Below, one piece after another: positions 1 through 45,030 of a DNA stretch of 45,030 nucleotides. Source of the DNA: an uncultured archaeon (GTDB taxonomy: Archaea; Altiarchaeota; Altiarchaeia; IMC4; SCGC-AAA252-I15); NCBI GenBank assembly GCA_902384455.1, contig CABMCB010000100.1, forward strand, positions 1 through 45,030. The letters are read 5' to 3'. Positions within the stretch are counted from its first letter, which is position 1. Every line of letters begins with the position of its first letter. The position numbers were made by a program, and so were the translations under genes. The notes below the pieces were generated by a model. It made no database searches and was not told where the DNA came from. It was given only the letters and a program-made list of their open reading frames with translations.

Positions 1-112
1 AAGACCACCCCACACATTTTACACATAATGTCAATAGCAAAACAGTGAAAAACAGTGTGTAGACAAGGGAAAACGTGTCTTCTGAAGTGTGGGATATTCC
101 ACGGAATAGACA
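1..112. repeat. Left terminal inverted repeat
   Basis: Positions 6 to about 108 match the reverse complement of the last ~103 bases of the window. The outer ~70 bases differ by only two substitutions and a one-base indel; the inner part is looser but still ends in a copy of the 14-bp palindrome. Five extra bases (aagac) precede the match and have no partner on the right, so one end may be trimmed or carry an assembly artefact. Together with a protein-primed polymerase this marks a linear genome whose ends serve as replication origins. Confidence 0.93.
95..108. repeat. RY palindrome copy 1
   Basis: TATTCCACGGAATA, inside the left terminal repeat. Confidence 0.9.
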
Positions 113-128
113 TGAGTTTGACATTGTA

Positions 129-344
129 TCACAACTTTGGCGAGTGTTTTATACATTGTTTGAACACACAGGTGTGTGTTTTCTTTATCTCCCCCTCTTC
201 ACCTCCTTCAACGTCTTCCATACAGTGTGGGTCGTCACAATCATCAATACAGATTGGACATGGTGTATGACCACAGATAGTACATGTGGCAGACATACAT
301 TCGTCACAGTTCTTTATCTCTTCATTGACTGTGGGATATTCCAT
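129..344 (-). CDS. Small Cys-rich zinc-binding protein
   Basis: This 71-residue acidic protein is the last gene before the left end. Residues 13-41 hold closely packed Cys pairs (CDEC, CTIC, CPIC, CDDPHC) that look like a compact zinc-binding module; two further Cys follow. Its ATG lies inside palindrome copy 2 and is preceded by a good AAGGATA ribosome site, so the start is well supported. Function is unknown. It is one of roughly 25 zinc-binding proteins in this genome. Confidence 0.7.
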   Translation of the reverse strand: MEYPTVNEEIKNCDECMSATCTICGHTPCPICIDDCDDPHCMEDVEGGEEGEIKKTHTCVFKQCIKHSPKL

Positions 345-350
345 AGAATT
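337..350. repeat. RY palindrome copy 2
   Basis: TATTCCATAGAATT; on the minus strand it supplies the ATG of 129-344. Confidence 0.85.
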
Positions 351-732
351 ATCCTTGACTCGCCGTCTTGATGTTTATCTCACCTTCTGATTGTAGTGTT
401 TGCAGTATGTCTAACACACTCCGTAGTTCATTGCCGCTTGCATCGTAGAATCTGTCACCCCTTTGAAACCCTTTAGTGAATGTAGTAAGCAATGCAATGG
501 TTTTTGCGTAGGTATCTTCACGCTTGTCGTCTTGTTGACGCATATCGTATAGACTGGGGAAGTGATAGATTCTAGTGTTGAACGTTTTCCCCGTGCGTAT
601 GTCTGGCCCGATTGTTTCGCAGGGGGCAGTACGGCATTCTCTACACTCAACTTGTTGCATGCCGTTGTATACTCCACAGTGACAACACTTGTATCCGGGC
701 GCTATATACTCTGAATCAATGTATGTACACAT
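349..732 (-). CDS. Zinc-ribbon protein, unknown function
   Basis: This is a 127-residue protein with an N-terminal zinc ribbon (CCHCG at 16-20, CRECRTAPC at about 30-38) and a helical C-terminal half. It overlaps the end of the upstream gene by 31 bases, which fits translational coupling. No family is recognised. Confidence 0.65.
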   Translation of the reverse strand: MCTYIDSEYIAPGYKCCHCGVYNGMQQVECRECRTAPCETIGPDIRTGKTFNTRIYHFPSLYDMRQQDDKREDTYAKTIALLTTFTKGFQRGDRFYDASGNELRSVLDILQTLQSEGEINIKTASQG

Positions 733-905
733 AAGTCACATCCAGTGCAAACGAAGATGCCTGTTCCGTTTTCGATTCCAGCTCTGTAGTGTATGTTTGA
801 TATGGCTCCGCAACGTGGACAATGATGATGAATGTCAAGCGTCGGTTGTACTCCTAGTTTTGCTGTACATCCGTCGCCAACTTTGGGCGGTTCGTAGTAT
901 TCCAC
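702..905 (-). CDS. Small zinc-ribbon protein with GTG start in a palindrome
   Basis: The 67-residue product has two knuckles, CPRCG near residue 34 and CTGCDLC near residue 54, the usual four-cysteine zinc ribbon. The start is GTG-GAA-TAC inside palindrome copy 3, with AAAGGATA about ten bases upstream. The downstream gene overlaps its 3' end. The role is unknown. Confidence 0.65.
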   Translation of the reverse strand: MEYYEPPKVGDGCTAKLGVQPTLDIHHHCPRCGAISNIHYRAGIENGTGIFVCTGCDLCVHTLIQSI

Positions 906-911
906 AGAATA
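898..911. repeat. RY palindrome copy 3
   Basis: TATTCCACAGAATA; on the minus strand it supplies the GTG start of 702-905. Confidence 0.9.
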
Positions 912-912
912 T

Positions 913-1008
913 CTATCCTTTTAGAATCTTGTGGAGATGCCAACCGATGATAATACCAGTTGTCATCATTAGGGCGCCGAAGTAGAGTGCTTGTGCTACA
1001 GGGTTCAT
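913..1008 (-). CDS. 31-residue single-pass membrane protein
   Basis: This short gene starts with MNPVAQALYFGALMM and is one hydrophobic helix followed by a basic tail (HLHKILKG). Its ATG overlaps the TGA of the upstream gene (ATGA) and AAAAGGA lies directly upstream, which is the coupling seen throughout this operon. Several similar tiny membrane proteins occur in the genome. Function is unknown. Confidence 0.6.
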   Translation of the reverse strand: MNPVAQALYFGALMMTTGIIIGWHLHKILKG

Positions 1009-1406
1009 TCCTTTTCATCATTGTAACGGTGGTCGTGTGGCTCTTTTGCCCAATCTTCTATTGGTATACTCGAACTACACGGGTTTTCTTGTGGTAAGTT
1101 AGGTATAGGTGCCCAGTATTCAGGCTGTTCACGCGTTTCGTAGTAGTATTGATTCCCGCGTATTCCGTATGATTCGTCATACACTTTATTGTCGCCCGGT
1201 ATGACGGTTCCCCCTCTGTAATGGCCAATGAGCACGTCAGACCAGTTTTTGCTGTAGAACAGAACGTCAATGTTTACTGCGGGTCGTTCTTTTGACGTTC
1301 GAGTCCACGTGTTGGTGCTGCGTTTTAGAATGAATTCTTCGTCTACCTGTTGAAGGAAGTTGTTCATCAGTTTGAGGAGTTGTCCCTTGAATTCCTCCTG
1401 TGTCAT
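1005..1406 (-). CDS. Hypothetical protein overlapping an HTH gene
   Basis: This is a 133-residue soluble protein without a recognised domain; it is rich in Tyr, Asn and Pro in its second half. It overlaps the 3' 140 bases of the HTH gene 1267-1620 in another frame. The overlapping tail of the HTH gene is low in complexity, so a frameshift that once joined the two is possible. Residues near its start (MNNFLQQVDEEF) resemble the start of the upstream protein (MASNFLQQVHKR). Confidence 0.55.
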   Translation of the reverse strand: MTQEEFKGQLLKLMNNFLQQVDEEFILKRSTNTWTRTSKERPAVNIDVLFYSKNWSDVLIGHYRGGTVIPGDNKVYDESYGIRGNQYYYETREQPEYWAPIPNLPQENPCSSSIPIEDWAKEPHDHRYNDEKE

Positions 1407-1620
1407 TGGGTGGTATAGCCTTTCTTGTTTCTATCCCGTGTTTCTTTAGTATCCGTGATATATATCCTTGTGAAACGCCATACAGTTCTGCAATCTCTTT
1501 TTGAGGCATATCCCCTTCGTAGAATTCGATAACAGCCGCTTCGAATTCTTCAAGGCTTTTGGATATACCTTCTGTTGAGTTGAGCCGCTTGTGTACTTGT
1601 TGGAGAAAGTTGCTTGCCAT
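1267..1620 (-). CDS. Small helix-turn-helix protein
   Basis: Residues about 37-66 form a clear helix-turn-helix (QKEIAELYGVSQGYISRILK) of the type found in transposase and regulator N-termini. The following ~45 residues look disordered and overlap the next gene in another frame. The ATG follows shortly after palindrome copy 4. It could regulate the left-arm operon or bind the dispersed repeats; this is inference. Confidence 0.65.
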   Translation of the reverse strand: MASNFLQQVHKRLNSTEGISKSLEEFEAAVIEFYEGDMPQKEIAELYGVSQGYISRILKKHGIETRKAIPPNDTGGIQGTTPQTDEQLPSTGRRRIHSKTQHQHVDSNVKRTTRSKH

Positions 1621-1630
1621 GGGTATCTAG

Positions 1631-1644
1631 TATTCCACAGAATA
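1631..1644. repeat. RY palindrome copy 4
   Basis: TATTCCACAGAATA, intergenic. Confidence 0.9.
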
Positions 1645-1875
1645 TTAGCGTTTCATCCGTGAATTCCGCGAGTTTTCTGGTGGAGTGGGGAACGGTGGAG
1701 GACTTTCATTCACACTGATGTATGGGATGACTGTGTACCTCACGTTGGACAGCGTGTTCTGTTCATCTTTCCAAGTGTTGACTAGGGCGGTCATCTCTTC
1801 TTGCGTTCCTGTGTAGTCATCCCCTCCGTTTTCGCAAGCCCATTCGGATGTTACAATTCGGATGCCGTACTTCAT
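1645..1875 (-). CDS. Hypothetical protein
   Basis: This 76-residue protein has a mixed alpha/beta N-terminus and a Pro-rich basic tail (SPPPFPTPPENSRN). Its ATG overlaps the TGA of the upstream gene (ATGA). Palindrome copy 4 lies just after its stop. No family is recognised. Confidence 0.55.
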   Translation of the reverse strand: MKYGIRIVTSEWACENGGDDYTGTQEEMTALVNTWKDEQNTLSNVRYTVIPYISVNESPPPFPTPPENSRNSRMKR

Positions 1876-2093
1876 TGGTGGTATGCTTCTTTGATAGCTT
1901 CGTTGAGCTGATTACGGAGTATCTTGTTAGGACATCCACCTTCGGCAGCAAGATAGATGCCTGTTTTGATGAGGAATCCGGCGACAGAACCTTTGAAGGT
2001 GATTGAGTCTCCTTCGCCATATGCTTCTTTGCATTCTGTGATTGCAGCGGCTACCTTGATATCTAGTAAGTCGTTGAGTTCTTTGATGTTCAT
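1872..2093 (-). CDS. Hypothetical protein
   Basis: A 73-residue, mostly helical protein. The segment IKTGIYLAAEGG resembles NAGLYLAAKEG in the product of 8740-9015, so the two may be distant paralogues. GGAAGTAAC precedes the ATG. Function is unknown. Confidence 0.55.
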   Translation of the reverse strand: MNIKELNDLLDIKVAAAITECKEAYGEGDSITFKGSVAGFLIKTGIYLAAEGGCPNKILRNQLNEAIKEAYHQ

Positions 2094-2094
2094 G

Positions 2095-2463
2095 TTACTT
2101 CCAACCCTCGAAAGTGCAACCTTCTATGACAATGCGTTGGATTGTGAATAGTACTTGGTATTTACCGTCAAGGAAGTTGATATCTTTGACGCTAGCTTTT
2201 GCCCATTCAGTGTTTTCTGGCACTTGATACATTGGAGGACATGTTCCGGATTGCCAACGCATAGGCACACTTGAGCATATGAGATATTCGTCGATTAGAA
2301 CTTGGTGAATGGGGCCGGGGTCTAGTAGGTTGTGAATGTGTTCAAACGTTTTTTGATGGTTTTCTGTAATCTGTTCAAGAAGACCTTTTGCTCCTTTATT
2401 CCGTGGAATACGTGCGCACCATTCACGGTGTTTGCCATCTGTACTACCACAATTGCAGAACAT
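2095..2463 (-). CDS. Cys/His N-terminal hypothetical protein with in-frame palindrome
   Basis: The 122-residue product begins with a probable zinc knuckle (MFCNCGSTDGKHREWC). Palindrome copy 5 falls in frame just after it and encodes IPRN. Two later Cys occur near the middle and end. The ATG overlaps the upstream stop as TAATG. No function can be assigned. Confidence 0.55.
   Translation of the reverse strand: MFCNCGSTDGKHREWCARIPRNKGAKGLLEQITENHQKTFEHIHNLLDPGPIHQVLIDEYLICSSVPMRWQSGTCPPMYQVPENTEWAKASVKDINFLDGKYQVLFTIQRIVIEGCTFEGWK
2397..2410. repeat. RY palindrome copy 5
   Basis: TATTCCGTGGAATA, inside 2095-2463, read as IPRN. Confidence 0.9.
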
Positions 2464-3158
2464 TAGAACGGGTCCTTACACTCTTTGCCATCCTGTAGGA
2501 ACATGAATGTGATATCTGTTCCGTCGTTGGCAACGTGAACGGCTCGACCTTGTTTCTGTGCAAGCCAGTTGTGTGTTTTGGCCATCATCTCTTGGAACAC
2601 TTGTTCACGCATTCCCTCATTGAATCCGCCTGGGTGTGCTAGTGCAAGCATTGTGTGCCCAAGGATTCGTTTGAATATGGGATGAATAGGAGAGTTGTCA
2701 ACCCCTGGTGGCATTGTAGCCCGTTTTGCAAGTTGTGTTCCAGTTATCTTTTTGGCGTCATCTCTCCAGGCATCCAATACACTTTTAGCTTTCTTTTTAG
2801 GCATCGGTTTATCTTTCTTCGTTTTGCGCCGCCGTTTTATCTCAGGTTCGTCGGCAATAGATGTTGTAGTGTCAATGACTACTGGTCGTGTGTCGAGAAT
2901 TTTTATCGTTCGAATGACCCGACCTTGTTCGTCTAGCTCCTGAATGACGCCAGCGTTCTTTCTGTGCTCAGGGTTACTGCATGCGAGCCAGTAGTAGGGC
3001 CATAGTTTGCCCTTGTCGTAGAACTGGCAGCGCGCTGTAACTGGTTCGTTACATCCTGGCATTGTTCCGATTAGACCGAACATTCCAGTGACTGGTGGAC
3101 ACCCTGGGAACTTGCGTACACCTGGGTAAATACCTACTGCACACTTTCCGGTCCACAT
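2463..3158 (-). CDS. Hypothetical protein with Cys-rich head and basic linker
   Basis: This 231-residue protein has an N-terminal region with several Cys (GKCAVG, PGCPP, PGCNEP, ARCQF, ACSNPEH), a strongly basic linker near 108-125 (KRRRKTKKDKPMPKKK) and a helical C-terminal domain. The arrangement suggests a nucleic-acid-binding protein. It is not assigned to a family. Confidence 0.55.
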   Translation of the reverse strand: MWTGKCAVGIYPGVRKFPGCPPVTGMFGLIGTMPGCNEPVTARCQFYDKGKLWPYYWLACSNPEHRKNAGVIQELDEQGRVIRTIKILDTRPVVIDTTTSIADEPEIKRRRKTKKDKPMPKKKAKSVLDAWRDDAKKITGTQLAKRATMPPGVDNSPIHPIFKRILGHTMLALAHPGGFNEGMREQVFQEMMAKTHNWLAQKQGRAVHVANDGTDITFMFLQDGKECKDPF

Positions 3159-3592
3159 GGCTCCTCTTTTGCTTGTACCCCGTATAGTACGATTAGGTCA
3201 AACTCCCCTTCAAACTCTATCTTCATAGCTTTCATAGGGGTTGCTGTAGCCATGTCGATTGGCCATATGTGGCGTGCGGTAAGCATTGTTGATAGAATGC
3301 CTAGTTTGAACCATTCCTCAATGACTGCTAGTTCAACAGGAGACTTTAGAAACGGACCTGGTATTCCAGGTGGCACTAGTTGTTCAATTGGTCCGATGCT
3401 AATCTGGTTTATGAATAGCATCTCGCGGAACCAAACAAGTATGTGTGAACATCTGAATGCCGCTGCTGGTGTGAATGATATGACGTTAGACCCTGGAGCG
3501 GGTTCTATCTTGTGTAGCACTTGTATCACTTTTGGTATTGGTGACATTGGCATTGGCATTCGTTTACTCCACTGTTCGTCATTTGGCGTCAT
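3134..3592 (-). CDS. Hypothetical protein
   Basis: This 152-residue protein has no recognised domain. It is rich in hydrophobic and Pro residues and overlaps its downstream neighbour by 25 bases and its upstream neighbour by 14. The coding call rests on the intact frame and its place in a tightly packed operon. Confidence 0.45.
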   Translation of the reverse strand: MTPNDEQWSKRMPMPMSPIPKVIQVLHKIEPAPGSNVISFTPAAAFRCSHILVWFREMLFINQISIGPIEQLVPPGIPGPFLKSPVELAVIEEWFKLGILSTMLTARHIWPIDMATATPMKAMKIEFEGEFDLIVLYGVQAKEEPCGPESVQ

Positions 3593-3782
3593 CTGTAAGC
3601 CTTTTGCACAATTCGTTGTATCGTTCTAACTGTTTTTGGAATCGACGTACGAATCGTATCTCTTGAGGTTTCAATTCTACTTTGATTCCACTTGTTGGTT
3701 CAAAGGATACACTGTAGTCTGGATATCGTTCGTCAATCTCTATCCAGGCTGCGCGTACTTGGGTGAATTGATTGATAGTCAT
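3579..3782 (-). CDS. Hypothetical protein
   Basis: I start this gene at the internal ATG (MTINQFTQ), which overlaps the TGA of the upstream Fis-like gene as ATGA; the longer frame adds residues with no support. The 67-residue product is charged and helical toward the C-terminus. Function is unknown. Confidence 0.55.
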   Translation of the reverse strand: MTINQFTQVRAAWIEIDERYPDYSVSFEPTSGIKVELKPQEIRFVRRFQKQLERYNELCKRLTDDAK

Positions 3783-4051
3783 GCTGGACACTTGTGGAAT
3801 GGGCCAGTGACTTTGACATGGCAATGTGGACAGACGTTATTCCGTGGAATATCAATCCGATGTTTCTTTGCCAAGTCACTGAGATGTTTTCTATCCATGT
3901 TCGCTTCTTTGGCAGCTTGTGTGATGTTGCCATCGTTGCGCATGAGTAGTTGTAGGACGTATTCACGTTCGAATTCGAGAACCGCGTGCGACTTGTTCTG
4001 TCTATATGAGACTGCGAAGTCGAACACGTGTTTGACGTTTACATTGAGCAT
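3779..4051 (-). CDS. Fis-type HTH plus zinc-ribbon DNA-binding protein
   Basis: From the ATG preceded by GGAGATACA the product has 90 residues. Residues ~28-63 (EYVLQLLMRNDGNITQAAKE and the helix that follows) match the Fis-like HTH at the end of sigma54 activators. Palindrome copy 6 then encodes DIPRNN in frame, and the protein ends in a zinc knuckle (CPHCHVKVTGPFHKC). It is probably a small transcription factor and one of the candidates for binding the dispersed palindrome. The longer upstream frame has no ribosome site. Confidence 0.7.
   Translation of the reverse strand: MLNVNVKHVFDFAVSYRQNKSHAVLEFEREYVLQLLMRNDGNITQAAKEANMDRKHLSDLAKKHRIDIPRNNVCPHCHVKVTGPFHKCPA
3838..3851. repeat. RY palindrome copy 6
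   Basis: TATTCCGTGGAATA, inside 3779-4051, read as IPRN. Confidence 0.9.
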
Positions 4052-4059
4052 TGTATCTC

Positions 4060-4335
4060 CTAACTTAGTGCATGTTCTCTGGTGTGTATCCGTATCTCGC
4101 CGTCTGCTTGTTCGTGGCTCACACTTTCTACGGTTAGTGTGACGGTTGTCTTGTAGAGTGTCCACGGTCCGTTTTCTGATATGGTTGAACATTCTACGAA
4201 CGTAACGTCCCTGGGACCAATGGGTCCTCTATTGAACGTCATGATGTATGATTCGATGATATCCGCAAGTGAACAACTTCCACTTGTTTCACATTGCGCG
4301 ACTGAGTTTGGTTGACGGTAGGCTCGTATCCACAT
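4060..4335 (-). CDS. Hypothetical protein
   Basis: This 91-residue protein has a beta-rich second half (WTLYKTTVTLTVESV) and two Cys near residue 15. GGACGGAATACA precedes the start. Hairpin element A lies just upstream. Function is unknown. Confidence 0.5.
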   Translation of the reverse strand: MWIRAYRQPNSVAQCETSGSCSLADIIESYIMTFNRGPIGPRDVTFVECSTISENGPWTLYKTTVTLTVESVSHEQADGEIRIHTREHALS

Positions 4336-4337
4336 TG

Positions 4338-4377
4338 TATTCCGTCCGTCCCTTCGGGCGTTCTTAGGCGTCCGAAT
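4338..4377 (+). repeat. CNNC hairpin element A
   Basis: CGTCC-CTTC-GGGCG (one G-T pair) followed by TTCTTAGGCGTC and CGAAT, and preceded by a half palindrome TATTCC. It covers the stop of 4364-4588. Confidence 0.75.
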
Positions 4378-4588
4378 GTCGTTGCTTTGGTGTATCTATT
4401 CGCCCCGTTTTCTCGTGTCGTTCCTTTACTTTATCGAAGCATTCTTGTGAGCACACGATAGCTCCGATTGGCTTTACTCCAATGATGTAGAACCAACCTG
4501 CCGAATCGGGTTCGTCAGGCATTGGTTTTTCGCACACAATGCAGCATTCTGGCGCAATTTCGAGGCCGTCTATTATTGTATTCTTCAT
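4364..4588 (-). CDS. Small zinc-finger protein (TRASH/MYM-like)
   Basis: The 74-residue product has CCIVCEKPM at 15-23 and VCSQECFDKV near residue 46, a spacing that recalls TRASH/MYM-type metal-binding domains (CxxC...CxxxCF). Its stop codon lies inside hairpin element A. It may bind zinc or another metal; its target is unknown. Confidence 0.6.
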   Translation of the reverse strand: MKNTIIDGLEIAPECCIVCEKPMPDEPDSAGWFYIIGVKPIGAIVCSQECFDKVKERHEKTGRIDTPKQRHSDA

Positions 4589-4592
4589 GGCA

Positions 4593-4883
4593 TCAGTTCT
4601 TTATGAGTATGTCGTCCCCTCGCCGTTGCGTTTTATGTTCTTTGATGAACTGTGGACATACTGGATTCTCATGGTAGAACTTATGATTCACGTTGTCAGT
4701 GTAGACAACCTTGCCGCAATGAGGACAGGCAGTCTTTACCCACGCAGGGTTAGGTGAGAAGATAGGTTCTTTGCCTGACGTGCTACCGTAGGTGAACCCG
4801 TGTTGAATCATGCCTTCATTGGCCTGATTGGTGTTGCAGGCTATGAGGAGCAGACTAGCTATGCTTAGCCACTTGTGAATCAT
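4593..4883 (-). CDS. Lipoprotein with a C-terminal zinc knuckle
   Basis: The N-terminus MIHKWLSIASLLLIAC is a lipoprotein signal with a lipobox (LLIAC). The mature part holds CPHCGKVVYTDNVN followed by H-x2-NPVC. The same pattern is found in the cytoplasmic product of 42740-42922 at the other end of the genome, so this is a shared domain with and without export. It overlaps the 3' end of the upstream gene. Confidence 0.65.
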   Translation of the reverse strand: MIHKWLSIASLLLIACNTNQANEGMIQHGFTYGSTSGKEPIFSPNPAWVKTACPHCGKVVYTDNVNHKFYHENPVCPQFIKEHKTQRRGDDILIKN

Positions 4884-5511
4884 AGTATACCCTTAGTTTG
4901 CGAATCTCGTCACATTCTCGTTTTACTATATAGCGAACGGCGTCAACGAGTGGCGCAGATTCTCCACAAGTTCTACAGTTGATGAAAGCGACTCCGATAG
5001 GATTGAGGTGAATTGCATCACAATCGCCAAAGGCGTATTCATGGATATGTGTTGGCTTTAGTATCTCGTTTACTTCCGTTCGTATCTCGGTCAATTCCAT
5101 CTTTTTGAGTTGACTGGTAGGAACGATAAGCTTCCTGCAGTGGCAATGCAGGTTGGTGCAGTATCCTAACCTTGAGTGGAACTTTGCTGGATGTCCGCAT
5201 TCACAACGGATAATATTCTGTGGAATACCTAGGACTTGCGGTGTTGGGTCTTCTATTGACCCATCTTGGTGTCGTATAACAATATGGTATTGTTCTTCTG
5301 TTTTCCTCCCCTTCCACAGAAGTGTTTGCGTGACTGTGTCAAGTAATTGTGCGAGCCTTATCCACTCTTCTTGAACGTAGGGTGGCAGGTCTTTCCAGTT
5401 TCCGTTGAAGTCGTCAACGCATCCGTTGCGGAAGTGGACTTTCTTGATAGGAGACATTAGTCCCCTAACAACTTGAGCTTTCATACTCTTTACTGGGTAA
5501 TCATTATCCAT
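4855..5511 (-). CDS. Multi-Cys zinc-binding hypothetical protein
   Basis: This 218-residue protein has a central Cys/His cluster (CECGHPAKFHSRLGYC, then CHC) and a second C-x2-C (NCRTCGES) in the C-terminal domain. Palindrome copy 7 encodes GIPQN immediately before the first Cys cluster. GGAGGAATAGAT precedes the ATG. No family is recognised. Confidence 0.6.
   Translation of the reverse strand: MDNDYPVKSMKAQVVRGLMSPIKKVHFRNGCVDDFNGNWKDLPPYVQEEWIRLAQLLDTVTQTLLWKGRKTEEQYHIVIRHQDGSIEDPTPQVLGIPQNIIRCECGHPAKFHSRLGYCTNLHCHCRKLIVPTSQLKKMELTEIRTEVNEILKPTHIHEYAFGDCDAIHLNPIGVAFINCRTCGESAPLVDAVRYIVKRECDEIRKLRVYYDSQVAKHS
5214..5227. repeat. RY palindrome copy 7
   Basis: TATTCTGTGGAATA, inside 4855-5511, read as IPQN. 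Confidence 0.9.
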
Positions 5512-5575
5512 ATCTATTCCTCCCGGTGTATCGTTATGAGTCTCGGAGTCGCACCGCGTTGCATGGTGATAGGGT

Positions 5576-5776
5576 TTAGGGCTTGTCTTTATCTGGTGTG
5601 TTATTTAGAAATTCGTGGTACTCGTCAGAAGTTAGAGGGACTAGATTGCCCATTACTTCATATATTACTTCTGCTAGGGGTATAGATTGGGCGTTACTTA
5701 GCTCGCGTAAGACCTTGGCGTGAATTCCAGTTAGTCTTATGTCAATTGAGGTTGTGCGGTCGATGAATTGTATCAT
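5576..5776 (-). CDS. Small hypothetical protein, possible ribbon-helix-helix
   Basis: I start at the ATG preceded by GAGGGTGAC, giving 66 residues; an upstream GTG at 5800 would overlap hairpin element B. The pattern of a beta-strand (SIDIRLT) followed by two helices (HAKVLRELSNAQSIPLAEVI) resembles a ribbon-helix-helix or CopG-like fold. The assignment is tentative. Confidence 0.55.
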   Translation of the reverse strand: MIQFIDRTTSIDIRLTGIHAKVLRELSNAQSIPLAEVIYEVMGNLVPLTSDEYHEFLNNTPDKDKP

Positions 5777-5788
5777 GTCACCCTCGAT

Positions 5789-5829
5789 TATTCCGTGCAC
5801 CTCTTCAGGTGTTCCTAGGCGTCCGAATA
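5789..5829 (+). repeat. CNNC hairpin element B
   Basis: TATTCC, CACCT-CTTC-AGGTG, TTCCTAGGCGTC, CGAATA. It spans the junction of 5576-5776 and 5805-6059. Confidence 0.8.
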
Positions 5830-6059
5830 CGTTTCGAATATTCTTGTTGGTATTCGAATCCCTGGCGGTGCAAGTCTTCGAGTTTTGGGGCTAGCACTTC
5901 CCATGCTTGTTCATGTTTTTGGAACTGTGGTTGCATTGCAGCAATGCGACCGATGCACAACGCTAGGATTGCAGTAGCTTGTGTTGGCTCGAATCGACTT
6001 TGGAGGTCGAGTAGTAGCATCTCACAGGCGGCGTGTACGCGTTGCATTCCATGTATCAT
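5805..6059 (-). CDS. Hypothetical helical protein
   Basis: From the ATG that overlaps the upstream TGA (ATGA) the product has 84 residues and is almost entirely helical. Its last residues (RIRTPRNT) and stop codon are encoded by hairpin element B. The longer upstream frame is a shadow of 6056-6145. Function is unknown. Confidence 0.55.
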   Translation of the reverse strand: MIHGMQRVHAACEMLLLDLQSRFEPTQATAILALCIGRIAAMQPQFQKHEQAWEVLAPKLEDLHRQGFEYQQEYSKRIRTPRNT

Positions 6060-6145
6060 GATTGAAGTCCTCGAATTATGAGGGCGATTGCTACTATACC
6101 CCACATTATCGCTGAGCTCAGCCAAAGGTATGCTATGAGTTTCAT
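6056..6145 (-). CDS. 29-residue single-pass membrane protein
   Basis: The frame reads MKLIAYLWLSSAIMWGIVAI and ends with a short basic tail. It is joined to both neighbours by ATGA overlaps, which is the main reason to call so short a gene. It resembles the tiny membrane proteins at 913-1008 and 38185-38298 in layout, not in sequence. Confidence 0.6.
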   Translation of the reverse strand: MKLIAYLWLSSAIMWGIVAIALIIRGLQS

Positions 6146-6411
6146 AGTATCTTGTTCGCCTTTCGCCAATCCTCAAGTGGAACGAGTGAGCAACGAACTT
6201 CCATAGGGTCAATATTGACCTTACCTTCGTCGTCGTAGGCTGTCATAGCGTCCGCATGTTCCCAATCTTCGTGATTGGGACATTCGTACCATTGCATCTT
6301 ATTGGGTGCAGTGGCGATGTGTGTTGCTGTAATACCACCGTGATTCTGTAAATGACAAGTGGTACATTGTGCAAACAGTGTAGTGTCAACGACTGCCATG
6401 ATTCTTTTCAT
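6142..6411 (-). CDS. Hypothetical protein with zinc-binding Cys/His
   Basis: Starting at MKRIMAVVD the product has 89 residues; a second ATG 12 bases on is equally possible. It contains CTTCHLQNH and later WYECPNHEDW, a plausible zinc site. It overlaps the end of the upstream gene. Function is unknown. Confidence 0.5.
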   Translation of the reverse strand: MKRIMAVVDTTLFAQCTTCHLQNHGGITATHIATAPNKMQWYECPNHEDWEHADAMTAYDDEGKVNIDPMEVRCSLVPLEDWRKANKIL

Positions 6412-6616
6412 CCTGTGGAGTACGCGGAAAGCGGGATGGTCCACAACAGGGGCAGAAGATGTATATGCAACCACGGTGTGTACTTTCGTCGGTTGCATAC
6501 CATCCCTTTGGTAAGGCCTCGTGGATGACTAATTGTTCGCCATATCGAGTAGCGTTCTTGATTAGCTCAGTTGTACATCGACAGACGAAACATGAAACAC
6601 GTTCAGGTATAGGCAT
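6386..6616 (-). CDS. Small zinc-ribbon protein
   Basis: The ATG at MPIPERVSC follows CGGGGGTAACT and leaves palindrome copy 8 upstream of the gene; the longer frame would translate the palindrome without a ribosome site. The 76-residue product has CFVCRC near the N-terminus and FCPCCG toward the end. Confidence 0.55.
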   Translation of the reverse strand: MPIPERVSCFVCRCTTELIKNATRYGEQLVIHEALPKGWYATDESTHRGCIYIFCPCCGPSRFPRTPQDEKNHGSR

Positions 6617-6618
6617 AG

Positions 6619-6870
6619 TTACCCCCGAGTATTCCGCGGAATACTGCATTGCTTACGCCGTTTGCGGCTGAGATGTTTATGCCCGTTGACGTGTTTGGAT
6701 AGAGGAATACCGGGTTCAGCAGGCTCTACCTTTTCAGGTTGTGGCGGCGCCTTTGGTTCAGGCGGCTTGATTGGTTCAGGCTCGGGCACACGGTAGTCAT
6801 TGTTGCATCCGACCCCTGTTAGTGCCGCCATGAGAAGTATTAGACGTCCCGTTCTGTGTGGAGGTATCAT
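6619..6870 (-). CDS. Small Pro-rich lipoprotein
   Basis: The signal peptide ends in a lipobox (LTGVGC). A Pro/Glu-rich stretch (EPEPIKPPEPKAPPQPEK) follows, then a basic tail that ends in palindrome-encoded SIPRN. A short Pro-rich outer-membrane lipoprotein recalls o-spanins (Rz1), but no partner i-spanin lies beside it. It could instead be a surface-exclusion or envelope protein. Confidence 0.6.
   Translation of the reverse strand: MIPPHRTGRLILLMAALTGVGCNNDYRVPEPEPIKPPEPKAPPQPEKVEPAEPGIPLSKHVNGHKHLSRKRRKQCSIPRNTRG
6630..6643. repeat. RY palindrome copy 8
   Basis: TATTCCGCGGAATA, a perfect palindrome in the 3' end of 6619-6870 and upstream of 6386-6616. Confidence 0.9.
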
Positions 6871-6873
6871 AAA

Positions 6874-7143
6874 CTAACCCCTACCCTTGAAGCAATCGCC
6901 CAACACTTCCCATAGTGAGTTGAACCGTTTGACTTGTTCGCCTTCACTCACTTGTTCGTGACTAGCTTGCTGTGTTTCCTCGCGGCTGATGTAACGTCTC
7001 ATGTGAACCTCGCCATTAGATGGCAGGCATTCAAGCTTGATATTGAATGAGCCGTCAGTGTTCATCATGCCGGTACCGATTCGTTTGAAGTAACATGTAC
7101 GGTTATGTTGGGTTACTTCGTAAGCAATCCAAACGTTATGCAT
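6874..7143 (-). CDS. Hypothetical beta-rich protein
   Basis: I start at MHNVWIAYEV, directly after the upstream stop (TAGCCATG). The 89-residue product is mostly beta-strands at first, then a charged helix (REETQQASHEQVSEGEQVK). Function is unknown. Confidence 0.5.
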   Translation of the reverse strand: MHNVWIAYEVTQHNRTCYFKRIGTGMMNTDGSFNIKLECLPSNGEVHMRRYISREETQQASHEQVSEGEQVKRFNSLWEVLGDCFKGRG

Positions 7144-7145
7144 GG

Positions 7146-7676
7146 CTATGAACACCCGCATTCACACTTTGAACACTGTTCATGGTTGCCAGCTATGCAG
7201 TTTTCACACAGTTGAAGACCACTGTGGTCTATCGCCATGTGTTCGTTTTGGTCTTCGTTCACCCCTTCTGGCACAATCGCTTGACGCACGAGGTTCGTTA
7301 GGTTCCTAGTGCCTTCTAGATAGGTCTTGAAGCACAGTAGGACGTCATTGAACATGCTGGTGGGTATTGTGGGCGTTCCTGCTAGTGTCTCAATGAGTGA
7401 ATCGATTGATGCAACGATGTCTTTGCGTGTCTCTAGTTCAGTAGTGAGCAGGGTCCACATTGCAGGTTCGGCAGTACGCTTCGTTTCAATCTGCTCTTGT
7501 AGTCTGCTAATGGCTTGGCCAGCGTCCCATTTACTGAACGGTACAGGCCAAGGTCCCTCGCGGGATACCTCTTGACCGAGTTTTTCTGCGAGGTCGCAGA
7601 ATATAGTTTTCTGTTTGTCGGTTGCAGGTTCGTCCATGAATCCGAATCCTTCAACGGGAAACTTCTCATGCTCCAT
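7146..7676 (-). CDS. Hypothetical protein with DUF3072-like N-terminus
   Basis: Residues ~18-62 (ATDKQKTIFCDLAEKLGQEV, then FSKWDAGQAISRLQEQI) look like the short 'T-x-K-Q-x2-L' helical domain (DUF3072-like) common in phage and actinobacterial genomes. The C-terminus is Cys-rich (CENCIAGNHEQCSKCEC), probably a zinc site. The 177-residue middle is helical. Its role is unknown. Confidence 0.6.
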   Translation of the reverse strand: MEHEKFPVEGFGFMDEPATDKQKTIFCDLAEKLGQEVSREGPWPVPFSKWDAGQAISRLQEQIETKRTAEPAMWTLLTTELETRKDIVASIDSLIETLAGTPTIPTSMFNDVLLCFKTYLEGTRNLTNLVRQAIVPEGVNEDQNEHMAIDHSGLQLCENCIAGNHEQCSKCECGCS

Positions 7677-7845
7677 GGTAGTTACCTGCCGGTGCTTGAG
7701 TTTGAGTGTTCGACCACTCCATGAGTTCCATGATTGAGGTTCCCCCGAGTGTGTGGCCAGGGTTGTTCACTATGAAGTCAGCCGTTAGTTCATCAAGAGC
7801 CTTGTGAAGCTTTTCATGTCTTTTGGCGTGTGCGTTAGTATCCAT
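7666..7845 (-). CDS. Small phage-type helical protein
   Basis: This 59-residue gene begins MDTNAHAKRHEKLHKALDEL and ends shortly after SIMELMEWS. The pattern RHE-x-LH-x-ALDEL-x2-DF followed by MELMEWS is one I associate with small proteins of many phages. AAGGATACACACA precedes the ATG and its stop lies 11 bases inside the next gene. Function is unknown. Confidence 0.65.
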   Translation of the reverse strand: MDTNAHAKRHEKLHKALDELTADFIVNNPGHTLGGTSIMELMEWSNTQTQAPAGNYHGA

Positions 7846-7863
7846 TGTGTGTATCCTTGTGAG

Positions 7864-8325
7864 TTATTCCGTGGAATAGTATCCTTCGTGTATCGTAAAG
7901 TGTTTGACGTTTTCTAGTGCTTCAATGCGTCCTTTCGCCATTGGAATCAACCAATGTAGGTTTGGCATGACTGGAGGCATGGTTTCGCGGTAAGTGTTTA
8001 GTGGGTACCAGCCAACTGGTTCGTCAGGCTGACTTATTAGCTTATAGTCGGCAGACTGCGCAACTGCCGAAACATACCAGAACACTTCCCACGGTTTATC
8101 ATCGGTCTTTCCAATGAGTGTGGCAAAGCATCGCCAGTAGTCGATTCTTATTCCGGTTTCTTCGGCAAACTCACGAGACATTGCTTGTTCCGGGGTTTCA
8201 CCGGGTTCAATGTGTCCTCCAATGCCGTTGAGTTTGCCCTTTTGCCAATTGGGTCTAGCCTTGCGCACTAATAGAACCCTAGTGCGCAAGTCTGCAAACA
8301 AGAATCCCGCAACGTAGCGGGTCAT
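7864..8325 (-). CDS. NUDIX hydrolase
   Basis: The NUDIX box is complete: GGHIEPGETPEQAMSREFAE followed by ETGI, matching G-x5-E-x7-RE-x2-EE-x-G. The enzymes of this family hydrolyse nucleoside diphosphates linked to another moiety, using Mg ions bound by the Glu residues. The strand FLFADLRTRVLLVRK before the box is typical of the fold. The ATG overlaps the upstream stop (TGATG). The last codons and stop (YYSTE then TAA) are palindrome copy 9. In a phage it may clean the nucleotide pool or remove modified NTPs or NAD-type signals; the substrate is not known. Confidence 0.92.
   Translation of the reverse strand: MTRYVAGFLFADLRTRVLLVRKARPNWQKGKLNGIGGHIEPGETPEQAMSREFAEETGIRIDYWRCFATLIGKTDDKPWEVFWYVSAVAQSADYKLISQPDEPVGWYPLNTYRETMPPVMPNLHWLIPMAKGRIEALENVKHFTIHEGYYSTE
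7865..7878. repeat. RY palindrome copy 9
   Basis: TATTCCGTGGAATA; encodes the last residues and stop of the NUDIX gene. Confidence 0.9.
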
Positions 8326-8663
8326 CAATCGTCCCTATGTTGGCACGAATGAATAGCTAGATGACCGCAATCAGGGCACATTGCGGGAACACTGGGCGGC
8401 GCTCCTTTGATAGCGTCCGACAGGTCTTTGCACCCGTTCATGTAGTCGCGAACGGCTAGCAAGGTCTGCTCGACCGTTTGCACGAACATGTCTTGTGGTA
8501 TCTTGCATTCGATGATATCGTTGACGAGGATAATCAGCTCTTTTCGTGCCGATTCTTCGTCAATGAGTAACGCTTGTACAAGGTCCGTTGACTTTACCGT
8601 GTCGTCATCCTTCCCTTTGCTGCGTTGAGTGTCGGGCGCCTTTTCAAACTGTCGTTCTGCCAT
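8325..8663 (-). CDS. Hypothetical helical protein with C-terminal zinc knuckle
   Basis: The 112-residue product has a charged N-terminus, a helical core and ends with CPDCGHLAIHSCQH, a likely zinc site. It resembles in layout the 7146-7676 product (helical core, final Cys cluster). GAGGATACA precedes the ATG, and hairpin element C lies just upstream. Confidence 0.6.
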   Translation of the reverse strand: MAERQFEKAPDTQRSKGKDDDTVKSTDLVQALLIDEESARKELIILVNDIIECKIPQDMFVQTVEQTLLAVRDYMNGCKDLSDAIKGAPPSVPAMCPDCGHLAIHSCQHRDD

Positions 8664-8676
8664 TGTATCCTCGTTT

Positions 8677-8702
8677 CACCCCTTCGGGTGTTCCTAAATG
8701 TC
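8677..8702 (+). repeat. CNNC hairpin element C
   Basis: CACCC-CTTC-GGGTG followed by TTCCTAAATGTC, in the leader of 8325-8663. Confidence 0.75.
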
Positions 8703-8721
8703 CGGTATCAGTGGTTGTGAG

Positions 8722-8735
8722 TATTCCGCGGAATA
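8722..8735. repeat. RY palindrome copy 10
   Basis: TATTCCGCGGAATA, perfect palindrome, intergenic. Confidence 0.9.
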
Positions 8736-8739
8736 TAGC

Positions 8740-9015
8740 TTAGCGACGGCCAACGATAGGTTTCCACTCATGACTAGCAGTGTCGTAGTATATCTTACCT
8801 TCCATGAGTTGAATGACTAGTACACCTTCTTTGGCCGCTAAGTACAGACCTGCATTACTGACAGCACTTTCACACAGTAGACGTGAGTGTACGCGTGCTA
8901 GCACAAGGTTATCTTGGCTAAACGCGAGGCATATTTGCCGCATATGTTCAACGGCTATCTTTTCGTTACATTCTGCTGTGATATCTGCTGGAGTGTGAAG
9001 GGTAACTAGTGCCAT
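8740..9015 (-). CDS. Hypothetical protein
   Basis: This 91-residue protein is preceded by GAGGATACC. The core NAGLYLAAKEGVLVIQLMEG looks like a small alpha/beta unit and shares LYLAA with the product of 1872-2093. Palindrome copy 10 lies right after its stop. Function is unknown. Confidence 0.55.
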   Translation of the reverse strand: MALVTLHTPADITAECNEKIAVEHMRQICLAFSQDNLVLARVHSRLLCESAVSNAGLYLAAKEGVLVIQLMEGKIYYDTASHEWKPIVGRR

Positions 9016-9065
9016 GGTATCCTCGCATTGGTATCTGGTATCCTGTTTGACTGTCCTAGTGGACG

Positions 9066-9107
9066 TATTCGGACGCTTAGGAACACCTGTAGGGGTGCGT
9101 GCGAATA
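9066..9107 (-). repeat. CNNC hairpin element D
   Basis: On the minus strand TATTCG, CACCC-CTAC-AGGTG (one mismatch), TTCCTAAGCGTC, CGAATA; the outer six bases also pair. It lies in the 9016-9121 gap. Confidence 0.75.
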
Positions 9108-9121
9108 CGCCCTAACGACGG

Positions 9122-9508
9122 TCAAGCGGCTTTTGAGGCCACATTGGCCCAAGAGTTACCGAAGAATCGTTTGATTCGCGAACCGATACGCTTGACAGAC
9201 TTGTACATGCGTTCGGTTGGCTCGTCAGTTTCGCCTTGGTTGAATTCTTGAGCAAAGTCCCATAGCGTGCGTTCGCAGCTTTCTACGTCTGCTGCTAGGC
9301 ACTTGACGACAGTGGAAGCATTGGGTTCCGTGCCGGAGAGTACTGTGATGGTCAGTTTGACGGTCTTGTCGGCCTCGGTGCGGCTAAGTGTGACGCGCCA
9401 GGGACGTGAGGTCGGGGAGAAACCACAAGCGGGTGTAGCGGCCAGCTCAGTAGCCTTTACGCTAACCTTCATGCGTTTCAATGTCTTTTCTAATTCGGTT
9501 GCTGCCAT
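9122..9508 (-). CDS. Phage/plasmid accessory protein of a widespread uncharacterised family
   Basis: The 128-residue sequence carries the pattern SRPWRVTLSRTEADKTVKLT, then STVVKCLAADVESCE and WDFAQEFNQ. I recognise this as the small family found in many phages and plasmids, where a beta-hairpin is followed by 'VLxCLxxD' and a '(F/W)ExFxxEFG' helix. The family has no known function. The start is preceded by AAGGATAGAATC. Confidence 0.65.
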   Translation of the reverse strand: MAATELEKTLKRMKVSVKATELAATPACGFSPTSRPWRVTLSRTEADKTVKLTITVLSGTEPNASTVVKCLAADVESCERTLWDFAQEFNQGETDEPTERMYKSVKRIGSRIKRFFGNSWANVASKAA

Positions 9509-9586
9509 GATTCTATCCTTGAAGGGTTACGGACGCGTTACAGCCCGCTAACCCAATGGGGCTAGCGGACATGTAACAGACTAGGG

Positions 9587-10657
9587 TTAGTTCGCCGAGG
9601 GGTGGTCACTTTTGCGTTCAACACCCCTTGCCCCCTTGGTAACCTCTTTATCGAACGCTTCTTGTGCCGCGTCGCCTAGCTCAATGAGCCGTTCTTGGTT
9701 GTCATCCTTGCCGCAGTCGATAGGGTAACCCTTCTTCTTTGGCCCAATGACCCGGTTCCAGTCCAGTGAACCATTGTCCAATACGCCGGCTCGAACCATG
9801 CAACCCATTAGGGCCGCGGTTTCCTTGACGTTCTCCAGTATCTTGTCCTTCTCAGTTGGAGCCGCGTCACTGTCACCTTGTGCGGGTGCTGGCCTGACCA
9901 AACGGATGTAACGGGCCGTTATCTCCTCGGGAGTACTCTTTAGCTCGGCCAGGGCGCGCATTTCAGGCTCGGTCAATTCAGTCTTGCTTTCGCCGGCCTT
10001 GAGTTCAAACACGCCATCTTTCGTCTGGATGGCCGCAATGGGCTTGTTGTCGCGCCAATGCTCTAGAACTGGCAACGGCAGCCCGCCGACCTTGAGCAAC
10101 TTACTTACCCAACCTTGAGTAATGCCAAGTGCGTCCGCAATGCTGACTTGGTTCATGCCGCCAACAGTGGCTAATTCACGCGCAAGGAATACCATGTCTG
10201 GCGCCTTGAGGTCCTTACGTTGGACGTTCTCAATGCCGTTGAGAATACGGAATTCGATGATTGTCTTGACTTCCCTAACCTCGGCTAGGATTGTGCCGGG
10301 CGGAAGGTTTGGCACCTTTGCTTTCTTGGCATGTAGGTTAGATATTGCTCGGAAGCGCCGAAAGCCGACAACTACTTCGTACGGCTGGTCAACCTTCTTG
10401 CCGGACAATGACTTGCCGTTGGTATTCCGTAGAATAATGTTGGTTATCTGGCCATTAGTTCCAATGTTCGCTTGGAACCCCTCGAAACCGGCAGACTCCG
10501 TGTCGGCCATGTCCTCAATGTTTCGTTTAGACCGCGAATTGAGGTCATAGTCGGCATATATCTTGCTAAGGTCAACGGGTTGGCTGAGTGCGGTTGCTGC
10601 ATTCTGTTGTGTTGCTGACATAGGGGTAACTTTACCTTTCGATGTATGGCTTACCAT
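9587..10657 (-). CDS. ParB/Srx-family DNA-binding protein
   Basis: This 356-residue protein has the ParB order of motifs: an N-terminal ParB/sulfiredoxin domain with the nucleotide-binding GFRRFRA (98-104), the ENVQRKDL box (143-150), and a helix-turn-helix at ~169-189 (QVSIADALGITQGWVSKLLK). The C-terminal ~150 residues are charged and divergent. ParB proteins bind palindromic sites and slide as CTP clamps. No ParA is visible, so it may act as a regulator or genome-organising protein. It is driven by its own promoter (10691-10719) and is the leading candidate for binding the dispersed palindrome. Copy 11 lies inside the gene. Confidence 0.88.
   Translation of the reverse strand: MVSHTSKGKVTPMSATQQNAATALSQPVDLSKIYADYDLNSRSKRNIEDMADTESAGFEGFQANIGTNGQITNIILRNTNGKSLSGKKVDQPYEVVVGFRRFRAISNLHAKKAKVPNLPPGTILAEVREVKTIIEFRILNGIENVQRKDLKAPDMVFLARELATVGGMNQVSIADALGITQGWVSKLLKVGGLPLPVLEHWRDNKPIAAIQTKDGVFELKAGESKTELTEPEMRALAELKSTPEEITARYIRLVRPAPAQGDSDAAPTEKDKILENVKETAALMGCMVRAGVLDNGSLDWNRVIGPKKKGYPIDCGKDDNQERLIELGDAAQEAFDKEVTKGARGVERKSDHPSAN
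10423..10436. repeat. RY palindrome copy 11
   Basis: TATTCCGTAGAATA, inside the ParB-like gene. Confidence 0.9.
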
Positions 10658-10690
10658 TGTGGCGTATCCTTATCTGCCACTTGATAGGAT

Positions 10691-10719
10691 AGTATCCCAT
10701 GAGTGGCGGTTACTGTCAA
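10691..10719 (-). promoter_or_regulatory. Promoter of the ParB-like gene
   Basis: On the minus strand TTGACA (10719-10714) and GATACT (10696-10691) are separated by exactly 17 bases. The ParB-like ATG follows after a short leader with AAGGATA. Palindrome copy 12 lies 27 bases upstream of the -35 box. Confidence 0.7.
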
Positions 10720-10745
10720 CTAAGTTAGACGTAGTAAAGTGAAGC

Positions 10746-11003
10746 TTATTCTATGGAATCTGAGTCGTCAAGTTGGCAAGCTTCAATAGCCTGCCTTTCG
10801 CTCGCATACGGGCCGTTTGCAGGTCCGTCGGGTAAACAACCCGGGAAACAAGGCCAATAGTACCAACCCGGTTCGTTTAGTTCATCCGATAGGTCGGGTC
10901 GTTCACGTGATAGCTTGGCCGTCCGTTCGTCAACGTAGAACACTTCCGCGTTAGGTAGTGCGTGCGGGTCGGCTGCCCTTGCGGGATTAGAGTGCAAGTA
11001 CAT
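10746..11003 (-). CDS. Small phage-type accessory protein
   Basis: The 85-residue product contains EPGWYYWPCFPGCLPDGPAN followed by GPYASERQAIEAC, a pattern common to small phage and plasmid proteins of unknown role (GWYW...CFPGCLPDS...GPF...EEA). AAGGATATACGAAAC precedes the ATG. Its last residues and stop are encoded by palindrome copy 12. Confidence 0.65.
   Translation of the reverse strand: MYLHSNPARAADPHALPNAEVFYVDERTAKLSRERPDLSDELNEPGWYYWPCFPGCLPDGPANGPYASERQAIEACQLDDSDSIE
10747..10760. repeat. RY palindrome copy 12
   Basis: TATTCTATGGAATC; end of 10746-11003 and upstream of the ParB promoter. Confidence 0.85.
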
Positions 11004-11157
11004 GTTTCGTATATCCTTGTAGTGAAGTAGGGGTTAGTACCCACATTGGGTAGCGTCTACCGTTTGCCCTAGTAGGGAAGATGTACACAATGTGGGCATA
11101 GTGGCGCACACGGACCTCCCCGGTCAGCTGAACGATTGGCATTGGAATAATATTCAT
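10987..11157 (-). CDS. Small hypothetical protein
   Basis: The 56-residue product starts at MNIIPMPIVQL, where the ATG overlaps the TGA of the RadC-like gene. It is beta-rich and ends with YPMWVLTPTSLQGY. It overlaps the next gene by 17 bases. Function is unknown. Confidence 0.55.
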   Translation of the reverse strand: MNIIPMPIVQLTGEVRVRHYAHIVYIFPTRANGRRYPMWVLTPTSLQGYTKHVLAL

Positions 11158-11621
11158 CGATTGAAGCATCCTAGCTCGAATAGACTAACTGCCCTATCAG
11201 TACCGCGGGCCACAATAATGTGGTCTAAGAACGGCAGGCCGATACTGCGAGCGGCTTGTAGTAATGATTCCGTTAGGACTATATCTTCGGCCGAGGGTTT
11301 GGGGTCGCCGCTAGGGTGATTGTGTCCCACAATGAAGCCACTTGCACCGCTAACTAACGCGCTCCGTAGTATGTCCCTGGCCATTAGCGCGCAACCATGC
11401 TGCCCACCCTTGGCAGCTGTTTCGCTACCAATCAGCCGGTTTCGCCCGTCTAAGAACAGGATAACGAACAATTCAACCGGACTGTCTTTAGTTAGAAACT
11501 GAAGGGCCGCTTTAGCCTGTTCAAAGGATGACAGGTCGGCCGTTTCGGCTGGTAACTTGACGTATCCGTCCCGGACGAACCGGCAAGTGTAGGTAGGTAT
11601 CTTGTATGTAGGTGGCTTCAT
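11154..11621 (-). CDS. RadC-like JAB/MPN-domain protein
   Basis: The 155-residue protein has the JAB1/MPN metal-site signature VGHNHPSGDPKPSAED, preceded by a strand typical of RadC (VELFVILFLDGRNRLIG). Only the JAB domain is present; the N-terminal HhH region of chromosomal RadC is missing, as in plasmid and phage forms. The fold is that of a zinc metallo-isopeptidase, but the activity of this branch is unproven. The start is chosen at the ATG four bases after the upstream stop. Confidence 0.85.
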   Translation of the reverse strand: MKPPTYKIPTYTCRFVRDGYVKLPAETADLSSFEQAKAALQFLTKDSPVELFVILFLDGRNRLIGSETAAKGGQHGCALMARDILRSALVSGASGFIVGHNHPSGDPKPSAEDIVLTESLLQAARSIGLPFLDHIIVARGTDRAVSLFELGCFNR

Positions 11622-11625
11622 TGGA

Positions 11626-11826
11626 TTATCGCTTATCGAAAGGGCAGCCCCAATTGAGTGCAACGCGGGGTAGTTGGCGGTCGGTTACCAGTGCGTCAAC
11701 CATGTTGTTCCAAGTTTCGGCTCGTAGGGGGTAGTCAGCACTACCCCCTTGCGCCCGTTCGGTTTCGCGTATCTTTGGCATAACATCTGACCGAAAGCAC
11801 TTAGTGAATTCTGCCTTATTCATCAT
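11626..11826 (-). CDS. Small phage-type hypothetical protein
   Basis: This 66-residue protein (MMNKAEFTKCFRSDVMPKIR, later YPLRAETWNNMVDAL) resembles small accessory proteins seen in phages and plasmids. It is the first gene behind a conserved promoter module (11838-11884). Either of two adjacent ATGs can start it. Function is unknown. Confidence 0.6.
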   Translation of the reverse strand: MMNKAEFTKCFRSDVMPKIRETERAQGGSADYPLRAETWNNMVDALVTDRQLPRVALNWGCPFDKR

Positions 11827-11837
11827 GGTTGTAACCT

Positions 11838-11884
11838 ATTATACGCTTTAGACGGGCTAACCTTCCCTTTTATTCCGTGGAATA
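11838..11884 (-). promoter_or_regulatory. Promoter module with palindrome (copy 1 of 45-bp repeat)
   Basis: On the minus strand palindrome copy 13 is followed by AAAAGGGAAGGTTAGCCCGT and a TATAAT at 11843-11838. The same ~45 bases recur at 13153-13199 with only a couple of changes, and the layout recurs at 14182-14232 and 14486-14536. There is no TTGACA, so an activator at the palindrome is plausible. Confidence 0.65.
11871..11884. repeat. RY palindrome copy 13
   Basis: TATTCCGTGGAATA, in the first promoter module. Confidence 0.9.
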
Positions 11885-11885
11885 T

Positions 11886-12197
11886 TTAGCGGGGAGCGGT
11901 TTGACAATCGTAGGTGTCAAGTGGGAAGGTTCCGCCGCCAATACACCAGCAAGCCGGCGGCTTGCCGTTGCAGTCGTAGGCCTGACTAGTGTCGTCAAGG
12001 TAAAGTTGAAAGGTTGCCGTGCTAGTGGTCTTTACTCCGATGCTAGCCCGGTCCGTAGGGGTGCAAGTGGCCTGGCCAATGGTAACGGCAACCGGTTCGC
12101 TACCAGCGTCCACAGTGTCGGTTGAATCGGTTGGTTGAATCATAGGTCCGCAAGCTGACAAGCTAATGAGGGTTGCTAACATACATAGGGTTTTCAT
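11886..12197 (-). CDS. Lipoprotein
   Basis: The start MKTLCMLATLISLSAC gives a typical lipoprotein signal with lipobox LSAC. The mature part begins with an Asp/Thr/Ser linker (TDSTDTVDAGSEP) like those of Myxococcota lipoproteins, then a small Cys-containing domain (CTPTD, YDCNG, CWC, YDCQ) that could be disulfide-bonded. It probably sits in the host outer membrane, perhaps for exclusion of other phages; that role is inference. Confidence 0.7.
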   Translation of the reverse strand: MKTLCMLATLISLSACGPMIQPTDSTDTVDAGSEPVAVTIGQATCTPTDRASIGVKTTSTATFQLYLDDTSQAYDCNGKPPACWCIGGGTFPLDTYDCQTAPR

Positions 12198-12223
12198 AGG
12201 GGTATCAGTATCCTTTCCTGACA

Positions 12224-12260
12224 CCCCTACCCCGGCCCTAGTGAAAGGGTGCGGGGAGGG
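12224..12260. other. GC-rich imperfect hairpin
   Basis: The sequence can fold as CCCC-TA-CCCC...CCCT / AGGG...GGGG-AGGG around a short loop. It lies between the stop of 12281-12475 and the lipoprotein start, in the direction of transcription. There is no T-tract, so it may be an RNA-processing or attenuation site instead of a simple terminator. Confidence 0.4.
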
Positions 12261-12280
12261 ATATAATGTCGGCTAAAGTC

Positions 12281-12475
12281 TTACAGGTACTTTTCATTGA
12301 CCATATAGTCGGTCGAAACTACTTTCCCCCGTTTGAACACTGCTGTTTTCTCTGCTACTTCAGTCCCGCAGTCGGACCATATGACCGTTTGAGACTGTTT
12401 AGAGGTCATAATCCGTTTATCACGGCCGCCCTTGTTTACAGCGACAATGTATTCTTGTTGGGTTGCAATCTTCAT
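12281..12475 (-). CDS. Small hypothetical protein
   Basis: This 64-residue basic protein starts at an ATG that overlaps the TGA of the upstream gene (ATGA). It is beta-rich (EYIVAVNKGG, SQTVIWSDCG, KVVSTDYMV). No family is recognised. Confidence 0.55.
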   Translation of the reverse strand: MKIATQQEYIVAVNKGGRDKRIMTSKQSQTVIWSDCGTEVAEKTAVFKRGKVVSTDYMVNEKYL

Positions 12476-13134
12476 GACTCGTCGTCCAATTCATCGTTCG
12501 AATCTTTAGGTTCTTTACACTCACAACATATTAGTTCGCCGTCGCCTAGTGTGTAGCTAGGTGTCCAGGACATACTGTCGGGGGATGTACGTACTAGTTT
12601 TCCGCAGTCACTGCAACTGCACCATTCATCCAGCCATTCGGTTTCAATTCCGAGCTTGTCAAACAGCCGGCCGACTATCTCGGGTGTCTTACTAAGTGTT
12701 GTGTGTGTGGCACCTTCCCACTTAGTAATAGCATTCCAGTTACCAGTAGCTATTATCCCACACTGGGGGTCGGTATAACCCGGTTCAGCATAACCATTGA
12801 AGTGTAATTGTAGACTGTCAACGAACGACCTAAGCTGCCAGTTTTTGGTCTTTTGGACCTCATATTCAACGAACCGGATAATTCGGGCGACCTTATTAGC
12901 TAGCTTTTCCCGGGCTGCCCTTGACGGGCCTTCGGCATTAGCTACTAGCCGGTCGTATACCTCGCGAGCCGATTCGTCTAGCCGGTCCGGGTCTTGCGAT
13001 TGAACGCCCAGCCCGGGCTTATAGCCAAGCTTGATTAGCCGGCCAAAGTATGCGTATTCTTTAGAGAATTGGCCGGCATGGTATAGGCTGGCAAACATGT
13101 AATATGCATCGCAGATAGCGGAACGGTCTAGCAT
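12472..13134 (-). CDS. Hypothetical protein with C-terminal zinc ribbon
   Basis: This 220-residue protein is helical in its first 150 residues and ends in a zinc ribbon (CSCSDCG ... CCECKEP) and an acidic tail. Part of the central sequence (CGIIATGNWNAITKWE) looks like a recognisable phage motif, but I cannot name a family. It follows the promoter module at 13153-13199. Confidence 0.6.
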   Translation of the reverse strand: MLDRSAICDAYYMFASLYHAGQFSKEYAYFGRLIKLGYKPGLGVQSQDPDRLDESAREVYDRLVANAEGPSRAAREKLANKVARIIRFVEYEVQKTKNWQLRSFVDSLQLHFNGYAEPGYTDPQCGIIATGNWNAITKWEGATHTTLSKTPEIVGRLFDKLGIETEWLDEWCSCSDCGKLVRTSPDSMSWTPSYTLGDGELICCECKEPKDSNDELDDES

Positions 13135-13152
13135 GGGGTAACCTCTTATCCT

Positions 13153-13199
13153 GTTATACGCTTTAGACGGGCTAACCTTCCCTTTTATTCCGTGGAATG
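13153..13199 (-). promoter_or_regulatory. Promoter module with palindrome (copy 2 of 45-bp repeat)
   Basis: This is a near-identical direct repeat of 11838-11884: palindrome copy 14, AAAAGGGAAGGTTAGCCCGT, and TATAAC at 13158-13153. The palindrome-to-TATA distance is again 27 bases. It drives the 12472-13134 gene. Confidence 0.65.
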
Positions 13200-13427
13200 T
13201 TTGGCAATTAGTGCCAATATTAGGGGCTCGGCCAGTACTTTGGCGGCCGTTGCACGTTCGCCGGGTGTTCGCCCGCCAGTTTCGACTTCTACATGCATAC
13301 TGTAATTGCGTTCGTCTTCCGGCCGATAGACCGCGAACTTAGTTATACAGTTAGAGCCGTACTTCCGTTTGGCCTTTACACCGCCGTTGTAACGTTCAAT
13401 CGATAGTGTTTTGAGTTTGAGTGACAC
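13185..13427 (-). CDS. Hypothetical protein
   Basis: The 80-residue product starts with GTG, supported by ACGAGG about ten bases upstream. It is mixed alpha/beta, with basic N-terminal strands and a helical C-terminus. The codons for HSTE and the stop are part of palindrome copy 14. Function is unknown. Confidence 0.55.
   Translation of the reverse strand: MSLKLKTLSIERYNGGVKAKRKYGSNCITKFAVYRPEDERNYSMHVEVETGGRTPGERATAAKVLAEPLILALIAKHSTE
13186..13199. repeat. RY palindrome copy 14
   Basis: TATTCCGTGGAATG; contains the stop of 13185-13427 and belongs to the second promoter module. Confidence 0.85.
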
Positions 13428-13470
13428 GATAAAAACCTCGTTTAGAGAGTGTTTGGTTCTTATTCGGGCG

Positions 13471-13488
13471 GCTAATCAGTCTTAGCCG
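13471..13488. other. Hairpin between genes
   Basis: GGCTAA and TTAGCC form a 6-bp stem around a six-base loop in the leader of 13185-13427. No T-tract follows on the minus strand. It may shape the leader or end part of the upstream transcripts. Confidence 0.4.
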
Positions 13489-13505
13489 GCCTCAAAGTCT
13501 CAAAC

Positions 13506-13519
13506 TATTCTACGGAATA
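13506..13519. repeat. RY palindrome copy 15
   Basis: TATTCTACGGAATA, just after the stop of 13521-14042. Confidence 0.9.
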
Positions 13520-13520
13520 A

Positions 13521-14042
13521 TTAGGCGGAACCTTCCCTATTATCTATTATGTCCCGTTTTAGTAAAGATGCTACTTCGGCCCACACTTTAGATTCTTCTA
13601 GGTCGTTTGCCCGTTCAGTTTCTGACCGTGGTACCCGTGCGCCGTTCATGGTTATGCATGCTTGCCCGGCCGCGAACTTAGCGGATAGCCGGGCCTTGCC
13701 GTTGGCAAACTCGACTAATCGTGCAGCCCCTTCACATCTTGCCCCAAAAGTCTTAGCAAACTCTAGGGCGGCTTTAGGCTCGGTATAGCCGTCTATACCC
13801 GTCCAGGCTACGTGGCCCTGTTCGTCCAGATACATACCGGCCGCAATTTCGGTATAGGTGCTAGCGTGCGGCTTGTTCCAGACCTTGCGGGTCGGATGCT
13901 CAGTTTGACTGACGAACCGATAACCGTGCTTAGGGTGGCCTTCTATCCAAACCCTACGCCGGCACCTAAGGGTCCGGCCGTACGGGTAGTCGTTTATCAT
14001 GTACGCGGTTTCCTGACTAGTGTGTCTGTATAACGGTTGCAT
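13521..14042 (-). CDS. Conserved phage-type hypothetical protein
   Basis: The 173-residue sequence matches a pattern common in phage and plasmid proteins: AYMINDYPYGRTLRCRRRVW, then PKHGYRFVSQT, VWNKPHASTY and MYLDEQGHVAWTG. The family is small, basic and beta-rich; its function is not known. A long leader with two hairpins separates it from the promoter module at 14182-14232. AAGGATACACC precedes the ATG. Confidence 0.68.
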   Translation of the reverse strand: MQPLYRHTSQETAYMINDYPYGRTLRCRRRVWIEGHPKHGYRFVSQTEHPTRKVWNKPHASTYTEIAAGMYLDEQGHVAWTGIDGYTEPKAALEFAKTFGARCEGAARLVEFANGKARLSAKFAAGQACITMNGARVPRSETERANDLEESKVWAEVASLLKRDIIDNREGSA

Positions 14043-14181
14043 GGTGTATCCTTTAGTGAGTGTTTGCCGTCTAGGTGCCGGTTAGTCCTACAGTCCGGGG
14101 GGCTGTAACCCATAATAAGGAAACTAAGGTCGGTTAGCTTGGCGCTACCATCCCCCTAGCTTGTCGCTAGGTGCTTGCTTC
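14043..14181 (-). other. Structured 5' leader of the 13521-14042 gene
   Basis: About 140 bases lie between the TATA-like box and the ATG. They contain CCTAGC-GACAA-GCTAGG (14150-14172 region) and TACAG...CTGTA (about 14080-14100), two small hairpins. A riboregulatory or mRNA-stability role is possible. No coding frame is convincing here. Confidence 0.4.
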
Positions 14182-14232
14182 TATATACGGCCGGGTCCGG
14201 GGAAACTTTACCTTTTATTATTCCGTAGAATA
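14182..14232 (-). promoter_or_regulatory. Promoter module with palindrome
   Basis: Palindrome copy 16, an AAAAGGTAAAGTTTCCCC box and TATATA (14187-14182) repeat the layout of the 11838 and 13153 modules, here with 31 bases between palindrome and TATA. Confidence 0.6.
14219..14232. repeat. RY palindrome copy 16
   Basis: TATTCCGTAGAATA, in the third promoter module. Confidence 0.9.
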
Positions 14233-14234
14233 AG

Positions 14235-14480
14235 TTAGGCTAGCCGACCCGGTATACTAGAAACCAACCCGCCGGTCAAACTAGGCTGGGGTATCATGGC
14301 CAGCTGGTCGGCAAACCTACGTAGCTGGTCGGCCTCTAGGTCGTTCAAGTTATGCTCGCTGATATACTGTTCAACAAGCTGGCCGGTTGTTGGCCGGTGC
14401 CTAGGTTGGCTTGTGACCGACACTAGGGTAGTTTGCCTACATATACGGTCAGCATGGGTTACTTTGAATTTCCGTTGCAT
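14235..14480 (-). CDS. Small basic hypothetical protein
   Basis: The 81-residue product has a basic N-terminus and a helical acidic centre (QYISEHNLNDLEADQLRRFA). The ATG lies only five bases after a TATATA box, so its mRNA may be leaderless; no ribosome site is visible. Function is unknown. Confidence 0.55.
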   Translation of the reverse strand: MQRKFKVTHADRICRQTTLVSVTSQPRHRPTTGQLVEQYISEHNLNDLEADQLRRFADQLAMIPQPSLTGGLVSSIPGRLA

Positions 14481-14485
14481 GCTTC

Positions 14486-14536
14486 TATATACGACCAGCC
14501 TGGGCGAAACCTTACCCCCTTTTATTCCGTGGCATA
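14486..14536 (-). promoter_or_regulatory. Promoter module with degenerate palindrome
   Basis: TATATA at 14491-14486 is preceded by GGGTAAGGTTTCGCCCAGG and by palindrome copy 17, which has one changed base (GGCATA). The palindrome-to-TATA spacing is 31 bases, the same as in the 14182 module. Confidence 0.55.
14523..14536. repeat. RY palindrome copy 17 (degenerate)
   Basis: TATTCCGTGGCATA, one change in the right arm; in the fourth promoter module. Confidence 0.65.
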
Positions 14537-14566
14537 AAGAACGGCTGGCTGGTTGAAGGTGGGAGG

Positions 14567-14660
14567 GTATCTTACATGTAGGCTACGCGCGCGCGCGTAT
14601 AGCACACAGATACCTACATGTAAGTAAAATACCTACACGTATAGAAGTAGGTATGCGTAG
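14567..14660. other. Inverted repeats around an alternating CG tract
   Basis: CTTACATGTAGG and CCTACATGTAAG flank GCGCGCGCGCG-like sequence, followed by a second pair (TACCTAC...GTAGGTA). The region separates PolB from the 14235-14480 gene. It can form a strong cruciform or RNA hairpin, and may end PolB transcription or act as an operator. A related CG tract is the spacer of the promoter at 20408. Confidence 0.5.
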
Positions 14661-14681
14661 GTCCGTGTAAGTATAGGTAAG

Positions 14682-16925
14682 TTATTCTTCCCATGCGTCG
14701 CAGTCGGTCAAGTCTCCCCCGTCGGGCTGTTCACTTTCTTCTATCGACTGTTGTAACAGTATAAGCGCCTCGGGTGACAGTATGCCTTTATCGTAGGGTA
14801 GGCTTTCGAGGCCGTCTAACTTGCGTAGTGTGAGCCGTCCACCTTCCCCTATCTTAGCCTCACGTTTAGGCAATGGGCTGAACGTCATATCTATCGGTCT
14901 ACTTATCCAACGTCCGTAATTGTCGGAACGCTTATAGGTGAATGCGCCAGGTTTACCACTACGGGTTATGCTTGTTTTTATTCCACGGAATAGGCTAAGG
15001 TTCTGTATCTGAATCCCTGGTTGGCCATTCTCATAGGCCTCAATGATGGCTTTCCAGTTGTTCCAAACGGCAGCACGTCCTAAACCGCGCGCTCGTATTC
15101 GTTTGATGTCTTTATCCGTAGGATTCATTGGAAAGTAGATGCCAGGGCGCGCAAGAAACATCCCGTTAGGTACCGCTTTCTCTTCCCAACCTCCAAGCGG
15201 CTTGTTGACGAGCCATTGATTACCTTGCCTTTTGAATAATTCTGGCGATTCCGCAACGTCTTTAGGGTCTGGTTCGGGGCATATGAGCCAATTAGTTCCC
15301 GTGTCGAGCGGCTTTGGCAATGTTATCTTTTCAAGTGTCGCAATGCCATCAGTAGCGACCATAAGCAGATTGTCAAGGTCGCGGTGTGCAGCCATGGCTT
15401 CGAGCACTTGAGCACGGCATCCGCTAGTAATAAGGCCAGCCCACATCCAAGAATGGAAAGTACCAGGCTTTCCTCCGATAGTTTGCGCAGTTTTGCCATA
15501 GTTTGAATTCATTCCCAGCTTGATTACAATGCCAGGACCTTCTTTGCCAATCTGGATTCGAAGTGTATAGTACTTCGGAATATCTTTGAAGGGTTGGCAG
15601 TCACAATCACAGTGATAAAGCCAGGCTTCTTGAAAACACACATTGTCAAACAGTTTTTCACCAGCAAAATATTCTTCACGCCATACCCAACCACCCCCAC
15701 TACTTTCTGGAAAGGCAATGCTGCCATTACTCATTCGAAACGGAAAGGGCGCCCATGGTCGTTTGACTATGGGCTCATTGAGTGTGTAACGAACGATAGC
15801 TGTTCGCGCGTGGTGAATTGCCTGTCTGTCTGTTGTGTGTTCCCATCGACCGTGAATCAGACAGGGAAGGAAAGCTAGTTGGTAGACATAAGCAGAAGAG
15901 ATGTCTTGTCCAAAGACTATATCACGGATAGGTCCAATGCGACCTAGCTCAAAACGGCCGCCAAAGAATGCACACCGTTGAACATACTCTACATCTTCTG
16001 GGGTAGGATTATCAGCACGCGCTTTCTTGACATGCTCTTTGATGTTCATCACAAGCATCATTGCTTCAGCGCTAGAACCTGCGCCGAAGTAGTTCTTGAG
16101 CGGGATGCCCGCCTTTATATGAGCATCAGTGAGTTTGCGTGCAAGGGTGGCCATGTACTTGCACTCGTCAAAACAGTACTCTTCAATGTGTTCATCATCA
16201 AGTTGGTCAAAGTTTGACCGTTGGTCTTTCATCTCCTTCATGCGGTCGAGGACTACTTTGCGCTCATCCTTAGATACATCGTCAGGTACCTTCCAATCTT
16301 CGAGTGCAACAGTGAACTTACCTTGAAAGAACTTCCAAACATCATGAATGATTGTAGGTTGCCCCCATTTGTAACCCACAGTTGGACCGCCTGTGTTAGG
16401 GTCCACTACTATGTGTTTTCCTTCAATCTTCTTGATTGTGAATCGTCCGTTTATCCAATTGAGACAATACTGTGGGTTTGCACTAGGCCAGTAAACAGGT
16501 ACAATAACCTCTTGTTTGCCTTGCATGCGCCGTCGCAATTCAGGGCGGACTAACTTGTACAGCGTGGGGTCGTCAATGTCTTCTAGAATCTTCGTGAGGT
16601 CATAACCAAACGAGTATGAAAAGAGTTTAGTGTTATCTTTATGGGGTATTGACAGAATGAAGTCTAAACATTGTTTAGTGCGCAGCCCTTTTGGATTCTC
16701 TATCTTATACTTGCGACCAAACTCGTCGGCTGCACAGAGTAATGTGTACCTATGTTTCCCTGGCCAAGGGCCATGGTGTTCAGTTTTGCCTTCTCCGTCA
16801 ATGCCAACGAAGGTCGTAGAGAAGGCATCCTTGACTTTGATACGTGGGCCGCGGTGTGCATGGTGTGGAGCATTGCATTGTGTGCAGAACTGCTCATTGC
16901 CCTTGTACGCGTGTTGTATCTTCAT
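14682..16925 (-). CDS. Protein-primed family B DNA polymerase
   Basis: The 747-residue enzyme replicates the linear genome from terminal-protein-bound ends. The 3'-5' exonuclease motifs are visible: GIDGEG (D43, E45), FSYSFGYD (D109) and EEYCFD (Y250, D253). Polymerase motif A is QDISSAYVYQ (D341), motif B is LGMNSNYGKTAQ (473-477) and motif C is the divergent VATDGIAT (D526), with IRARGLGR further on in the place of the K-x-R/Y box. The N-terminus adds a CTQCNAPHH knuckle not usual in phi29-type enzymes. Palindrome copy 19 lies just upstream of the ATG and copy 18 is inside the gene. Its place beside a basic 254-residue protein matches tectiviruses and phi29-like phages. Confidence 0.95.
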   Translation of the reverse strand: MKIQHAYKGNEQFCTQCNAPHHAHRGPRIKVKDAFSTTFVGIDGEGKTEHHGPWPGKHRYTLLCAADEFGRKYKIENPKGLRTKQCLDFILSIPHKDNTKLFSYSFGYDLTKILEDIDDPTLYKLVRPELRRRMQGKQEVIVPVYWPSANPQYCLNWINGRFTIKKIEGKHIVVDPNTGGPTVGYKWGQPTIIHDVWKFFQGKFTVALEDWKVPDDVSKDERKVVLDRMKEMKDQRSNFDQLDDEHIEEYCFDECKYMATLARKLTDAHIKAGIPLKNYFGAGSSAEAMMLVMNIKEHVKKARADNPTPEDVEYVQRCAFFGGRFELGRIGPIRDIVFGQDISSAYVYQLAFLPCLIHGRWEHTTDRQAIHHARTAIVRYTLNEPIVKRPWAPFPFRMSNGSIAFPESSGGGWVWREEYFAGEKLFDNVCFQEAWLYHCDCDCQPFKDIPKYYTLRIQIGKEGPGIVIKLGMNSNYGKTAQTIGGKPGTFHSWMWAGLITSGCRAQVLEAMAAHRDLDNLLMVATDGIATLEKITLPKPLDTGTNWLICPEPDPKDVAESPELFKRQGNQWLVNKPLGGWEEKAVPNGMFLARPGIYFPMNPTDKDIKRIRARGLGRAAVWNNWKAIIEAYENGQPGIQIQNLSLFRGIKTSITRSGKPGAFTYKRSDNYGRWISRPIDMTFSPLPKREAKIGEGGRLTLRKLDGLESLPYDKGILSPEALILLQQSIEESEQPDGGDLTDCDAWEE
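14979..14992. repeat. RY palindrome copy 18
   Basis: TATTCCACGGAATA, inside PolB, read as LFRGI. Confidence 0.9.
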
Positions 16926-17091
16926 CGTTACATTCCGTGGAATATCTTTTGAGTATCACTGAACGGCGAGTAGACAGAATAAGATAAAGGCGTTCCGCTT
17001 CTTTTACTCTAACTGGGCAATATCCGAAAGGTAGCACTATGATTGGCTTGCCATCAGGTGCTAACTTGGAGTCAAGATATAACTCTTTCAT
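16894..17091 (-). CDS. Small hypothetical protein before PolB
   Basis: The 65-residue product starts at an ATGA overlap with the upstream gene and overlaps PolB by 32 bases. Palindrome copy 19 encodes its YSTE. It has a hydrophobic N-terminal strand (KPIIVLPFGY) and a basic middle. Function is unknown. Confidence 0.5.
   Translation of the reverse strand: MKELYLDSKLAPDGKPIIVLPFGYCPVRVKEAERLYLILSTRRSVILKRYSTECNDEDTTRVQGQ
16931..16944. repeat. RY palindrome copy 19
   Basis: CATTCCGTGGAATA, six bases upstream of the PolB ATG. Confidence 0.85.
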
Positions 17092-17276
17092 GCGCCTGGC
17101 GCCTTTCTCCAGTTTTCAAAGACAACATTCTTTTCGTCTTTAGGCAATGGCAATTCTTGAATATAGACACATTGGAGGTTAGTACGGTCTTTTGCAAAAG
17201 CCGAACGCAAAAGGCTGCTCTTGGCAGCCTTCTCGTCTTCTCCGTACACAATGACCTCGTGTTGTATGAGTATCAT
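17088..17276 (-). CDS. Small hypothetical protein
   Basis: From MILIQHEVIVYGEDEKAAK the product has 62 residues and looks like a small ferredoxin-like alpha/beta domain. ATGA overlaps join it to both neighbours. The longer upstream frame has no start support. Confidence 0.55.
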   Translation of the reverse strand: MILIQHEVIVYGEDEKAAKSSLLRSAFAKDRTNLQCVYIQELPLPKDEKNVVFENWRKAPGA

Positions 17277-17470
17277 ATATCTTTTTTGAACAGAGCGTCT
17301 CGTATCTCCTTCAGTTTTCTTCGGTGTGATTGGCCCGGAGAATGTATGGGGATGGTTATTCTTTGGCTTGTGATTGTTACTGTGTGGTGTGGACATGGTA
17401 ATGGGTATCCGCATATGATGCCAGGGACATCACGGTCTGGTTGGTTACAGGTGAGTACTTTAGTTTTCAT
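17273..17470 (-). CDS. Small Cys/His-containing protein
   Basis: The 65-residue product contains LTCNQP, GIICGYPLPCPHH and a basic C-terminus (SHRRKLKEIRDALFKK), a possible zinc-binding nucleic-acid protein. It overlaps the previous gene by 11 bases. Function is unknown. Confidence 0.5.
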   Translation of the reverse strand: MKTKVLTCNQPDRDVPGIICGYPLPCPHHTVTITSQRITIPIHSPGQSHRRKLKEIRDALFKKDI

Positions 17471-17615
17471 CAGCTTTACGTTCCTTAGCTAGCCGGCGAA
17501 GTATGTGCCACACTTCATTGAGTGGCACGTCTGAAAGGCCAGCCACTTTAGTCCAGAAGTACGAGCCGGTAAAGAATCCGACTGCAAAAGTGAACAGTAT
17601 ATTGTATGTTGTCAT
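17460..17615 (-). CDS. 51-residue membrane protein
   Basis: The frame starts MTTYNILFTFAVGFFTGSYF, one membrane helix, followed by a charged cytoplasmic tail. Its ATG overlaps the TGA of the candidate terminal-protein gene. phi29 also encodes a small membrane protein for replication (p16.7), so a role in anchoring replication to the membrane is conceivable; this is inference from position only. Confidence 0.6.
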   Translation of the reverse strand: MTTYNILFTFAVGFFTGSYFWTKVAGLSDVPLNEVWHILRRLAKERKADEN

Positions 17616-18376
17616 GCAACCTCTGGACTGAAGTAGAGTGTATAGAGTTCGCGTGCAGTAGCGTCATATTCAGGGTCTTCTGCCATCTCTTCAATCATTT
17701 GGTCAATGTCTGATAGGTCTCGCGCAAGTGCTAGGCGGTCACGAATCAATTGACCCATACCAACGCCATGATGTTTATCAAACTTAGGTGTAGCCGTTGG
17801 TTCAGGTAATGGTCGGTCTTCTAACATTGCTACACGACGACTGTAGAAGTCAACTTGTATCTTGGCAAAGGCTTGGTCGGCAGCATCTTTGACCTTAGGA
17901 TAGTCTTCGGCACGGTCAGCAATGCCGCCCATAATGTGCATTCGCAACCCTGCAGGGATTGCATAAGCGCCGACCTCTTCACCTAGTCGTTTGAGTGAAC
18001 GTTCAGATATGGGCGGTTGTTCAATAATTGCACGTTGCCGCCGTGTTTCCCAACCTTTCTTAGCGGCCTGTGACCGTTTTTGACGTCGCGTCTTTGCTGA
18101 AACAGGTTTTGGAGCCTTTAGCGGCTTTATTCCACGGAATACCGGAGTAGCTTTAGCGGCTGCCTTTTTACGCTTAGCACGTTCAATGTCCGCCTTAGCG
18201 ACAGAAACTCGCTTACCGGTACGCTTGTCAATGGCATAGCGTCGGTCTAGCGAGTCTTTTCGGATAGTGTATCGTGTCGGAGAAGGCTTCTTCTTAGCCT
18301 TCACAGGCGCTGTCCGCGAGGTTTTTGGCTTCTTGCCCCCCTTGACAGTGCGCGACTTTTTTGCTATCCTACTCAT
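17612..18376 (-). CDS. Candidate terminal protein (replication primer)
   Basis: The 254-residue product has ~110 very basic residues at its N-terminus (runs such as KKPKTSRTAPVKAKKKPSPT), then AAKKGWETRRQR and a helical, acidic C-terminal half. Size, charge and position just upstream of PolB match the terminal proteins of phi29 and PRD1, which prime replication through a Ser, Thr or Tyr hydroxyl. No primary-sequence signature for these proteins exists, so the call is positional. Palindrome copy 20 is in frame (VFRGIK). An alternative is a histone-like DNA-binding protein. Confidence 0.6.
   Translation of the reverse strand: MSRIAKKSRTVKGGKKPKTSRTAPVKAKKKPSPTRYTIRKDSLDRRYAIDKRTGKRVSVAKADIERAKRKKAAAKATPVFRGIKPLKAPKPVSAKTRRQKRSQAAKKGWETRRQRAIIEQPPISERSLKRLGEEVGAYAIPAGLRMHIMGGIADRAEDYPKVKDAADQAFAKIQVDFYSRRVAMLEDRPLPEPTATPKFDKHHGVGMGQLIRDRLALARDLSDIDQMIEEMAEDPEYDATARELYTLYFSPEVA
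18128..18141. repeat. RY palindrome copy 20
   Basis: TATTCCACGGAATA, inside the candidate terminal-protein gene, read as VFRGI. Confidence 0.9.
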
Positions 18377-18430
18377 AACATTGTGAGTGATGTGGCGTAT
18401 TGGGTGAGCCTGCCATTCTCCTCAGACGTC

Positions 18431-18476
18431 GAACGGCCCCAAGTGCTTCAACACAAGGGGCCGTCCCTTTTTCGGG
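18431..18476 (+). terminator. Strong GC hairpin with T-tract on plus strand
   Basis: ACGGCCCC and GGGGCCGT form a perfect 8-bp stem, followed on the plus strand by CCCTTTTT. As an intrinsic terminator it would stop rightward (antisense) transcription. On the minus strand it lacks a T-tract, and may instead limit read-through from the SSB-like gene to the basic protein gene. Confidence 0.65.
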
Positions 18477-18477
18477 T

Positions 18478-19080
18478 CTACTCTTTCAGCTCAATGACAG
18501 GCTTGTCACTGACCCTCGCCTTGACCTCCCACATGTCACCGTTCTTCACAGTGACCTTGTTACCGGTCCAGTGTAGGATGATAAAGTGCCCCTTCTTTCC
18601 CTTGAGCGCATTGATTGCGCCCGACCCTGAAATGCCAATGCGGTTGCCAATCTCCACATCTTTGACGAAGTCTTTATTCTGTTCGTCACGTCCCGTATAT
18701 TTGGTTCCGGGAACAATACCTGTGGCTTCACAGGCAAACCAAAGACGTTCTTTTCCGCGATTGTCTTTCCACGGAATAATGTCGTGGAGAATGCCAACGA
18801 ACGTCGCAGTCATTGGAAACACTTCGCCAGTCTTCTTGTTGAGCCGAGGAACCATAAGGAACCCTTCGGGCCGTACGAAGTCTGGTGCAAGGTCAACCAG
18901 TTTGACGTTCTTTGGAACCATCCTCATGAGTTCTGCCATGAGGGCGGCATCGTCATCTTCACCTTCCCACTCGTCTGTCGCTTCTAGAGTGGGATTCTCT
19001 TGTGCGTTATCATCATCCGCATGAAAAGCAGCAGTTTCGGCGGCATTGGGGTCGTTGTCTTTATTCTTCTTTCCAGACAT
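18478..19080 (-). CDS. Candidate single-strand-binding/OB-fold protein
   Basis: I start at MSGKKNKDNDP (AATGGATACCA upstream), giving 200 residues. The first ~60 are acidic and disordered. The rest is beta-rich (FVGILHDIIPW, RLWFACEATGI, KGHFIILHWTG, NKVTVKNGDMWEVKARV) with the strand spacing of an OB fold. As first gene of the replication arm behind the strongest-looking promoter it could be the SSB needed for strand-displacement replication. There is no clear family match, so this is inference. Palindrome copy 21 is in frame (IIPWKDN). Confidence 0.5.
   Translation of the reverse strand: MSGKKNKDNDPNAAETAAFHADDDNAQENPTLEATDEWEGEDDDAALMAELMRMVPKNVKLVDLAPDFVRPEGFLMVPRLNKKTGEVFPMTATFVGILHDIIPWKDNRGKERLWFACEATGIVPGTKYTGRDEQNKDFVKDVEIGNRIGISGSGAINALKGKKGHFIILHWTGNKVTVKNGDMWEVKARVSDKPVIELKE
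18765..18778. repeat. RY palindrome copy 21
   Basis: CTTTCCACGGAATA, inside 18478-19080. Confidence 0.7.
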
Positions 19081-19107
19081 TGGTATCCATTCTTTCTTTT
19101 TGCGGTT

Positions 19108-19121
19108 CATTCCGCGGAATG
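19108..19121. repeat. RY palindrome copy 22
   Basis: CATTCCGCGGAATG, a perfect palindrome in the leader of the replication arm. Confidence 0.85.
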
Positions 19122-19152
19122 TGCACGGGGAGATAATCCTCCCCATTGTGCA
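19122..19152. promoter_or_regulatory. Inverted repeat in the divergent control region
   Basis: TGCAC..GGGGAG and CTCCCC..GTGCA face each other around a 6-base centre, between palindrome copy 22 and the -10 box of the leftward promoter. In the leftward mRNA it would be a 5'-end hairpin; as DNA it may be an operator. Confidence 0.5.
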
Positions 19153-19174
19153 GATTCCAATCATAACATAATAT
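19146..19174 (+). promoter_or_regulatory. Rightward promoter
   Basis: TTGTGC (19146-19151) and TAATAT (19169-19174) are 17 bases apart, upstream of the first plus-strand gene at 19220. It overlaps the leftward promoter, so the two could exclude each other. Confidence 0.5.
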
Positions 19175-19188
19175 TCTCAGGCTGTCAA
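19160..19188 (-). promoter_or_regulatory. Leftward promoter of the replication arm
   Basis: On the minus strand TTGACA (19188-19183) is followed after exactly 17 bases by TATGAT (19165-19160), a near-consensus sigma70 promoter. It points to the SSB-like, terminal-protein and PolB genes. Confidence 0.75.
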
Positions 19189-19219
19189 TCCCCCTAAACA
19201 ACGATAAGGATACGTTTTA

Positions 19220-19450
19220 ATGAGACGAACAGAGATGCAGTTCCGCACACGGTCAAAGTTGATAAAGACTCGGGAAGGGCATGCATTGACTTTCGGTTTT
19301 AGGCTGGGGCCACTCGCAGTATTCATCATTGCTAATATGCCAGAGAAAGACGGTAACCAAGATGGCCCATTGGTTTACGTCAAGATGGACTTACGCGTGA
19401 ACGATGACTGGCAGTATTCCACGGAATCATCGCCAGGTAATCACGAATGA
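19220..19450 (+). CDS. Small hypothetical protein, first rightward gene
   Basis: The 76-residue basic, beta-rich product follows AAGGATACGTTTTA. Palindrome copy 23 is near its 3' end (encoding YSTES). The next gene starts at an ATGA overlap. Position suggests a regulator or a partner of the ATPase, but no domain is visible. Confidence 0.6.
   Translation: MRRTEMQFRTRSKLIKTREGHALTFGFRLGPLAVFIIANMPEKDGNQDGPLVYVKMDLRVNDDWQYSTESSPGNHE
19415..19428. repeat. RY palindrome copy 23
   Basis: TATTCCACGGAATC, inside 19220-19450. Confidence 0.85.
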
Positions 19451-20388
19451 ACTGTATACACTGTGGGAAACCGTTACTCGACGGTAAGTACCGGTGTGTG
19501 AATCCAAAATGTAGAATGTGGAACATCGCATCCACTGTGAGTATGGATGACAGCATTGTTCCACTAGGCGGCAAGGATACTAAGCCCGTCGAACGTGTAA
19601 AGATAGGCATTGCTGATAAATGCTTCGGCGGCGCTATGGAAAAAGGCGCCGTCATTGGCAAAGGCATCGCCAAACTAGCCGTCGTTCTTATGGGTGGAGA
19701 TCCCGGGGCTGGAAAAACCACATTGTGCCTGCAGATATCCAACGAGTTCGCTCGTACGTTCAAACGTAAGGTGTTGTACATCGCTAATGAACAACATTAT
19801 ACAGAATTGAACGATACCGCAATGCGGCTTGACTTGGCCGATAAAGAGCTTATCTATATCGTCAAGGCAATGGGTGGCGTGCAACATGACATCGGCGCTA
19901 TGTTGCTCCAATATAAACCGTGCCTAACCATACTTGACTCAGTAACTAAATGGTCAGGCGAGGATGTCAATGAAGCTGTCACTATATGCCAACGATTGAA
20001 GGATTACACAGTTCGTTTGAACTCCCCAACCATTGTAATCAATCAAGTTACTAAGAGTGGAGACCATTCAGGCCTGAATAAGATGCAACATGCCGTCGAT
20101 GCTACCATGTTGTTTGAAATTCTTGGCGAAAACCCTCAAGACCCGCGTCGTTTGCATGTTAGAAAGAACCGACACGGCCTTGCACCCATCTCAGAGTATT
20201 TTGAGATGACAGAACTAGGTGTTTTTGAGATATCTGAAGACGATGCAATGGTTAGGTTGTCAGGACCGCCTAAACCGCTGCCTTCCCTAAAAGCTGATAA
20301 AGAAAAGGGTGAAGACGAGTCGGAAAGTGACGAAGAAGAGGGTTCTGACGAAGACGAAGAAGATGACGAAAGTGAGTCTCAGGACTAG
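19447..20388 (+). CDS. RadA/Sms-like zinc-ribbon P-loop ATPase
   Basis: The 313-residue protein has the RadA order: an N-terminal C4 zinc ribbon (C3, C6, C17, C22), a RecA-fold ATPase with Walker A GGDPGAGKTT (83-92) and Walker B CLTILDS (D164), the QVTKSG segment, and KNRHG (240-244), the counterpart of RadA's KNRFG motif. The Lon-like domain of cellular RadA is absent; a very acidic, probably disordered tail takes its place. RadA drives branch migration. Here it heads the virion arm and no other ATPase is seen, so it may serve recombination, replication or DNA packaging. Copy 24 of the palindrome follows its stop. Confidence 0.9.
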   Translation: MNCIHCGKPLLDGKYRCVNPKCRMWNIASTVSMDDSIVPLGGKDTKPVERVKIGIADKCFGGAMEKGAVIGKGIAKLAVVLMGGDPGAGKTTLCLQISNEFARTFKRKVLYIANEQHYTELNDTAMRLDLADKELIYIVKAMGGVQHDIGAMLLQYKPCLTILDSVTKWSGEDVNEAVTICQRLKDYTVRLNSPTIVINQVTKSGDHSGLNKMQHAVDATMLFEILGENPQDPRRLHVRKNRHGLAPISEYFEMTELGVFEISEDDAMVRLSGPPKPLPSLKADKEKGEDESESDEEEGSDEDEEDDESESQD

Positions 20389-20402
20389 TATTCTATGGAA
20401 TA
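20389..20402. repeat. RY palindrome copy 24
   Basis: TATTCTATGGAATA, directly upstream of the late promoter. Confidence 0.9.
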
Positions 20403-20407
20403 ATGCA

Positions 20408-20436
20408 TTGACATACGCGCGCGCGTGTGCTATGCT
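20408..20436 (+). promoter_or_regulatory. Late promoter with alternating CG spacer
   Basis: TTGACA (20408-20413) and TATGCT (20431-20436) flank a 17-base spacer made mainly of CG repeats. Palindrome copy 24 ends six bases before the -35 box, 28 bases before the -10 box. It would drive the structural genes from 20446 on. Confidence 0.75.
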
Positions 20437-20445
20437 TGAGGTTAC

Positions 20446-20958
20446 ATGAGTGGACTAGTACCTTGGGCTAGGGGACGTAGTGTGTATGCACAACCATCTC
20501 CCTCAATGCTAACACCCTATAGACCTGAGCCAGCACCCCTCGCTCCGACCGTCCCATCAAATTCCCTCCGAGATTGGTGGCGAGAATTGCGCGGGGAGCT
20601 TGCACAAGAAGCTCCTGGCCCAATGGAGTCTGCCGTGATAGGTCTGCGGCAAAACGCTGAGGGCGCTGCAATCGGTGCGTTACTCGCATTGATTGATACT
20701 GACCTCGGCGGGTTAGACCTAGGCGGCCGTATCCCCCTTGATTGGGCGGGTGCGGCCCTTTTTTATGCCCTAAGCATCAATGATTCGAATAAACCCGATA
20801 GTTTATCTCTAGATTATCGTGCAATGGGGCAGTCTTGCACCACAGTCGCAATGTTTCGTATGGTGCATAAGTGGAGAGACGCAAAGAAGGGTATTCCACG
20901 GAATAACCTTCAATTGACTGGAGACCCCGTCCTTGCGGCCGGGAAGTCTGCATTCTGA
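20446..20958 (+). CDS. Putative virion membrane-associated protein
   Basis: The 170-residue product has a Pro-rich N-terminus and a hydrophobic Gly/Ala segment (AAIGALLALIDTDLGGLDLG, then PLDWAGAALFYALSI) like membrane proteins of icosahedral internal-membrane phages. The ATG is the first after the late promoter. Palindrome copy 25 encodes GIPRN near the C-terminus. A structural role is inferred from position. Confidence 0.55.
   Translation: MSGLVPWARGRSVYAQPSPSMLTPYRPEPAPLAPTVPSNSLRDWWRELRGELAQEAPGPMESAVIGLRQNAEGAAIGALLALIDTDLGGLDLGGRIPLDWAGAALFYALSINDSNKPDSLSLDYRAMGQSCTTVAMFRMVHKWRDAKKGIPRNNLQLTGDPVLAAGKSAF
20892..20905. repeat. RY palindrome copy 25
   Basis: TATTCCACGGAATA, inside 20446-20958, read as IPRN. 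Confidence 0.9.
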
Positions 20959-20971
20959 AAGGAAAAAGACA

Positions 20972-21451
20972 ATGGCATCAATGACGGAATACTATGGTAG
21001 AATGAAAGGTGGCCTCAGCTCGATTGACCCGAAGGATATGGCTCAATTGAGTGAAGATTGGTTGGTTGTTGCCGGTACTGGCGCTGCCATTGGCCTGATA
21101 TCAGGGGCTATCGGCGGGCTAGACAAGAAGGTTGCCGGGTTCAACGTTCCCATTGACGGACTGTTGTCAATTGGCCTTGGCGTTGCAGGTCTCCAGATGA
21201 AAGGTGATACTGGCAAGATTCTCAAGATTGCCAGCGTTGCAGCGGGCGGCTCTGCTGCCGTGCGAACCTTTGAACGATTCTTCAAGGGCGCGTTCCACGT
21301 CAAGGGCGAATTGGAAGACCTTGGCTCGGGCATGATGGGAATCTCGGGTCATCGATTCCACGGTCAGAATCAATTGCCAGGCTATGGCTATGGCGTTGGC
21401 TTTGGCGTAGGCGCGCAAGACAGACTCGTAGAGGCCGCTAAGTATCTCTAG
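20972..21451 (+). CDS. Putative virion membrane protein with Gly/Tyr tail
   Basis: Starting at MASMTEYYGR (AAAGGAAAAAGACA upstream) the product has 159 residues. Two or three Gly-rich hydrophobic segments (GTGAAIGLISGAIGGL, GLLSIGLGVAGL) suggest membrane insertion. The C-terminus holds GYGYGVGFGVG, a motif shared with the N-terminus of the next gene's product, so both may occupy the same virion layer. Confidence 0.55.
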   Translation: MASMTEYYGRMKGGLSSIDPKDMAQLSEDWLVVAGTGAAIGLISGAIGGLDKKVAGFNVPIDGLLSIGLGVAGLQMKGDTGKILKIASVAAGGSAAVRTFERFFKGAFHVKGELEDLGSGMMGISGHRFHGQNQLPGYGYGVGFGVGAQDRLVEAAKYL

Positions 21452-21464
21452 TCGTGCATTGGCG

Positions 21465-21605
21465 ACTTATCTACTGTCTGTTTAGTCGCCATTACCGTGT
21501 TCTAGATGAGAACGGTTGGCCGCGGTGTGCGTTTTGCCACACTGCTCTTTCGCTATTTAGTAGCGGCCCAAGCCTGAACCCAGGTCACGCTGGGGCGGGC
21601 CTTTC
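21465..21605 (+). terminator. Two hairpins between 20972-21451 and the capsid candidate
   Basis: TGGCGACT...AGTCGCCA (about 21465-21495) forms an 8-bp stem. A second structure, GGCCC...CCCAG-GTCACG-CTGGG...GGGCC followed by TTT (about 21565-21603), resembles an intrinsic terminator. Together with palindrome copy 26 they fill a ~210-base gap that holds no convincing gene, and could tune expression of the capsid candidate. Confidence 0.5.
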
Positions 21606-21616
21606 GGGTGTCAAGA

Positions 21617-21630
21617 CATTCCGTGGAATA
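21617..21630. repeat. RY palindrome copy 26
   Basis: CATTCCGTGGAATA, in the leader of the capsid candidate. Confidence 0.85.
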
Positions 21631-21664
21631 ATTCCTCGGAGCGTTCAGAAAGAATGGTGGAACT

Positions 21665-22525
21665 ATGACAATGTCAAGAGAACTGCTCATGCGCGAACCA
21701 GCGTTGGCTATGCTCATGGGTGCATTACCCCAAGGTGACCACTTTGGTCATGAACAGCCGAATCGAGTTGGGTTTGGAGACGACTATGGTTACGGTTTTG
21801 GCCTTCAGTCGGCTTTTGACCCATCAATGAATGTCGGGATGCCCGGTATGGGCTACGGCTATGGGTTTGGTTGGATACCGCAAGATGCCATGGGATACGG
21901 TTATGGTTTTGGAGCTCCTCCGGCCGGTCCGGCAGCGCCACCTCCACATCCGGCATTGATGCATCGACAAGCGATGATGCATCAACAGGCAATGGGTCAC
22001 GCTGCTATACATCCTTCACACCCTGCACATCCTCAACATGCCATTCACGCCGCGGCACGTTGGGAGATGCAGAACCCAACGAGCACAATGGCTCGTTCAG
22101 CATTGTTGGACCCCAACCGTGATTCGACGGTGAAGGTGGAGCGTTACAGCTTCTCTTTCTCTCCTCCGACGAATCTCGTACTTGGTACGGCCAGCAACAT
22201 CCCAACGTTCACGCAACAGCCCTCGACGACCATCAAGGGGCAACGTGTTGTGATGAATGCCCCCGTTCCAGGGTTCATCCTCATCTCTACGTTGCAGATT
22301 GCAAACGTCAATGTGCTTGTCGGTGGTACGGAAGACGCCTTCACGTACAGTGCCGGGGCGCAGGGCGTTATGTTGGACCTGCCCCGTCTCGACCCGCAAA
22401 ACCGCGCAACGTCAGCCGGTGCGTACACGGGCGTGTTGCCTCCCGGTTACACGTCAGGTGCTAGTTATCAGTTCATCGTTACCCTTCAAGGTCCGGCGAC
22501 ACTTGCCGGTGGTTACGGTCAGTAG
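21665..22525 (+). CDS. Candidate major capsid/virion protein
   Basis: The 286-residue protein has two parts. Residues ~40-95 carry repeated GYGYGFG units, then a His/Ala/Pro-rich linker. Residues ~135-286 are beta-rich (VERYSFSFSPPTNLVLG, QRVVMNAPVPGFILISTLQI, FTYSAGAQGVMLDLPRL, YQFIVTLQGPATL), with strand spacing compatible with a single jelly roll. Position in the late operon and a dedicated leader favour a major structural protein. I cannot match it to a known capsid family, so a jelly-roll capsid is inference. Confidence 0.5.
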   Translation: MTMSRELLMREPALAMLMGALPQGDHFGHEQPNRVGFGDDYGYGFGLQSAFDPSMNVGMPGMGYGYGFGWIPQDAMGYGYGFGAPPAGPAAPPPHPALMHRQAMMHQQAMGHAAIHPSHPAHPQHAIHAAARWEMQNPTSTMARSALLDPNRDSTVKVERYSFSFSPPTNLVLGTASNIPTFTQQPSTTIKGQRVVMNAPVPGFILISTLQIANVNVLVGGTEDAFTYSAGAQGVMLDLPRLDPQNRATSAGAYTGVLPPGYTSGASYQFIVTLQGPATLAGGYGQ

Positions 22526-22550
22526 GCCACACTTGAAGGACTAACGGCCA

Positions 22551-23102
22551 ATGAATATTGCTTTTGCTCTTCCGCCGCTCCTCGTGGACCCAGGTTCAAG
22601 TGAGGGGCAACGTGCGCGAGAGTGCATTAGAAAGTGTGCATTGGAAGTAGGTCGTGCAAAGATGCGCCCGCAAGGCGTAGTGTTTGGTATTGATGACGCG
22701 TTCCACCCGCGAGCATCGAAGACAGCCAACGCTATTGCCCTACGGGCGCTTCTCGACTGTTTGATTAACTTAGACGTTATTATCTTACGAGCTTATCCGA
22801 ACACGCCTAAGCTTTATGAATCGGGTGTATTCTACAAGTTGATGCCCTCTGAGGCTCCTTGGGATACTACTCCGATAATGTTTCGAAGGGGTTTTACTGA
22901 CTGCAAAAGTCTTGTTGCCGCTCGTATCGCTGAATTGATTATTGCTGGCAAAGTGGCGATGCCTGTGTTTCGCAACATCAAAGATGGTTGGGGGACCATG
23001 TTTCATATTCTCATATTGCACGGTAACGGGCAATGGGAATGTCCTAGTAGCATTCTTGGTATGCATGCCGCCCAAGAAGTGCCGTATTATTCCATGGCAT
23101 AA
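22551..23102 (+). CDS. Transglutaminase-like/cysteine-protease-fold protein
   Basis: In the 183-residue product the segment RAYPNTPKLYESGVFYK, then RRGFTDCKSLVAARIAELII and MFHILILHGNG-x4-CPSSILGM, follows the phage transglutaminase-like pattern: a catalytic Cys in 'GxxDCxxLAxxRxAEL' and a His in 'xHIxV'. Similar proteins accompany structural genes of tailless phages. It may process or crosslink virion proteins. The stop codon lies in degenerate palindrome copy 27. Confidence 0.7.
   Translation: MNIAFALPPLLVDPGSSEGQRARECIRKCALEVGRAKMRPQGVVFGIDDAFHPRASKTANAIALRALLDCLINLDVIILRAYPNTPKLYESGVFYKLMPSEAPWDTTPIMFRRGFTDCKSLVAARIAELIIAGKVAMPVFRNIKDGWGTMFHILILHGNGQWECPSSILGMHAAQEVPYYSMA
23088..23101. 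repeat. RY palindrome copy 27 (degenerate)
   Basis: TATTCCATGGCATA; contains the stop of 22551-23102. Confidence 0.65.
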
Positions 23103-23118
23103 TGAAAGGTAGCACACA

Positions 23119-23448
23119 ATGGCCGTAACAGTTATTCAGAATTCATGTGTCGCGGGAGCAATGGGCGGTCTAATGTCAGGCCGTTTCGTCGGTTCGTTCA
23201 CAGCAACTGATTACGCAGCACTTGCTAACGCAGCGCGGGCAATTGCTGACGAATTCATCACTGAAAACACTGCAAGTGGCGCTGCAATTGCCGATGCCGA
23301 CAATGCTAACGTTGGAGCTCTTGTACAATCAGTAGCTCATGCGAGCATTGTCAATTCAGGAGCTACTAGCATAACAGCTACTGACTATCCCTCTTACGGT
23401 AAGCAGATATACGCCGCAAGCAAACAAGCGCTTACCAAGCTCATCTAA
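23119..23448 (+). CDS. Small Ala-rich structural candidate
   Basis: This 109-residue protein is rich in Ala, Ser and Thr, with helices (YAALANAARAIADEFI, YGKQIYAASKQALTKLI) and a Gly-rich start. It follows AAAGGTAGCACACA. Composition and place suggest a virion component; no family is recognised. Confidence 0.5.
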   Translation: MAVTVIQNSCVAGAMGGLMSGRFVGSFTATDYAALANAARAIADEFITENTASGAAIADADNANVGALVQSVAHASIVNSGATSITATDYPSYGKQIYAASKQALTKLI

Positions 23449-23450
23449 CC

Positions 23451-23909
23451 ATGGCGCCATTACTGTGGGCACTTGGTGGGGCTCTTGTGATGCACTTAGT
23501 GAATCGCAAGAGTCAAGTACACCCATCGACCTCCAGTTTATTAGCTAAGCCCCCCGTACCTCCACAAGCCGCACAGATAACGCCTGCTCGTGCGGCTGTT
23601 CATGGCGAGTTGATGTCTAATTGCATTGACCCGCAAAAACTGGTACGGGGTGCTGCGCTATTTGGACATGAGGGGTTAGAACATCATGCTCAGGCACTTC
23701 TACAGAAGGCTCAGATGATTCACGACATGATGCACGGTGCTCAAAGTATCGTGGAACGTTGTCGTGCTGGTGACCAACATGCTATGGCGCTTGCTAAGGG
23801 CATTGGCGAACAAGCACGGGCTGGTAACAAGCGGGCACAAGTTTCGTCACTCTTCATTGAGGAGTATTCGAAAGCTCATCCTGCTGAACCTGCCAAAGTG
23901 GCTGCCTAA
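23451..23909 (+). CDS. Membrane-anchored helical protein
   Basis: The 152-residue product begins with one hydrophobic segment (APLLWALGGALVMHLV) and continues with helices (KLVRGAALFGHEGLEHHAQA) that resemble the A-L-F...G...A repeat seen in 25679-26197, 26517-27164 and 38295-39794. It starts two bases after the upstream stop. Probably virion-membrane associated. Confidence 0.5.
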   Translation: MAPLLWALGGALVMHLVNRKSQVHPSTSSLLAKPPVPPQAAQITPARAAVHGELMSNCIDPQKLVRGAALFGHEGLEHHAQALLQKAQMIHDMMHGAQSIVERCRAGDQHAMALAKGIGEQARAGNKRAQVSSLFIEEYSKAHPAEPAKVAA

Positions 23910-23938
23910 ATGATACAAGATACCAATACGAGGATACC

Positions 23939-24964
23939 ATGGCAAAAACGATATTCTGTGGAATACTTTCAGCTTTCTTAGTTTTAGCTTCATGCTCACC
24001 TACTTACAATACGACGAACGAGTTTATCACTGAATCAGACGCTGGTGACGGAGATACAATGTCCAATCTAACACGTTCGTTCTTATCAGTTATGACGACT
24101 AGCCAAAACAGACTTGGTTCGTTTGCTGGCGATAAGGTACCAAGTTTACAGATAGATGACTTGGTACCTGGTGAATACACGCTTGAGTTTCAGGTTGTTG
24201 AACCGCCTGTAGACCCTGAAGACTTTGCACTCTATGCATATATCTCGTGGAAAGTTGACGGCCAACAGATAGAACGTATCATCAATGTGTTTTCAGGGGC
24301 GGTCATTAGTGGAGTTGCGGGGGCCGTTGATGTAAAGTTACAGGACCAATCAGGTCGTGGCACTGTAACCAACTTCCTACCAAACGCAAGTGTAGTGCAT
24401 GGTAGTGCAATCATAACCTTTGCTGCACCTGTTACATTATCACAGGGTCAGATTATTATCTTTCCACCCTCGCTGTCTACTCCTTTTCAACAGACCTACA
24501 CAGTTGCATTAGGTGTTACTAACAGCGTGACCGTACAGATAACACAAGCTTATGCTGGCGGCACAAGCGGCCTTGTCAATTCTTTTTCAATTGCTACTTA
24601 CAAGGTTGCGGCCGCCCTTTCTAAGGGCACTCGCCCAACTATTATGCAGCCTCCAACGCTGCTAACTCAAACTATCGCTCTCATTTTGGTTGCTGGTGCA
24701 CCCCAATCTATTCCAATTCCTCAAGATGCAGGGGTTATATCGGTACTAGTTACAGTCATAGCTGGCGCTGGACCTCAAACCGAATCACTTAATGGTTGGG
24801 TTGACTTCCTAGATAAAGCGGGAAGTTTAGTGCTTGGTAACTTCGTGCCTAATTACTTTTCTGGTTGGTTTCCTGTGCCCGTTGGTGCTTTCACAATGAG
24901 GCTCCACAATGAAAGTACGACGGCTACATTGAGTTACGGGATTCAATGGGGCATTGAAGGATAA
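23939..24964 (+). CDS. Beta-rich lipoprotein with a second in-frame start
   Basis: The full 341-residue form begins MAKTIFCGILSAFLVLASC, a lipoprotein signal (LASC), behind GAGGATACC. A second in-frame ATG at 24059 (Met41) is preceded by GGAGATACA, an equally good ribosome site, and would give a 301-residue form without the signal. The rest is beta-rich, with two similar halves of strands and no membrane segment. It could be a spike or capsid-surface protein made in exported and cytoplasmic forms. Palindrome copy 28 lies inside the signal-peptide codons. Confidence 0.6.
   Translation: MAKTIFCGILSAFLVLASCSPTYNTTNEFITESDAGDGDTMSNLTRSFLSVMTTSQNRLGSFAGDKVPSLQIDDLVPGEYTLEFQVVEPPVDPEDFALYAYISWKVDGQQIERIINVFSGAVISGVAGAVDVKLQDQSGRGTVTNFLPNASVVHGSAIITFAAPVTLSQGQIIIFPPSLSTPFQQTYTVALGVTNSVTVQITQAYAGGTSGLVNSFSIATYKVAAALSKGTRPTIMQPPTLLTQTIALILVAGAPQSIPIPQDAGVISVLVTVIAGAGPQTESLNGWVDFLDKAGSLVLGNFVPNYFSGWFPVPVGAFTMRLHNESTTATLSYGIQWGIEG
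23952..23965. repeat. RY palindrome copy 28
   Basis: TATTCTGTGGAATA, inside the signal-peptide codons of 23939-24964. Confidence 0.9.
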
Positions 24965-24971
24965 AGATACC

Positions 24972-25505
24972 ATGACATCTGTTGCACAAGCTAAGTCTGA
25001 GACCATTGAGTTCCCTTGTGAAGAGTGGATTGCTACACGAACTCCACAAGGTGAGCTCATAGGAATCAATCCAGTACCAGGCAGCTGGACAATGATTAGC
25101 GGTGAGGACCGCCGACGGTTTGCTGAACGACAGATGAACGTCAAAGCCTTCTTTGCCTGCCCACGGTGCAATCAAGTAGGATTCATTCCTGAAGGTTTCA
25201 AGCCTCCTGTTACGTTAGGTGACACACGTCCGCTCGGTGAATTACATTGTCGTAAGTGTGGGTTTTACTGCAATGTCATTCTCAAAGATTGGGACAAGCG
25301 AATACTTTACTGTGCATGTTATGAAACGCGACAGGGGGACAGTCTAGAGCCGCATAAAGAATACCTTCACGCAGAAAACGAGCTAGAAGCTAAGGGATTT
25401 TTTTGGTCACAACACGGCCGTGAGGTCACGAATCTTGTTGGAATAGCTCCTGCCATTGGCTTCTTCATGGAAAAACCGGGGGATGATAGGATTCTACTCG
25501 TATGA
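24972..25505 (+). CDS. Zinc-ribbon hypothetical protein
   Basis: From MTSVAQAKSETIEF the 177-residue product has CPRCNQ near residue 59 and CRKCGFYC near residue 89, a four-Cys zinc ribbon, then a second CAC. The upstream frame start is a shadow of the previous gene. Function is unknown. Confidence 0.6.
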   Translation: MTSVAQAKSETIEFPCEEWIATRTPQGELIGINPVPGSWTMISGEDRRRFAERQMNVKAFFACPRCNQVGFIPEGFKPPVTLGDTRPLGELHCRKCGFYCNVILKDWDKRILYCACYETRQGDSLEPHKEYLHAENELEAKGFFWSQHGREVTNLVGIAPAIGFFMEKPGDDRILLV

Positions 25506-25678
25506 TAGTCAAACGAAGAAGGCGACGGCGAAAACCATACGCGACTAAAGGAAAGTCTTTAGTTGCTGGATTGATTCGTACCCTTGAGCAACAAGACCTG
25601 AATCAACAAGTAGAAAAGGTCGCAGACCATTTTGGGATGAGTAAGAGTGAAGTGCTCACTCAGATACTAGGACGATAA
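25502..25678 (+). CDS. 58-residue Arg-rich HTH-like protein
   Basis: The frame opens MIVKRRRRRRKPYATKGKS and ends with EKVADHFGMSKSEVLTQILG, which looks like a helix-turn-helix or ribbon-helix-helix end. ATGA joins it to the upstream gene and TAAATG to the next. It probably binds nucleic acid; it may be a late regulator or a packaged DNA-binding protein. Confidence 0.6.
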   Translation: MIVKRRRRRRKPYATKGKSLVAGLIRTLEQQDLNQQVEKVADHFGMSKSEVLTQILGR

Positions 25679-26197
25679 ATGATAGACCCATTGAGTTTAC
25701 TGATGATTGGTGGCGGTATTCTCGCGTGGCGCGAGATGAATCGCAAAGATTATGGCATTCTCACCCCGTCACGGGATGAACGTTACCGTAATGCCATGGA
25801 ATATTGTCATCAACCTGAACTACTCATGCAAGAAGCAAAGCTTTTTGACGAGTTTGGGTTGAAAGCGCAAGCTGCAATGCTCAAGCGGCGCGCAGAATGG
25901 CGTGGACGTTCTGCTGAAGAGAAGCAAGCTCATGAAGAAGTCTACCAAAAGGCTCTTCATAGCTCAAAGATACCCGCTATCTTAGCGGTTGCAGACGCAT
26001 TCGAAGGGTGGACTGCGACTAAGAAAGCGTCGAACTTACGCGAACACGTTCGTGTTTTGCAAGAAGCATCATTACAAGAAGCGGCCCAGAATGCTGCCGA
26101 AGCTGCCAAAAAGGGCAATGGTGCAGGAAAAGTTCCGGTCGAACCTTTCACTGGAGTTATTGATATACCACCAACAGTAGGAGATGATGATACATGA
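25679..26197 (+). CDS. Membrane-anchored helical-repeat protein
   Basis: One N-terminal membrane segment (LSLLMIGGGILAW) is followed by two helical units (LLMQEAKLFDEFGLKAQAAM and YQKALHSSKIPAILAVADAF) that resemble TPR-like repeats found in four other right-arm proteins. An Ala/Lys-rich tail ends in acidic residues. Probably a virion or membrane-complex component. Confidence 0.55.
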   Translation: MIDPLSLLMIGGGILAWREMNRKDYGILTPSRDERYRNAMEYCHQPELLMQEAKLFDEFGLKAQAAMLKRRAEWRGRSAEEKQAHEEVYQKALHSSKIPAILAVADAFEGWTATKKASNLREHVRVLQEASLQEAAQNAAEAAKKGNGAGKVPVEPFTGVIDIPPTVGDDDT

Positions 26198-26460
26198 CAC
26201 AATCCACACCGACAGCAAGTGAAACGTCTGGACAAGTCGTTCCGACTCAGTTCAAAGCCATACTAGCGCTAACCATTCAAAAAGGGGATGACGCTGGACT
26301 TTTGGCATTCCTTCGCGGTTATGCCCTTGGCGTTAGCGCTGATGAGTTCATTGGTGCAATGAATACGCCGGGACAACGGGTAGAGTTTCTTGCCGCAATA
26401 GCAAAGACTTATCCTGAAGATTGGAAAGCGACGGTCGAAAGACTCGAAAAAGAGGGTTGA
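26194..26460 (+). CDS. Small helical protein
   Basis: This 88-residue protein starts at an ATGA overlap. It is soluble and helical (FKAILALTIQKGDDAGLLAF, EFLAAIAKTYPEDWKATVE) without a recognised domain. Position suggests a virion-assembly role. Confidence 0.5.
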   Translation: MTQSTPTASETSGQVVPTQFKAILALTIQKGDDAGLLAFLRGYALGVSADEFIGAMNTPGQRVEFLAAIAKTYPEDWKATVERLEKEG

Positions 26461-26477
26461 CCGTCGCTCGGGCACTT

Positions 26478-26491
26478 TATTCCACGGAATA
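26478..26491. repeat. RY palindrome copy 29
   Basis: TATTCCACGGAATA, intergenic. Confidence 0.9.
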
Positions 26492-26516
26492 GAGTGCCTC
26501 ATGGGGCAGCCAAACC

Positions 26517-27164
26517 ATGCTCAATGCTCAACAAGTAGAAGCAATCTTTCGAAAGGCAATGACTTCTAAGAAAGTAGGAGCCATTCTTGAGGTTGCACGT
26601 GCTCTTGAAGCAATGCGGGTCTTCGATAAGGCCTTTTATCTCTACAATCGAGCCTATGAACTAGGCTTTGCTGTAGGCGCAATGGCGCGTGGTACGGCCA
26701 TCAAAGACACGAATGGCGCAGTTATTCCGCCAGGACGTTATTGGCAAGATATCATTGGCGACCCTGCTAAGAAAGCGTGGAGTGATTGGGTCGTAAATAA
26801 GCCTGAAGTGCACGTTGAAACCACTGAAGACCATACTGATGAGAATCGGTTATTCGTTATCTTTACTATTCCTGCAACCGCAAACAACTATGGTTTGCCT
26901 GGAGTGTTCTTTCCGACCAAAGTGTTAGGGTTTCCAACAATTGCAAGTGCAAACGTTACGGGTTCACAGGATACAGTGCAACGTCCTGACCCAGTTACCA
27001 GTGCAGACGTCTTAGCACAGATGGCTAAGGCTGCTGGTCAAACAACGAAGTCATTTGGTGAAGGATTAGGCCTTACACCAACTAAACTCGCACTGATAGG
27101 CGGCGCAGCATTAGCTATCGTCGTTCTACTCAGTCGAATTGCGATGCCGATACCACGGATATAA
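26517..27164 (+). CDS. Helical-repeat protein with C-terminal membrane anchor
   Basis: The N-terminal helices (FRKAMTSKKVGAILEVARAL, then FDKAFYLYNRAYELG) match the repeat in 38295-39794. A beta-containing middle (RLFVIFTIPATANNYGLPG) and a C-terminal membrane helix (KLALIGGAALAIVVLLSRIA) follow. It is preceded by palindrome copy 29. Possibly part of a membrane complex of the virion. Confidence 0.55.
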   Translation: MLNAQQVEAIFRKAMTSKKVGAILEVARALEAMRVFDKAFYLYNRAYELGFAVGAMARGTAIKDTNGAVIPPGRYWQDIIGDPAKKAWSDWVVNKPEVHVETTEDHTDENRLFVIFTIPATANNYGLPGVFFPTKVLGFPTIASANVTGSQDTVQRPDPVTSADVLAQMAKAAGQTTKSFGEGLGLTPTKLALIGGAALAIVVLLSRIAMPIPRI

Positions 27165-27165
27165 C

Positions 27166-27179
27166 TATTCCACAGAATA
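27166..27179. repeat. RY palindrome copy 30
   Basis: TATTCCACAGAATA, intergenic, five bases before the ATG of 27185-28099. Confidence 0.9.
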
Positions 27180-27184
27180 ATGAT

Positions 27185-28099
27185 ATGGCTACCAAACGAC
27201 GTCAAACAGTAGACCAATGGGTTCAATCAGTCACTGGTGAAGTGATTGATGGCAAAGGTTGTTCAGCAATTGCACTATTGCACTTGAAAGGTGTTGGAGG
27301 CGCTACCGAAGAAGTCACAACGAAGCCACTTGAAGGAACTGTCAACGCAAGTGAATTAGCTGACCATCTTATTGGTCGTGCCGAAGGATTCAGTCAAGAC
27401 CTTGCTGGCATTCAAACCTTCAAACTCATTGCCTTCTATGGAAGCAATGAAGCTCACAATCCGTTCCATTTCACAACATCAGACGGAACGGTAATGTCTC
27501 GGTCTGAGACCATGATGTCTGCCCACGAACCCACACCAACGGGACTCTTAGGGCAGATGATGAAACACAATGAAGCTATAATGGTTCAAAACAGCCAATT
27601 AGTCACTGCTAACATGACAATGGCTAACAGCTTCATGTCTATGTGTTTCGGACCGCAAGGCGTTGTCCAACAGTCTATCCAAGCGCAACTTGAAGCCGTT
27701 TCGGTAGTCAAAGATGCCATGCTTGACATGGCTAAAGAACGTAAAGGTCTTATCATTGAAGAGGCGAAAGCTGCGCAAGACTTACAGATGCGCAAAGCCG
27801 TCATTGATATGGTTCCACAGCTCACCAATCGACTCACTGGCCGTGAAATATTCGACGAAAAGTCTAACGACGCAAAGATAGTTGAAGCACTTGCCATGAA
27901 AGTGACCCCTGAAGACCTTCAACTCTTAGTAGGTCTCGGCAAACTTACTAAAGAACAGGCTCTTATTCTCTCTGCCCGCTTCACTACCATTGTCGAAGAA
28001 AAAAAGAAGGAAGCGGAAGCCCTCACTAAGGTTCCTAGTGAGGAAAGTCAACCTAAAACAACAGCTCTTGCTACAGCGAAAGGTAATGGTGGTTTATGA
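27185..28099 (+). CDS. Hypothetical virion/assembly protein
   Basis: This 304-residue protein has a small alpha/beta N-terminal domain (~1-115), a Met-rich middle (MMKHNEAIMVQNSQLVTANM) and a long helical, charged C-terminus with coiled-coil character. No P-loop is present. It starts just after palindrome copy 30. I do not recognise a family; neighbours point to a structural or assembly role. Confidence 0.5.
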   Translation: MATKRRQTVDQWVQSVTGEVIDGKGCSAIALLHLKGVGGATEEVTTKPLEGTVNASELADHLIGRAEGFSQDLAGIQTFKLIAFYGSNEAHNPFHFTTSDGTVMSRSETMMSAHEPTPTGLLGQMMKHNEAIMVQNSQLVTANMTMANSFMSMCFGPQGVVQQSIQAQLEAVSVVKDAMLDMAKERKGLIIEEAKAAQDLQMRKAVIDMVPQLTNRLTGREIFDEKSNDAKIVEALAMKVTPEDLQLLVGLGKLTKEQALILSARFTTIVEEKKKEAEALTKVPSEESQPKTTALATAKGNGGL

Positions 28100-28947
28100 A
28101 TCCAATGACAGTTGCGGCAGGAGTTGCGGCTGCCGGTCTTGGTTATCTTGGTTACAAGAAGTTCGGCAAACCAACGGCGGCCAGTTATCAATCAATGAAC
28201 GTTGTAGGGCCAGGGGGTGTGCCTATCAAAGTAGCAACACCAGTTCCAAATACAGTCACACAAGCTCAAATGACTGGAATTCCCGCTGCGATGTTGACAC
28301 AAGGAAGCTTTTTTCCTGTTCCAACAACAGTTCCTGGTGTTGGAGTGACTTACGCTCCGCCAGGGACAATCAATGTATTACCCAATGGCGACGTTCATCA
28401 ACCGGCGCCCATTGTAATTAGTCCTGGCGGCGCTTCAAGTGTTGCTATTGGTTCCGTCAAGGATGTTCAACATGCCTTGAACACATTAGGTTTCTGTAAG
28501 CCTGCTTTAGTTGAAGATGGCAAATTGGGTCCAATGACCCTCAATTGCATCAAAGCCTTTCAAAGTGCAAACAAGTTGGTTGTAGACGGCAATGCCGGTC
28601 CTGCTACTAAAGCTGCACTTTCTGCCGCACTAACCAATATGGCTGGCGGGTGGAGTCAATCAGGTGCTACGGCACAGCAAAGCACACCTAGAACAGGTGT
28701 TGCTACTACTCCAGCTGGTGTTACTGTTGACACAACAGCTGCATTGAAGATGACAGCTGTACAGGTTCAACACTCTCTAAATATTCTTGGAACGACTCCA
28801 GCCCTAGTAGAAGATGGCAAAGTCGGTCCTAGAAGCGTTGCAGCTATCAAGAGCTTTCAAACTGCTCATGGTCTCATTCCTGACGGCGTTGCAGGACCTA
28901 AAACGAAGACAGCAATCTATCTTGCAACCATAAACGCAACTCACTAA
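28096..28947 (+). CDS. Protein with two peptidoglycan-binding domains
   Basis: An N-terminal Gly/Ala-rich hydrophobic segment is followed by two PG_binding_1 repeats: VQHALNTLGF...LVEDGKLGPMT...IKAFQ (about 116-176) and VQHSLNILGT...LVEDGKVGPRS...IKSFQ (about 223-280). The D-G-x-x-GP core is present in both. It would anchor a virion component to the host cell wall. An ATGA overlap couples it to the previous gene. Confidence 0.85.
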   Translation: MNPMTVAAGVAAAGLGYLGYKKFGKPTAASYQSMNVVGPGGVPIKVATPVPNTVTQAQMTGIPAAMLTQGSFFPVPTTVPGVGVTYAPPGTINVLPNGDVHQPAPIVISPGGASSVAIGSVKDVQHALNTLGFCKPALVEDGKLGPMTLNCIKAFQSANKLVVDGNAGPATKAALSAALTNMAGGWSQSGATAQQSTPRTGVATTPAGVTVDTTAALKMTAVQVQHSLNILGTTPALVEDGKVGPRSVAAIKSFQTAHGLIPDGVAGPKTKTAIYLATINATH

Positions 28948-28951
28948 CTAA

Positions 28952-28965
28952 TATTCCACGGAATA
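28952..28965. repeat. RY palindrome copy 31
   Basis: TATTCCACGGAATA, intergenic. Confidence 0.9.
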
Positions 28966-28976
28966 GGAGAAGGGCA

Positions 28977-29237
28977 ATGGCATCAAAGAAAAGGCGTAAG
29001 AAGGTTGCAAAGAAGGCTGCAAAGAAAGTCAAGCGCCGAAGAAGTGCAACCGCCCGAGTGTCAAAGCATTCACTTGGGACCGAACTTGGCCTTCTTCAAA
29101 AGATTGAGAAGAAGGTAACGCGCATCGACCGTACAGTGAACGCTGGCTTTCATCTAAAGAGGAAAGCTAAGAAAGCTGCACGGCGCCGTGGAATTGAGGC
29201 AGACTGGGAAGCTGCTGAACGCCACGGTATCGAGTAA
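28977..29237 (+). CDS. Small histone-like basic protein
   Basis: The 86-residue product is dominated by Lys/Arg at its N-terminus (KKRRKKVAKKAAKKVKRRR) with a short helix in the middle. It is the first of five tiny basic or acidic proteins in a row and likely condenses packaged DNA. It follows palindrome copy 31. Confidence 0.65.
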   Translation: MASKKRRKKVAKKAAKKVKRRRSATARVSKHSLGTELGLLQKIEKKVTRIDRTVNAGFHLKRKAKKAARRRGIEADWEAAERHGIE

Positions 29238-29268
29238 AGTTTATCAAGTTACTATCTCGGAGGAAGCA

Positions 29269-29403
29269 ATGGCTCAGACAGAACAGGAAACCAAAGAACA
29301 ACAACCCACCAATGACAAGGTGGACCAAACTAGTGCCGACAGGGCAGCAGAACTTGACGAAACATTCAGGCAAGCTGCGCGGGATGGCACTCTTTACGAA
29401 TGA
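29269..29403 (+). CDS. Small acidic protein
   Basis: From MAQTEQETKEQQ, preceded by CGGAGGAAGCA, the product has 44 residues and is acidic and disordered. Among basic neighbours it may act as a charge partner or chaperone. Function is unknown. Confidence 0.55.
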   Translation: MAQTEQETKEQQPTNDKVDQTSADRAAELDETFRQAARDGTLYE

Positions 29404-29415
29404 TTGGAGAAACCA

Positions 29416-29559
29416 ATGGCAACACGCAAAAAGGGTACTCACCACAAGAAGACTGGCAAGAAGACACGACGCAAGAAGGCCGTTCACCACACGGGCTCTG
29501 TGAAGACACAGATTGACCACGTCATCAAGAGCCTACAGGTCATCAAAAAGCACTGCTAG
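29416..29559 (+). CDS. 47-residue basic protein
   Basis: The frame reads MATRKKGTHHKKTGKKTRRK and ends in a short helix. Strong positive charge and position between other basic genes suggest DNA condensation in the particle. GATTGGAGAAACCA precedes the ATG. Confidence 0.6.
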   Translation: MATRKKGTHHKKTGKKTRRKKAVHHTGSVKTQIDHVIKSLQVIKKHC

Positions 29560-29563
29560 TACA

Positions 29564-29791
29564 ATGGCGAGAAAGCGCTCCAAGAAGCGCTGGATACAAC
29601 GAGCCCTTCATAAACACAAGAAGGGCGCGTTGCACCGCCAGCTTGGTATCCCCGAAGGGGAGACGATTCCTATATCTCTCCTCCGGGATGCCTCCAAAGA
29701 ACCGGGTTTGCTTGGACAACGAGCCCGGTTCGCGTTGAACGTCCGTAAGATTCGTGGTTCTGCAACCACTCCTAAGCGTCGTAAGCATTAG
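29564..29791 (+). CDS. Small basic protein of a widespread phage family
   Basis: The 75-residue product contains KKGALHRQLGIPEGETIPIS, then LLGQRARFALNVRKI. The pattern 'KGALHRxLGIPEGxxIPxxLLxxA...LGxRARxAxxLRK' is one I associate with small proteins in many phage and virus genomes; its function is not established. Hairpin element K encodes the last residues before the stop. Confidence 0.7.
   Translation: MARKRSKKRWIQRALHKHKKGALHRQLGIPEGETIPISLLRDASKEPGLLGQRARFALNVRKIRGSATTPKRRKH
29755..29780 (+). repeat. CNNC hairpin element K
   Basis: TGGTT-CTGC-AACCA followed by CTCCTAAGCGTC, in the last codons of 29564-29791. Confidence 0.75.
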
Positions 29792-29805
29792 AAAAGGTGT
29801 GAGTC

Positions 29806-29994
29806 ATGGCAAAACGAGGTCGGAAGAAAGTTCGTCGGCAGACTAAATGGCATCTTGGCGGGAAGAAAGCGACCCTCGCAAGAAAACGCGGGCATAAGCC
29901 TGTTGCATTGCTCAAGTTGTACCATTCCAGAATGGAGAAGAACTTAGGCAAGCTTGAAGGTGTAATTAGGCGACGTGAAGCGGCGGGCGAATAA
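29806..29994 (+). CDS. Small basic protein
   Basis: The 62-residue product is very basic (MAKRGRKKVRRQTKWHLGGK). It closes the cluster of small charged genes. Probably a DNA-binding virion protein. Confidence 0.6.
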   Translation: MAKRGRKKVRRQTKWHLGGKKATLARKRGHKPVALLKLYHSRMEKNLGKLEGVIRRREAAGE

Positions 29995-30008
29995 TATTCC
30001 ATAGAATA
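29995..30008. repeat. RY palindrome copy 32
   Basis: TATTCCATAGAATA, just after the stop of 29806-29994 and next to hairpin element H. Confidence 0.9.
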
Positions 30009-30015
30009 CCCTGAA

Positions 30016-30041
30016 TGGTTCGGCAACCATTCCTCAGCGTC
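30016..30041 (+). repeat. CNNC hairpin element H
   Basis: TGGTT-CGGC-AACCA followed by TTCCTCAGCGTC, in the leader of 30051-31643, right after palindrome copy 32. Confidence 0.8.
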
Positions 30042-30050
30042 AGGAAAACC

Positions 30051-31643
30051 ATGCACAACGAAACAATAGGCATCGGCTGCCAACCTATCACACTCTTTCA
30101 GGGTGAAGACTACCCACTGATTGTCATGGTTGGCAATGAAGGACAGGTTGGCTTTGGTTGGTTTGGCTCTCATATCGTTCACTCAGTGGGACACTTTGCG
30201 TCTAACGTCGTAAAGACTGCAGGCAAAGCGGTAGGAACTGTGACCAAACCTATCCAAAGTGTTACAGGAGCAATCACTAAGGAGATAGGAAAGATTCCAA
30301 TCGTTGGAGGACCGCTTCACGCAGTCTTTGACGTTACCTTTCACATAGCAATGGGTCCTACCAATATGATTGTTGCTGTTGCTAGTGGGCAACGCATTGA
30401 CCATGTTGTTTTGAACAACCTGAAGCAACAACTTCACGACTTCAAACAGGTTGCTCCTTACGCCCAGATGGTTATCAGTATTGTACCTGGCGTTGGACAA
30501 GGAGTCAGTGCTGCGCTTTCCGCAGGACTTGCACTGTCAGAAGGTCAACCCATTGATGCAGTCCTCAAAGCTGGACTCATTGGTGCATTACCAGGCGGAC
30601 CGCTCGTCAAAGCTGCTGTGACAATGGGCGTCGAAACCATTCAACATGTTGCAAAGGGAGAGAAGCTCAACCTTCAAACCTTTGAGCACACAGCTGGTGG
30701 CATTGCAAGTAGTGCTCTTGGACTCCCCATTGCTGCAAAGAATGCACTTGTTACTGGCATTGCAATCATTGGCGGCATTGCTCACGGCAATCCCCTTGAT
30801 AAAGCAGTTTCTGATGCAGCCATTCATGCATTGCCCCTTTCCGATGCAGTAAAGAAGGCTATGATAGATGCATCGGCATTGAGTCTTGACCTTGCCCACG
30901 GCAAGAAAGTTGATGCAGCATTCACAGCACACGTTACTGCACTAGCGGCCGTCCTTCCACCTACGAATCCTTTGCACGATAGCATCAAGTCGGGTCTCGA
31001 TAGCACACGAAAGATTCAAGGCAAAAACGAAGATATCATGCTTGCTTCGTTACAATCAGGCCTTGCAGACACACTAGTAAGCATGGGTGCCCAACCATTG
31101 CCTGTTGCTACGAAAAACGCAATCAAGTCAGGTCTAGCCTTAGGTTCTGGCGTCGTCTACCAAAGTCACCGTGGTATACACTTAGGTAAAGTAACTGGTA
31201 AACTCGTTGAAAGTGGTGTTCAACTCTCAAAGACTTCGCCATTGTTTGCAGAAGCCAGAAAGCTTGCGGCCGCTAAAAACGCTACGAAAGGTTTCGACCT
31301 TGCAACAGGTCTTTTACAGCAACAAGTTGGTGCCTTTGATGTTGCTAAGGCTCGTGATAGTCTTGACCCTGTTCAAAAACTAGGGTTCGACATTGCATGT
31401 TCTGTTCGTGTTGGCGCCGTTGCTAATCCGAAACCACCAAACATATCGGCTGCCGCCCATGCTGGCCATGCCATAACTCTTGGTATGCAATCTTACACGC
31501 CAGAAAAGAAGGCTGTAATGATGCAAACTGTTCAATCGAATCCAAGTGCCACTGTTGGCGCAACGGTTGCTGTGAAAGAAGTCGTTGCTAACCGAGAATC
31601 AATCATCATAAAGATACTCAAGGCTTTGCACCTTCATAAGTGA
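30051..31643 (+). CDS. Large Ala/Gly-rich virion protein candidate
   Basis: I start at MHNETIGIG; an ATG at 30015 would translate hairpin element H. The 530-residue product is built of repeated helical segments rich in Ala, Gly and Leu (ALPGGPLVKAAVTMGVETIQ and similar), with short hydrophobic stretches. Proteins of this style occur beside capsid genes in tailless phages and may line the inner membrane or form a DNA-delivery structure. The assignment is from composition and position. Confidence 0.5.
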   Translation: MHNETIGIGCQPITLFQGEDYPLIVMVGNEGQVGFGWFGSHIVHSVGHFASNVVKTAGKAVGTVTKPIQSVTGAITKEIGKIPIVGGPLHAVFDVTFHIAMGPTNMIVAVASGQRIDHVVLNNLKQQLHDFKQVAPYAQMVISIVPGVGQGVSAALSAGLALSEGQPIDAVLKAGLIGALPGGPLVKAAVTMGVETIQHVAKGEKLNLQTFEHTAGGIASSALGLPIAAKNALVTGIAIIGGIAHGNPLDKAVSDAAIHALPLSDAVKKAMIDASALSLDLAHGKKVDAAFTAHVTALAAVLPPTNPLHDSIKSGLDSTRKIQGKNEDIMLASLQSGLADTLVSMGAQPLPVATKNAIKSGLALGSGVVYQSHRGIHLGKVTGKLVESGVQLSKTSPLFAEARKLAAAKNATKGFDLATGLLQQQVGAFDVAKARDSLDPVQKLGFDIACSVRVGAVANPKPPNISAAAHAGHAITLGMQSYTPEKKAVMMQTVQSNPSATVGATVAVKEVVANRESIIIKILKALHLHK

Positions 31644-31652
31644 GGAGGAATC

Positions 31653-31979
31653 ATGAACGCTGAAGAATGGGCAAGGCGTTACGCGTTTACAGGCACTGAC
31701 CGATATGTACCCGTTGAGAATTATCCGGGTTACTTCATGAACCTTCAAGGCAGACTAGAGCCTGAACGCGAGACAGTAACCTTTGCTGGCGGATTCTCTG
31801 CCGGTCAACTCGCGTCAACGGGGATTATTAGTTACGCCATTGTACGCTTACTCGGCGCCAGTGTACCCGGAGCTATCGCAATGGGCATAGGCAATGTACT
31901 GTGGGAAGCGGGCAGTCCTGCTATCCCTGCCGGCTGGAAGCGATACGTACTCGGTCTTTTCCGCAAACCCCACGAATAA
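31653..31979 (+). CDS. Membrane protein
   Basis: The 108-residue product has a hydrophobic central part (GQLASTGIISYAIVRLLGAS, then PGAIAMGIGNVLW), likely two membrane segments, and a basic tail. GAGGAATC precedes the ATG. Probably part of the virion membrane. Confidence 0.5.
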   Translation: MNAEEWARRYAFTGTDRYVPVENYPGYFMNLQGRLEPERETVTFAGGFSAGQLASTGIISYAIVRLLGASVPGAIAMGIGNVLWEAGSPAIPAGWKRYVLGLFRKPHE

Positions 31980-32024
31980 ACATCATACGATACAGGATAC
32001 ACCCCAAGAACGGAGATATTAGAT

Positions 32025-32246
32025 ATGTTTGGTGAAGGCGTTTCGATGCTCGACCTTATGGCTTTACTCAAAGCCATTCGTGAAAAGAATCTTGTCTTAC
32101 AAGTGAAGATTATTGATAAACCGTGGGAAGACTTATCTGGCAAAGTAGTCAAAGCCATGATTGAAGCCGTTACAACGGGACTTATCAAACAATCTAGTGA
32201 CATTCGACTGCGACTCTCTGAAAAGAGTGCCGCTATTCACCCCTGA
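32025..32246 (+). CDS. Small hypothetical protein
   Basis: This 73-residue helical, charged protein starts at MFGEGVSMLDLM, after CGGAGATATTAGAT. No family is recognised. Palindrome copy 33 lies between it and the first spike gene. Confidence 0.5.
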   Translation: MFGEGVSMLDLMALLKAIREKNLVLQVKIIDKPWEDLSGKVVKAMIEAVTTGLIKQSSDIRLRLSEKSAAIHP

Positions 32247-32248
32247 CC

Positions 32249-32262
32249 TATTCCACGGAATA
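32249..32262. repeat. RY palindrome copy 33
   Basis: TATTCCACGGAATA, before spike gene 1. Confidence 0.9.
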
Positions 32263-32269
32263 ATCACCA

Positions 32270-33535
32270 ATGACATACGTTCCAGTCAATGTAGCCGCAT
32301 ACACTGCATCTTTTGCTGGAGCTATTGCCGGCATGGCTGTTTCTGGGTGGATTGTTGACCCAACCTCAGCAGATTATTCCAACGCAACCCTTGTAGCAGG
32401 CGCATTCGCTCAAGAATTCGATACAGTGTGGAACAATGCCACACAACTCAACAACTTAGAAATAAGTGCAATCAACTCTATCGTCCAAGAAGACTTTAGT
32501 GGGCGAGGTCCAAGCCCTTTTAGTAGCCCACAATTCCAAGACCCTACTAATTGGACAGTAGCAGCTAAAGCGTGTGCAGCCCTTGTACTTGAAAGTGACA
32601 TCTTCTTTGCCAATCAAGGTATCAATCCAGGAACACCCGGGGGAGGAGGTGGATTAGCTCCTGCTGTTAATCTCATTGTCAACGTTCAGAATGGTGGCAA
32701 TGACCTAACAGGGGACGGTACAGCTAGCAAACCATTCCTTACAATAAACCGTGCATGTACACTAATTCGTTCATTAGGCAATGCATCAAGTGCAATTCGT
32801 TACACTATTCTGCTTGGTTCAGGGCGATTCAATGCACAAGCCGTCACATTGACCGACTGGACCTATGTAGTAGGTGCGTCAATTGAGGGCACGCGTGTAA
32901 CATTCTCATCAATCACTCTTGGACCAGAATGGACAGCGAATGTTGACCATCGTTCAGGATTCCAGAACATGACAGTTTCTGGAGGTATAACCATTGACTT
33001 CAATCCTGTATCATCAAACCAAGGCAAGGTTCGATTCGATTCAGTAGTATTCAATGACGCTTGGACATTCTTAGCCTTCAGTCCAATCAATCAGGTCTTA
33101 CTAAATAATGTCTTTATGTTCGCAGGCTACAATCAAACAGGTATAAACGTTGTAGCATGGGCTAGTATTGTAGCAGCTGGTACAATAGCTATGACGTCTA
33201 TCAACGACGGACGTAATATACAGACACTTGCTGCATTCATTGGAAGTGGATTACAGTGTGCAATCACAGAAACATGGACTGCAAGTGGCGGAGCAAACAG
33301 TGTAGCATCTACATTCATTGCTGGTAGCTGTAATGGCACATTGACCCTAGATGGGGCACAAGCGACCGTTGACCCAGCAAGTAGTCCAATAGCTTTTCCA
33401 GGTGGAGTAACATTACTAAATGGTGCTCCTGACCCACGTAAGAATCTTACAGGTGCTAAGGGTGGTAATGCTGCTCTTGCAAGTGTCTGTACTCAATTGG
33501 CCGCAACAGGAGCCTTCAAAGACTCTACTACCTAA
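32270..33535 (+). CDS. Spike-like protein 1 (beta-helix receptor-binding candidate)
   Basis: The 421-residue protein has a ~130-residue N-terminal domain shared at high identity with the next gene's product (SFAGAIAGMAVSGWIVDPTS), a Gly hinge (PGTPGGGGG) and a C-terminal domain that starts with VNVQNGGNDLTGDGTASKPF, the typical opening of pectate-lyase-like beta-helix tailspikes (DUF1565-like). The N-terminus would anchor it to the virion and the C-terminus bind or degrade host glycans. Palindrome copy 33 sits just upstream. Confidence 0.7.
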   Translation: MTYVPVNVAAYTASFAGAIAGMAVSGWIVDPTSADYSNATLVAGAFAQEFDTVWNNATQLNNLEISAINSIVQEDFSGRGPSPFSSPQFQDPTNWTVAAKACAALVLESDIFFANQGINPGTPGGGGGLAPAVNLIVNVQNGGNDLTGDGTASKPFLTINRACTLIRSLGNASSAIRYTILLGSGRFNAQAVTLTDWTYVVGASIEGTRVTFSSITLGPEWTANVDHRSGFQNMTVSGGITIDFNPVSSNQGKVRFDSVVFNDAWTFLAFSPINQVLLNNVFMFAGYNQTGINVVAWASIVAAGTIAMTSINDGRNIQTLAAFIGSGLQCAITETWTASGGANSVASTFIAGSCNGTLTLDGAQATVDPASSPIAFPGGVTLLNGAPDPRKNLTGAKGGNAALASVCTQLAATGAFKDSTT

Positions 33536-33537
33536 TT

Positions 33538-33551
33538 TATTCCACAGAATA
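33538..33551. repeat. RY palindrome copy 34
   Basis: TATTCCACAGAATA, between the two spike genes. Confidence 0.9.
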
Positions 33552-33564
33552 GAAAGAAGTAACT

Positions 33565-35052
33565 ATGCCATACGCACCTATCAATGTTGCTGCATACACC
33601 TCTGCTTTTGCTGGTGCCATTGCTGGCATGGCTGTTTCTGGGTGGATTGTTGACCCAACGTCAGCAGACTACAACAATGCAACCCTTGTAGCGGGCGCAT
33701 TCGCTCAAGAGTTCGACACAATATGGAACAATGCTACTGCACTCAATAATCTAGAGATTGAAGCAATCACTTCAGTTGTTCAACAAGACTTTACTGGTCG
33801 AGGTCCAGGACCACTCAACAGTGCACAATTCCAAAACCCTCTCAATTGGACAGTGGCAGCCAAAGCATGTGCAGCCCTCATTCTCCAAAGCGACATCTTC
33901 TTTGCTGGCCAAGGCATCAACCCAGGTACACCCGGGGGAGGGGGACTATTACCTGTCGTTAGCGAACTAGTTTACGTCAACCAAGGGGGTTCTGACGTAA
34001 CAGGTAATGGGACTGAAGAAAACCCATTCCAAACAATAGCGCATGCACAATCTACTATTCTCGATGCATCATTTGCCAAGGCATATGGCGTTCTCATTGG
34101 TCCTGGTACGTATAATGAAGCAGTGTTACTCAAAGACTCAGTATACCTCATTGGTAGCGACCCATTATTAGTGGCCTTTGGAACATCTGTTGCATTAGGT
34201 CCAACATATACAACAGTTCCTGGCGCGGCATCAGGCATAACCAATGTCGCCTGTAATTGTCCTGTTACATTAGACTTCAATGCACTAAGTTCTACATCAG
34301 CTGATGTAAACTTCCGCAATTGTTTCATTAGTGGCAATGTTCTTGCAACTGCATTCGACACTCCTGGCGGTTCAGCGTGTAACCTAAGTCTGTTCAACAC
34401 ACAAGTATTCGCAGACTTCGACGCCATTGGATGTCAAAACAGATGGTTCAATAGTGCTCAAACTGGCGGCGGATTGTTCCACTTAGCAAGTCAAGCTAAT
34501 AACAATTCCACATTTATAGGCATTGGTGGCGGAACGGATACTAGTCTATCACTTGAAACAGTTGCTGCTGCAATAAGCACCAATATCATGAACTGCTATG
34601 CATTCAGTATGCAAGCAGGTGTTGTCACCAAGATTATAGGCGCTGGCGGAACTGTTCCAGTAGCAAATTTTGACTTTGGCTGTCTACCAGAAAACTGCAC
34701 CGTACAAGCTAATGGTACTATGGACCGACAGATGCGTATCTCGCATCAGTTTCCAAACGTCTTCCCAAACCCTACAGCCATTGGCGCGGCTGGAACTACA
34801 ACGATTGATATCGTTGTGCCAGCAGCACTCATTGGCACAACATCAATTGAAGTGATGCAATCACAATGTTCACCAGTAGGTTCAGGATGGGGAACCTTCA
34901 TTGGTCCACACAACTGTTCGCTAACATTTACCTACGAACAAGCTGCTGGCGTGCCAACGATTCACATCAATATCTACAACCCAGGTGCAGGTTTCAACAT
35001 TGCTGACATCTGTAATCTAAACTTCTTCAGTTACCTGCCACAGGTGCTGTAA
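33565..35052 (+). CDS. Spike-like protein 2, paralogue of the previous gene
   Basis: The 495-residue product repeats the N-terminal domain of 32270-33535 almost residue for residue for ~130 residues, then has a different beta-helix (VYVNQGGSDVTGNGTEENPF opening) and an extra C-terminal domain (~400-495). This pattern of conserved anchor and divergent tip is expected from tandem duplication followed by selection for a second host receptor. Palindrome copy 34 separates the two. Confidence 0.7.
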   Translation: MPYAPINVAAYTSAFAGAIAGMAVSGWIVDPTSADYNNATLVAGAFAQEFDTIWNNATALNNLEIEAITSVVQQDFTGRGPGPLNSAQFQNPLNWTVAAKACAALILQSDIFFAGQGINPGTPGGGGLLPVVSELVYVNQGGSDVTGNGTEENPFQTIAHAQSTILDASFAKAYGVLIGPGTYNEAVLLKDSVYLIGSDPLLVAFGTSVALGPTYTTVPGAASGITNVACNCPVTLDFNALSSTSADVNFRNCFISGNVLATAFDTPGGSACNLSLFNTQVFADFDAIGCQNRWFNSAQTGGGLFHLASQANNNSTFIGIGGGTDTSLSLETVAAAISTNIMNCYAFSMQAGVVTKIIGAGGTVPVANFDFGCLPENCTVQANGTMDRQMRISHQFPNVFPNPTAIGAAGTTTIDIVVPAALIGTTSIEVMQSQCSPVGSGWGTFIGPHNCSLTFTYEQAAGVPTIHINIYNPGAGFNIADICNLNFFSYLPQVL

Positions 35053-35058
35053 CTCCTA

Positions 35059-35086
35059 TTGTAATCCACTACAGTTGTGCTATAAT
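35059..35086 (+). promoter_or_regulatory. Internal promoter, possible leaderless start
   Basis: TTGTAA (35059-35064) and TATAAT (35081-35086) are 16 bases apart. The ATG of the next gene is at 35093, seven bases after the -10 box, and no ribosome site lies upstream, so the mRNA may be leaderless. Confidence 0.6.
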
Positions 35087-35092
35087 ACCTAA

Positions 35093-35371
35093 ATGGCTGG
35101 AGAACTTGTACGAATTGGTCCGCCGCCAGGGCAAGAAGGACATGCTGACCCCGGTAAATGGGTTGGACGCATCGCCATCTTTGAGATGGTAACGGGCACA
35201 CGCATACAAGGAAAGATTCTAGCCGTTAGTGAACGTGTTATTGATACTGATAACGGGGCAATATTCGTTGAGCACATTGTTCATGCTCGATGGGTAAGTC
35301 CACAAGAAGCCAGTATTACCCGCGCTAAATATGCAGATAGTTGGACCGGGCACAGATTGCCCGGACGTTGA
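35093..35371 (+). CDS. Small hypothetical protein behind its own promoter
   Basis: The 92-residue product is beta-rich (WVGRIAIFEMVTGTRIQGKI) and may form a small barrel. It is probably translated from a leaderless mRNA. Function is unknown. Confidence 0.55.
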   Translation: MAGELVRIGPPPGQEGHADPGKWVGRIAIFEMVTGTRIQGKILAVSERVIDTDNGAIFVEHIVHARWVSPQEASITRAKYADSWTGHRLPGR

Positions 35372-35376
35372 AGGGA

Positions 35377-35390
35377 TATTCCATGGAATG
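35377..35390. repeat. RY palindrome copy 35
   Basis: TATTCCATGGAATG; holds the ATG of 35383-36033. Confidence 0.85.
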
Positions 35391-36033
35391 TTTACTCTGT
35401 AGTATGTGGGCTCGAATGCCCTACGCAAAACGATACACGACACCTACAACCGCCGAACAGACTCAAGGTGCAATGATTGTGGGTTACTGGGTTGCTAGAC
35501 GTGCTACTTCGGCCCCTCGAATCTGTGAAGGGCATATGGCCGTCTTAGCAATGCTCGACCGACAAGAAGAGGGACGTATTGCTGGTGAAGAAAGGCGACG
35601 GCGGCAAGCAGAAGAGGCAGCACAAGCAATACTTGCAAACCAACCGCCCGTTGAGGTTCAAAGTCAGATAAACCAACTTCAAGAACGGCAACAAGTTGTT
35701 TTGCACGGACCTCCAGTCCCGCCGCCACAACCTACTATGCAACCCATTGCAACTCCGCCCATGATAATCCCTGAGCCCGTTGCACCTCCAGTGCCCGCGC
35801 CTCAGTTCAAACTTGGACCGGGACCATTGACGAACGAAAACACTATCACGGCACACCCGCCATTACCAGTGCCTGAAAACCCAGTTGCGCCATACACTGG
35901 CATTGCCGCGCCAGGTACTGTAGCAGGCGCTTTAGAAGCTGCTACAATGCCAGCTGTTGACGGTGGCAAAGTTACCTTTCCCTGCCCCACGTGTGGCGAA
36001 CATATATCCACTGGAGACGTTCACTCCTGCTAA
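35383..36033 (+). CDS. Pro-rich protein with terminal zinc motifs
   Basis: The ATG lies inside palindrome copy 35, with GAAGGGAT upstream. The 216-residue product begins MECLLCSMW, has a charged coiled-coil (RRRRQAEEAAQAIL), a long Pro-rich stretch and ends in CPTCGEHISTGDVHSC. The paired Cys at both ends could form zinc sites. It resembles linker or adaptor proteins; function is unknown. Confidence 0.6.
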   Translation: MECLLCSMWARMPYAKRYTTPTTAEQTQGAMIVGYWVARRATSAPRICEGHMAVLAMLDRQEEGRIAGEERRRRQAEEAAQAILANQPPVEVQSQINQLQERQQVVLHGPPVPPPQPTMQPIATPPMIIPEPVAPPVPAPQFKLGPGPLTNENTITAHPPLPVPENPVAPYTGIAAPGTVAGALEAATMPAVDGGKVTFPCPTCGEHISTGDVHSC

Positions 36034-36043
36034 CGTCAAGAGA

Positions 36044-36069
36044 TGGTTCTTCAACCACTCCTCAACGTC
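36044..36069 (+). repeat. CNNC hairpin element I
   Basis: TGGTT-CTTC-AACCA followed by CTCCTCAACGTC, just upstream of the terminator at 36078-36117. Confidence 0.8.
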
Positions 36070-36077
36070 GGGGAGCA

Positions 36078-36117
36078 ATGAAAAACCCTGGTTGACGCGC
36101 TGTCAGTCAGGGTTTTT
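36078..36117 (+). terminator. Intrinsic terminator
   Basis: AAAACCCTG and CAGGGTTTT form a 9-bp stem followed by a T-tract. It lies after hairpin element I and before the exonuclease gene. The 5' arm is inside a five-codon frame (MKNPG) whose ATG follows GGGGAGCA, so an attenuator is possible. Confidence 0.75.
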
Positions 36118-36156
36118 ATGTCTAGATACCGTAACACAAGGATAAGAAGATACACA

Positions 36157-36972
36157 ATGACTGACTTACGCGAAACATTAGACCATTGTCCAGAATGCAT
36201 GTCCGTTGGAGAACCAACTGACAATCGACATCAACCATGGTGTTCAAAACGTGCCACGAAGATTATGCGCTGCCCTCAATGCAAGAAAGAAGGGGAAAGC
36301 AACCGCGAAGATACTGAACTAACCTGTGCATTCTGTGGCTATCAATGGTCACTAACTATTCCACAGAATATTCCTGTGCCTCACCCCTCCGGGTGTTCCT
36401 CAGCGTCCGAACACTTCGACCACTTCTTGTTTCTCGACTTCGAAACAACGGGGGACCCTGACCAAAAGCCGCTAGAAGTTGGTTGGATGCTCACTGACCG
36501 GTTCCTTGAGCCATTGATGGAATGTCAATCTAGAGTCATTCGTCAAGACCGACTCAACATGAACGACAAGATTCTCAAGATGCACACTAAGAATGGACTA
36601 CTTGACGAAGTAGTAGACTCTGTATTGAGTACTTCACTCGTGGAAAACATCATCTGTGATAGCATTCAGCCAATTGCTAGAGACAAGACTGCTCGTATCA
36701 TCATAGCAGGATTCACTGTTCACTTTGACCGTGATATCATTCACCGCGACATGCCACAATTGGATAGCTGGCTCCACTATCGCCACTTTGATGTATCAAC
36801 ATTACGTGCCGCCTATCACCATTGGGTCGAGAAGATTCCAAGCAAACGGGACCAACATCCCCATCGAGTGAAGGCGGACGTCTTAGCAAGTTGGGAGATT
36901 GCTAGGACCTTCAAACGAATGTTCGAGCATCACATGCCCAAAGGGCTCCTTGACCAAGGGGTGATATTGTGA
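36157..36972 (+). CDS. Oligoribonuclease-like DEDDh exonuclease with zinc ribbons
   Basis: From MTDLRETLDH the product has 271 residues. Residues 11-61 hold two zinc knuckles (CPEC...C and CPQC...CAFC). The rest follows oligoribonuclease (Orn): LDFETTGDPDQKPLEVGWML (D94, E96), the MHTKNGLLDEV segment, FTVHFDRD, the SWLHYRHFDVSTLRAA signature and HRVKADV with the final His and Asp. Orn degrades 2-5 nt RNA. Palindrome copy 36 and hairpin element E lie side by side in the linker between the zinc and nuclease parts. It may clear nanoRNA or act on DNA during infection. Confidence 0.85.
   Translation: MTDLRETLDHCPECMSVGEPTDNRHQPWCSKRATKIMRCPQCKKEGESNREDTELTCAFCGYQWSLTIPQNIPVPHPSGCSSASEHFDHFLFLDFETTGDPDQKPLEVGWMLTDRFLEPLMECQSRVIRQDRLNMNDKILKMHTKNGLLDEVVDSVLSTSLVENIICDSIQPIARDKTARIIIAGFTVHFDRDIIHRDMPQLDSWLHYRHFDVSTLRAAYHHWVEKIPSKRDQHPHRVKADVLASWEIARTFKRMFEHHMPKGLLDQGVIL
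36357..36370. repeat. RY palindrome copy 36
   Basis: TATTCCACAGAATA, in the exonuclease linker, read as IPQN. Confidence 0.9.
36382..36407 (+). repeat. CNNC hairpin element E
   Basis: CACCC-CTCC-GGGTG followed by TTCCTCAGCGTC and CGAACA, inside the exonuclease gene, 11 bases after palindrome copy 36. Confidence 0.8.
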
Positions 36973-37334
36973 TTCGCTTCCACGTTGTCACAGTAACTCG
37001 AAAGAGCTCAGCCGAGGTTCGAACGGTGCGTTACACCTATCCCGAAGGTGGAGAACGAAAGAGTGTTACCGTTCAAAACTCTGAATGGGAAGAAGTTGAG
37101 TTCCGCACTGAACTTGAAGAGAAACCGGTCATTCAGATTGGCAATGTTGCTGCCGATTGCATCCTCATTGGTGAGCCTATCAAGCTCATCATCAACAACC
37201 CTGACTTGTTCGGAACCTACAAGACGGGGGACATCATTGACTTCACACCGCTACCGCGGACAACAACAGTGATTCCTAGAACTGAAAACCATGATGGTTC
37301 TGGCGTGCCAGGTTACGAGCCAAAGGCCAACTAA
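36969..37334 (+). CDS. Hypothetical protein, paralogue A of a tandem pair
   Basis: The 121-residue product starts with GTG in a GTGA overlap. Its C-terminal half (EPIKLIINNPDLFGTYKTGD) matches that of 37641-38003 (EPVKLMINDPALFGTFKAGD), and the N-termini align too. It is beta-rich and soluble. Function is unknown. Confidence 0.6.
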   Translation: MIRFHVVTVTRKSSAEVRTVRYTYPEGGERKSVTVQNSEWEEVEFRTELEEKPVIQIGNVAADCILIGEPIKLIINNPDLFGTYKTGDIIDFTPLPRTTTVIPRTENHDGSGVPGYEPKAN

Positions 37335-37558
37335 TGGACCCTGTTAGGAAAGAACGGCTCATCAGAGAACTACAATGCATCATTGACACTGATGAGCCTC
37401 CAGGAATGGCCGCGCGCGACCTTGCTCGTTCGGTCGTCTCACTAGTTCAAGACAGGTCTGGCGGGTGTGCCATTGACCTATCAGTCGAGATTGATAATCT
37501 CGCAAGAAAGTATCCAAGACATGGTTCTCCAACCATTCCTCAACGTCCCGGACAGTAA
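37334..37558 (+). CDS. Small hypothetical protein
   Basis: The 74-residue product starts at a TAATG overlap. It is helical and charged; its last residues (GSPTIPQRPGQ) are encoded by hairpin element J. Function is unknown. Confidence 0.5.
   Translation: MDPVRKERLIRELQCIIDTDEPPGMAARDLARSVVSLVQDRSGGCAIDLSVEIDNLARKYPRHGSPTIPQRPGQ
37522..37547 (+). repeat. CNNC hairpin element J
   Basis: TGGTT-CTCC-AACCA followed by TTCCTCAACGTC, in the last codons of 37334-37558. Confidence 0.8.
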
Positions 37559-37564
37559 TCTTCT

Positions 37565-37622
37565 GCCCCTCCAGGGTGCCTCCGTGTCGCTTAGACAGGC
37601 ATGGAGGTCCTTGGAGGGGGCC
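37565..37622 (+). other. Long imperfect stem-loop before paralogue B
   Basis: CCCCTCCA pairs with TGGAGGGG, and inside it CCTCC pairs with GGAGG, giving a long stem that also masks GGAGGGGG near the start of the next gene. It may act as a translational switch or processing site. The first part also resembles a degenerate copy of the CNNC hairpin family. Confidence 0.5.
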
Positions 37623-37640
37623 TGTATGAAAGATGATACC

Positions 37641-38003
37641 ATGATAAAACTCAAAGTTGCCATAGTTAGCAGAAAGACTTCAAGCATTCACCGCACTGTC
37701 AAAGGTGGAGTAGCATCCCCTGGCGCAGTATGGGAAAGCGTTGAACTAATGAACATTGAAGAGCTTGTTCCACTTGAAGAATCAATTCAAGTTGCCAACG
37801 TTTCAGGCAAAGTCTTCTTGTGCAACGAACCTGTGAAACTAATGATAAACGACCCGGCATTGTTTGGAACCTTCAAGGCAGGGGATATCGTTACACTACG
37901 GGTTATAGCCCGAACATGTGAGAAATGTGGACTTCCACGAGTAGAAATTGTTACCAATAACGACCCACGTTGCCAATGTACTGAATACCGCTCGAATGCA
38001 TGA
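37641..38003 (+). CDS. Hypothetical protein, paralogue B, with zinc-binding end
   Basis: I choose the ATG at MIKLKVAIVSRK because it aligns with the start of paralogue A; an in-frame ATG 15 bases earlier is possible. The 120-residue product adds a C-terminal zinc site (CEKCGLPRVEI and DPRCQC) that paralogue A lacks. Function is unknown. Confidence 0.6.
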   Translation: MIKLKVAIVSRKTSSIHRTVKGGVASPGAVWESVELMNIEELVPLEESIQVANVSGKVFLCNEPVKLMINDPALFGTFKAGDIVTLRVIARTCEKCGLPRVEIVTNNDPRCQCTEYRSNA

Positions 38004-38188
38004 CTATTCCACGGAATATCCAAGCTGACCGTCTCATCCCTTGTCCAGTATGTAATGCTGCACAAGGTAAAGGATGTAAACCTACCGGTAGACCCAAAGA
38101 TGAGTTGAAGAAAAGTCATTCACACTTCGGCAGACGACTAAAACGAATACTCACACTGGGAATCCTACCAGAGGAGAAGTTTCAATGA
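38000..38188 (+). CDS. Small phage zinc-finger protein
   Basis: The first codons (MTIPRN) are palindrome copy 37. The 62-residue product has CPVCNAAQGKGC followed by a basic His-containing helix (KKSHSHFGRRLKR), the 'CPxCxAxxGxxC...HxxR' pattern common in phage and actinobacterial proteins thought to bind nucleic acid. ATGA overlaps join it to both neighbours. Confidence 0.65.
   Translation: MTIPRNIQADRLIPCPVCNAAQGKGCKPTGRPKDELKKSHSHFGRRLKRILTLGILPEEKFQ
38005..38018. repeat. RY palindrome copy 37
   Basis: TATTCCACGGAATA, codons 2-6 of 38000-38188 (IPRN). Confidence 0.9.
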
Positions 38189-38298
38189 AGTATGCGACAT
38201 TCTTCGCGCCAAACCTTATGATGGCTATCAGCTTCATAGCGTTAGGCGTGTTCGTTGTTACTGGACTGCGTAGCAAGAACGAAAGGGTCTCTCGATGA
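38185..38298 (+). CDS. 37-residue single-pass membrane protein
   Basis: The frame starts MKYATFFAPNLMMAISFIAL, one membrane helix with a short basic tail. ATGA overlaps at both ends support it. It precedes the muralytic genes and could be a small holin or accessory membrane protein. Confidence 0.6.
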   Translation: MKYATFFAPNLMMAISFIALGVFVVTGLRSKNERVSR

Positions 38299-39794
38299 CA
38301 CCAGAACAGTATGCCGCAAACTTTGGCGTTGATATTCCTCAAGTACCAATGCCCTCCGGTTACCGTCGTGCAACTGCGAAAGAGATTACCAAACCGGTTC
38401 TATCTTTTGCACGCATTGCACTTCAACATGCAACTCCTATTGGTAAACAGCAGGTAACGACTGTTACTCAACCAACAGGGAAGCATCAACAAGTCATGGC
38501 ACTCACTGAAGTGCACTATGACAATCACCCTCCGCGACCTTCCGAAGGATATAAAGCGGCAGAAGGTCCGCCGTTCCTACATCCTGGCATCTCAATGCTT
38601 GTTCCCAAACAGCAAGCAATCAATCCTTATCGCACACAGATGCCTGGACTTCCCGAAAGTCACAATGAGTTTGCGGGCTTTGGTGCAGAACTAGAAGGAC
38701 TGCGGCCAAACGAAGAAACAATCTATCGCACAACACTCTGGGCGCCAACCACTCAATCAGAAACAATCGCTCAACAAGCGCTCCAAAGTGTCAAACCTGA
38801 CGCAATTCTTGAGGTTGCTCATCTCCTCAATGAACAAGGTGACCAAACCCATGCTGCTGCACTCTTTCACCGTGCACTATCATTCCATAGAATAAATTAC
38901 ACTTCTCCAGTTTCTACCGGGTTTGGCGTTGAATGGGGCTTCGGCATTGACTATGCTGCCGTACAACAGAAACTAAACGCCCTAGGCGCGAAACCACAGC
39001 TTGCAACCGACGGTAAATGGGGACCAATGAGCAAAGCTGCATTGGTTGCCTATCAAAAGTCTAAGGGCCTAGCTGCCGACGGCATACCGGGACCAATCAC
39101 ACTCGGTTCTCTAGGTCTAGGTGCAACCGTTGCTAACCAAACTAGCGTAGCGTTACCAACCACGTCTAACGTGCCGCCAGGTGAGCTTCCAGACAGAGCT
39201 ACTCCACTAACGCCCACACAAGCAGTACAAGCATTGAAAGATGGCTACGCTCTAGTCACTGGCAAAGCTCCTACACCTGAGATATTAGACTTGCTCGTCG
39301 GGCAAACTGCCCTCGAAACTGGCAACTGGCAACACGGTATCCACAATTACAACTTCGGTAACAAGAAGTATTCAGGTGGCGACCGTAATTGGCAATTCTT
39401 CCGTTGCTCCGAGATTGTCAACGGCAAAGAAGTCTTCTACGACCCACCAAGCCCAGTGTGTAAATTCGCCGCCTACGGTTCTGCTGCCGAAGGTGCCGCG
39501 GCTTACATTCGTTCACTACAATCACGAGCCCATTGGTGGAACGGACTTCTAACGGGCACTCCAGAAGGCTTCGTTCAAGGGTTGACTACTGCGCCTAAAT
39601 ACTTCACAGCCAATCCAACCCTATATACCAAAGTGCTCAAAGAACGGGCAGGGAACTACCTCACACTCGCTCAACAGTTGGCAACACAACACGTTGCCGC
39701 TGCAACTGGGATTGGAATCGGCACCATTGGTCTTATTGCCTTGGGGATATTCCTGCTTAGGAAACCATTGGGGCTCGTGAAGGTGGCAGCATGA
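38295..39794 (+). CDS. Virion-associated muralytic enzyme (PG-binding and lysozyme-like)
   Basis: The 499-residue protein contains a TPR-like helical repeat (~155-195), a PG_binding_1 domain (~215-272; VQQKLNALGA...DGKWGPMSKAAL) and a lysozyme/glucosaminidase-like domain (~305-465) with QTALETGNWQHGIHNYNFGN holding the likely catalytic Glu. A C-terminal membrane helix (GIGTIGLIALGIFLLRKPLG) follows. It should cut the cell wall during entry or release, like PRD1 P7 in role. Palindrome copy 38 is inside the gene (SFHRIN). Confidence 0.82.
   Translation: MTPEQYAANFGVDIPQVPMPSGYRRATAKEITKPVLSFARIALQHATPIGKQQVTTVTQPTGKHQQVMALTEVHYDNHPPRPSEGYKAAEGPPFLHPGISMLVPKQQAINPYRTQMPGLPESHNEFAGFGAELEGLRPNEETIYRTTLWAPTTQSETIAQQALQSVKPDAILEVAHLLNEQGDQTHAAALFHRALSFHRINYTSPVSTGFGVEWGFGIDYAAVQQKLNALGAKPQLATDGKWGPMSKAALVAYQKSKGLAADGIPGPITLGSLGLGATVANQTSVALPTTSNVPPGELPDRATPLTPTQAVQALKDGYALVTGKAPTPEILDLLVGQTALETGNWQHGIHNYNFGNKKYSGGDRNWQFFRCSEIVNGKEVFYDPPSPVCKFAAYGSAAEGAAAYIRSLQSRAHWWNGLLTGTPEGFVQGLTTAPKYFTANPTLYTKVLKERAGNYLTLAQQLATQHVAAATGIGIGTIGLIALGIFLLRKPLGLVKVAA
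38881..38894. repeat. RY palindrome copy 38
   Basis: CATTCCATAGAATA, inside the muralytic gene 38295-39794. Confidence 0.85.
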
Positions 39795-39822
39795 ACTACT
39801 TTATACCAACTAGGGTAGGCAA

Positions 39823-40341
39823 ATGAACTTTGCAGCAATCCCACTATGGGCAAAGCTGAGTGGCGTTGGTGTAGCAGCGCTAGGCCTTCTCTGGCTTGTC
39901 AAACGGACGGGGGGACACCTACTACCAGCGCCACCAGTAAACCCACGGCTCAGTGTTGTACAAGCTGCATTGAGTCAAGTAGGTTCTAACGATAGTGCCA
40001 AGTACTGGGCCGACGTCATACCAGGCACCAACATGGGTAAAGCTAGCTGGTGTGGAGGCTTTGCACTTTGGGCACTACACCAAGCAGGTCTCGCACGCAA
40101 TTGGTTTTGGCAACTAGGCAAAAGGTTTCTCTTTCAACTGCCAATGACGAAAAGTCCGCAACCAGGGGATATCGCCTACTTCAATAACTACCAACATCAT
40201 GCGGTTGTCGGGGCAATCATTGACCCTGTAACCGTACAGCTCATCAATGGTAACGGTACGGGTGGCAAAGTATCAGTTAGCACCACACCCATGCATTCAG
40301 TGACGGCCTTCTACTCAATTGAGCCATTACTACACGCCTAA
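39823..40341 (+). CDS. CHAP-like peptidoglycan hydrolase with membrane anchor
   Basis: An N-terminal membrane helix (GVGVAALGLLWLVKR) is followed by a CHAP/NlpC-type domain: Cys in ASWCGGFALWALHQAG, His in YQHHAVVGAI, then LINGNG. These are the Cys/His of amidases and endopeptidases that cut peptide stems. It adjoins the lysozyme-like gene, so the two probably open the wall together. Confidence 0.82.
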   Translation: MNFAAIPLWAKLSGVGVAALGLLWLVKRTGGHLLPAPPVNPRLSVVQAALSQVGSNDSAKYWADVIPGTNMGKASWCGGFALWALHQAGLARNWFWQLGKRFLFQLPMTKSPQPGDIAYFNNYQHHAVVGAIIDPVTVQLINGNGTGGKVSVSTTPMHSVTAFYSIEPLLHA

Positions 40342-40342
40342 C

Positions 40343-40383
40343 TATTCGGACGCCTAGGAACGCCCGAAGGGGCGCTTGGAATA
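40343..40383 (-). repeat. CNNC hairpin element F
   Basis: On the minus strand TATTCC, CGCCC-CTTC-GGGCG, TTCCTAGGCGTC, CGAATA. It fills the gap between 39823-40341 and 40389-40640. Confidence 0.8.
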
Positions 40384-40388
40384 CAACG

Positions 40389-40640
40389 ATGAAACATCCG
40401 GAAAGCGCTAACAAGCTCGTCATTGAGATGAGAAAACTCATTGAAGTAATTAAGCAGCACGATTGGGCTATCAAAGTGCCAGAACTTGACAACCAAACCG
40501 TGCTCAGAACAGGCGATGTTCTTGGAGCGCTAGAAGTCTTCACCTTTGCCAACTTCAATGAAGGGCAACAATCAGTCATATTCAGCCGCGCACGAACTGT
40601 AACTGAACCAACAGAAAAAGAGCCGGAAACACAACGATGA
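40389..40640 (+). CDS. Small hypothetical protein
   Basis: The 83-residue product is soluble and alpha/beta. Hairpin element F lies in the gap before it. It couples to the next gene by ATGA. Function is unknown. Confidence 0.5.
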   Translation: MKHPESANKLVIEMRKLIEVIKQHDWAIKVPELDNQTVLRTGDVLGALEVFTFANFNEGQQSVIFSRARTVTEPTEKEPETQR

Positions 40641-41167
40641 CTCTAGACCCTGATGTCAGACAGTACCTCGACGACTTCCGTCAAGCGGTTGAACATCGCT
40701 TTGCACTCTACGAAAAGGAACTTAGCCAATACCGTCGCCAACTTCCAAGTGTTGCCCTTGCCGAACATGCTAGTGAAACCGCTGAAACCGCATACATTGG
40801 CGTTGGAGAACTACGGGCAATGTTTGCCAACGAGCAAAAAGCGGTACGTGAACTCTTCCAAAATGAATTCGTAGAACTACGCAAGCAACAACGCAACACC
40901 ATAGCCGCCCAAAACAACCGCACACGGCTTTGGGTTGCAGCGTTCGGCGCAATGGCACTCATAATAACAGGTGCCTATGGTCTCATTGACCGTTGGGCAA
41001 GTGCTAACGCTCGTGAACAGATGCGAACCGTTTGCGGTCAAGAGATTGAAAAGCGGGACATAGGGCACGATGAACGTGACCGACGAATCATTGACGAGGC
41101 AGTAAGAACTACGTTACAACAACGTGAGCTTCAAGGAGATGTTATCTGGGGCTCACATCAACGATAA
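40637..41167 (+). CDS. Coiled-coil membrane protein, lysis candidate
   Basis: This 176-residue protein has a long charged helix (~1-95), a membrane segment (LWVAAFGAMALIITGAYGLI, ~98-117) and a charged tail with one Cys. Coiled coil plus a single membrane helix between muralytic genes suggests an inner-membrane spanin- or holin-like role; no family match is visible. Confidence 0.5.
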   Translation: MTLDPDVRQYLDDFRQAVEHRFALYEKELSQYRRQLPSVALAEHASETAETAYIGVGELRAMFANEQKAVRELFQNEFVELRKQQRNTIAAQNNRTRLWVAAFGAMALIITGAYGLIDRWASANAREQMRTVCGQEIEKRDIGHDERDRRIIDEAVRTTLQQRELQGDVIWGSHQR

Positions 41168-41175
41168 GGATACCA

Positions 41176-41364
41176 ATGTCCATACTCACTATAATTACAG
41201 ATACTGTGCAAACGGGCGCTATAGGATACCTAATCGGAGCGCACATTGCACAACGCAAAACATTCAAAGCCCTCGTGAAGATACACAGAAACCCGAAGCA
41301 TTGGAAAAGTGATGATTCGGACTCTGGACATGTTCACATTCTGGAACAAGGGGATGACAACTAA
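41176..41364 (+). CDS. Small membrane protein
   Basis: The 62-residue product has one hydrophobic N-terminal segment (LTIITDTVQTGAIGYLIGAH) and a basic then acidic tail. AAGGATACCA precedes the ATG. It is a possible lysis accessory protein. Confidence 0.5.
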   Translation: MSILTIITDTVQTGAIGYLIGAHIAQRKTFKALVKIHRNPKHWKSDDSDSGHVHILEQGDDN

Positions 41365-41635
41365 GCCACATTGGCAGCAACCATGGGAAAAGAGACATCG
41401 AACAGTCCGCGTTATCTGTGTTGCCTGCCTGAAAACATCACACATAACACTTTACGGTCTAACCAATGAATACAGAGACATGGTTGGACTTGAGAAGTGT
41501 GCTCACTGTGGAGAAGTCGGCAAACTGTCAACCAGTGACCTAGCAAAGACTCGAGCCAAACGAGATACCACGTTACAGATAACATTCGACTGGGACGCTG
41601 AGGAACGCCCGAAGGGGCGGGAGAAAAAGGGATGA
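41354..41635 (+). CDS. Zinc-ribbon hypothetical protein
   Basis: From MTTKPHWQQP the 93-residue product has CVACLKTSH and later CAHCGEVG, a four-Cys ribbon. The last residues (AEERPKGREKKG) are encoded by hairpin element G. An earlier ATG in frame is possible. Function is unknown. Confidence 0.55.
   Translation: MTTKPHWQQPWEKRHRTVRVICVACLKTSHITLYGLTNEYRDMVGLEKCAHCGEVGKLSTSDLAKTRAKRDTTLQITFDWDAEERPKGREKKG
41594..41619 (-). repeat. CNNC hairpin element G
   Basis: On the minus strand CGCCC-CTTC-GGGCG followed by TTCCTCAGCGTC, in the last codons of 41354-41635. Confidence 0.8.
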
Positions 41636-41841
41636 GAGTTTTCATTGTTATAGATGGTCAACCGGTACACGGCGAGATAATCCAATGCTTGTTCTGCAAT
41701 AGGGACGTCCTTATCCAAGATTGCGGTCAAGTGACACACACAATACCACTATGTCGTGACTTTCAAACGCTACGACTAGCAGCTACGTTCAGAATGATGC
41801 TAGCTGACCCAGAAAAACCTTACGCTCCAATGATGAGCTAG
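41632..41841 (+). CDS. Small Cys-containing protein
   Basis: The 69-residue product starts at an ATGA overlap. CLFCNRDVLIQDC and a later PLCRD may bind zinc. Function is unknown. Confidence 0.5.
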   Translation: MRVFIVIDGQPVHGEIIQCLFCNRDVLIQDCGQVTHTIPLCRDFQTLRLAATFRMMLADPEKPYAPMMS

Positions 41842-41842
41842 C

Positions 41843-41856
41843 TATTCCACGGAATA
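41843..41856. repeat. RY palindrome copy 39
   Basis: TATTCCACGGAATA, three bases before the ATG of 41859-41990. Confidence 0.9.
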
Positions 41857-41858
41857 AC

Positions 41859-41990
41859 ATGAAGTGGATTGATAAACTGATACTAGATACCGAAAAGAGT
41901 GTGGGCGGCTTCGGGCCAATGTTTCTACTTGTGGTAATATGGACCTGCAGCTGTCTTGAACTCATGAAATGGATGGGAATAATACCATGA
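41859..41990 (+). CDS. 43-residue single-pass membrane protein
   Basis: The frame starts MKWIDKLILDTEKSVGGFGP and continues in one membrane helix (FLLVVIWTCSCL). Its ATG is three bases after palindrome copy 39 and its stop overlaps the next start (ATGA). It may help lysis. Confidence 0.6.
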   Translation: MKWIDKLILDTEKSVGGFGPMFLLVVIWTCSCLELMKWMGIIP

Positions 41991-42607
41991 CTCTTCAAAT
42001 ACAACCTGCATTCAATGGCGCCCGTGGTGTTGACACGATTCTCACGTTCAATGCTGAACGCGCCAAAACTATCAAACAAGCGGGCTTCAACTTCGTTGTT
42101 CGTTACCTAGGCAGCCTAACGAAGAATGAACGGGACATAATCACTGGCGAAGGTCTTGGCCTACTCGCTGTTACCTACTCACGACGAGCCGGCTGGATTC
42201 CAAGTGCTGACCTTGGTACCGCCGACGGAGCCCACGCAGTAATCAATGCGGACAACGCCGGTTTACTACCAGGAATGTCACTATACATTGACATTGAAGG
42301 GCCTAGCGTGCACGGTGATTGTATAAGCTACATCAATAACTGTGCAAGCAAGATGCAATCAGCTGACTTCAGAGCGGGTATGTACGTTGGCTGGGGGATA
42401 CCGCTCAACTCATACCAACTTTACCATGCCCTTAGAGTAACAGGGTACTGGCACTCAGTCTCATGGGAACCGCCAGTTGATGTTCGCGGCTACCAGATGA
42501 CGCAAGAATATCCACCAAACCAACACGTTGCCGGGTTACAAGTGGATAAGAATCACATTGAAACTGACGGGCGAGGGGATACGCCACACTGGTTGATTGA
42601 TGTGTGA
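41987..42607 (+). CDS. DUF1906/Rv2525c-like glycoside hydrolase-like protein
   Basis: From MTLQIQPAFN the 206-residue product follows the DUF1906 pattern: GVDTILTFNAERAKTIKQAG, FVVRYLG, LLAVTYSRRAGW, LYIDIEGP and YVGWGIP. The family is a TIM barrel related to GH25 lysozymes and is often found as phage lysin modules. The Asp/Glu in IDIEG are the likely catalytic acids. It is probably a lysin. Confidence 0.8.
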   Translation: MTLQIQPAFNGARGVDTILTFNAERAKTIKQAGFNFVVRYLGSLTKNERDIITGEGLGLLAVTYSRRAGWIPSADLGTADGAHAVINADNAGLLPGMSLYIDIEGPSVHGDCISYINNCASKMQSADFRAGMYVGWGIPLNSYQLYHALRVTGYWHSVSWEPPVDVRGYQMTQEYPPNQHVAGLQVDKNHIETDGRGDTPHWLIDV

Positions 42608-42780
42608 TGGAAACCCAGATACCACATACACTCAATCATCACAAGTGTGAACTGTGTGACTTTGACAACTGTGACTGCCCACACTGTATTCACATAAAAC
42701 GTATGCGCACTGACCCCCAGATAAAACTTTGGTGGAACAATGAAAACGTTGCAAGTGAACCCCCAGTGGACCAAAGGTAA
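42607..42780 (+). CDS. 57-residue Cys-rich protein
   Basis: The frame starts METQIPHTLNHHKC and holds CELCDFDNCDCPHC, a dense zinc-binding knuckle. It starts at a TGATG overlap and runs 41 bases into the next gene. It resembles the leftmost gene (129-344) in Cys spacing. Confidence 0.55.
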   Translation: METQIPHTLNHHKCELCDFDNCDCPHCIHIKRMRTDPQIKLWWNNENVASEPPVDQR

Positions 42781-42922
42781 CTGTCCCGGTTGTGGGTTGA
42801 CCATCTACATTGATGATGTCAACAAGAGAACCATGCATCAAGACCCACTTTGCACCTGGTACACAGACTTTTGCTCCAAAGCTAAGTGTGAAGGTAAAGT
42901 AGAACTCATAGAACACACATAA
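42740..42922 (+). CDS. Small zinc-knuckle protein
   Basis: The 60-residue product carries CPGCGLTIYIDDVN, then H-x2-DPLC, nearly the same domain as the left-arm lipoprotein 4593-4883. Here it has no signal peptide. Function is unknown. Confidence 0.6.
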   Translation: MKTLQVNPQWTKGNCPGCGLTIYIDDVNKRTMHQDPLCTWYTDFCSKAKCEGKVELIEHT

Positions 42923-42933
42923 TCATCAACCTG

Positions 42934-42947
42934 TATTCCATGGAATA
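42934..42947. repeat. RY palindrome copy 40
   Basis: TATTCCATGGAATA, perfect palindrome, before the S53 protease gene. Confidence 0.9.
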
Positions 42948-42953
42948 AAACCA

Positions 42954-44108
42954 ATGAAGTGCCGCTCATACATCAAACACCCTAGGTTCCGCAAAAACAT
43001 AACCTCTTCACAGTTCACACCTAAACAACTAGCGGCATTCTACGGATTCCCGCCCAATACTACAGGTATTGGTAAGAAAGTTGCCGTTATCGAACTTGGC
43101 GGCGCCTACAACCAAGGTGACCTTGATACGTACTTCAAGAGCCTAGGCCTAACTGTAAAGCCTGTTGTGTTCCACTCTATCGACGGAGGGCAGAACACTT
43201 CAGACGGACCTGATGGCGCCGACGGTGAAGTCATGCTCGACCTCTGTGTCATTGGTGCAATGGCGCCAGGTGTTGAGATGCATTGCTACACAGCACCCAA
43301 CACTGACCAAGGATTCCTTGACGCCATAAACCAAGCAATCACCGACAAGATGGATTGTATCAGTATCTCATGGGGCGCACCCGAAGACCAATGGAGCGGT
43401 CCCATCGTTACTGCATTCAATGCTGCCTTTCAAAAGGCTGGTGCTGCGGGTATCACGGTCACTGTTGCTGCTGGTGACAATGGTTCTACCGATGGCGAGA
43501 TTGGAAACCATGTTGACTTCCCAGCAAGCTCGCCCTTCGTCCTTGCTTGTGGAGGTACCAGTGTTCTAAGCGTTTCACCTGTGAATGAAGTTGTTTGGAA
43601 CGACGGAAGCGCTGGCGGTGCAACAGGTGGCGGTGTTAGCGGTGTACTAGGCTTACCCACGTGGCAATCAAAAGCAAACGTGCCTGGAGGTAGAGCTAGA
43701 GGAGTACCAGACGTAGCCGGCAATGCAGACCCAAACACTGGTTGGATTATCATGATTGACGGGCAACAATACGTCATTGGCGGTACCAGTGCCGTTGCTC
43801 CAATGTGGGCCGCTCTAGCCGCCTGCCTAAGTCAGGTTGTTGGTAACGTTGGATTCCTGAATCCCTTCCTGTATAACCAAGGGGGTTGGGCACGTGACAT
43901 CGTCTCAGGAAACAATGGGACTTACACTTCACGCGTGGGTTGGGACGCATGTACTGGCAATGGCGTTCCAATTGGAACCAAATTGCTTGCAATGCTACAA
44001 CCAACAGTACCACCCACGCCACCTACGCCACCCACACCGCCCAAACCAACACAACACACCATTGTTGTCACTGGCTCTATCACAGTTGACGGCAAACCCG
44101 TCACATAA
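42954..44108 (+). CDS. S53 family (sedolisin/kumamolisin-like) serine protease
   Basis: The 384-residue protein contains the S53 catalytic residues: E92 and D96 in DGEVMLDLCV, the oxyanion D175 in VAAGDNGS, and S279 in GGTSAVAPMWAAL. The calcium-binding region near residue 315 (ARDIVSGNNG) is present. The usual ~180-residue pro-domain and signal peptide are absent, so it should be active as made. A Pro/Thr-rich linker and a short beta tail close it. Sedolisins cut at acidic pH and are common in soil bacteria; as a phage gene, between lysin and holin, it may cleave host envelope proteins or virion precursors. Palindrome copy 40 lies upstream. Confidence 0.9.
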   Translation: MKCRSYIKHPRFRKNITSSQFTPKQLAAFYGFPPNTTGIGKKVAVIELGGAYNQGDLDTYFKSLGLTVKPVVFHSIDGGQNTSDGPDGADGEVMLDLCVIGAMAPGVEMHCYTAPNTDQGFLDAINQAITDKMDCISISWGAPEDQWSGPIVTAFNAAFQKAGAAGITVTVAAGDNGSTDGEIGNHVDFPASSPFVLACGGTSVLSVSPVNEVVWNDGSAGGATGGGVSGVLGLPTWQSKANVPGGRARGVPDVAGNADPNTGWIIMIDGQQYVIGGTSAVAPMWAALAACLSQVVGNVGFLNPFLYNQGGWARDIVSGNNGTYTSRVGWDACTGNGVPIGTKLLAMLQPTVPPTPPTPPTPPKPTQHTIVVTGSITVDGKPVT

Positions 44109-44233
44109 CATTAACCCGGTACCTCTGGCCTGCGAGCTAGGGGCTAAGTCGTACGCGCTAGGCAAGCAAGAGTCTCCCCCCCGACTCTGGGCTCCCCGAA
44201 AGTATAGAGCCGGAACTTTCTCAAGAGTGACCA
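44109..44233 (+). ncRNA. Structured non-coding stretch near the right end
   Basis: This 125-base gap holds several small stems in a row: GAGTC...GACTC around a C-run, GGCTC...GAGCC around CCCGAAAGTATA, and a larger pairing of GCGAGCTAGG with CGCGCTAGGC-like sequence. It is too compact for a gene and no tRNA T-arm is present. It may be a small RNA, an mRNA leader, or a packaging-type RNA. Confidence 0.35.
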
Positions 44234-44449
44234 ATGAGGATAACTAACAAGGTGACACGCGTCGAACAATGTACCTGTGACCACACTGATTGCTCAGAAG
44301 TCAAAGATGTTGACCACAACATGGTCGCGCCAAAGGACTGGACGCAAATATCAGACCTCCTAGGAGCAAAAAACTACCACTTGTGTCCAGTGTGTTGGAA
44401 GAAACTACTGGAATTCTTCAAGAATCCAAAGGCGAAGGAGAAAGTATAA
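44234..44449 (+). CDS. Small zinc-binding protein
   Basis: The 71-residue product has CTCDHTDC near residue 13 and LCPVCWKK near residue 50. It couples to the holin-like gene by TAATG. Function is unknown. Confidence 0.55.
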   Translation: MRITNKVTRVEQCTCDHTDCSEVKDVDHNMVAPKDWTQISDLLGAKNYHLCPVCWKKLLEFFKNPKAKEKV

Positions 44450-44853
44450 TGGTAAGCTGGAAAACGACCGTAGCAGGAATCATCGCAGGAGCAATTCCAA
44501 TACTTCAAACAATAAGTGGTTCACTGCAAGTTGGGGGGCACATAAACTGGTATCAGATTGCCTTCGGCCTAGCTATTATGGTGCTAGGTGTGTTCGCTAA
44601 AGACATTGGCGTTCCCCCAGCGGCACTTGCAATCATATTCACACTGTCAATCCTCAGTCCACTAACAGTTGCATGCTCAAGTGGTATCAAAAACACAATT
44701 GGCGCAACCTGCCCGGCCAATGCAGTGTGTGACCAGGTTGACTTTGGTTACGGAGTGTTCACTGCCTGTCTATCACCCAGTGATATGCCAAAGTTACAAG
44801 CTGCTGCCGCTCAAAGTAGAGCACGAATCACACAAGAAGACGCGGGAAAGTAA
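44449..44853 (+). CDS. Holin-like membrane protein with lipobox-like tail
   Basis: From MVSWKTTVAGIIAGAIPILQ the 134-residue product has two membrane segments and the start pattern (WKTTVAGI...W..IAFGLAIMVLGVFAKD) typical of small phage holins. A third hydrophobic stretch ends in PLTVACSSG, which looks like a lipobox, followed by a Cys-containing periplasmic domain. It may be a fusion of a holin to a lipoprotein-like domain. It is the last gene before the right repeat. Confidence 0.65.
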   Translation: MVSWKTTVAGIIAGAIPILQTISGSLQVGGHINWYQIAFGLAIMVLGVFAKDIGVPPAALAIIFTLSILSPLTVACSSGIKNTIGATCPANAVCDQVDFGYGVFTACLSPSDMPKLQAAAAQSRARITQEDAGK

Positions 44854-44872
44854 CCCACACTTCGACACACAG

Positions 44873-44912
44873 TCAAGAGCCCTCGCGACACACGGTCCCG
44901 GGGGCTTCCCTG
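44873..44912 (+). terminator. Possible terminal hairpin
   Basis: AGCCC and GGGCT can pair around a GC-rich loop just after the last gene. There is no clear T-tract. It may end late transcription before the terminal repeat; support is weak. Confidence 0.3.
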
Positions 44913-44927
44913 TATAAAAATCGTGAC

Positions 44928-44941
44928 TATTCTATGGAATA
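44928..44941. repeat. RY palindrome copy 41
   Basis: TATTCTATGGAATA, inside the right terminal repeat. Confidence 0.9.
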
Positions 44942-45030
44942 TCACACTCCAGGCAGAGACGTTTTCCCTTGTCTACACACTATTTTTCACTGTTTTTGCT
45001 ATTGACATTATGTGTAAAGTGTGTGGGGTG
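44928..45030. repeat. Right terminal inverted repeat
   Basis: This is the inverted partner of the left end. Read on the minus strand it begins CACCCCACACACTTTACAC, as the left end does from position 6 with one base changed. It contains palindrome copy 41 at its inner edge, in the same place as copy 1 in the left repeat. No gene enters it; the last gene stops at 44853. Confidence 0.93.

Follow-up and report, generated by a model that had tools for sequence, protein, structure and literature searches.

The window, by which I mean the whole analysed stretch of 45,030 nucleotides, holds a linear virus genome, the ends of which form an imperfect inverted repeat of about 115 bp, at 6..119 on the left and at 44917..45030 on the right. 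The virus group is defined by a family-B DNA polymerase gene, polB, on the minus strand (14682..16925), the product of which is probably of the protein-primed type. Also on the minus strand are the genes for a ParB/Noc/KorB-type protein of 356 aa (P0001, 9587..10657) and for two helix-turn-helix (HTH) proteins, one with a Sigma70_r4 match (1267..1620) and one of the HTH_8 (Fis-type) family (3779..4192). Other genes encode an RNase_T-type exonuclease, a RadC-like protein and a KaiC-like ATPase (19447-20388), the last with weak UvsX- and Sak4-type matches in PHROGs. Annotation covered 69 of the 82 ORFs with Pfam and 20 ORFs with PHROGs.

A dispersed 14-bp palindrome

The palindrome TATTC-YRYR-GAATA (TATTCYRYRGAATA) occurs 29 times in exact form in the window, first at 95 and last at 44928-44941, and not once in 100 dinucleotide shuffles. 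With ten copies that carry one arm mismatch and two that carry two (18765..18778 and 19108..19121, both keeping TTC..GAA), the total is 41. An earlier sequence-only reading had arrived at the same total, and its division into 39 close copies and two with one changed base gives way to the present 29, 10 and 2. Its further claim that such a density is beyond chance is borne out by the shuffles, in which copies with a YRYR centre average 0.03 at up to one mismatch, against 39 in the window, and 0.92 at up to two. The palindrome array is thus confirmed as real and not a product of chance. Left out of the 41 are another YRYR site with two mismatches, at 25790, a one-mismatch site with a different centre, at 2664, and 11 two-mismatch sites with different centres.

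The same reading had described an invariably YRYR centre, a dispersed distribution of about one copy per 1.1 kb with no gap above 3 kb, and one copy in each terminal repeat, and all of this is found here. The centre is YRYR in 29 of the 29 palindromes with exact arms, and the gaps between the 41 sites average 1121 bp (minimum 242, maximum 2962, CV 0.58). Under a model of uniform placement, a CV this low has a probability of 5e-5 and a maximum gap this small one of 0.027; the spacing is evener than random. The copies in the left (TATTCCACGGAATA, 95..108) and right terminal repeat (TATTCTATGGAATA, 44928..44941) match in their arms and differ in centre and flanks. Throughout the array conservation stops at the edge of the palindrome, with less than 0.2 bit of information at each flanking position. 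Many copies of one short sequence could point to copied repeat elements or transcription terminators. However, with conservation confined to 14 bp, centres that vary only within YRYR and terminal copies that agree in nothing but their arms, this explanation is hardly credible; repeat elements were rejected as the flanks are not conserved. An Rfam RNA or a tRNA was likewise rejected after scans for both.

Relative to a set of ORFs chosen by hand rather than by a gene finder, 31 of the 41 palindromes have an ORF boundary no more than 60 bp away. Intergenic copies are found at 898..911, 8722..8735 (with a CGCG centre), 11871..11884, 13506..13519, 14219..14232, 14523..14536 (one mismatch), 26478..26491, 27166..27179, 28952..28965, 29995..30008, 32249..32262, 33538..33551, 41843..41856 and 42934..42947. 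Three others lie upstream of genes, at distances of 10 bp from the sigma-r4-like HTH gene (1631..1644), 89 bp from the ParB-like gene (10747..10760, one mismatch) and 5 bp from polB (16931..16944, one mismatch), and the copy at 20389..20402 adjoins a promoter-like TTGACA-17-TATGCT site. The palindrome at 6630..6643 lies at overlapping ORF ends, the one at 7865..7878 makes up the end of a gene (YSTE-stop), and two with one mismatch mark gene ends at 13186..13199 and 23088..23101. Single-mismatch copies are also present at 337..350, 19415..19428, 21617..21630 and 35377..35390.

This closeness to ORF boundaries, together with the site just upstream of the HTH gene 1267-1620, could mean that the palindromes are dispersed operators or roadblocks of a phage repressor or global transcription regulator distinct from the ParB-like protein, such as that HTH protein or the Fis-type protein 3779-4192. 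Such a regulator might work in the way of the repeats of phage phiC31 or of the mycobacteriophage stoperators. Phage phiC31 likewise has a dispersed 14-bp palindrome, of different sequence and in 15 copies (TACTCACGTGAGTA), which I take to be the conserved inverted repeats bound by its repressor; it resembles parS too, though the sparse phiC31 annotation names no ParB-like gene. The stoperators of cluster A phages are described as numerous repressor sites across the phage genome (PMC9283540, PMC4351075), yet they are asymmetric and oriented with transcription (PMC4351075), whereas the palindromes here are symmetric and have no such orientation. Moreover, some palindromes are found far inside genes and others in the two terminal repeats, the Pfam scan of 69 of the 82 ORFs showed no integrase, and sigma70-like promoters near a site number 5 against 3.6 expected (P 0.28, for a consensus that may not be that of the host). 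The same lack of enrichment led me to reject promoter elements as an explanation. I regard operators of another regulator as possible but rather doubtful.

The presence of the palindrome in both terminal repeats and its even spread across both arms could also fit sites of DNA processing, that is, of packaging, recombination, replication or nuclease action, and the virus encodes the exonuclease, the RadC-like protein and the KaiC-like ATPase. However, some 40 packaging signals would be unusual, the copies are coding and intergenic alike, and I know of no case in which a protein of these three kinds uses dispersed 14-bp palindromes. A role in DNA processing therefore seems unlikely.

Palindromes inside coding sequences

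Within genes, the palindrome reads IPRN in ORF 2095-2463 (2397..2410) and in the Fis-type gene, ORF 3779-4192 (3838..3851), IPQN in ORF 4855-5511 (5214..5227) and in the exonuclease gene (36357..36370), and ILRN in the ParB-like gene itself (10423..10436). It reads LFRGI in polB (14979..14992), VFRGI in ORF 17612-18376 (18128..18141) and IFCGI in ORF 23939-24964 (23952..23965). Further copies lie within ORF 20446-20958 (20892..20905), ORF 38000-38188 (38005..38018) and, with one mismatch, ORF 38295-39794, which has a peptidoglycan-binding domain (38881..38894). Two reading frames were tested, and in these the motif spells every one of the 11 compatible peptides, against an expectation of 0.07.

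Retention of the motif in relatives was judged by the peptides of homologous proteins, not by nucleotides. At the polB site all 51 close polBs (the virus's own among them) retain a compatible peptide, and none of 69 distant ones does; at the exonuclease site only 4 of 16 close sequences, again counting its own, do so. Because all 11 peptides are spelled by the motif and the polB peptide divides close from distant sequences so sharply, the palindrome appears to be under selection at the DNA level. Alternatively, the conservation of the peptides can stem from protein constraint and shared ancestry. The DNA site could in this manner be read from protein sequences where genomes are out of reach.

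The ParB-like protein as a putative binder

The AlphaFold2 model of the protein encoded at 9587-10657 has a pLDDT of 79, with a low-confidence region at residues 1-22 (pLDDT below 50) that forms no helix in the model, where Noc has its N-terminal membrane-targeting amphipathic helix. In a Foldseek search with this model, all 29 hits at E<=0.001 belong to the ParB/Noc/KorB family. The highest structural Z is that of KorB (8qa9, 13.7), tied with ParBs, and chains of the DNA-binding domain alone score middling values (Noc 7.5, KorB 5.6). Noc is the closest solved relative in sequence, and alignment to its DNA-binding region indicates an HTH domain. Among 79 sequences, G98, R100, R101, E143, N144 and R147, which make up the G-x-RR and ENxxR motifs, of the CTP-pocket type, are conserved at 0.99-1.0; the P-motif reads GFRR, with F in place of the canonical E of GERR in 78 of the 79. 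The stretch 285-318 near the C-terminus is conserved equally to the recognition helix. Pfam gives no ParB match for this protein and the family call comes from PHROGs, PDB and fold only; by fold and motifs, the protein can be placed in the ParB/Noc/KorB family of CTP clamps.

The sequence-only reading had linked the ParB-like protein to the palindromes. This link gains from the fold, from the similarity to Noc and from the core TTC-N4-GAA, and binding itself stays putative. The protein may well bind the palindromes, since ParB and Noc sites have the same core, and since Noc and KorB also work from scattered sites. Several points count against this: TTC at three half-site positions would agree by chance about once in 64, the phiC31 palindrome resembles parS as well, the P-motif deviates, the stretch 285-318 rivals the recognition helix in conservation, and two further HTH genes are present. 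Compared with the 16-bp Noc-binding site NBS, TATTTCCC-GGGAAATA, only the core TTC-N4-GAA and the mostly C or G next inward agree in register. Of the Noc specificity residues Q, K, K and R, the first is present as Q181 in 79 of 79 sequences, the lysine positions are L187 and G/S192, and the fourth is unaligned; the base read by the Q of Noc, A at position 1, is T in this palindrome.

A core that is common to Noc and ParB sites could also suggest that the virus exploits the sites of a host DNA-binding protein, be it a host Noc or ParB or a nucleoid protein. However, exact matches in the virus's own assembly (2.4 Mb, 103 contigs) are confined to this contig, and I consider host sites very improbable. 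The assembly may not be that of the host, as none of 28 further genomes from the phylum of the bin, and none in an overlapping set of 393 kin genomes, has a related polB; no 16S was found in the bin.

With moderate confidence I propose that the palindromes are loading sites of the virus's own clamp (9587-10657), which would spread from them along the linear genome to coat it and to silence or organise it. Like Noc and KorB, the clamp would close and slide using CTP. Since a closed ParB clamp slides off where the DNA end is open, dense loading would keep a linear, end-capped genome covered. The outcome would be genome-wide control of transcription or compaction. Segregation driven by ParA seems less likely, because the Pfam scan of 69 of the 82 ORFs gave no ParA family match above the cut-off (for the KaiC-like ATPase 19447-20388, the match to CbiA at E 0.008 fell below it). 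The palindromes span 95-44941 and are not clustered at one locus as are the parS sites of ParABS. If the protein does load at the palindromes, ParB-type CTP clamps that act from genome-wide sites would have a third setting in phages, besides chromosomes (Noc) and plasmids (KorB), with a site density that, to my knowledge, exceeds that of any known case.

Known systems and relatives

The sequence-only reading knew of no such phage element. Dispersed phage palindromes are already known as a class, in cluster O mycobacteriophages and phiC31, so that the claim was partly right: the sequence and layout of the present array are unreported as far as I searched, in a partial library. The closest known case is, by analogy, that of the cluster O mycobacteriophages. 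Corndog has 34 dispersed 17-bp palindromes TGTTCGG-N3-CCGAACA plus a ParB-like gene, and the group resembles the present virus in its more than 30 copies, intergenic and coding, and in the encoded ParB-like protein (PMC4351075). The repeats are described there as lying mostly away from promoters, in phages without parAB and without an integrase. The cluster O phages are tailed and of the terminase type, in contrast to this virus, and their palindrome has another sequence and an odd spacer. My blind scan of Firecracker recovered 34 copies of the cluster O palindrome, irregularly spaced (CV 1.04, against 0.58 here) and with none of the window motif; a blind scan of the window found only TATTC-type arms to be frequent. 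More tentatively, the same idea may extend to both groups: a ParB with a GFRR motif and a parS-like site every 1.1 kb or so would clothe a linear, protein-capped genome as a CTP-clamp chromatin, and this could also explain the 17-bp palindromes of cluster O. It offers a testable answer to the purpose of the cluster O repeats, a question from 2015.

The Noc/NBS system of Bacillus is alike in combining a ParB paralogue with palindromic sites scattered round the genome that have a TTC-N4-GAA core (PMC8429893, PMC7383237). The present palindrome differs from NBS at the outer positions and the dyad, and the virus protein is without the two lysines of Noc. The KorB/OB system of plasmid RK2 has a ParB-family CTP clamp as well, with KorB described as a long-range repressor (PMC11790492). 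Both proteins carry a variant P-motif, A in KorB and F in the virus protein, whereas the operator sequence differs and a KorA partner was not recognised among the annotated ORFs. The Streptomyces tectivirus WheeHeim shares the family-B polymerase (27% identity), a left arm on the minus strand and a polB near the divergence point, but its genome is 18 kb long and without such a palindrome.

A ParB-like gene does not predict dispersed palindromes. This rule failed when 11 records encoding a ParB/Noc-like protein were surveyed, the window among them and Taranis and Milano covered in part, as many copies are seen in only two, the window and Firecracker. The count is 9 for Milano and 5 for Yong-DA, and the best palindrome of Hedwig has 14 copies against 1.9 expected. 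A CGTCG-N4 signal in Hedwig was stronger under a simpler expectation and fell with one from k-mer counts. Nothing comparable was found in Adler, MagicMan, Dogfish, Maja, Taranis (part) or Elesar.

Relatives of the virus itself proved scarce. Searches of IMG/VR by polB alignment, terminal repeat or ParB alignment returned none, as did two scans of GTDB contigs and the overlapping sets of 28 phylum members, 100 kin and 393 kin, and an exact-motif scan of IMG/VR found no locus with more than 3 copies (at up to one mismatch) among the at least 120 loci listed. The more distant polB loci L007-L009 have no dispersed palindrome. A single polB query of IMG/VR gave one fragment, L005, with 37% identity over 57 residues, in which the motif is absent. 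In named phages and plasmids no relative of the ParB-like protein was found by tblastn; one of its homologues is labelled Nitrospiraceae.

Census and placement of the palindromes

The sequence-only reading had reported 41 dispersed copies of TATTC-YRYR-GAATA, and the same total was reproduced here. A pattern scan of the window finds 29 exact copies, the first starting at 95 and the last ending at 44941; 100 dinucleotide shuffles contained no copy; 10 further YRYR-centred sites carry one arm mismatch (0.03 expected at no more than one mismatch), and the sites at 18765 and 19108, with two mismatches but TTC..GAA retained, complete the count. The count excludes a two-mismatch YRYR site at 25790 and, with centres other than YRYR, a one-mismatch site at 2664 and 11 sites bearing two mismatches. 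The proposed YRYR centre holds in 29 of 29 exact-arm copies, CACG (11), CGTG (8) and CACA (5) being the most frequent centres among the 41, and sequence conservation around the sites is limited to the 14 bp. All exact matches in the assembly lie on this contig, where the sites are spaced more evenly than under random placement (P 5e-5; mean gap 1121 bp, range 242-2962). This linear contig ends in imperfect inverted repeats of about 115 bp; both repeats hold one copy close to the inner edge, the two copies having matching arms and different centres and flanks; transcription runs leftward in the left arm and rightward in the right.

Using an ORF table of my own choice, in which 90% of the window is coding, 18 of the 41 sites are wholly intergenic (vs. 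8.3% of positions, P 1e-9), 31 lie no more than 60 bp from an ORF end (vs. 31% of positions), and four copies form in-frame gene ends, such as YSTE-stop. Sigma70-like promoters are not enriched for sites (5 observed vs. 3.6 expected, P 0.28), although one site adjoins TTGACA-17-TATGCT at 20408. On the minus strand of 11871-14580, an intergenic module occurs three times (11871, 13186 and 14523, with a looser copy at 14219), in which a sequence resembling AAAGGG..GGTT and a box of the TATAAT/TATATA type come after the palindrome; this points to a promoter cassette present in several copies.

Evidence for conservation of sites within genes

Two reading frames were tested for peptides able to encode the exact motif: the window's ORFs contain 11, and all of them are spelled by it, vs. 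0.067 expected from codon usage. The peptide can therefore serve as a proxy for the site. At site 14979 in the family-B DNA polymerase gene (14682-16925, minus strand), [LIV]F[RHC]G[IM] is found in 51 of 51 close sequences, its own included; the variable residue (R 45, H 5, C 1) is always encodable by a YRY codon, and the last (I 36, M 15) includes an M corresponding to a GAATG arm variant also found in the window. The compatible peptide is absent from all 69 distant polymerases listed, in which R precedes F. ILRNT is retained in 74 of 80 sequences of the ParB gene, and IP[RQ]N in 4 of 16 close exonucleases (own included in both), those four having a common type of N-terminal zinc-ribbon region. 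This conservation supports maintenance of the sites at the DNA level, with shared ancestry or protein constraint as possible alternatives.

A ParB-like protein as candidate binder

The product of 9587-10657 (minus strand, 356 aa) is, judged from its sequence and predicted fold, the likely binder of the palindromes. It matches PHROG ParB-like families, with no Pfam match at E 1e-3, and Noc is its only match in PDB searches by profile and single sequence alike. A Foldseek search with its AlphaFold2 model (pLDDT 79) gives 29 matches at E<=0.001, each of them to ParB, Noc, KorB or Spo0J; the top VIA Z is that of KorB (13.7, rmsd 4.4, 186 aligned), several ParBs being tied. The nucleotide-pocket signatures G-F-RR and ENxxR are present, the GERR glutamate being replaced by F in 78 of 79 homologues. 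This F may or may not affect function, since Caulobacter ParB E102A is described as keeping CTP binding and closure while losing hydrolysis (PMC8367383), whereas KorB is reported functional with alanine at that position (PMC11790492). Many homologues share a short N-terminal KGKVTxM stretch (within residues 1-25), the remaining tail being variable.

Conservation of the recognition helix (92.5%) is equalled only by the C-terminal stretch 285-318, and an invariant Q occupies Noc's Q position, although the protein, unlike Noc, is without Noc's lysines. The motif, parS and the Noc site have TTC-N4-GAA in common, in identical register; such three-base half-site agreement, expected by chance about 1 time in 64, favours a ParB-like binder as support rather than proof.

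In the reading preferred here, the ParB-like dimer would nucleate at each palindrome as a clamp-loading site. The loaded clamp would likely close with CTP and slide, and dense sites could resupply clamps lost from the open ends of the linear genome, run-off of closed ParB clamps at open DNA ends having been described (PMC8367383). The result may be genome-wide silencing or compaction; segregation is less likely, as ParA was not recognised among the 69 of 82 ORFs scanned.

Other phages and the virus group

Cluster O mycobacteriophages are reported to carry more than 30 dispersed 17-bp palindromes, their function given there as unknown, together with a ParB-like gene (PMC4351075). A blind palindrome scan recovers these repeats (34 copies in Firecracker). 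Among 11 records with ParB/Noc-like genes, window included (Taranis and Milano in part only), many copies are found in the window and Firecracker, 9 in Milano and 5 in Yong-DA; Hedwig's best palindrome has 14 copies vs. 1.9 expected, and the six remaining records show nothing comparable. In the three records whose annotation names no such gene, lambda and WheeHeim show no dispersed palindromes, and phiC31 shows 15 copies, presumably the repeats of its repressor. Because phiC31 has such copies and most ParB-gene records lack comparable ones, a many-operator repressor binding the palindromes is the main rival to the ParB-like protein, and the window carries two other HTH genes (1267-1620, with a Sigma70_r4 match, and 3779-4192, HTH_8, Fis-type). 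The copies in Agrobacterium phage Milano, of which 18500-68000 was scanned, are TACAA-N5-TTGTA (42972 to 54409), downstream of an annotated nucleoid occlusion protein gene (39470-40237); those of Aphanizomenon phage Yong-DA are dispersed GTTCAG-N4-CTGAAC, one within the ParB gene, which adjoins ParA.

The window's polymerase (747 aa) matches a phage DNA polymerase family, with Pfam DNA_pol_B_2 just below cut-off. Its relatives in named phages (25-30% identity) belong to small Microbacterium, Rhodococcus and Streptomyces phages, among them the tectivirus WheeHeim; from these relatives and the terminal repeats I infer protein-primed replication. Fifty further polymerases of at least 65% identity, among 120 listed of 1475 protein database matches, mark this as a distinct, environmental virus group. 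The phylum of the window's assembly is represented by 29 genomes, with a related polymerase gene in 0 of the 28 others; the virus may have been binned with the wrong host. Two neighbouring genes in 32270-35052, apparently paralogues, both weakly match tail-protein family phrog_4577, and the window also encodes a RadC-like JAB protein (11154-11663), an Rv2525c-like glycoside hydrolase (41969-42607) and a subtilase-family protease (42954-44108).
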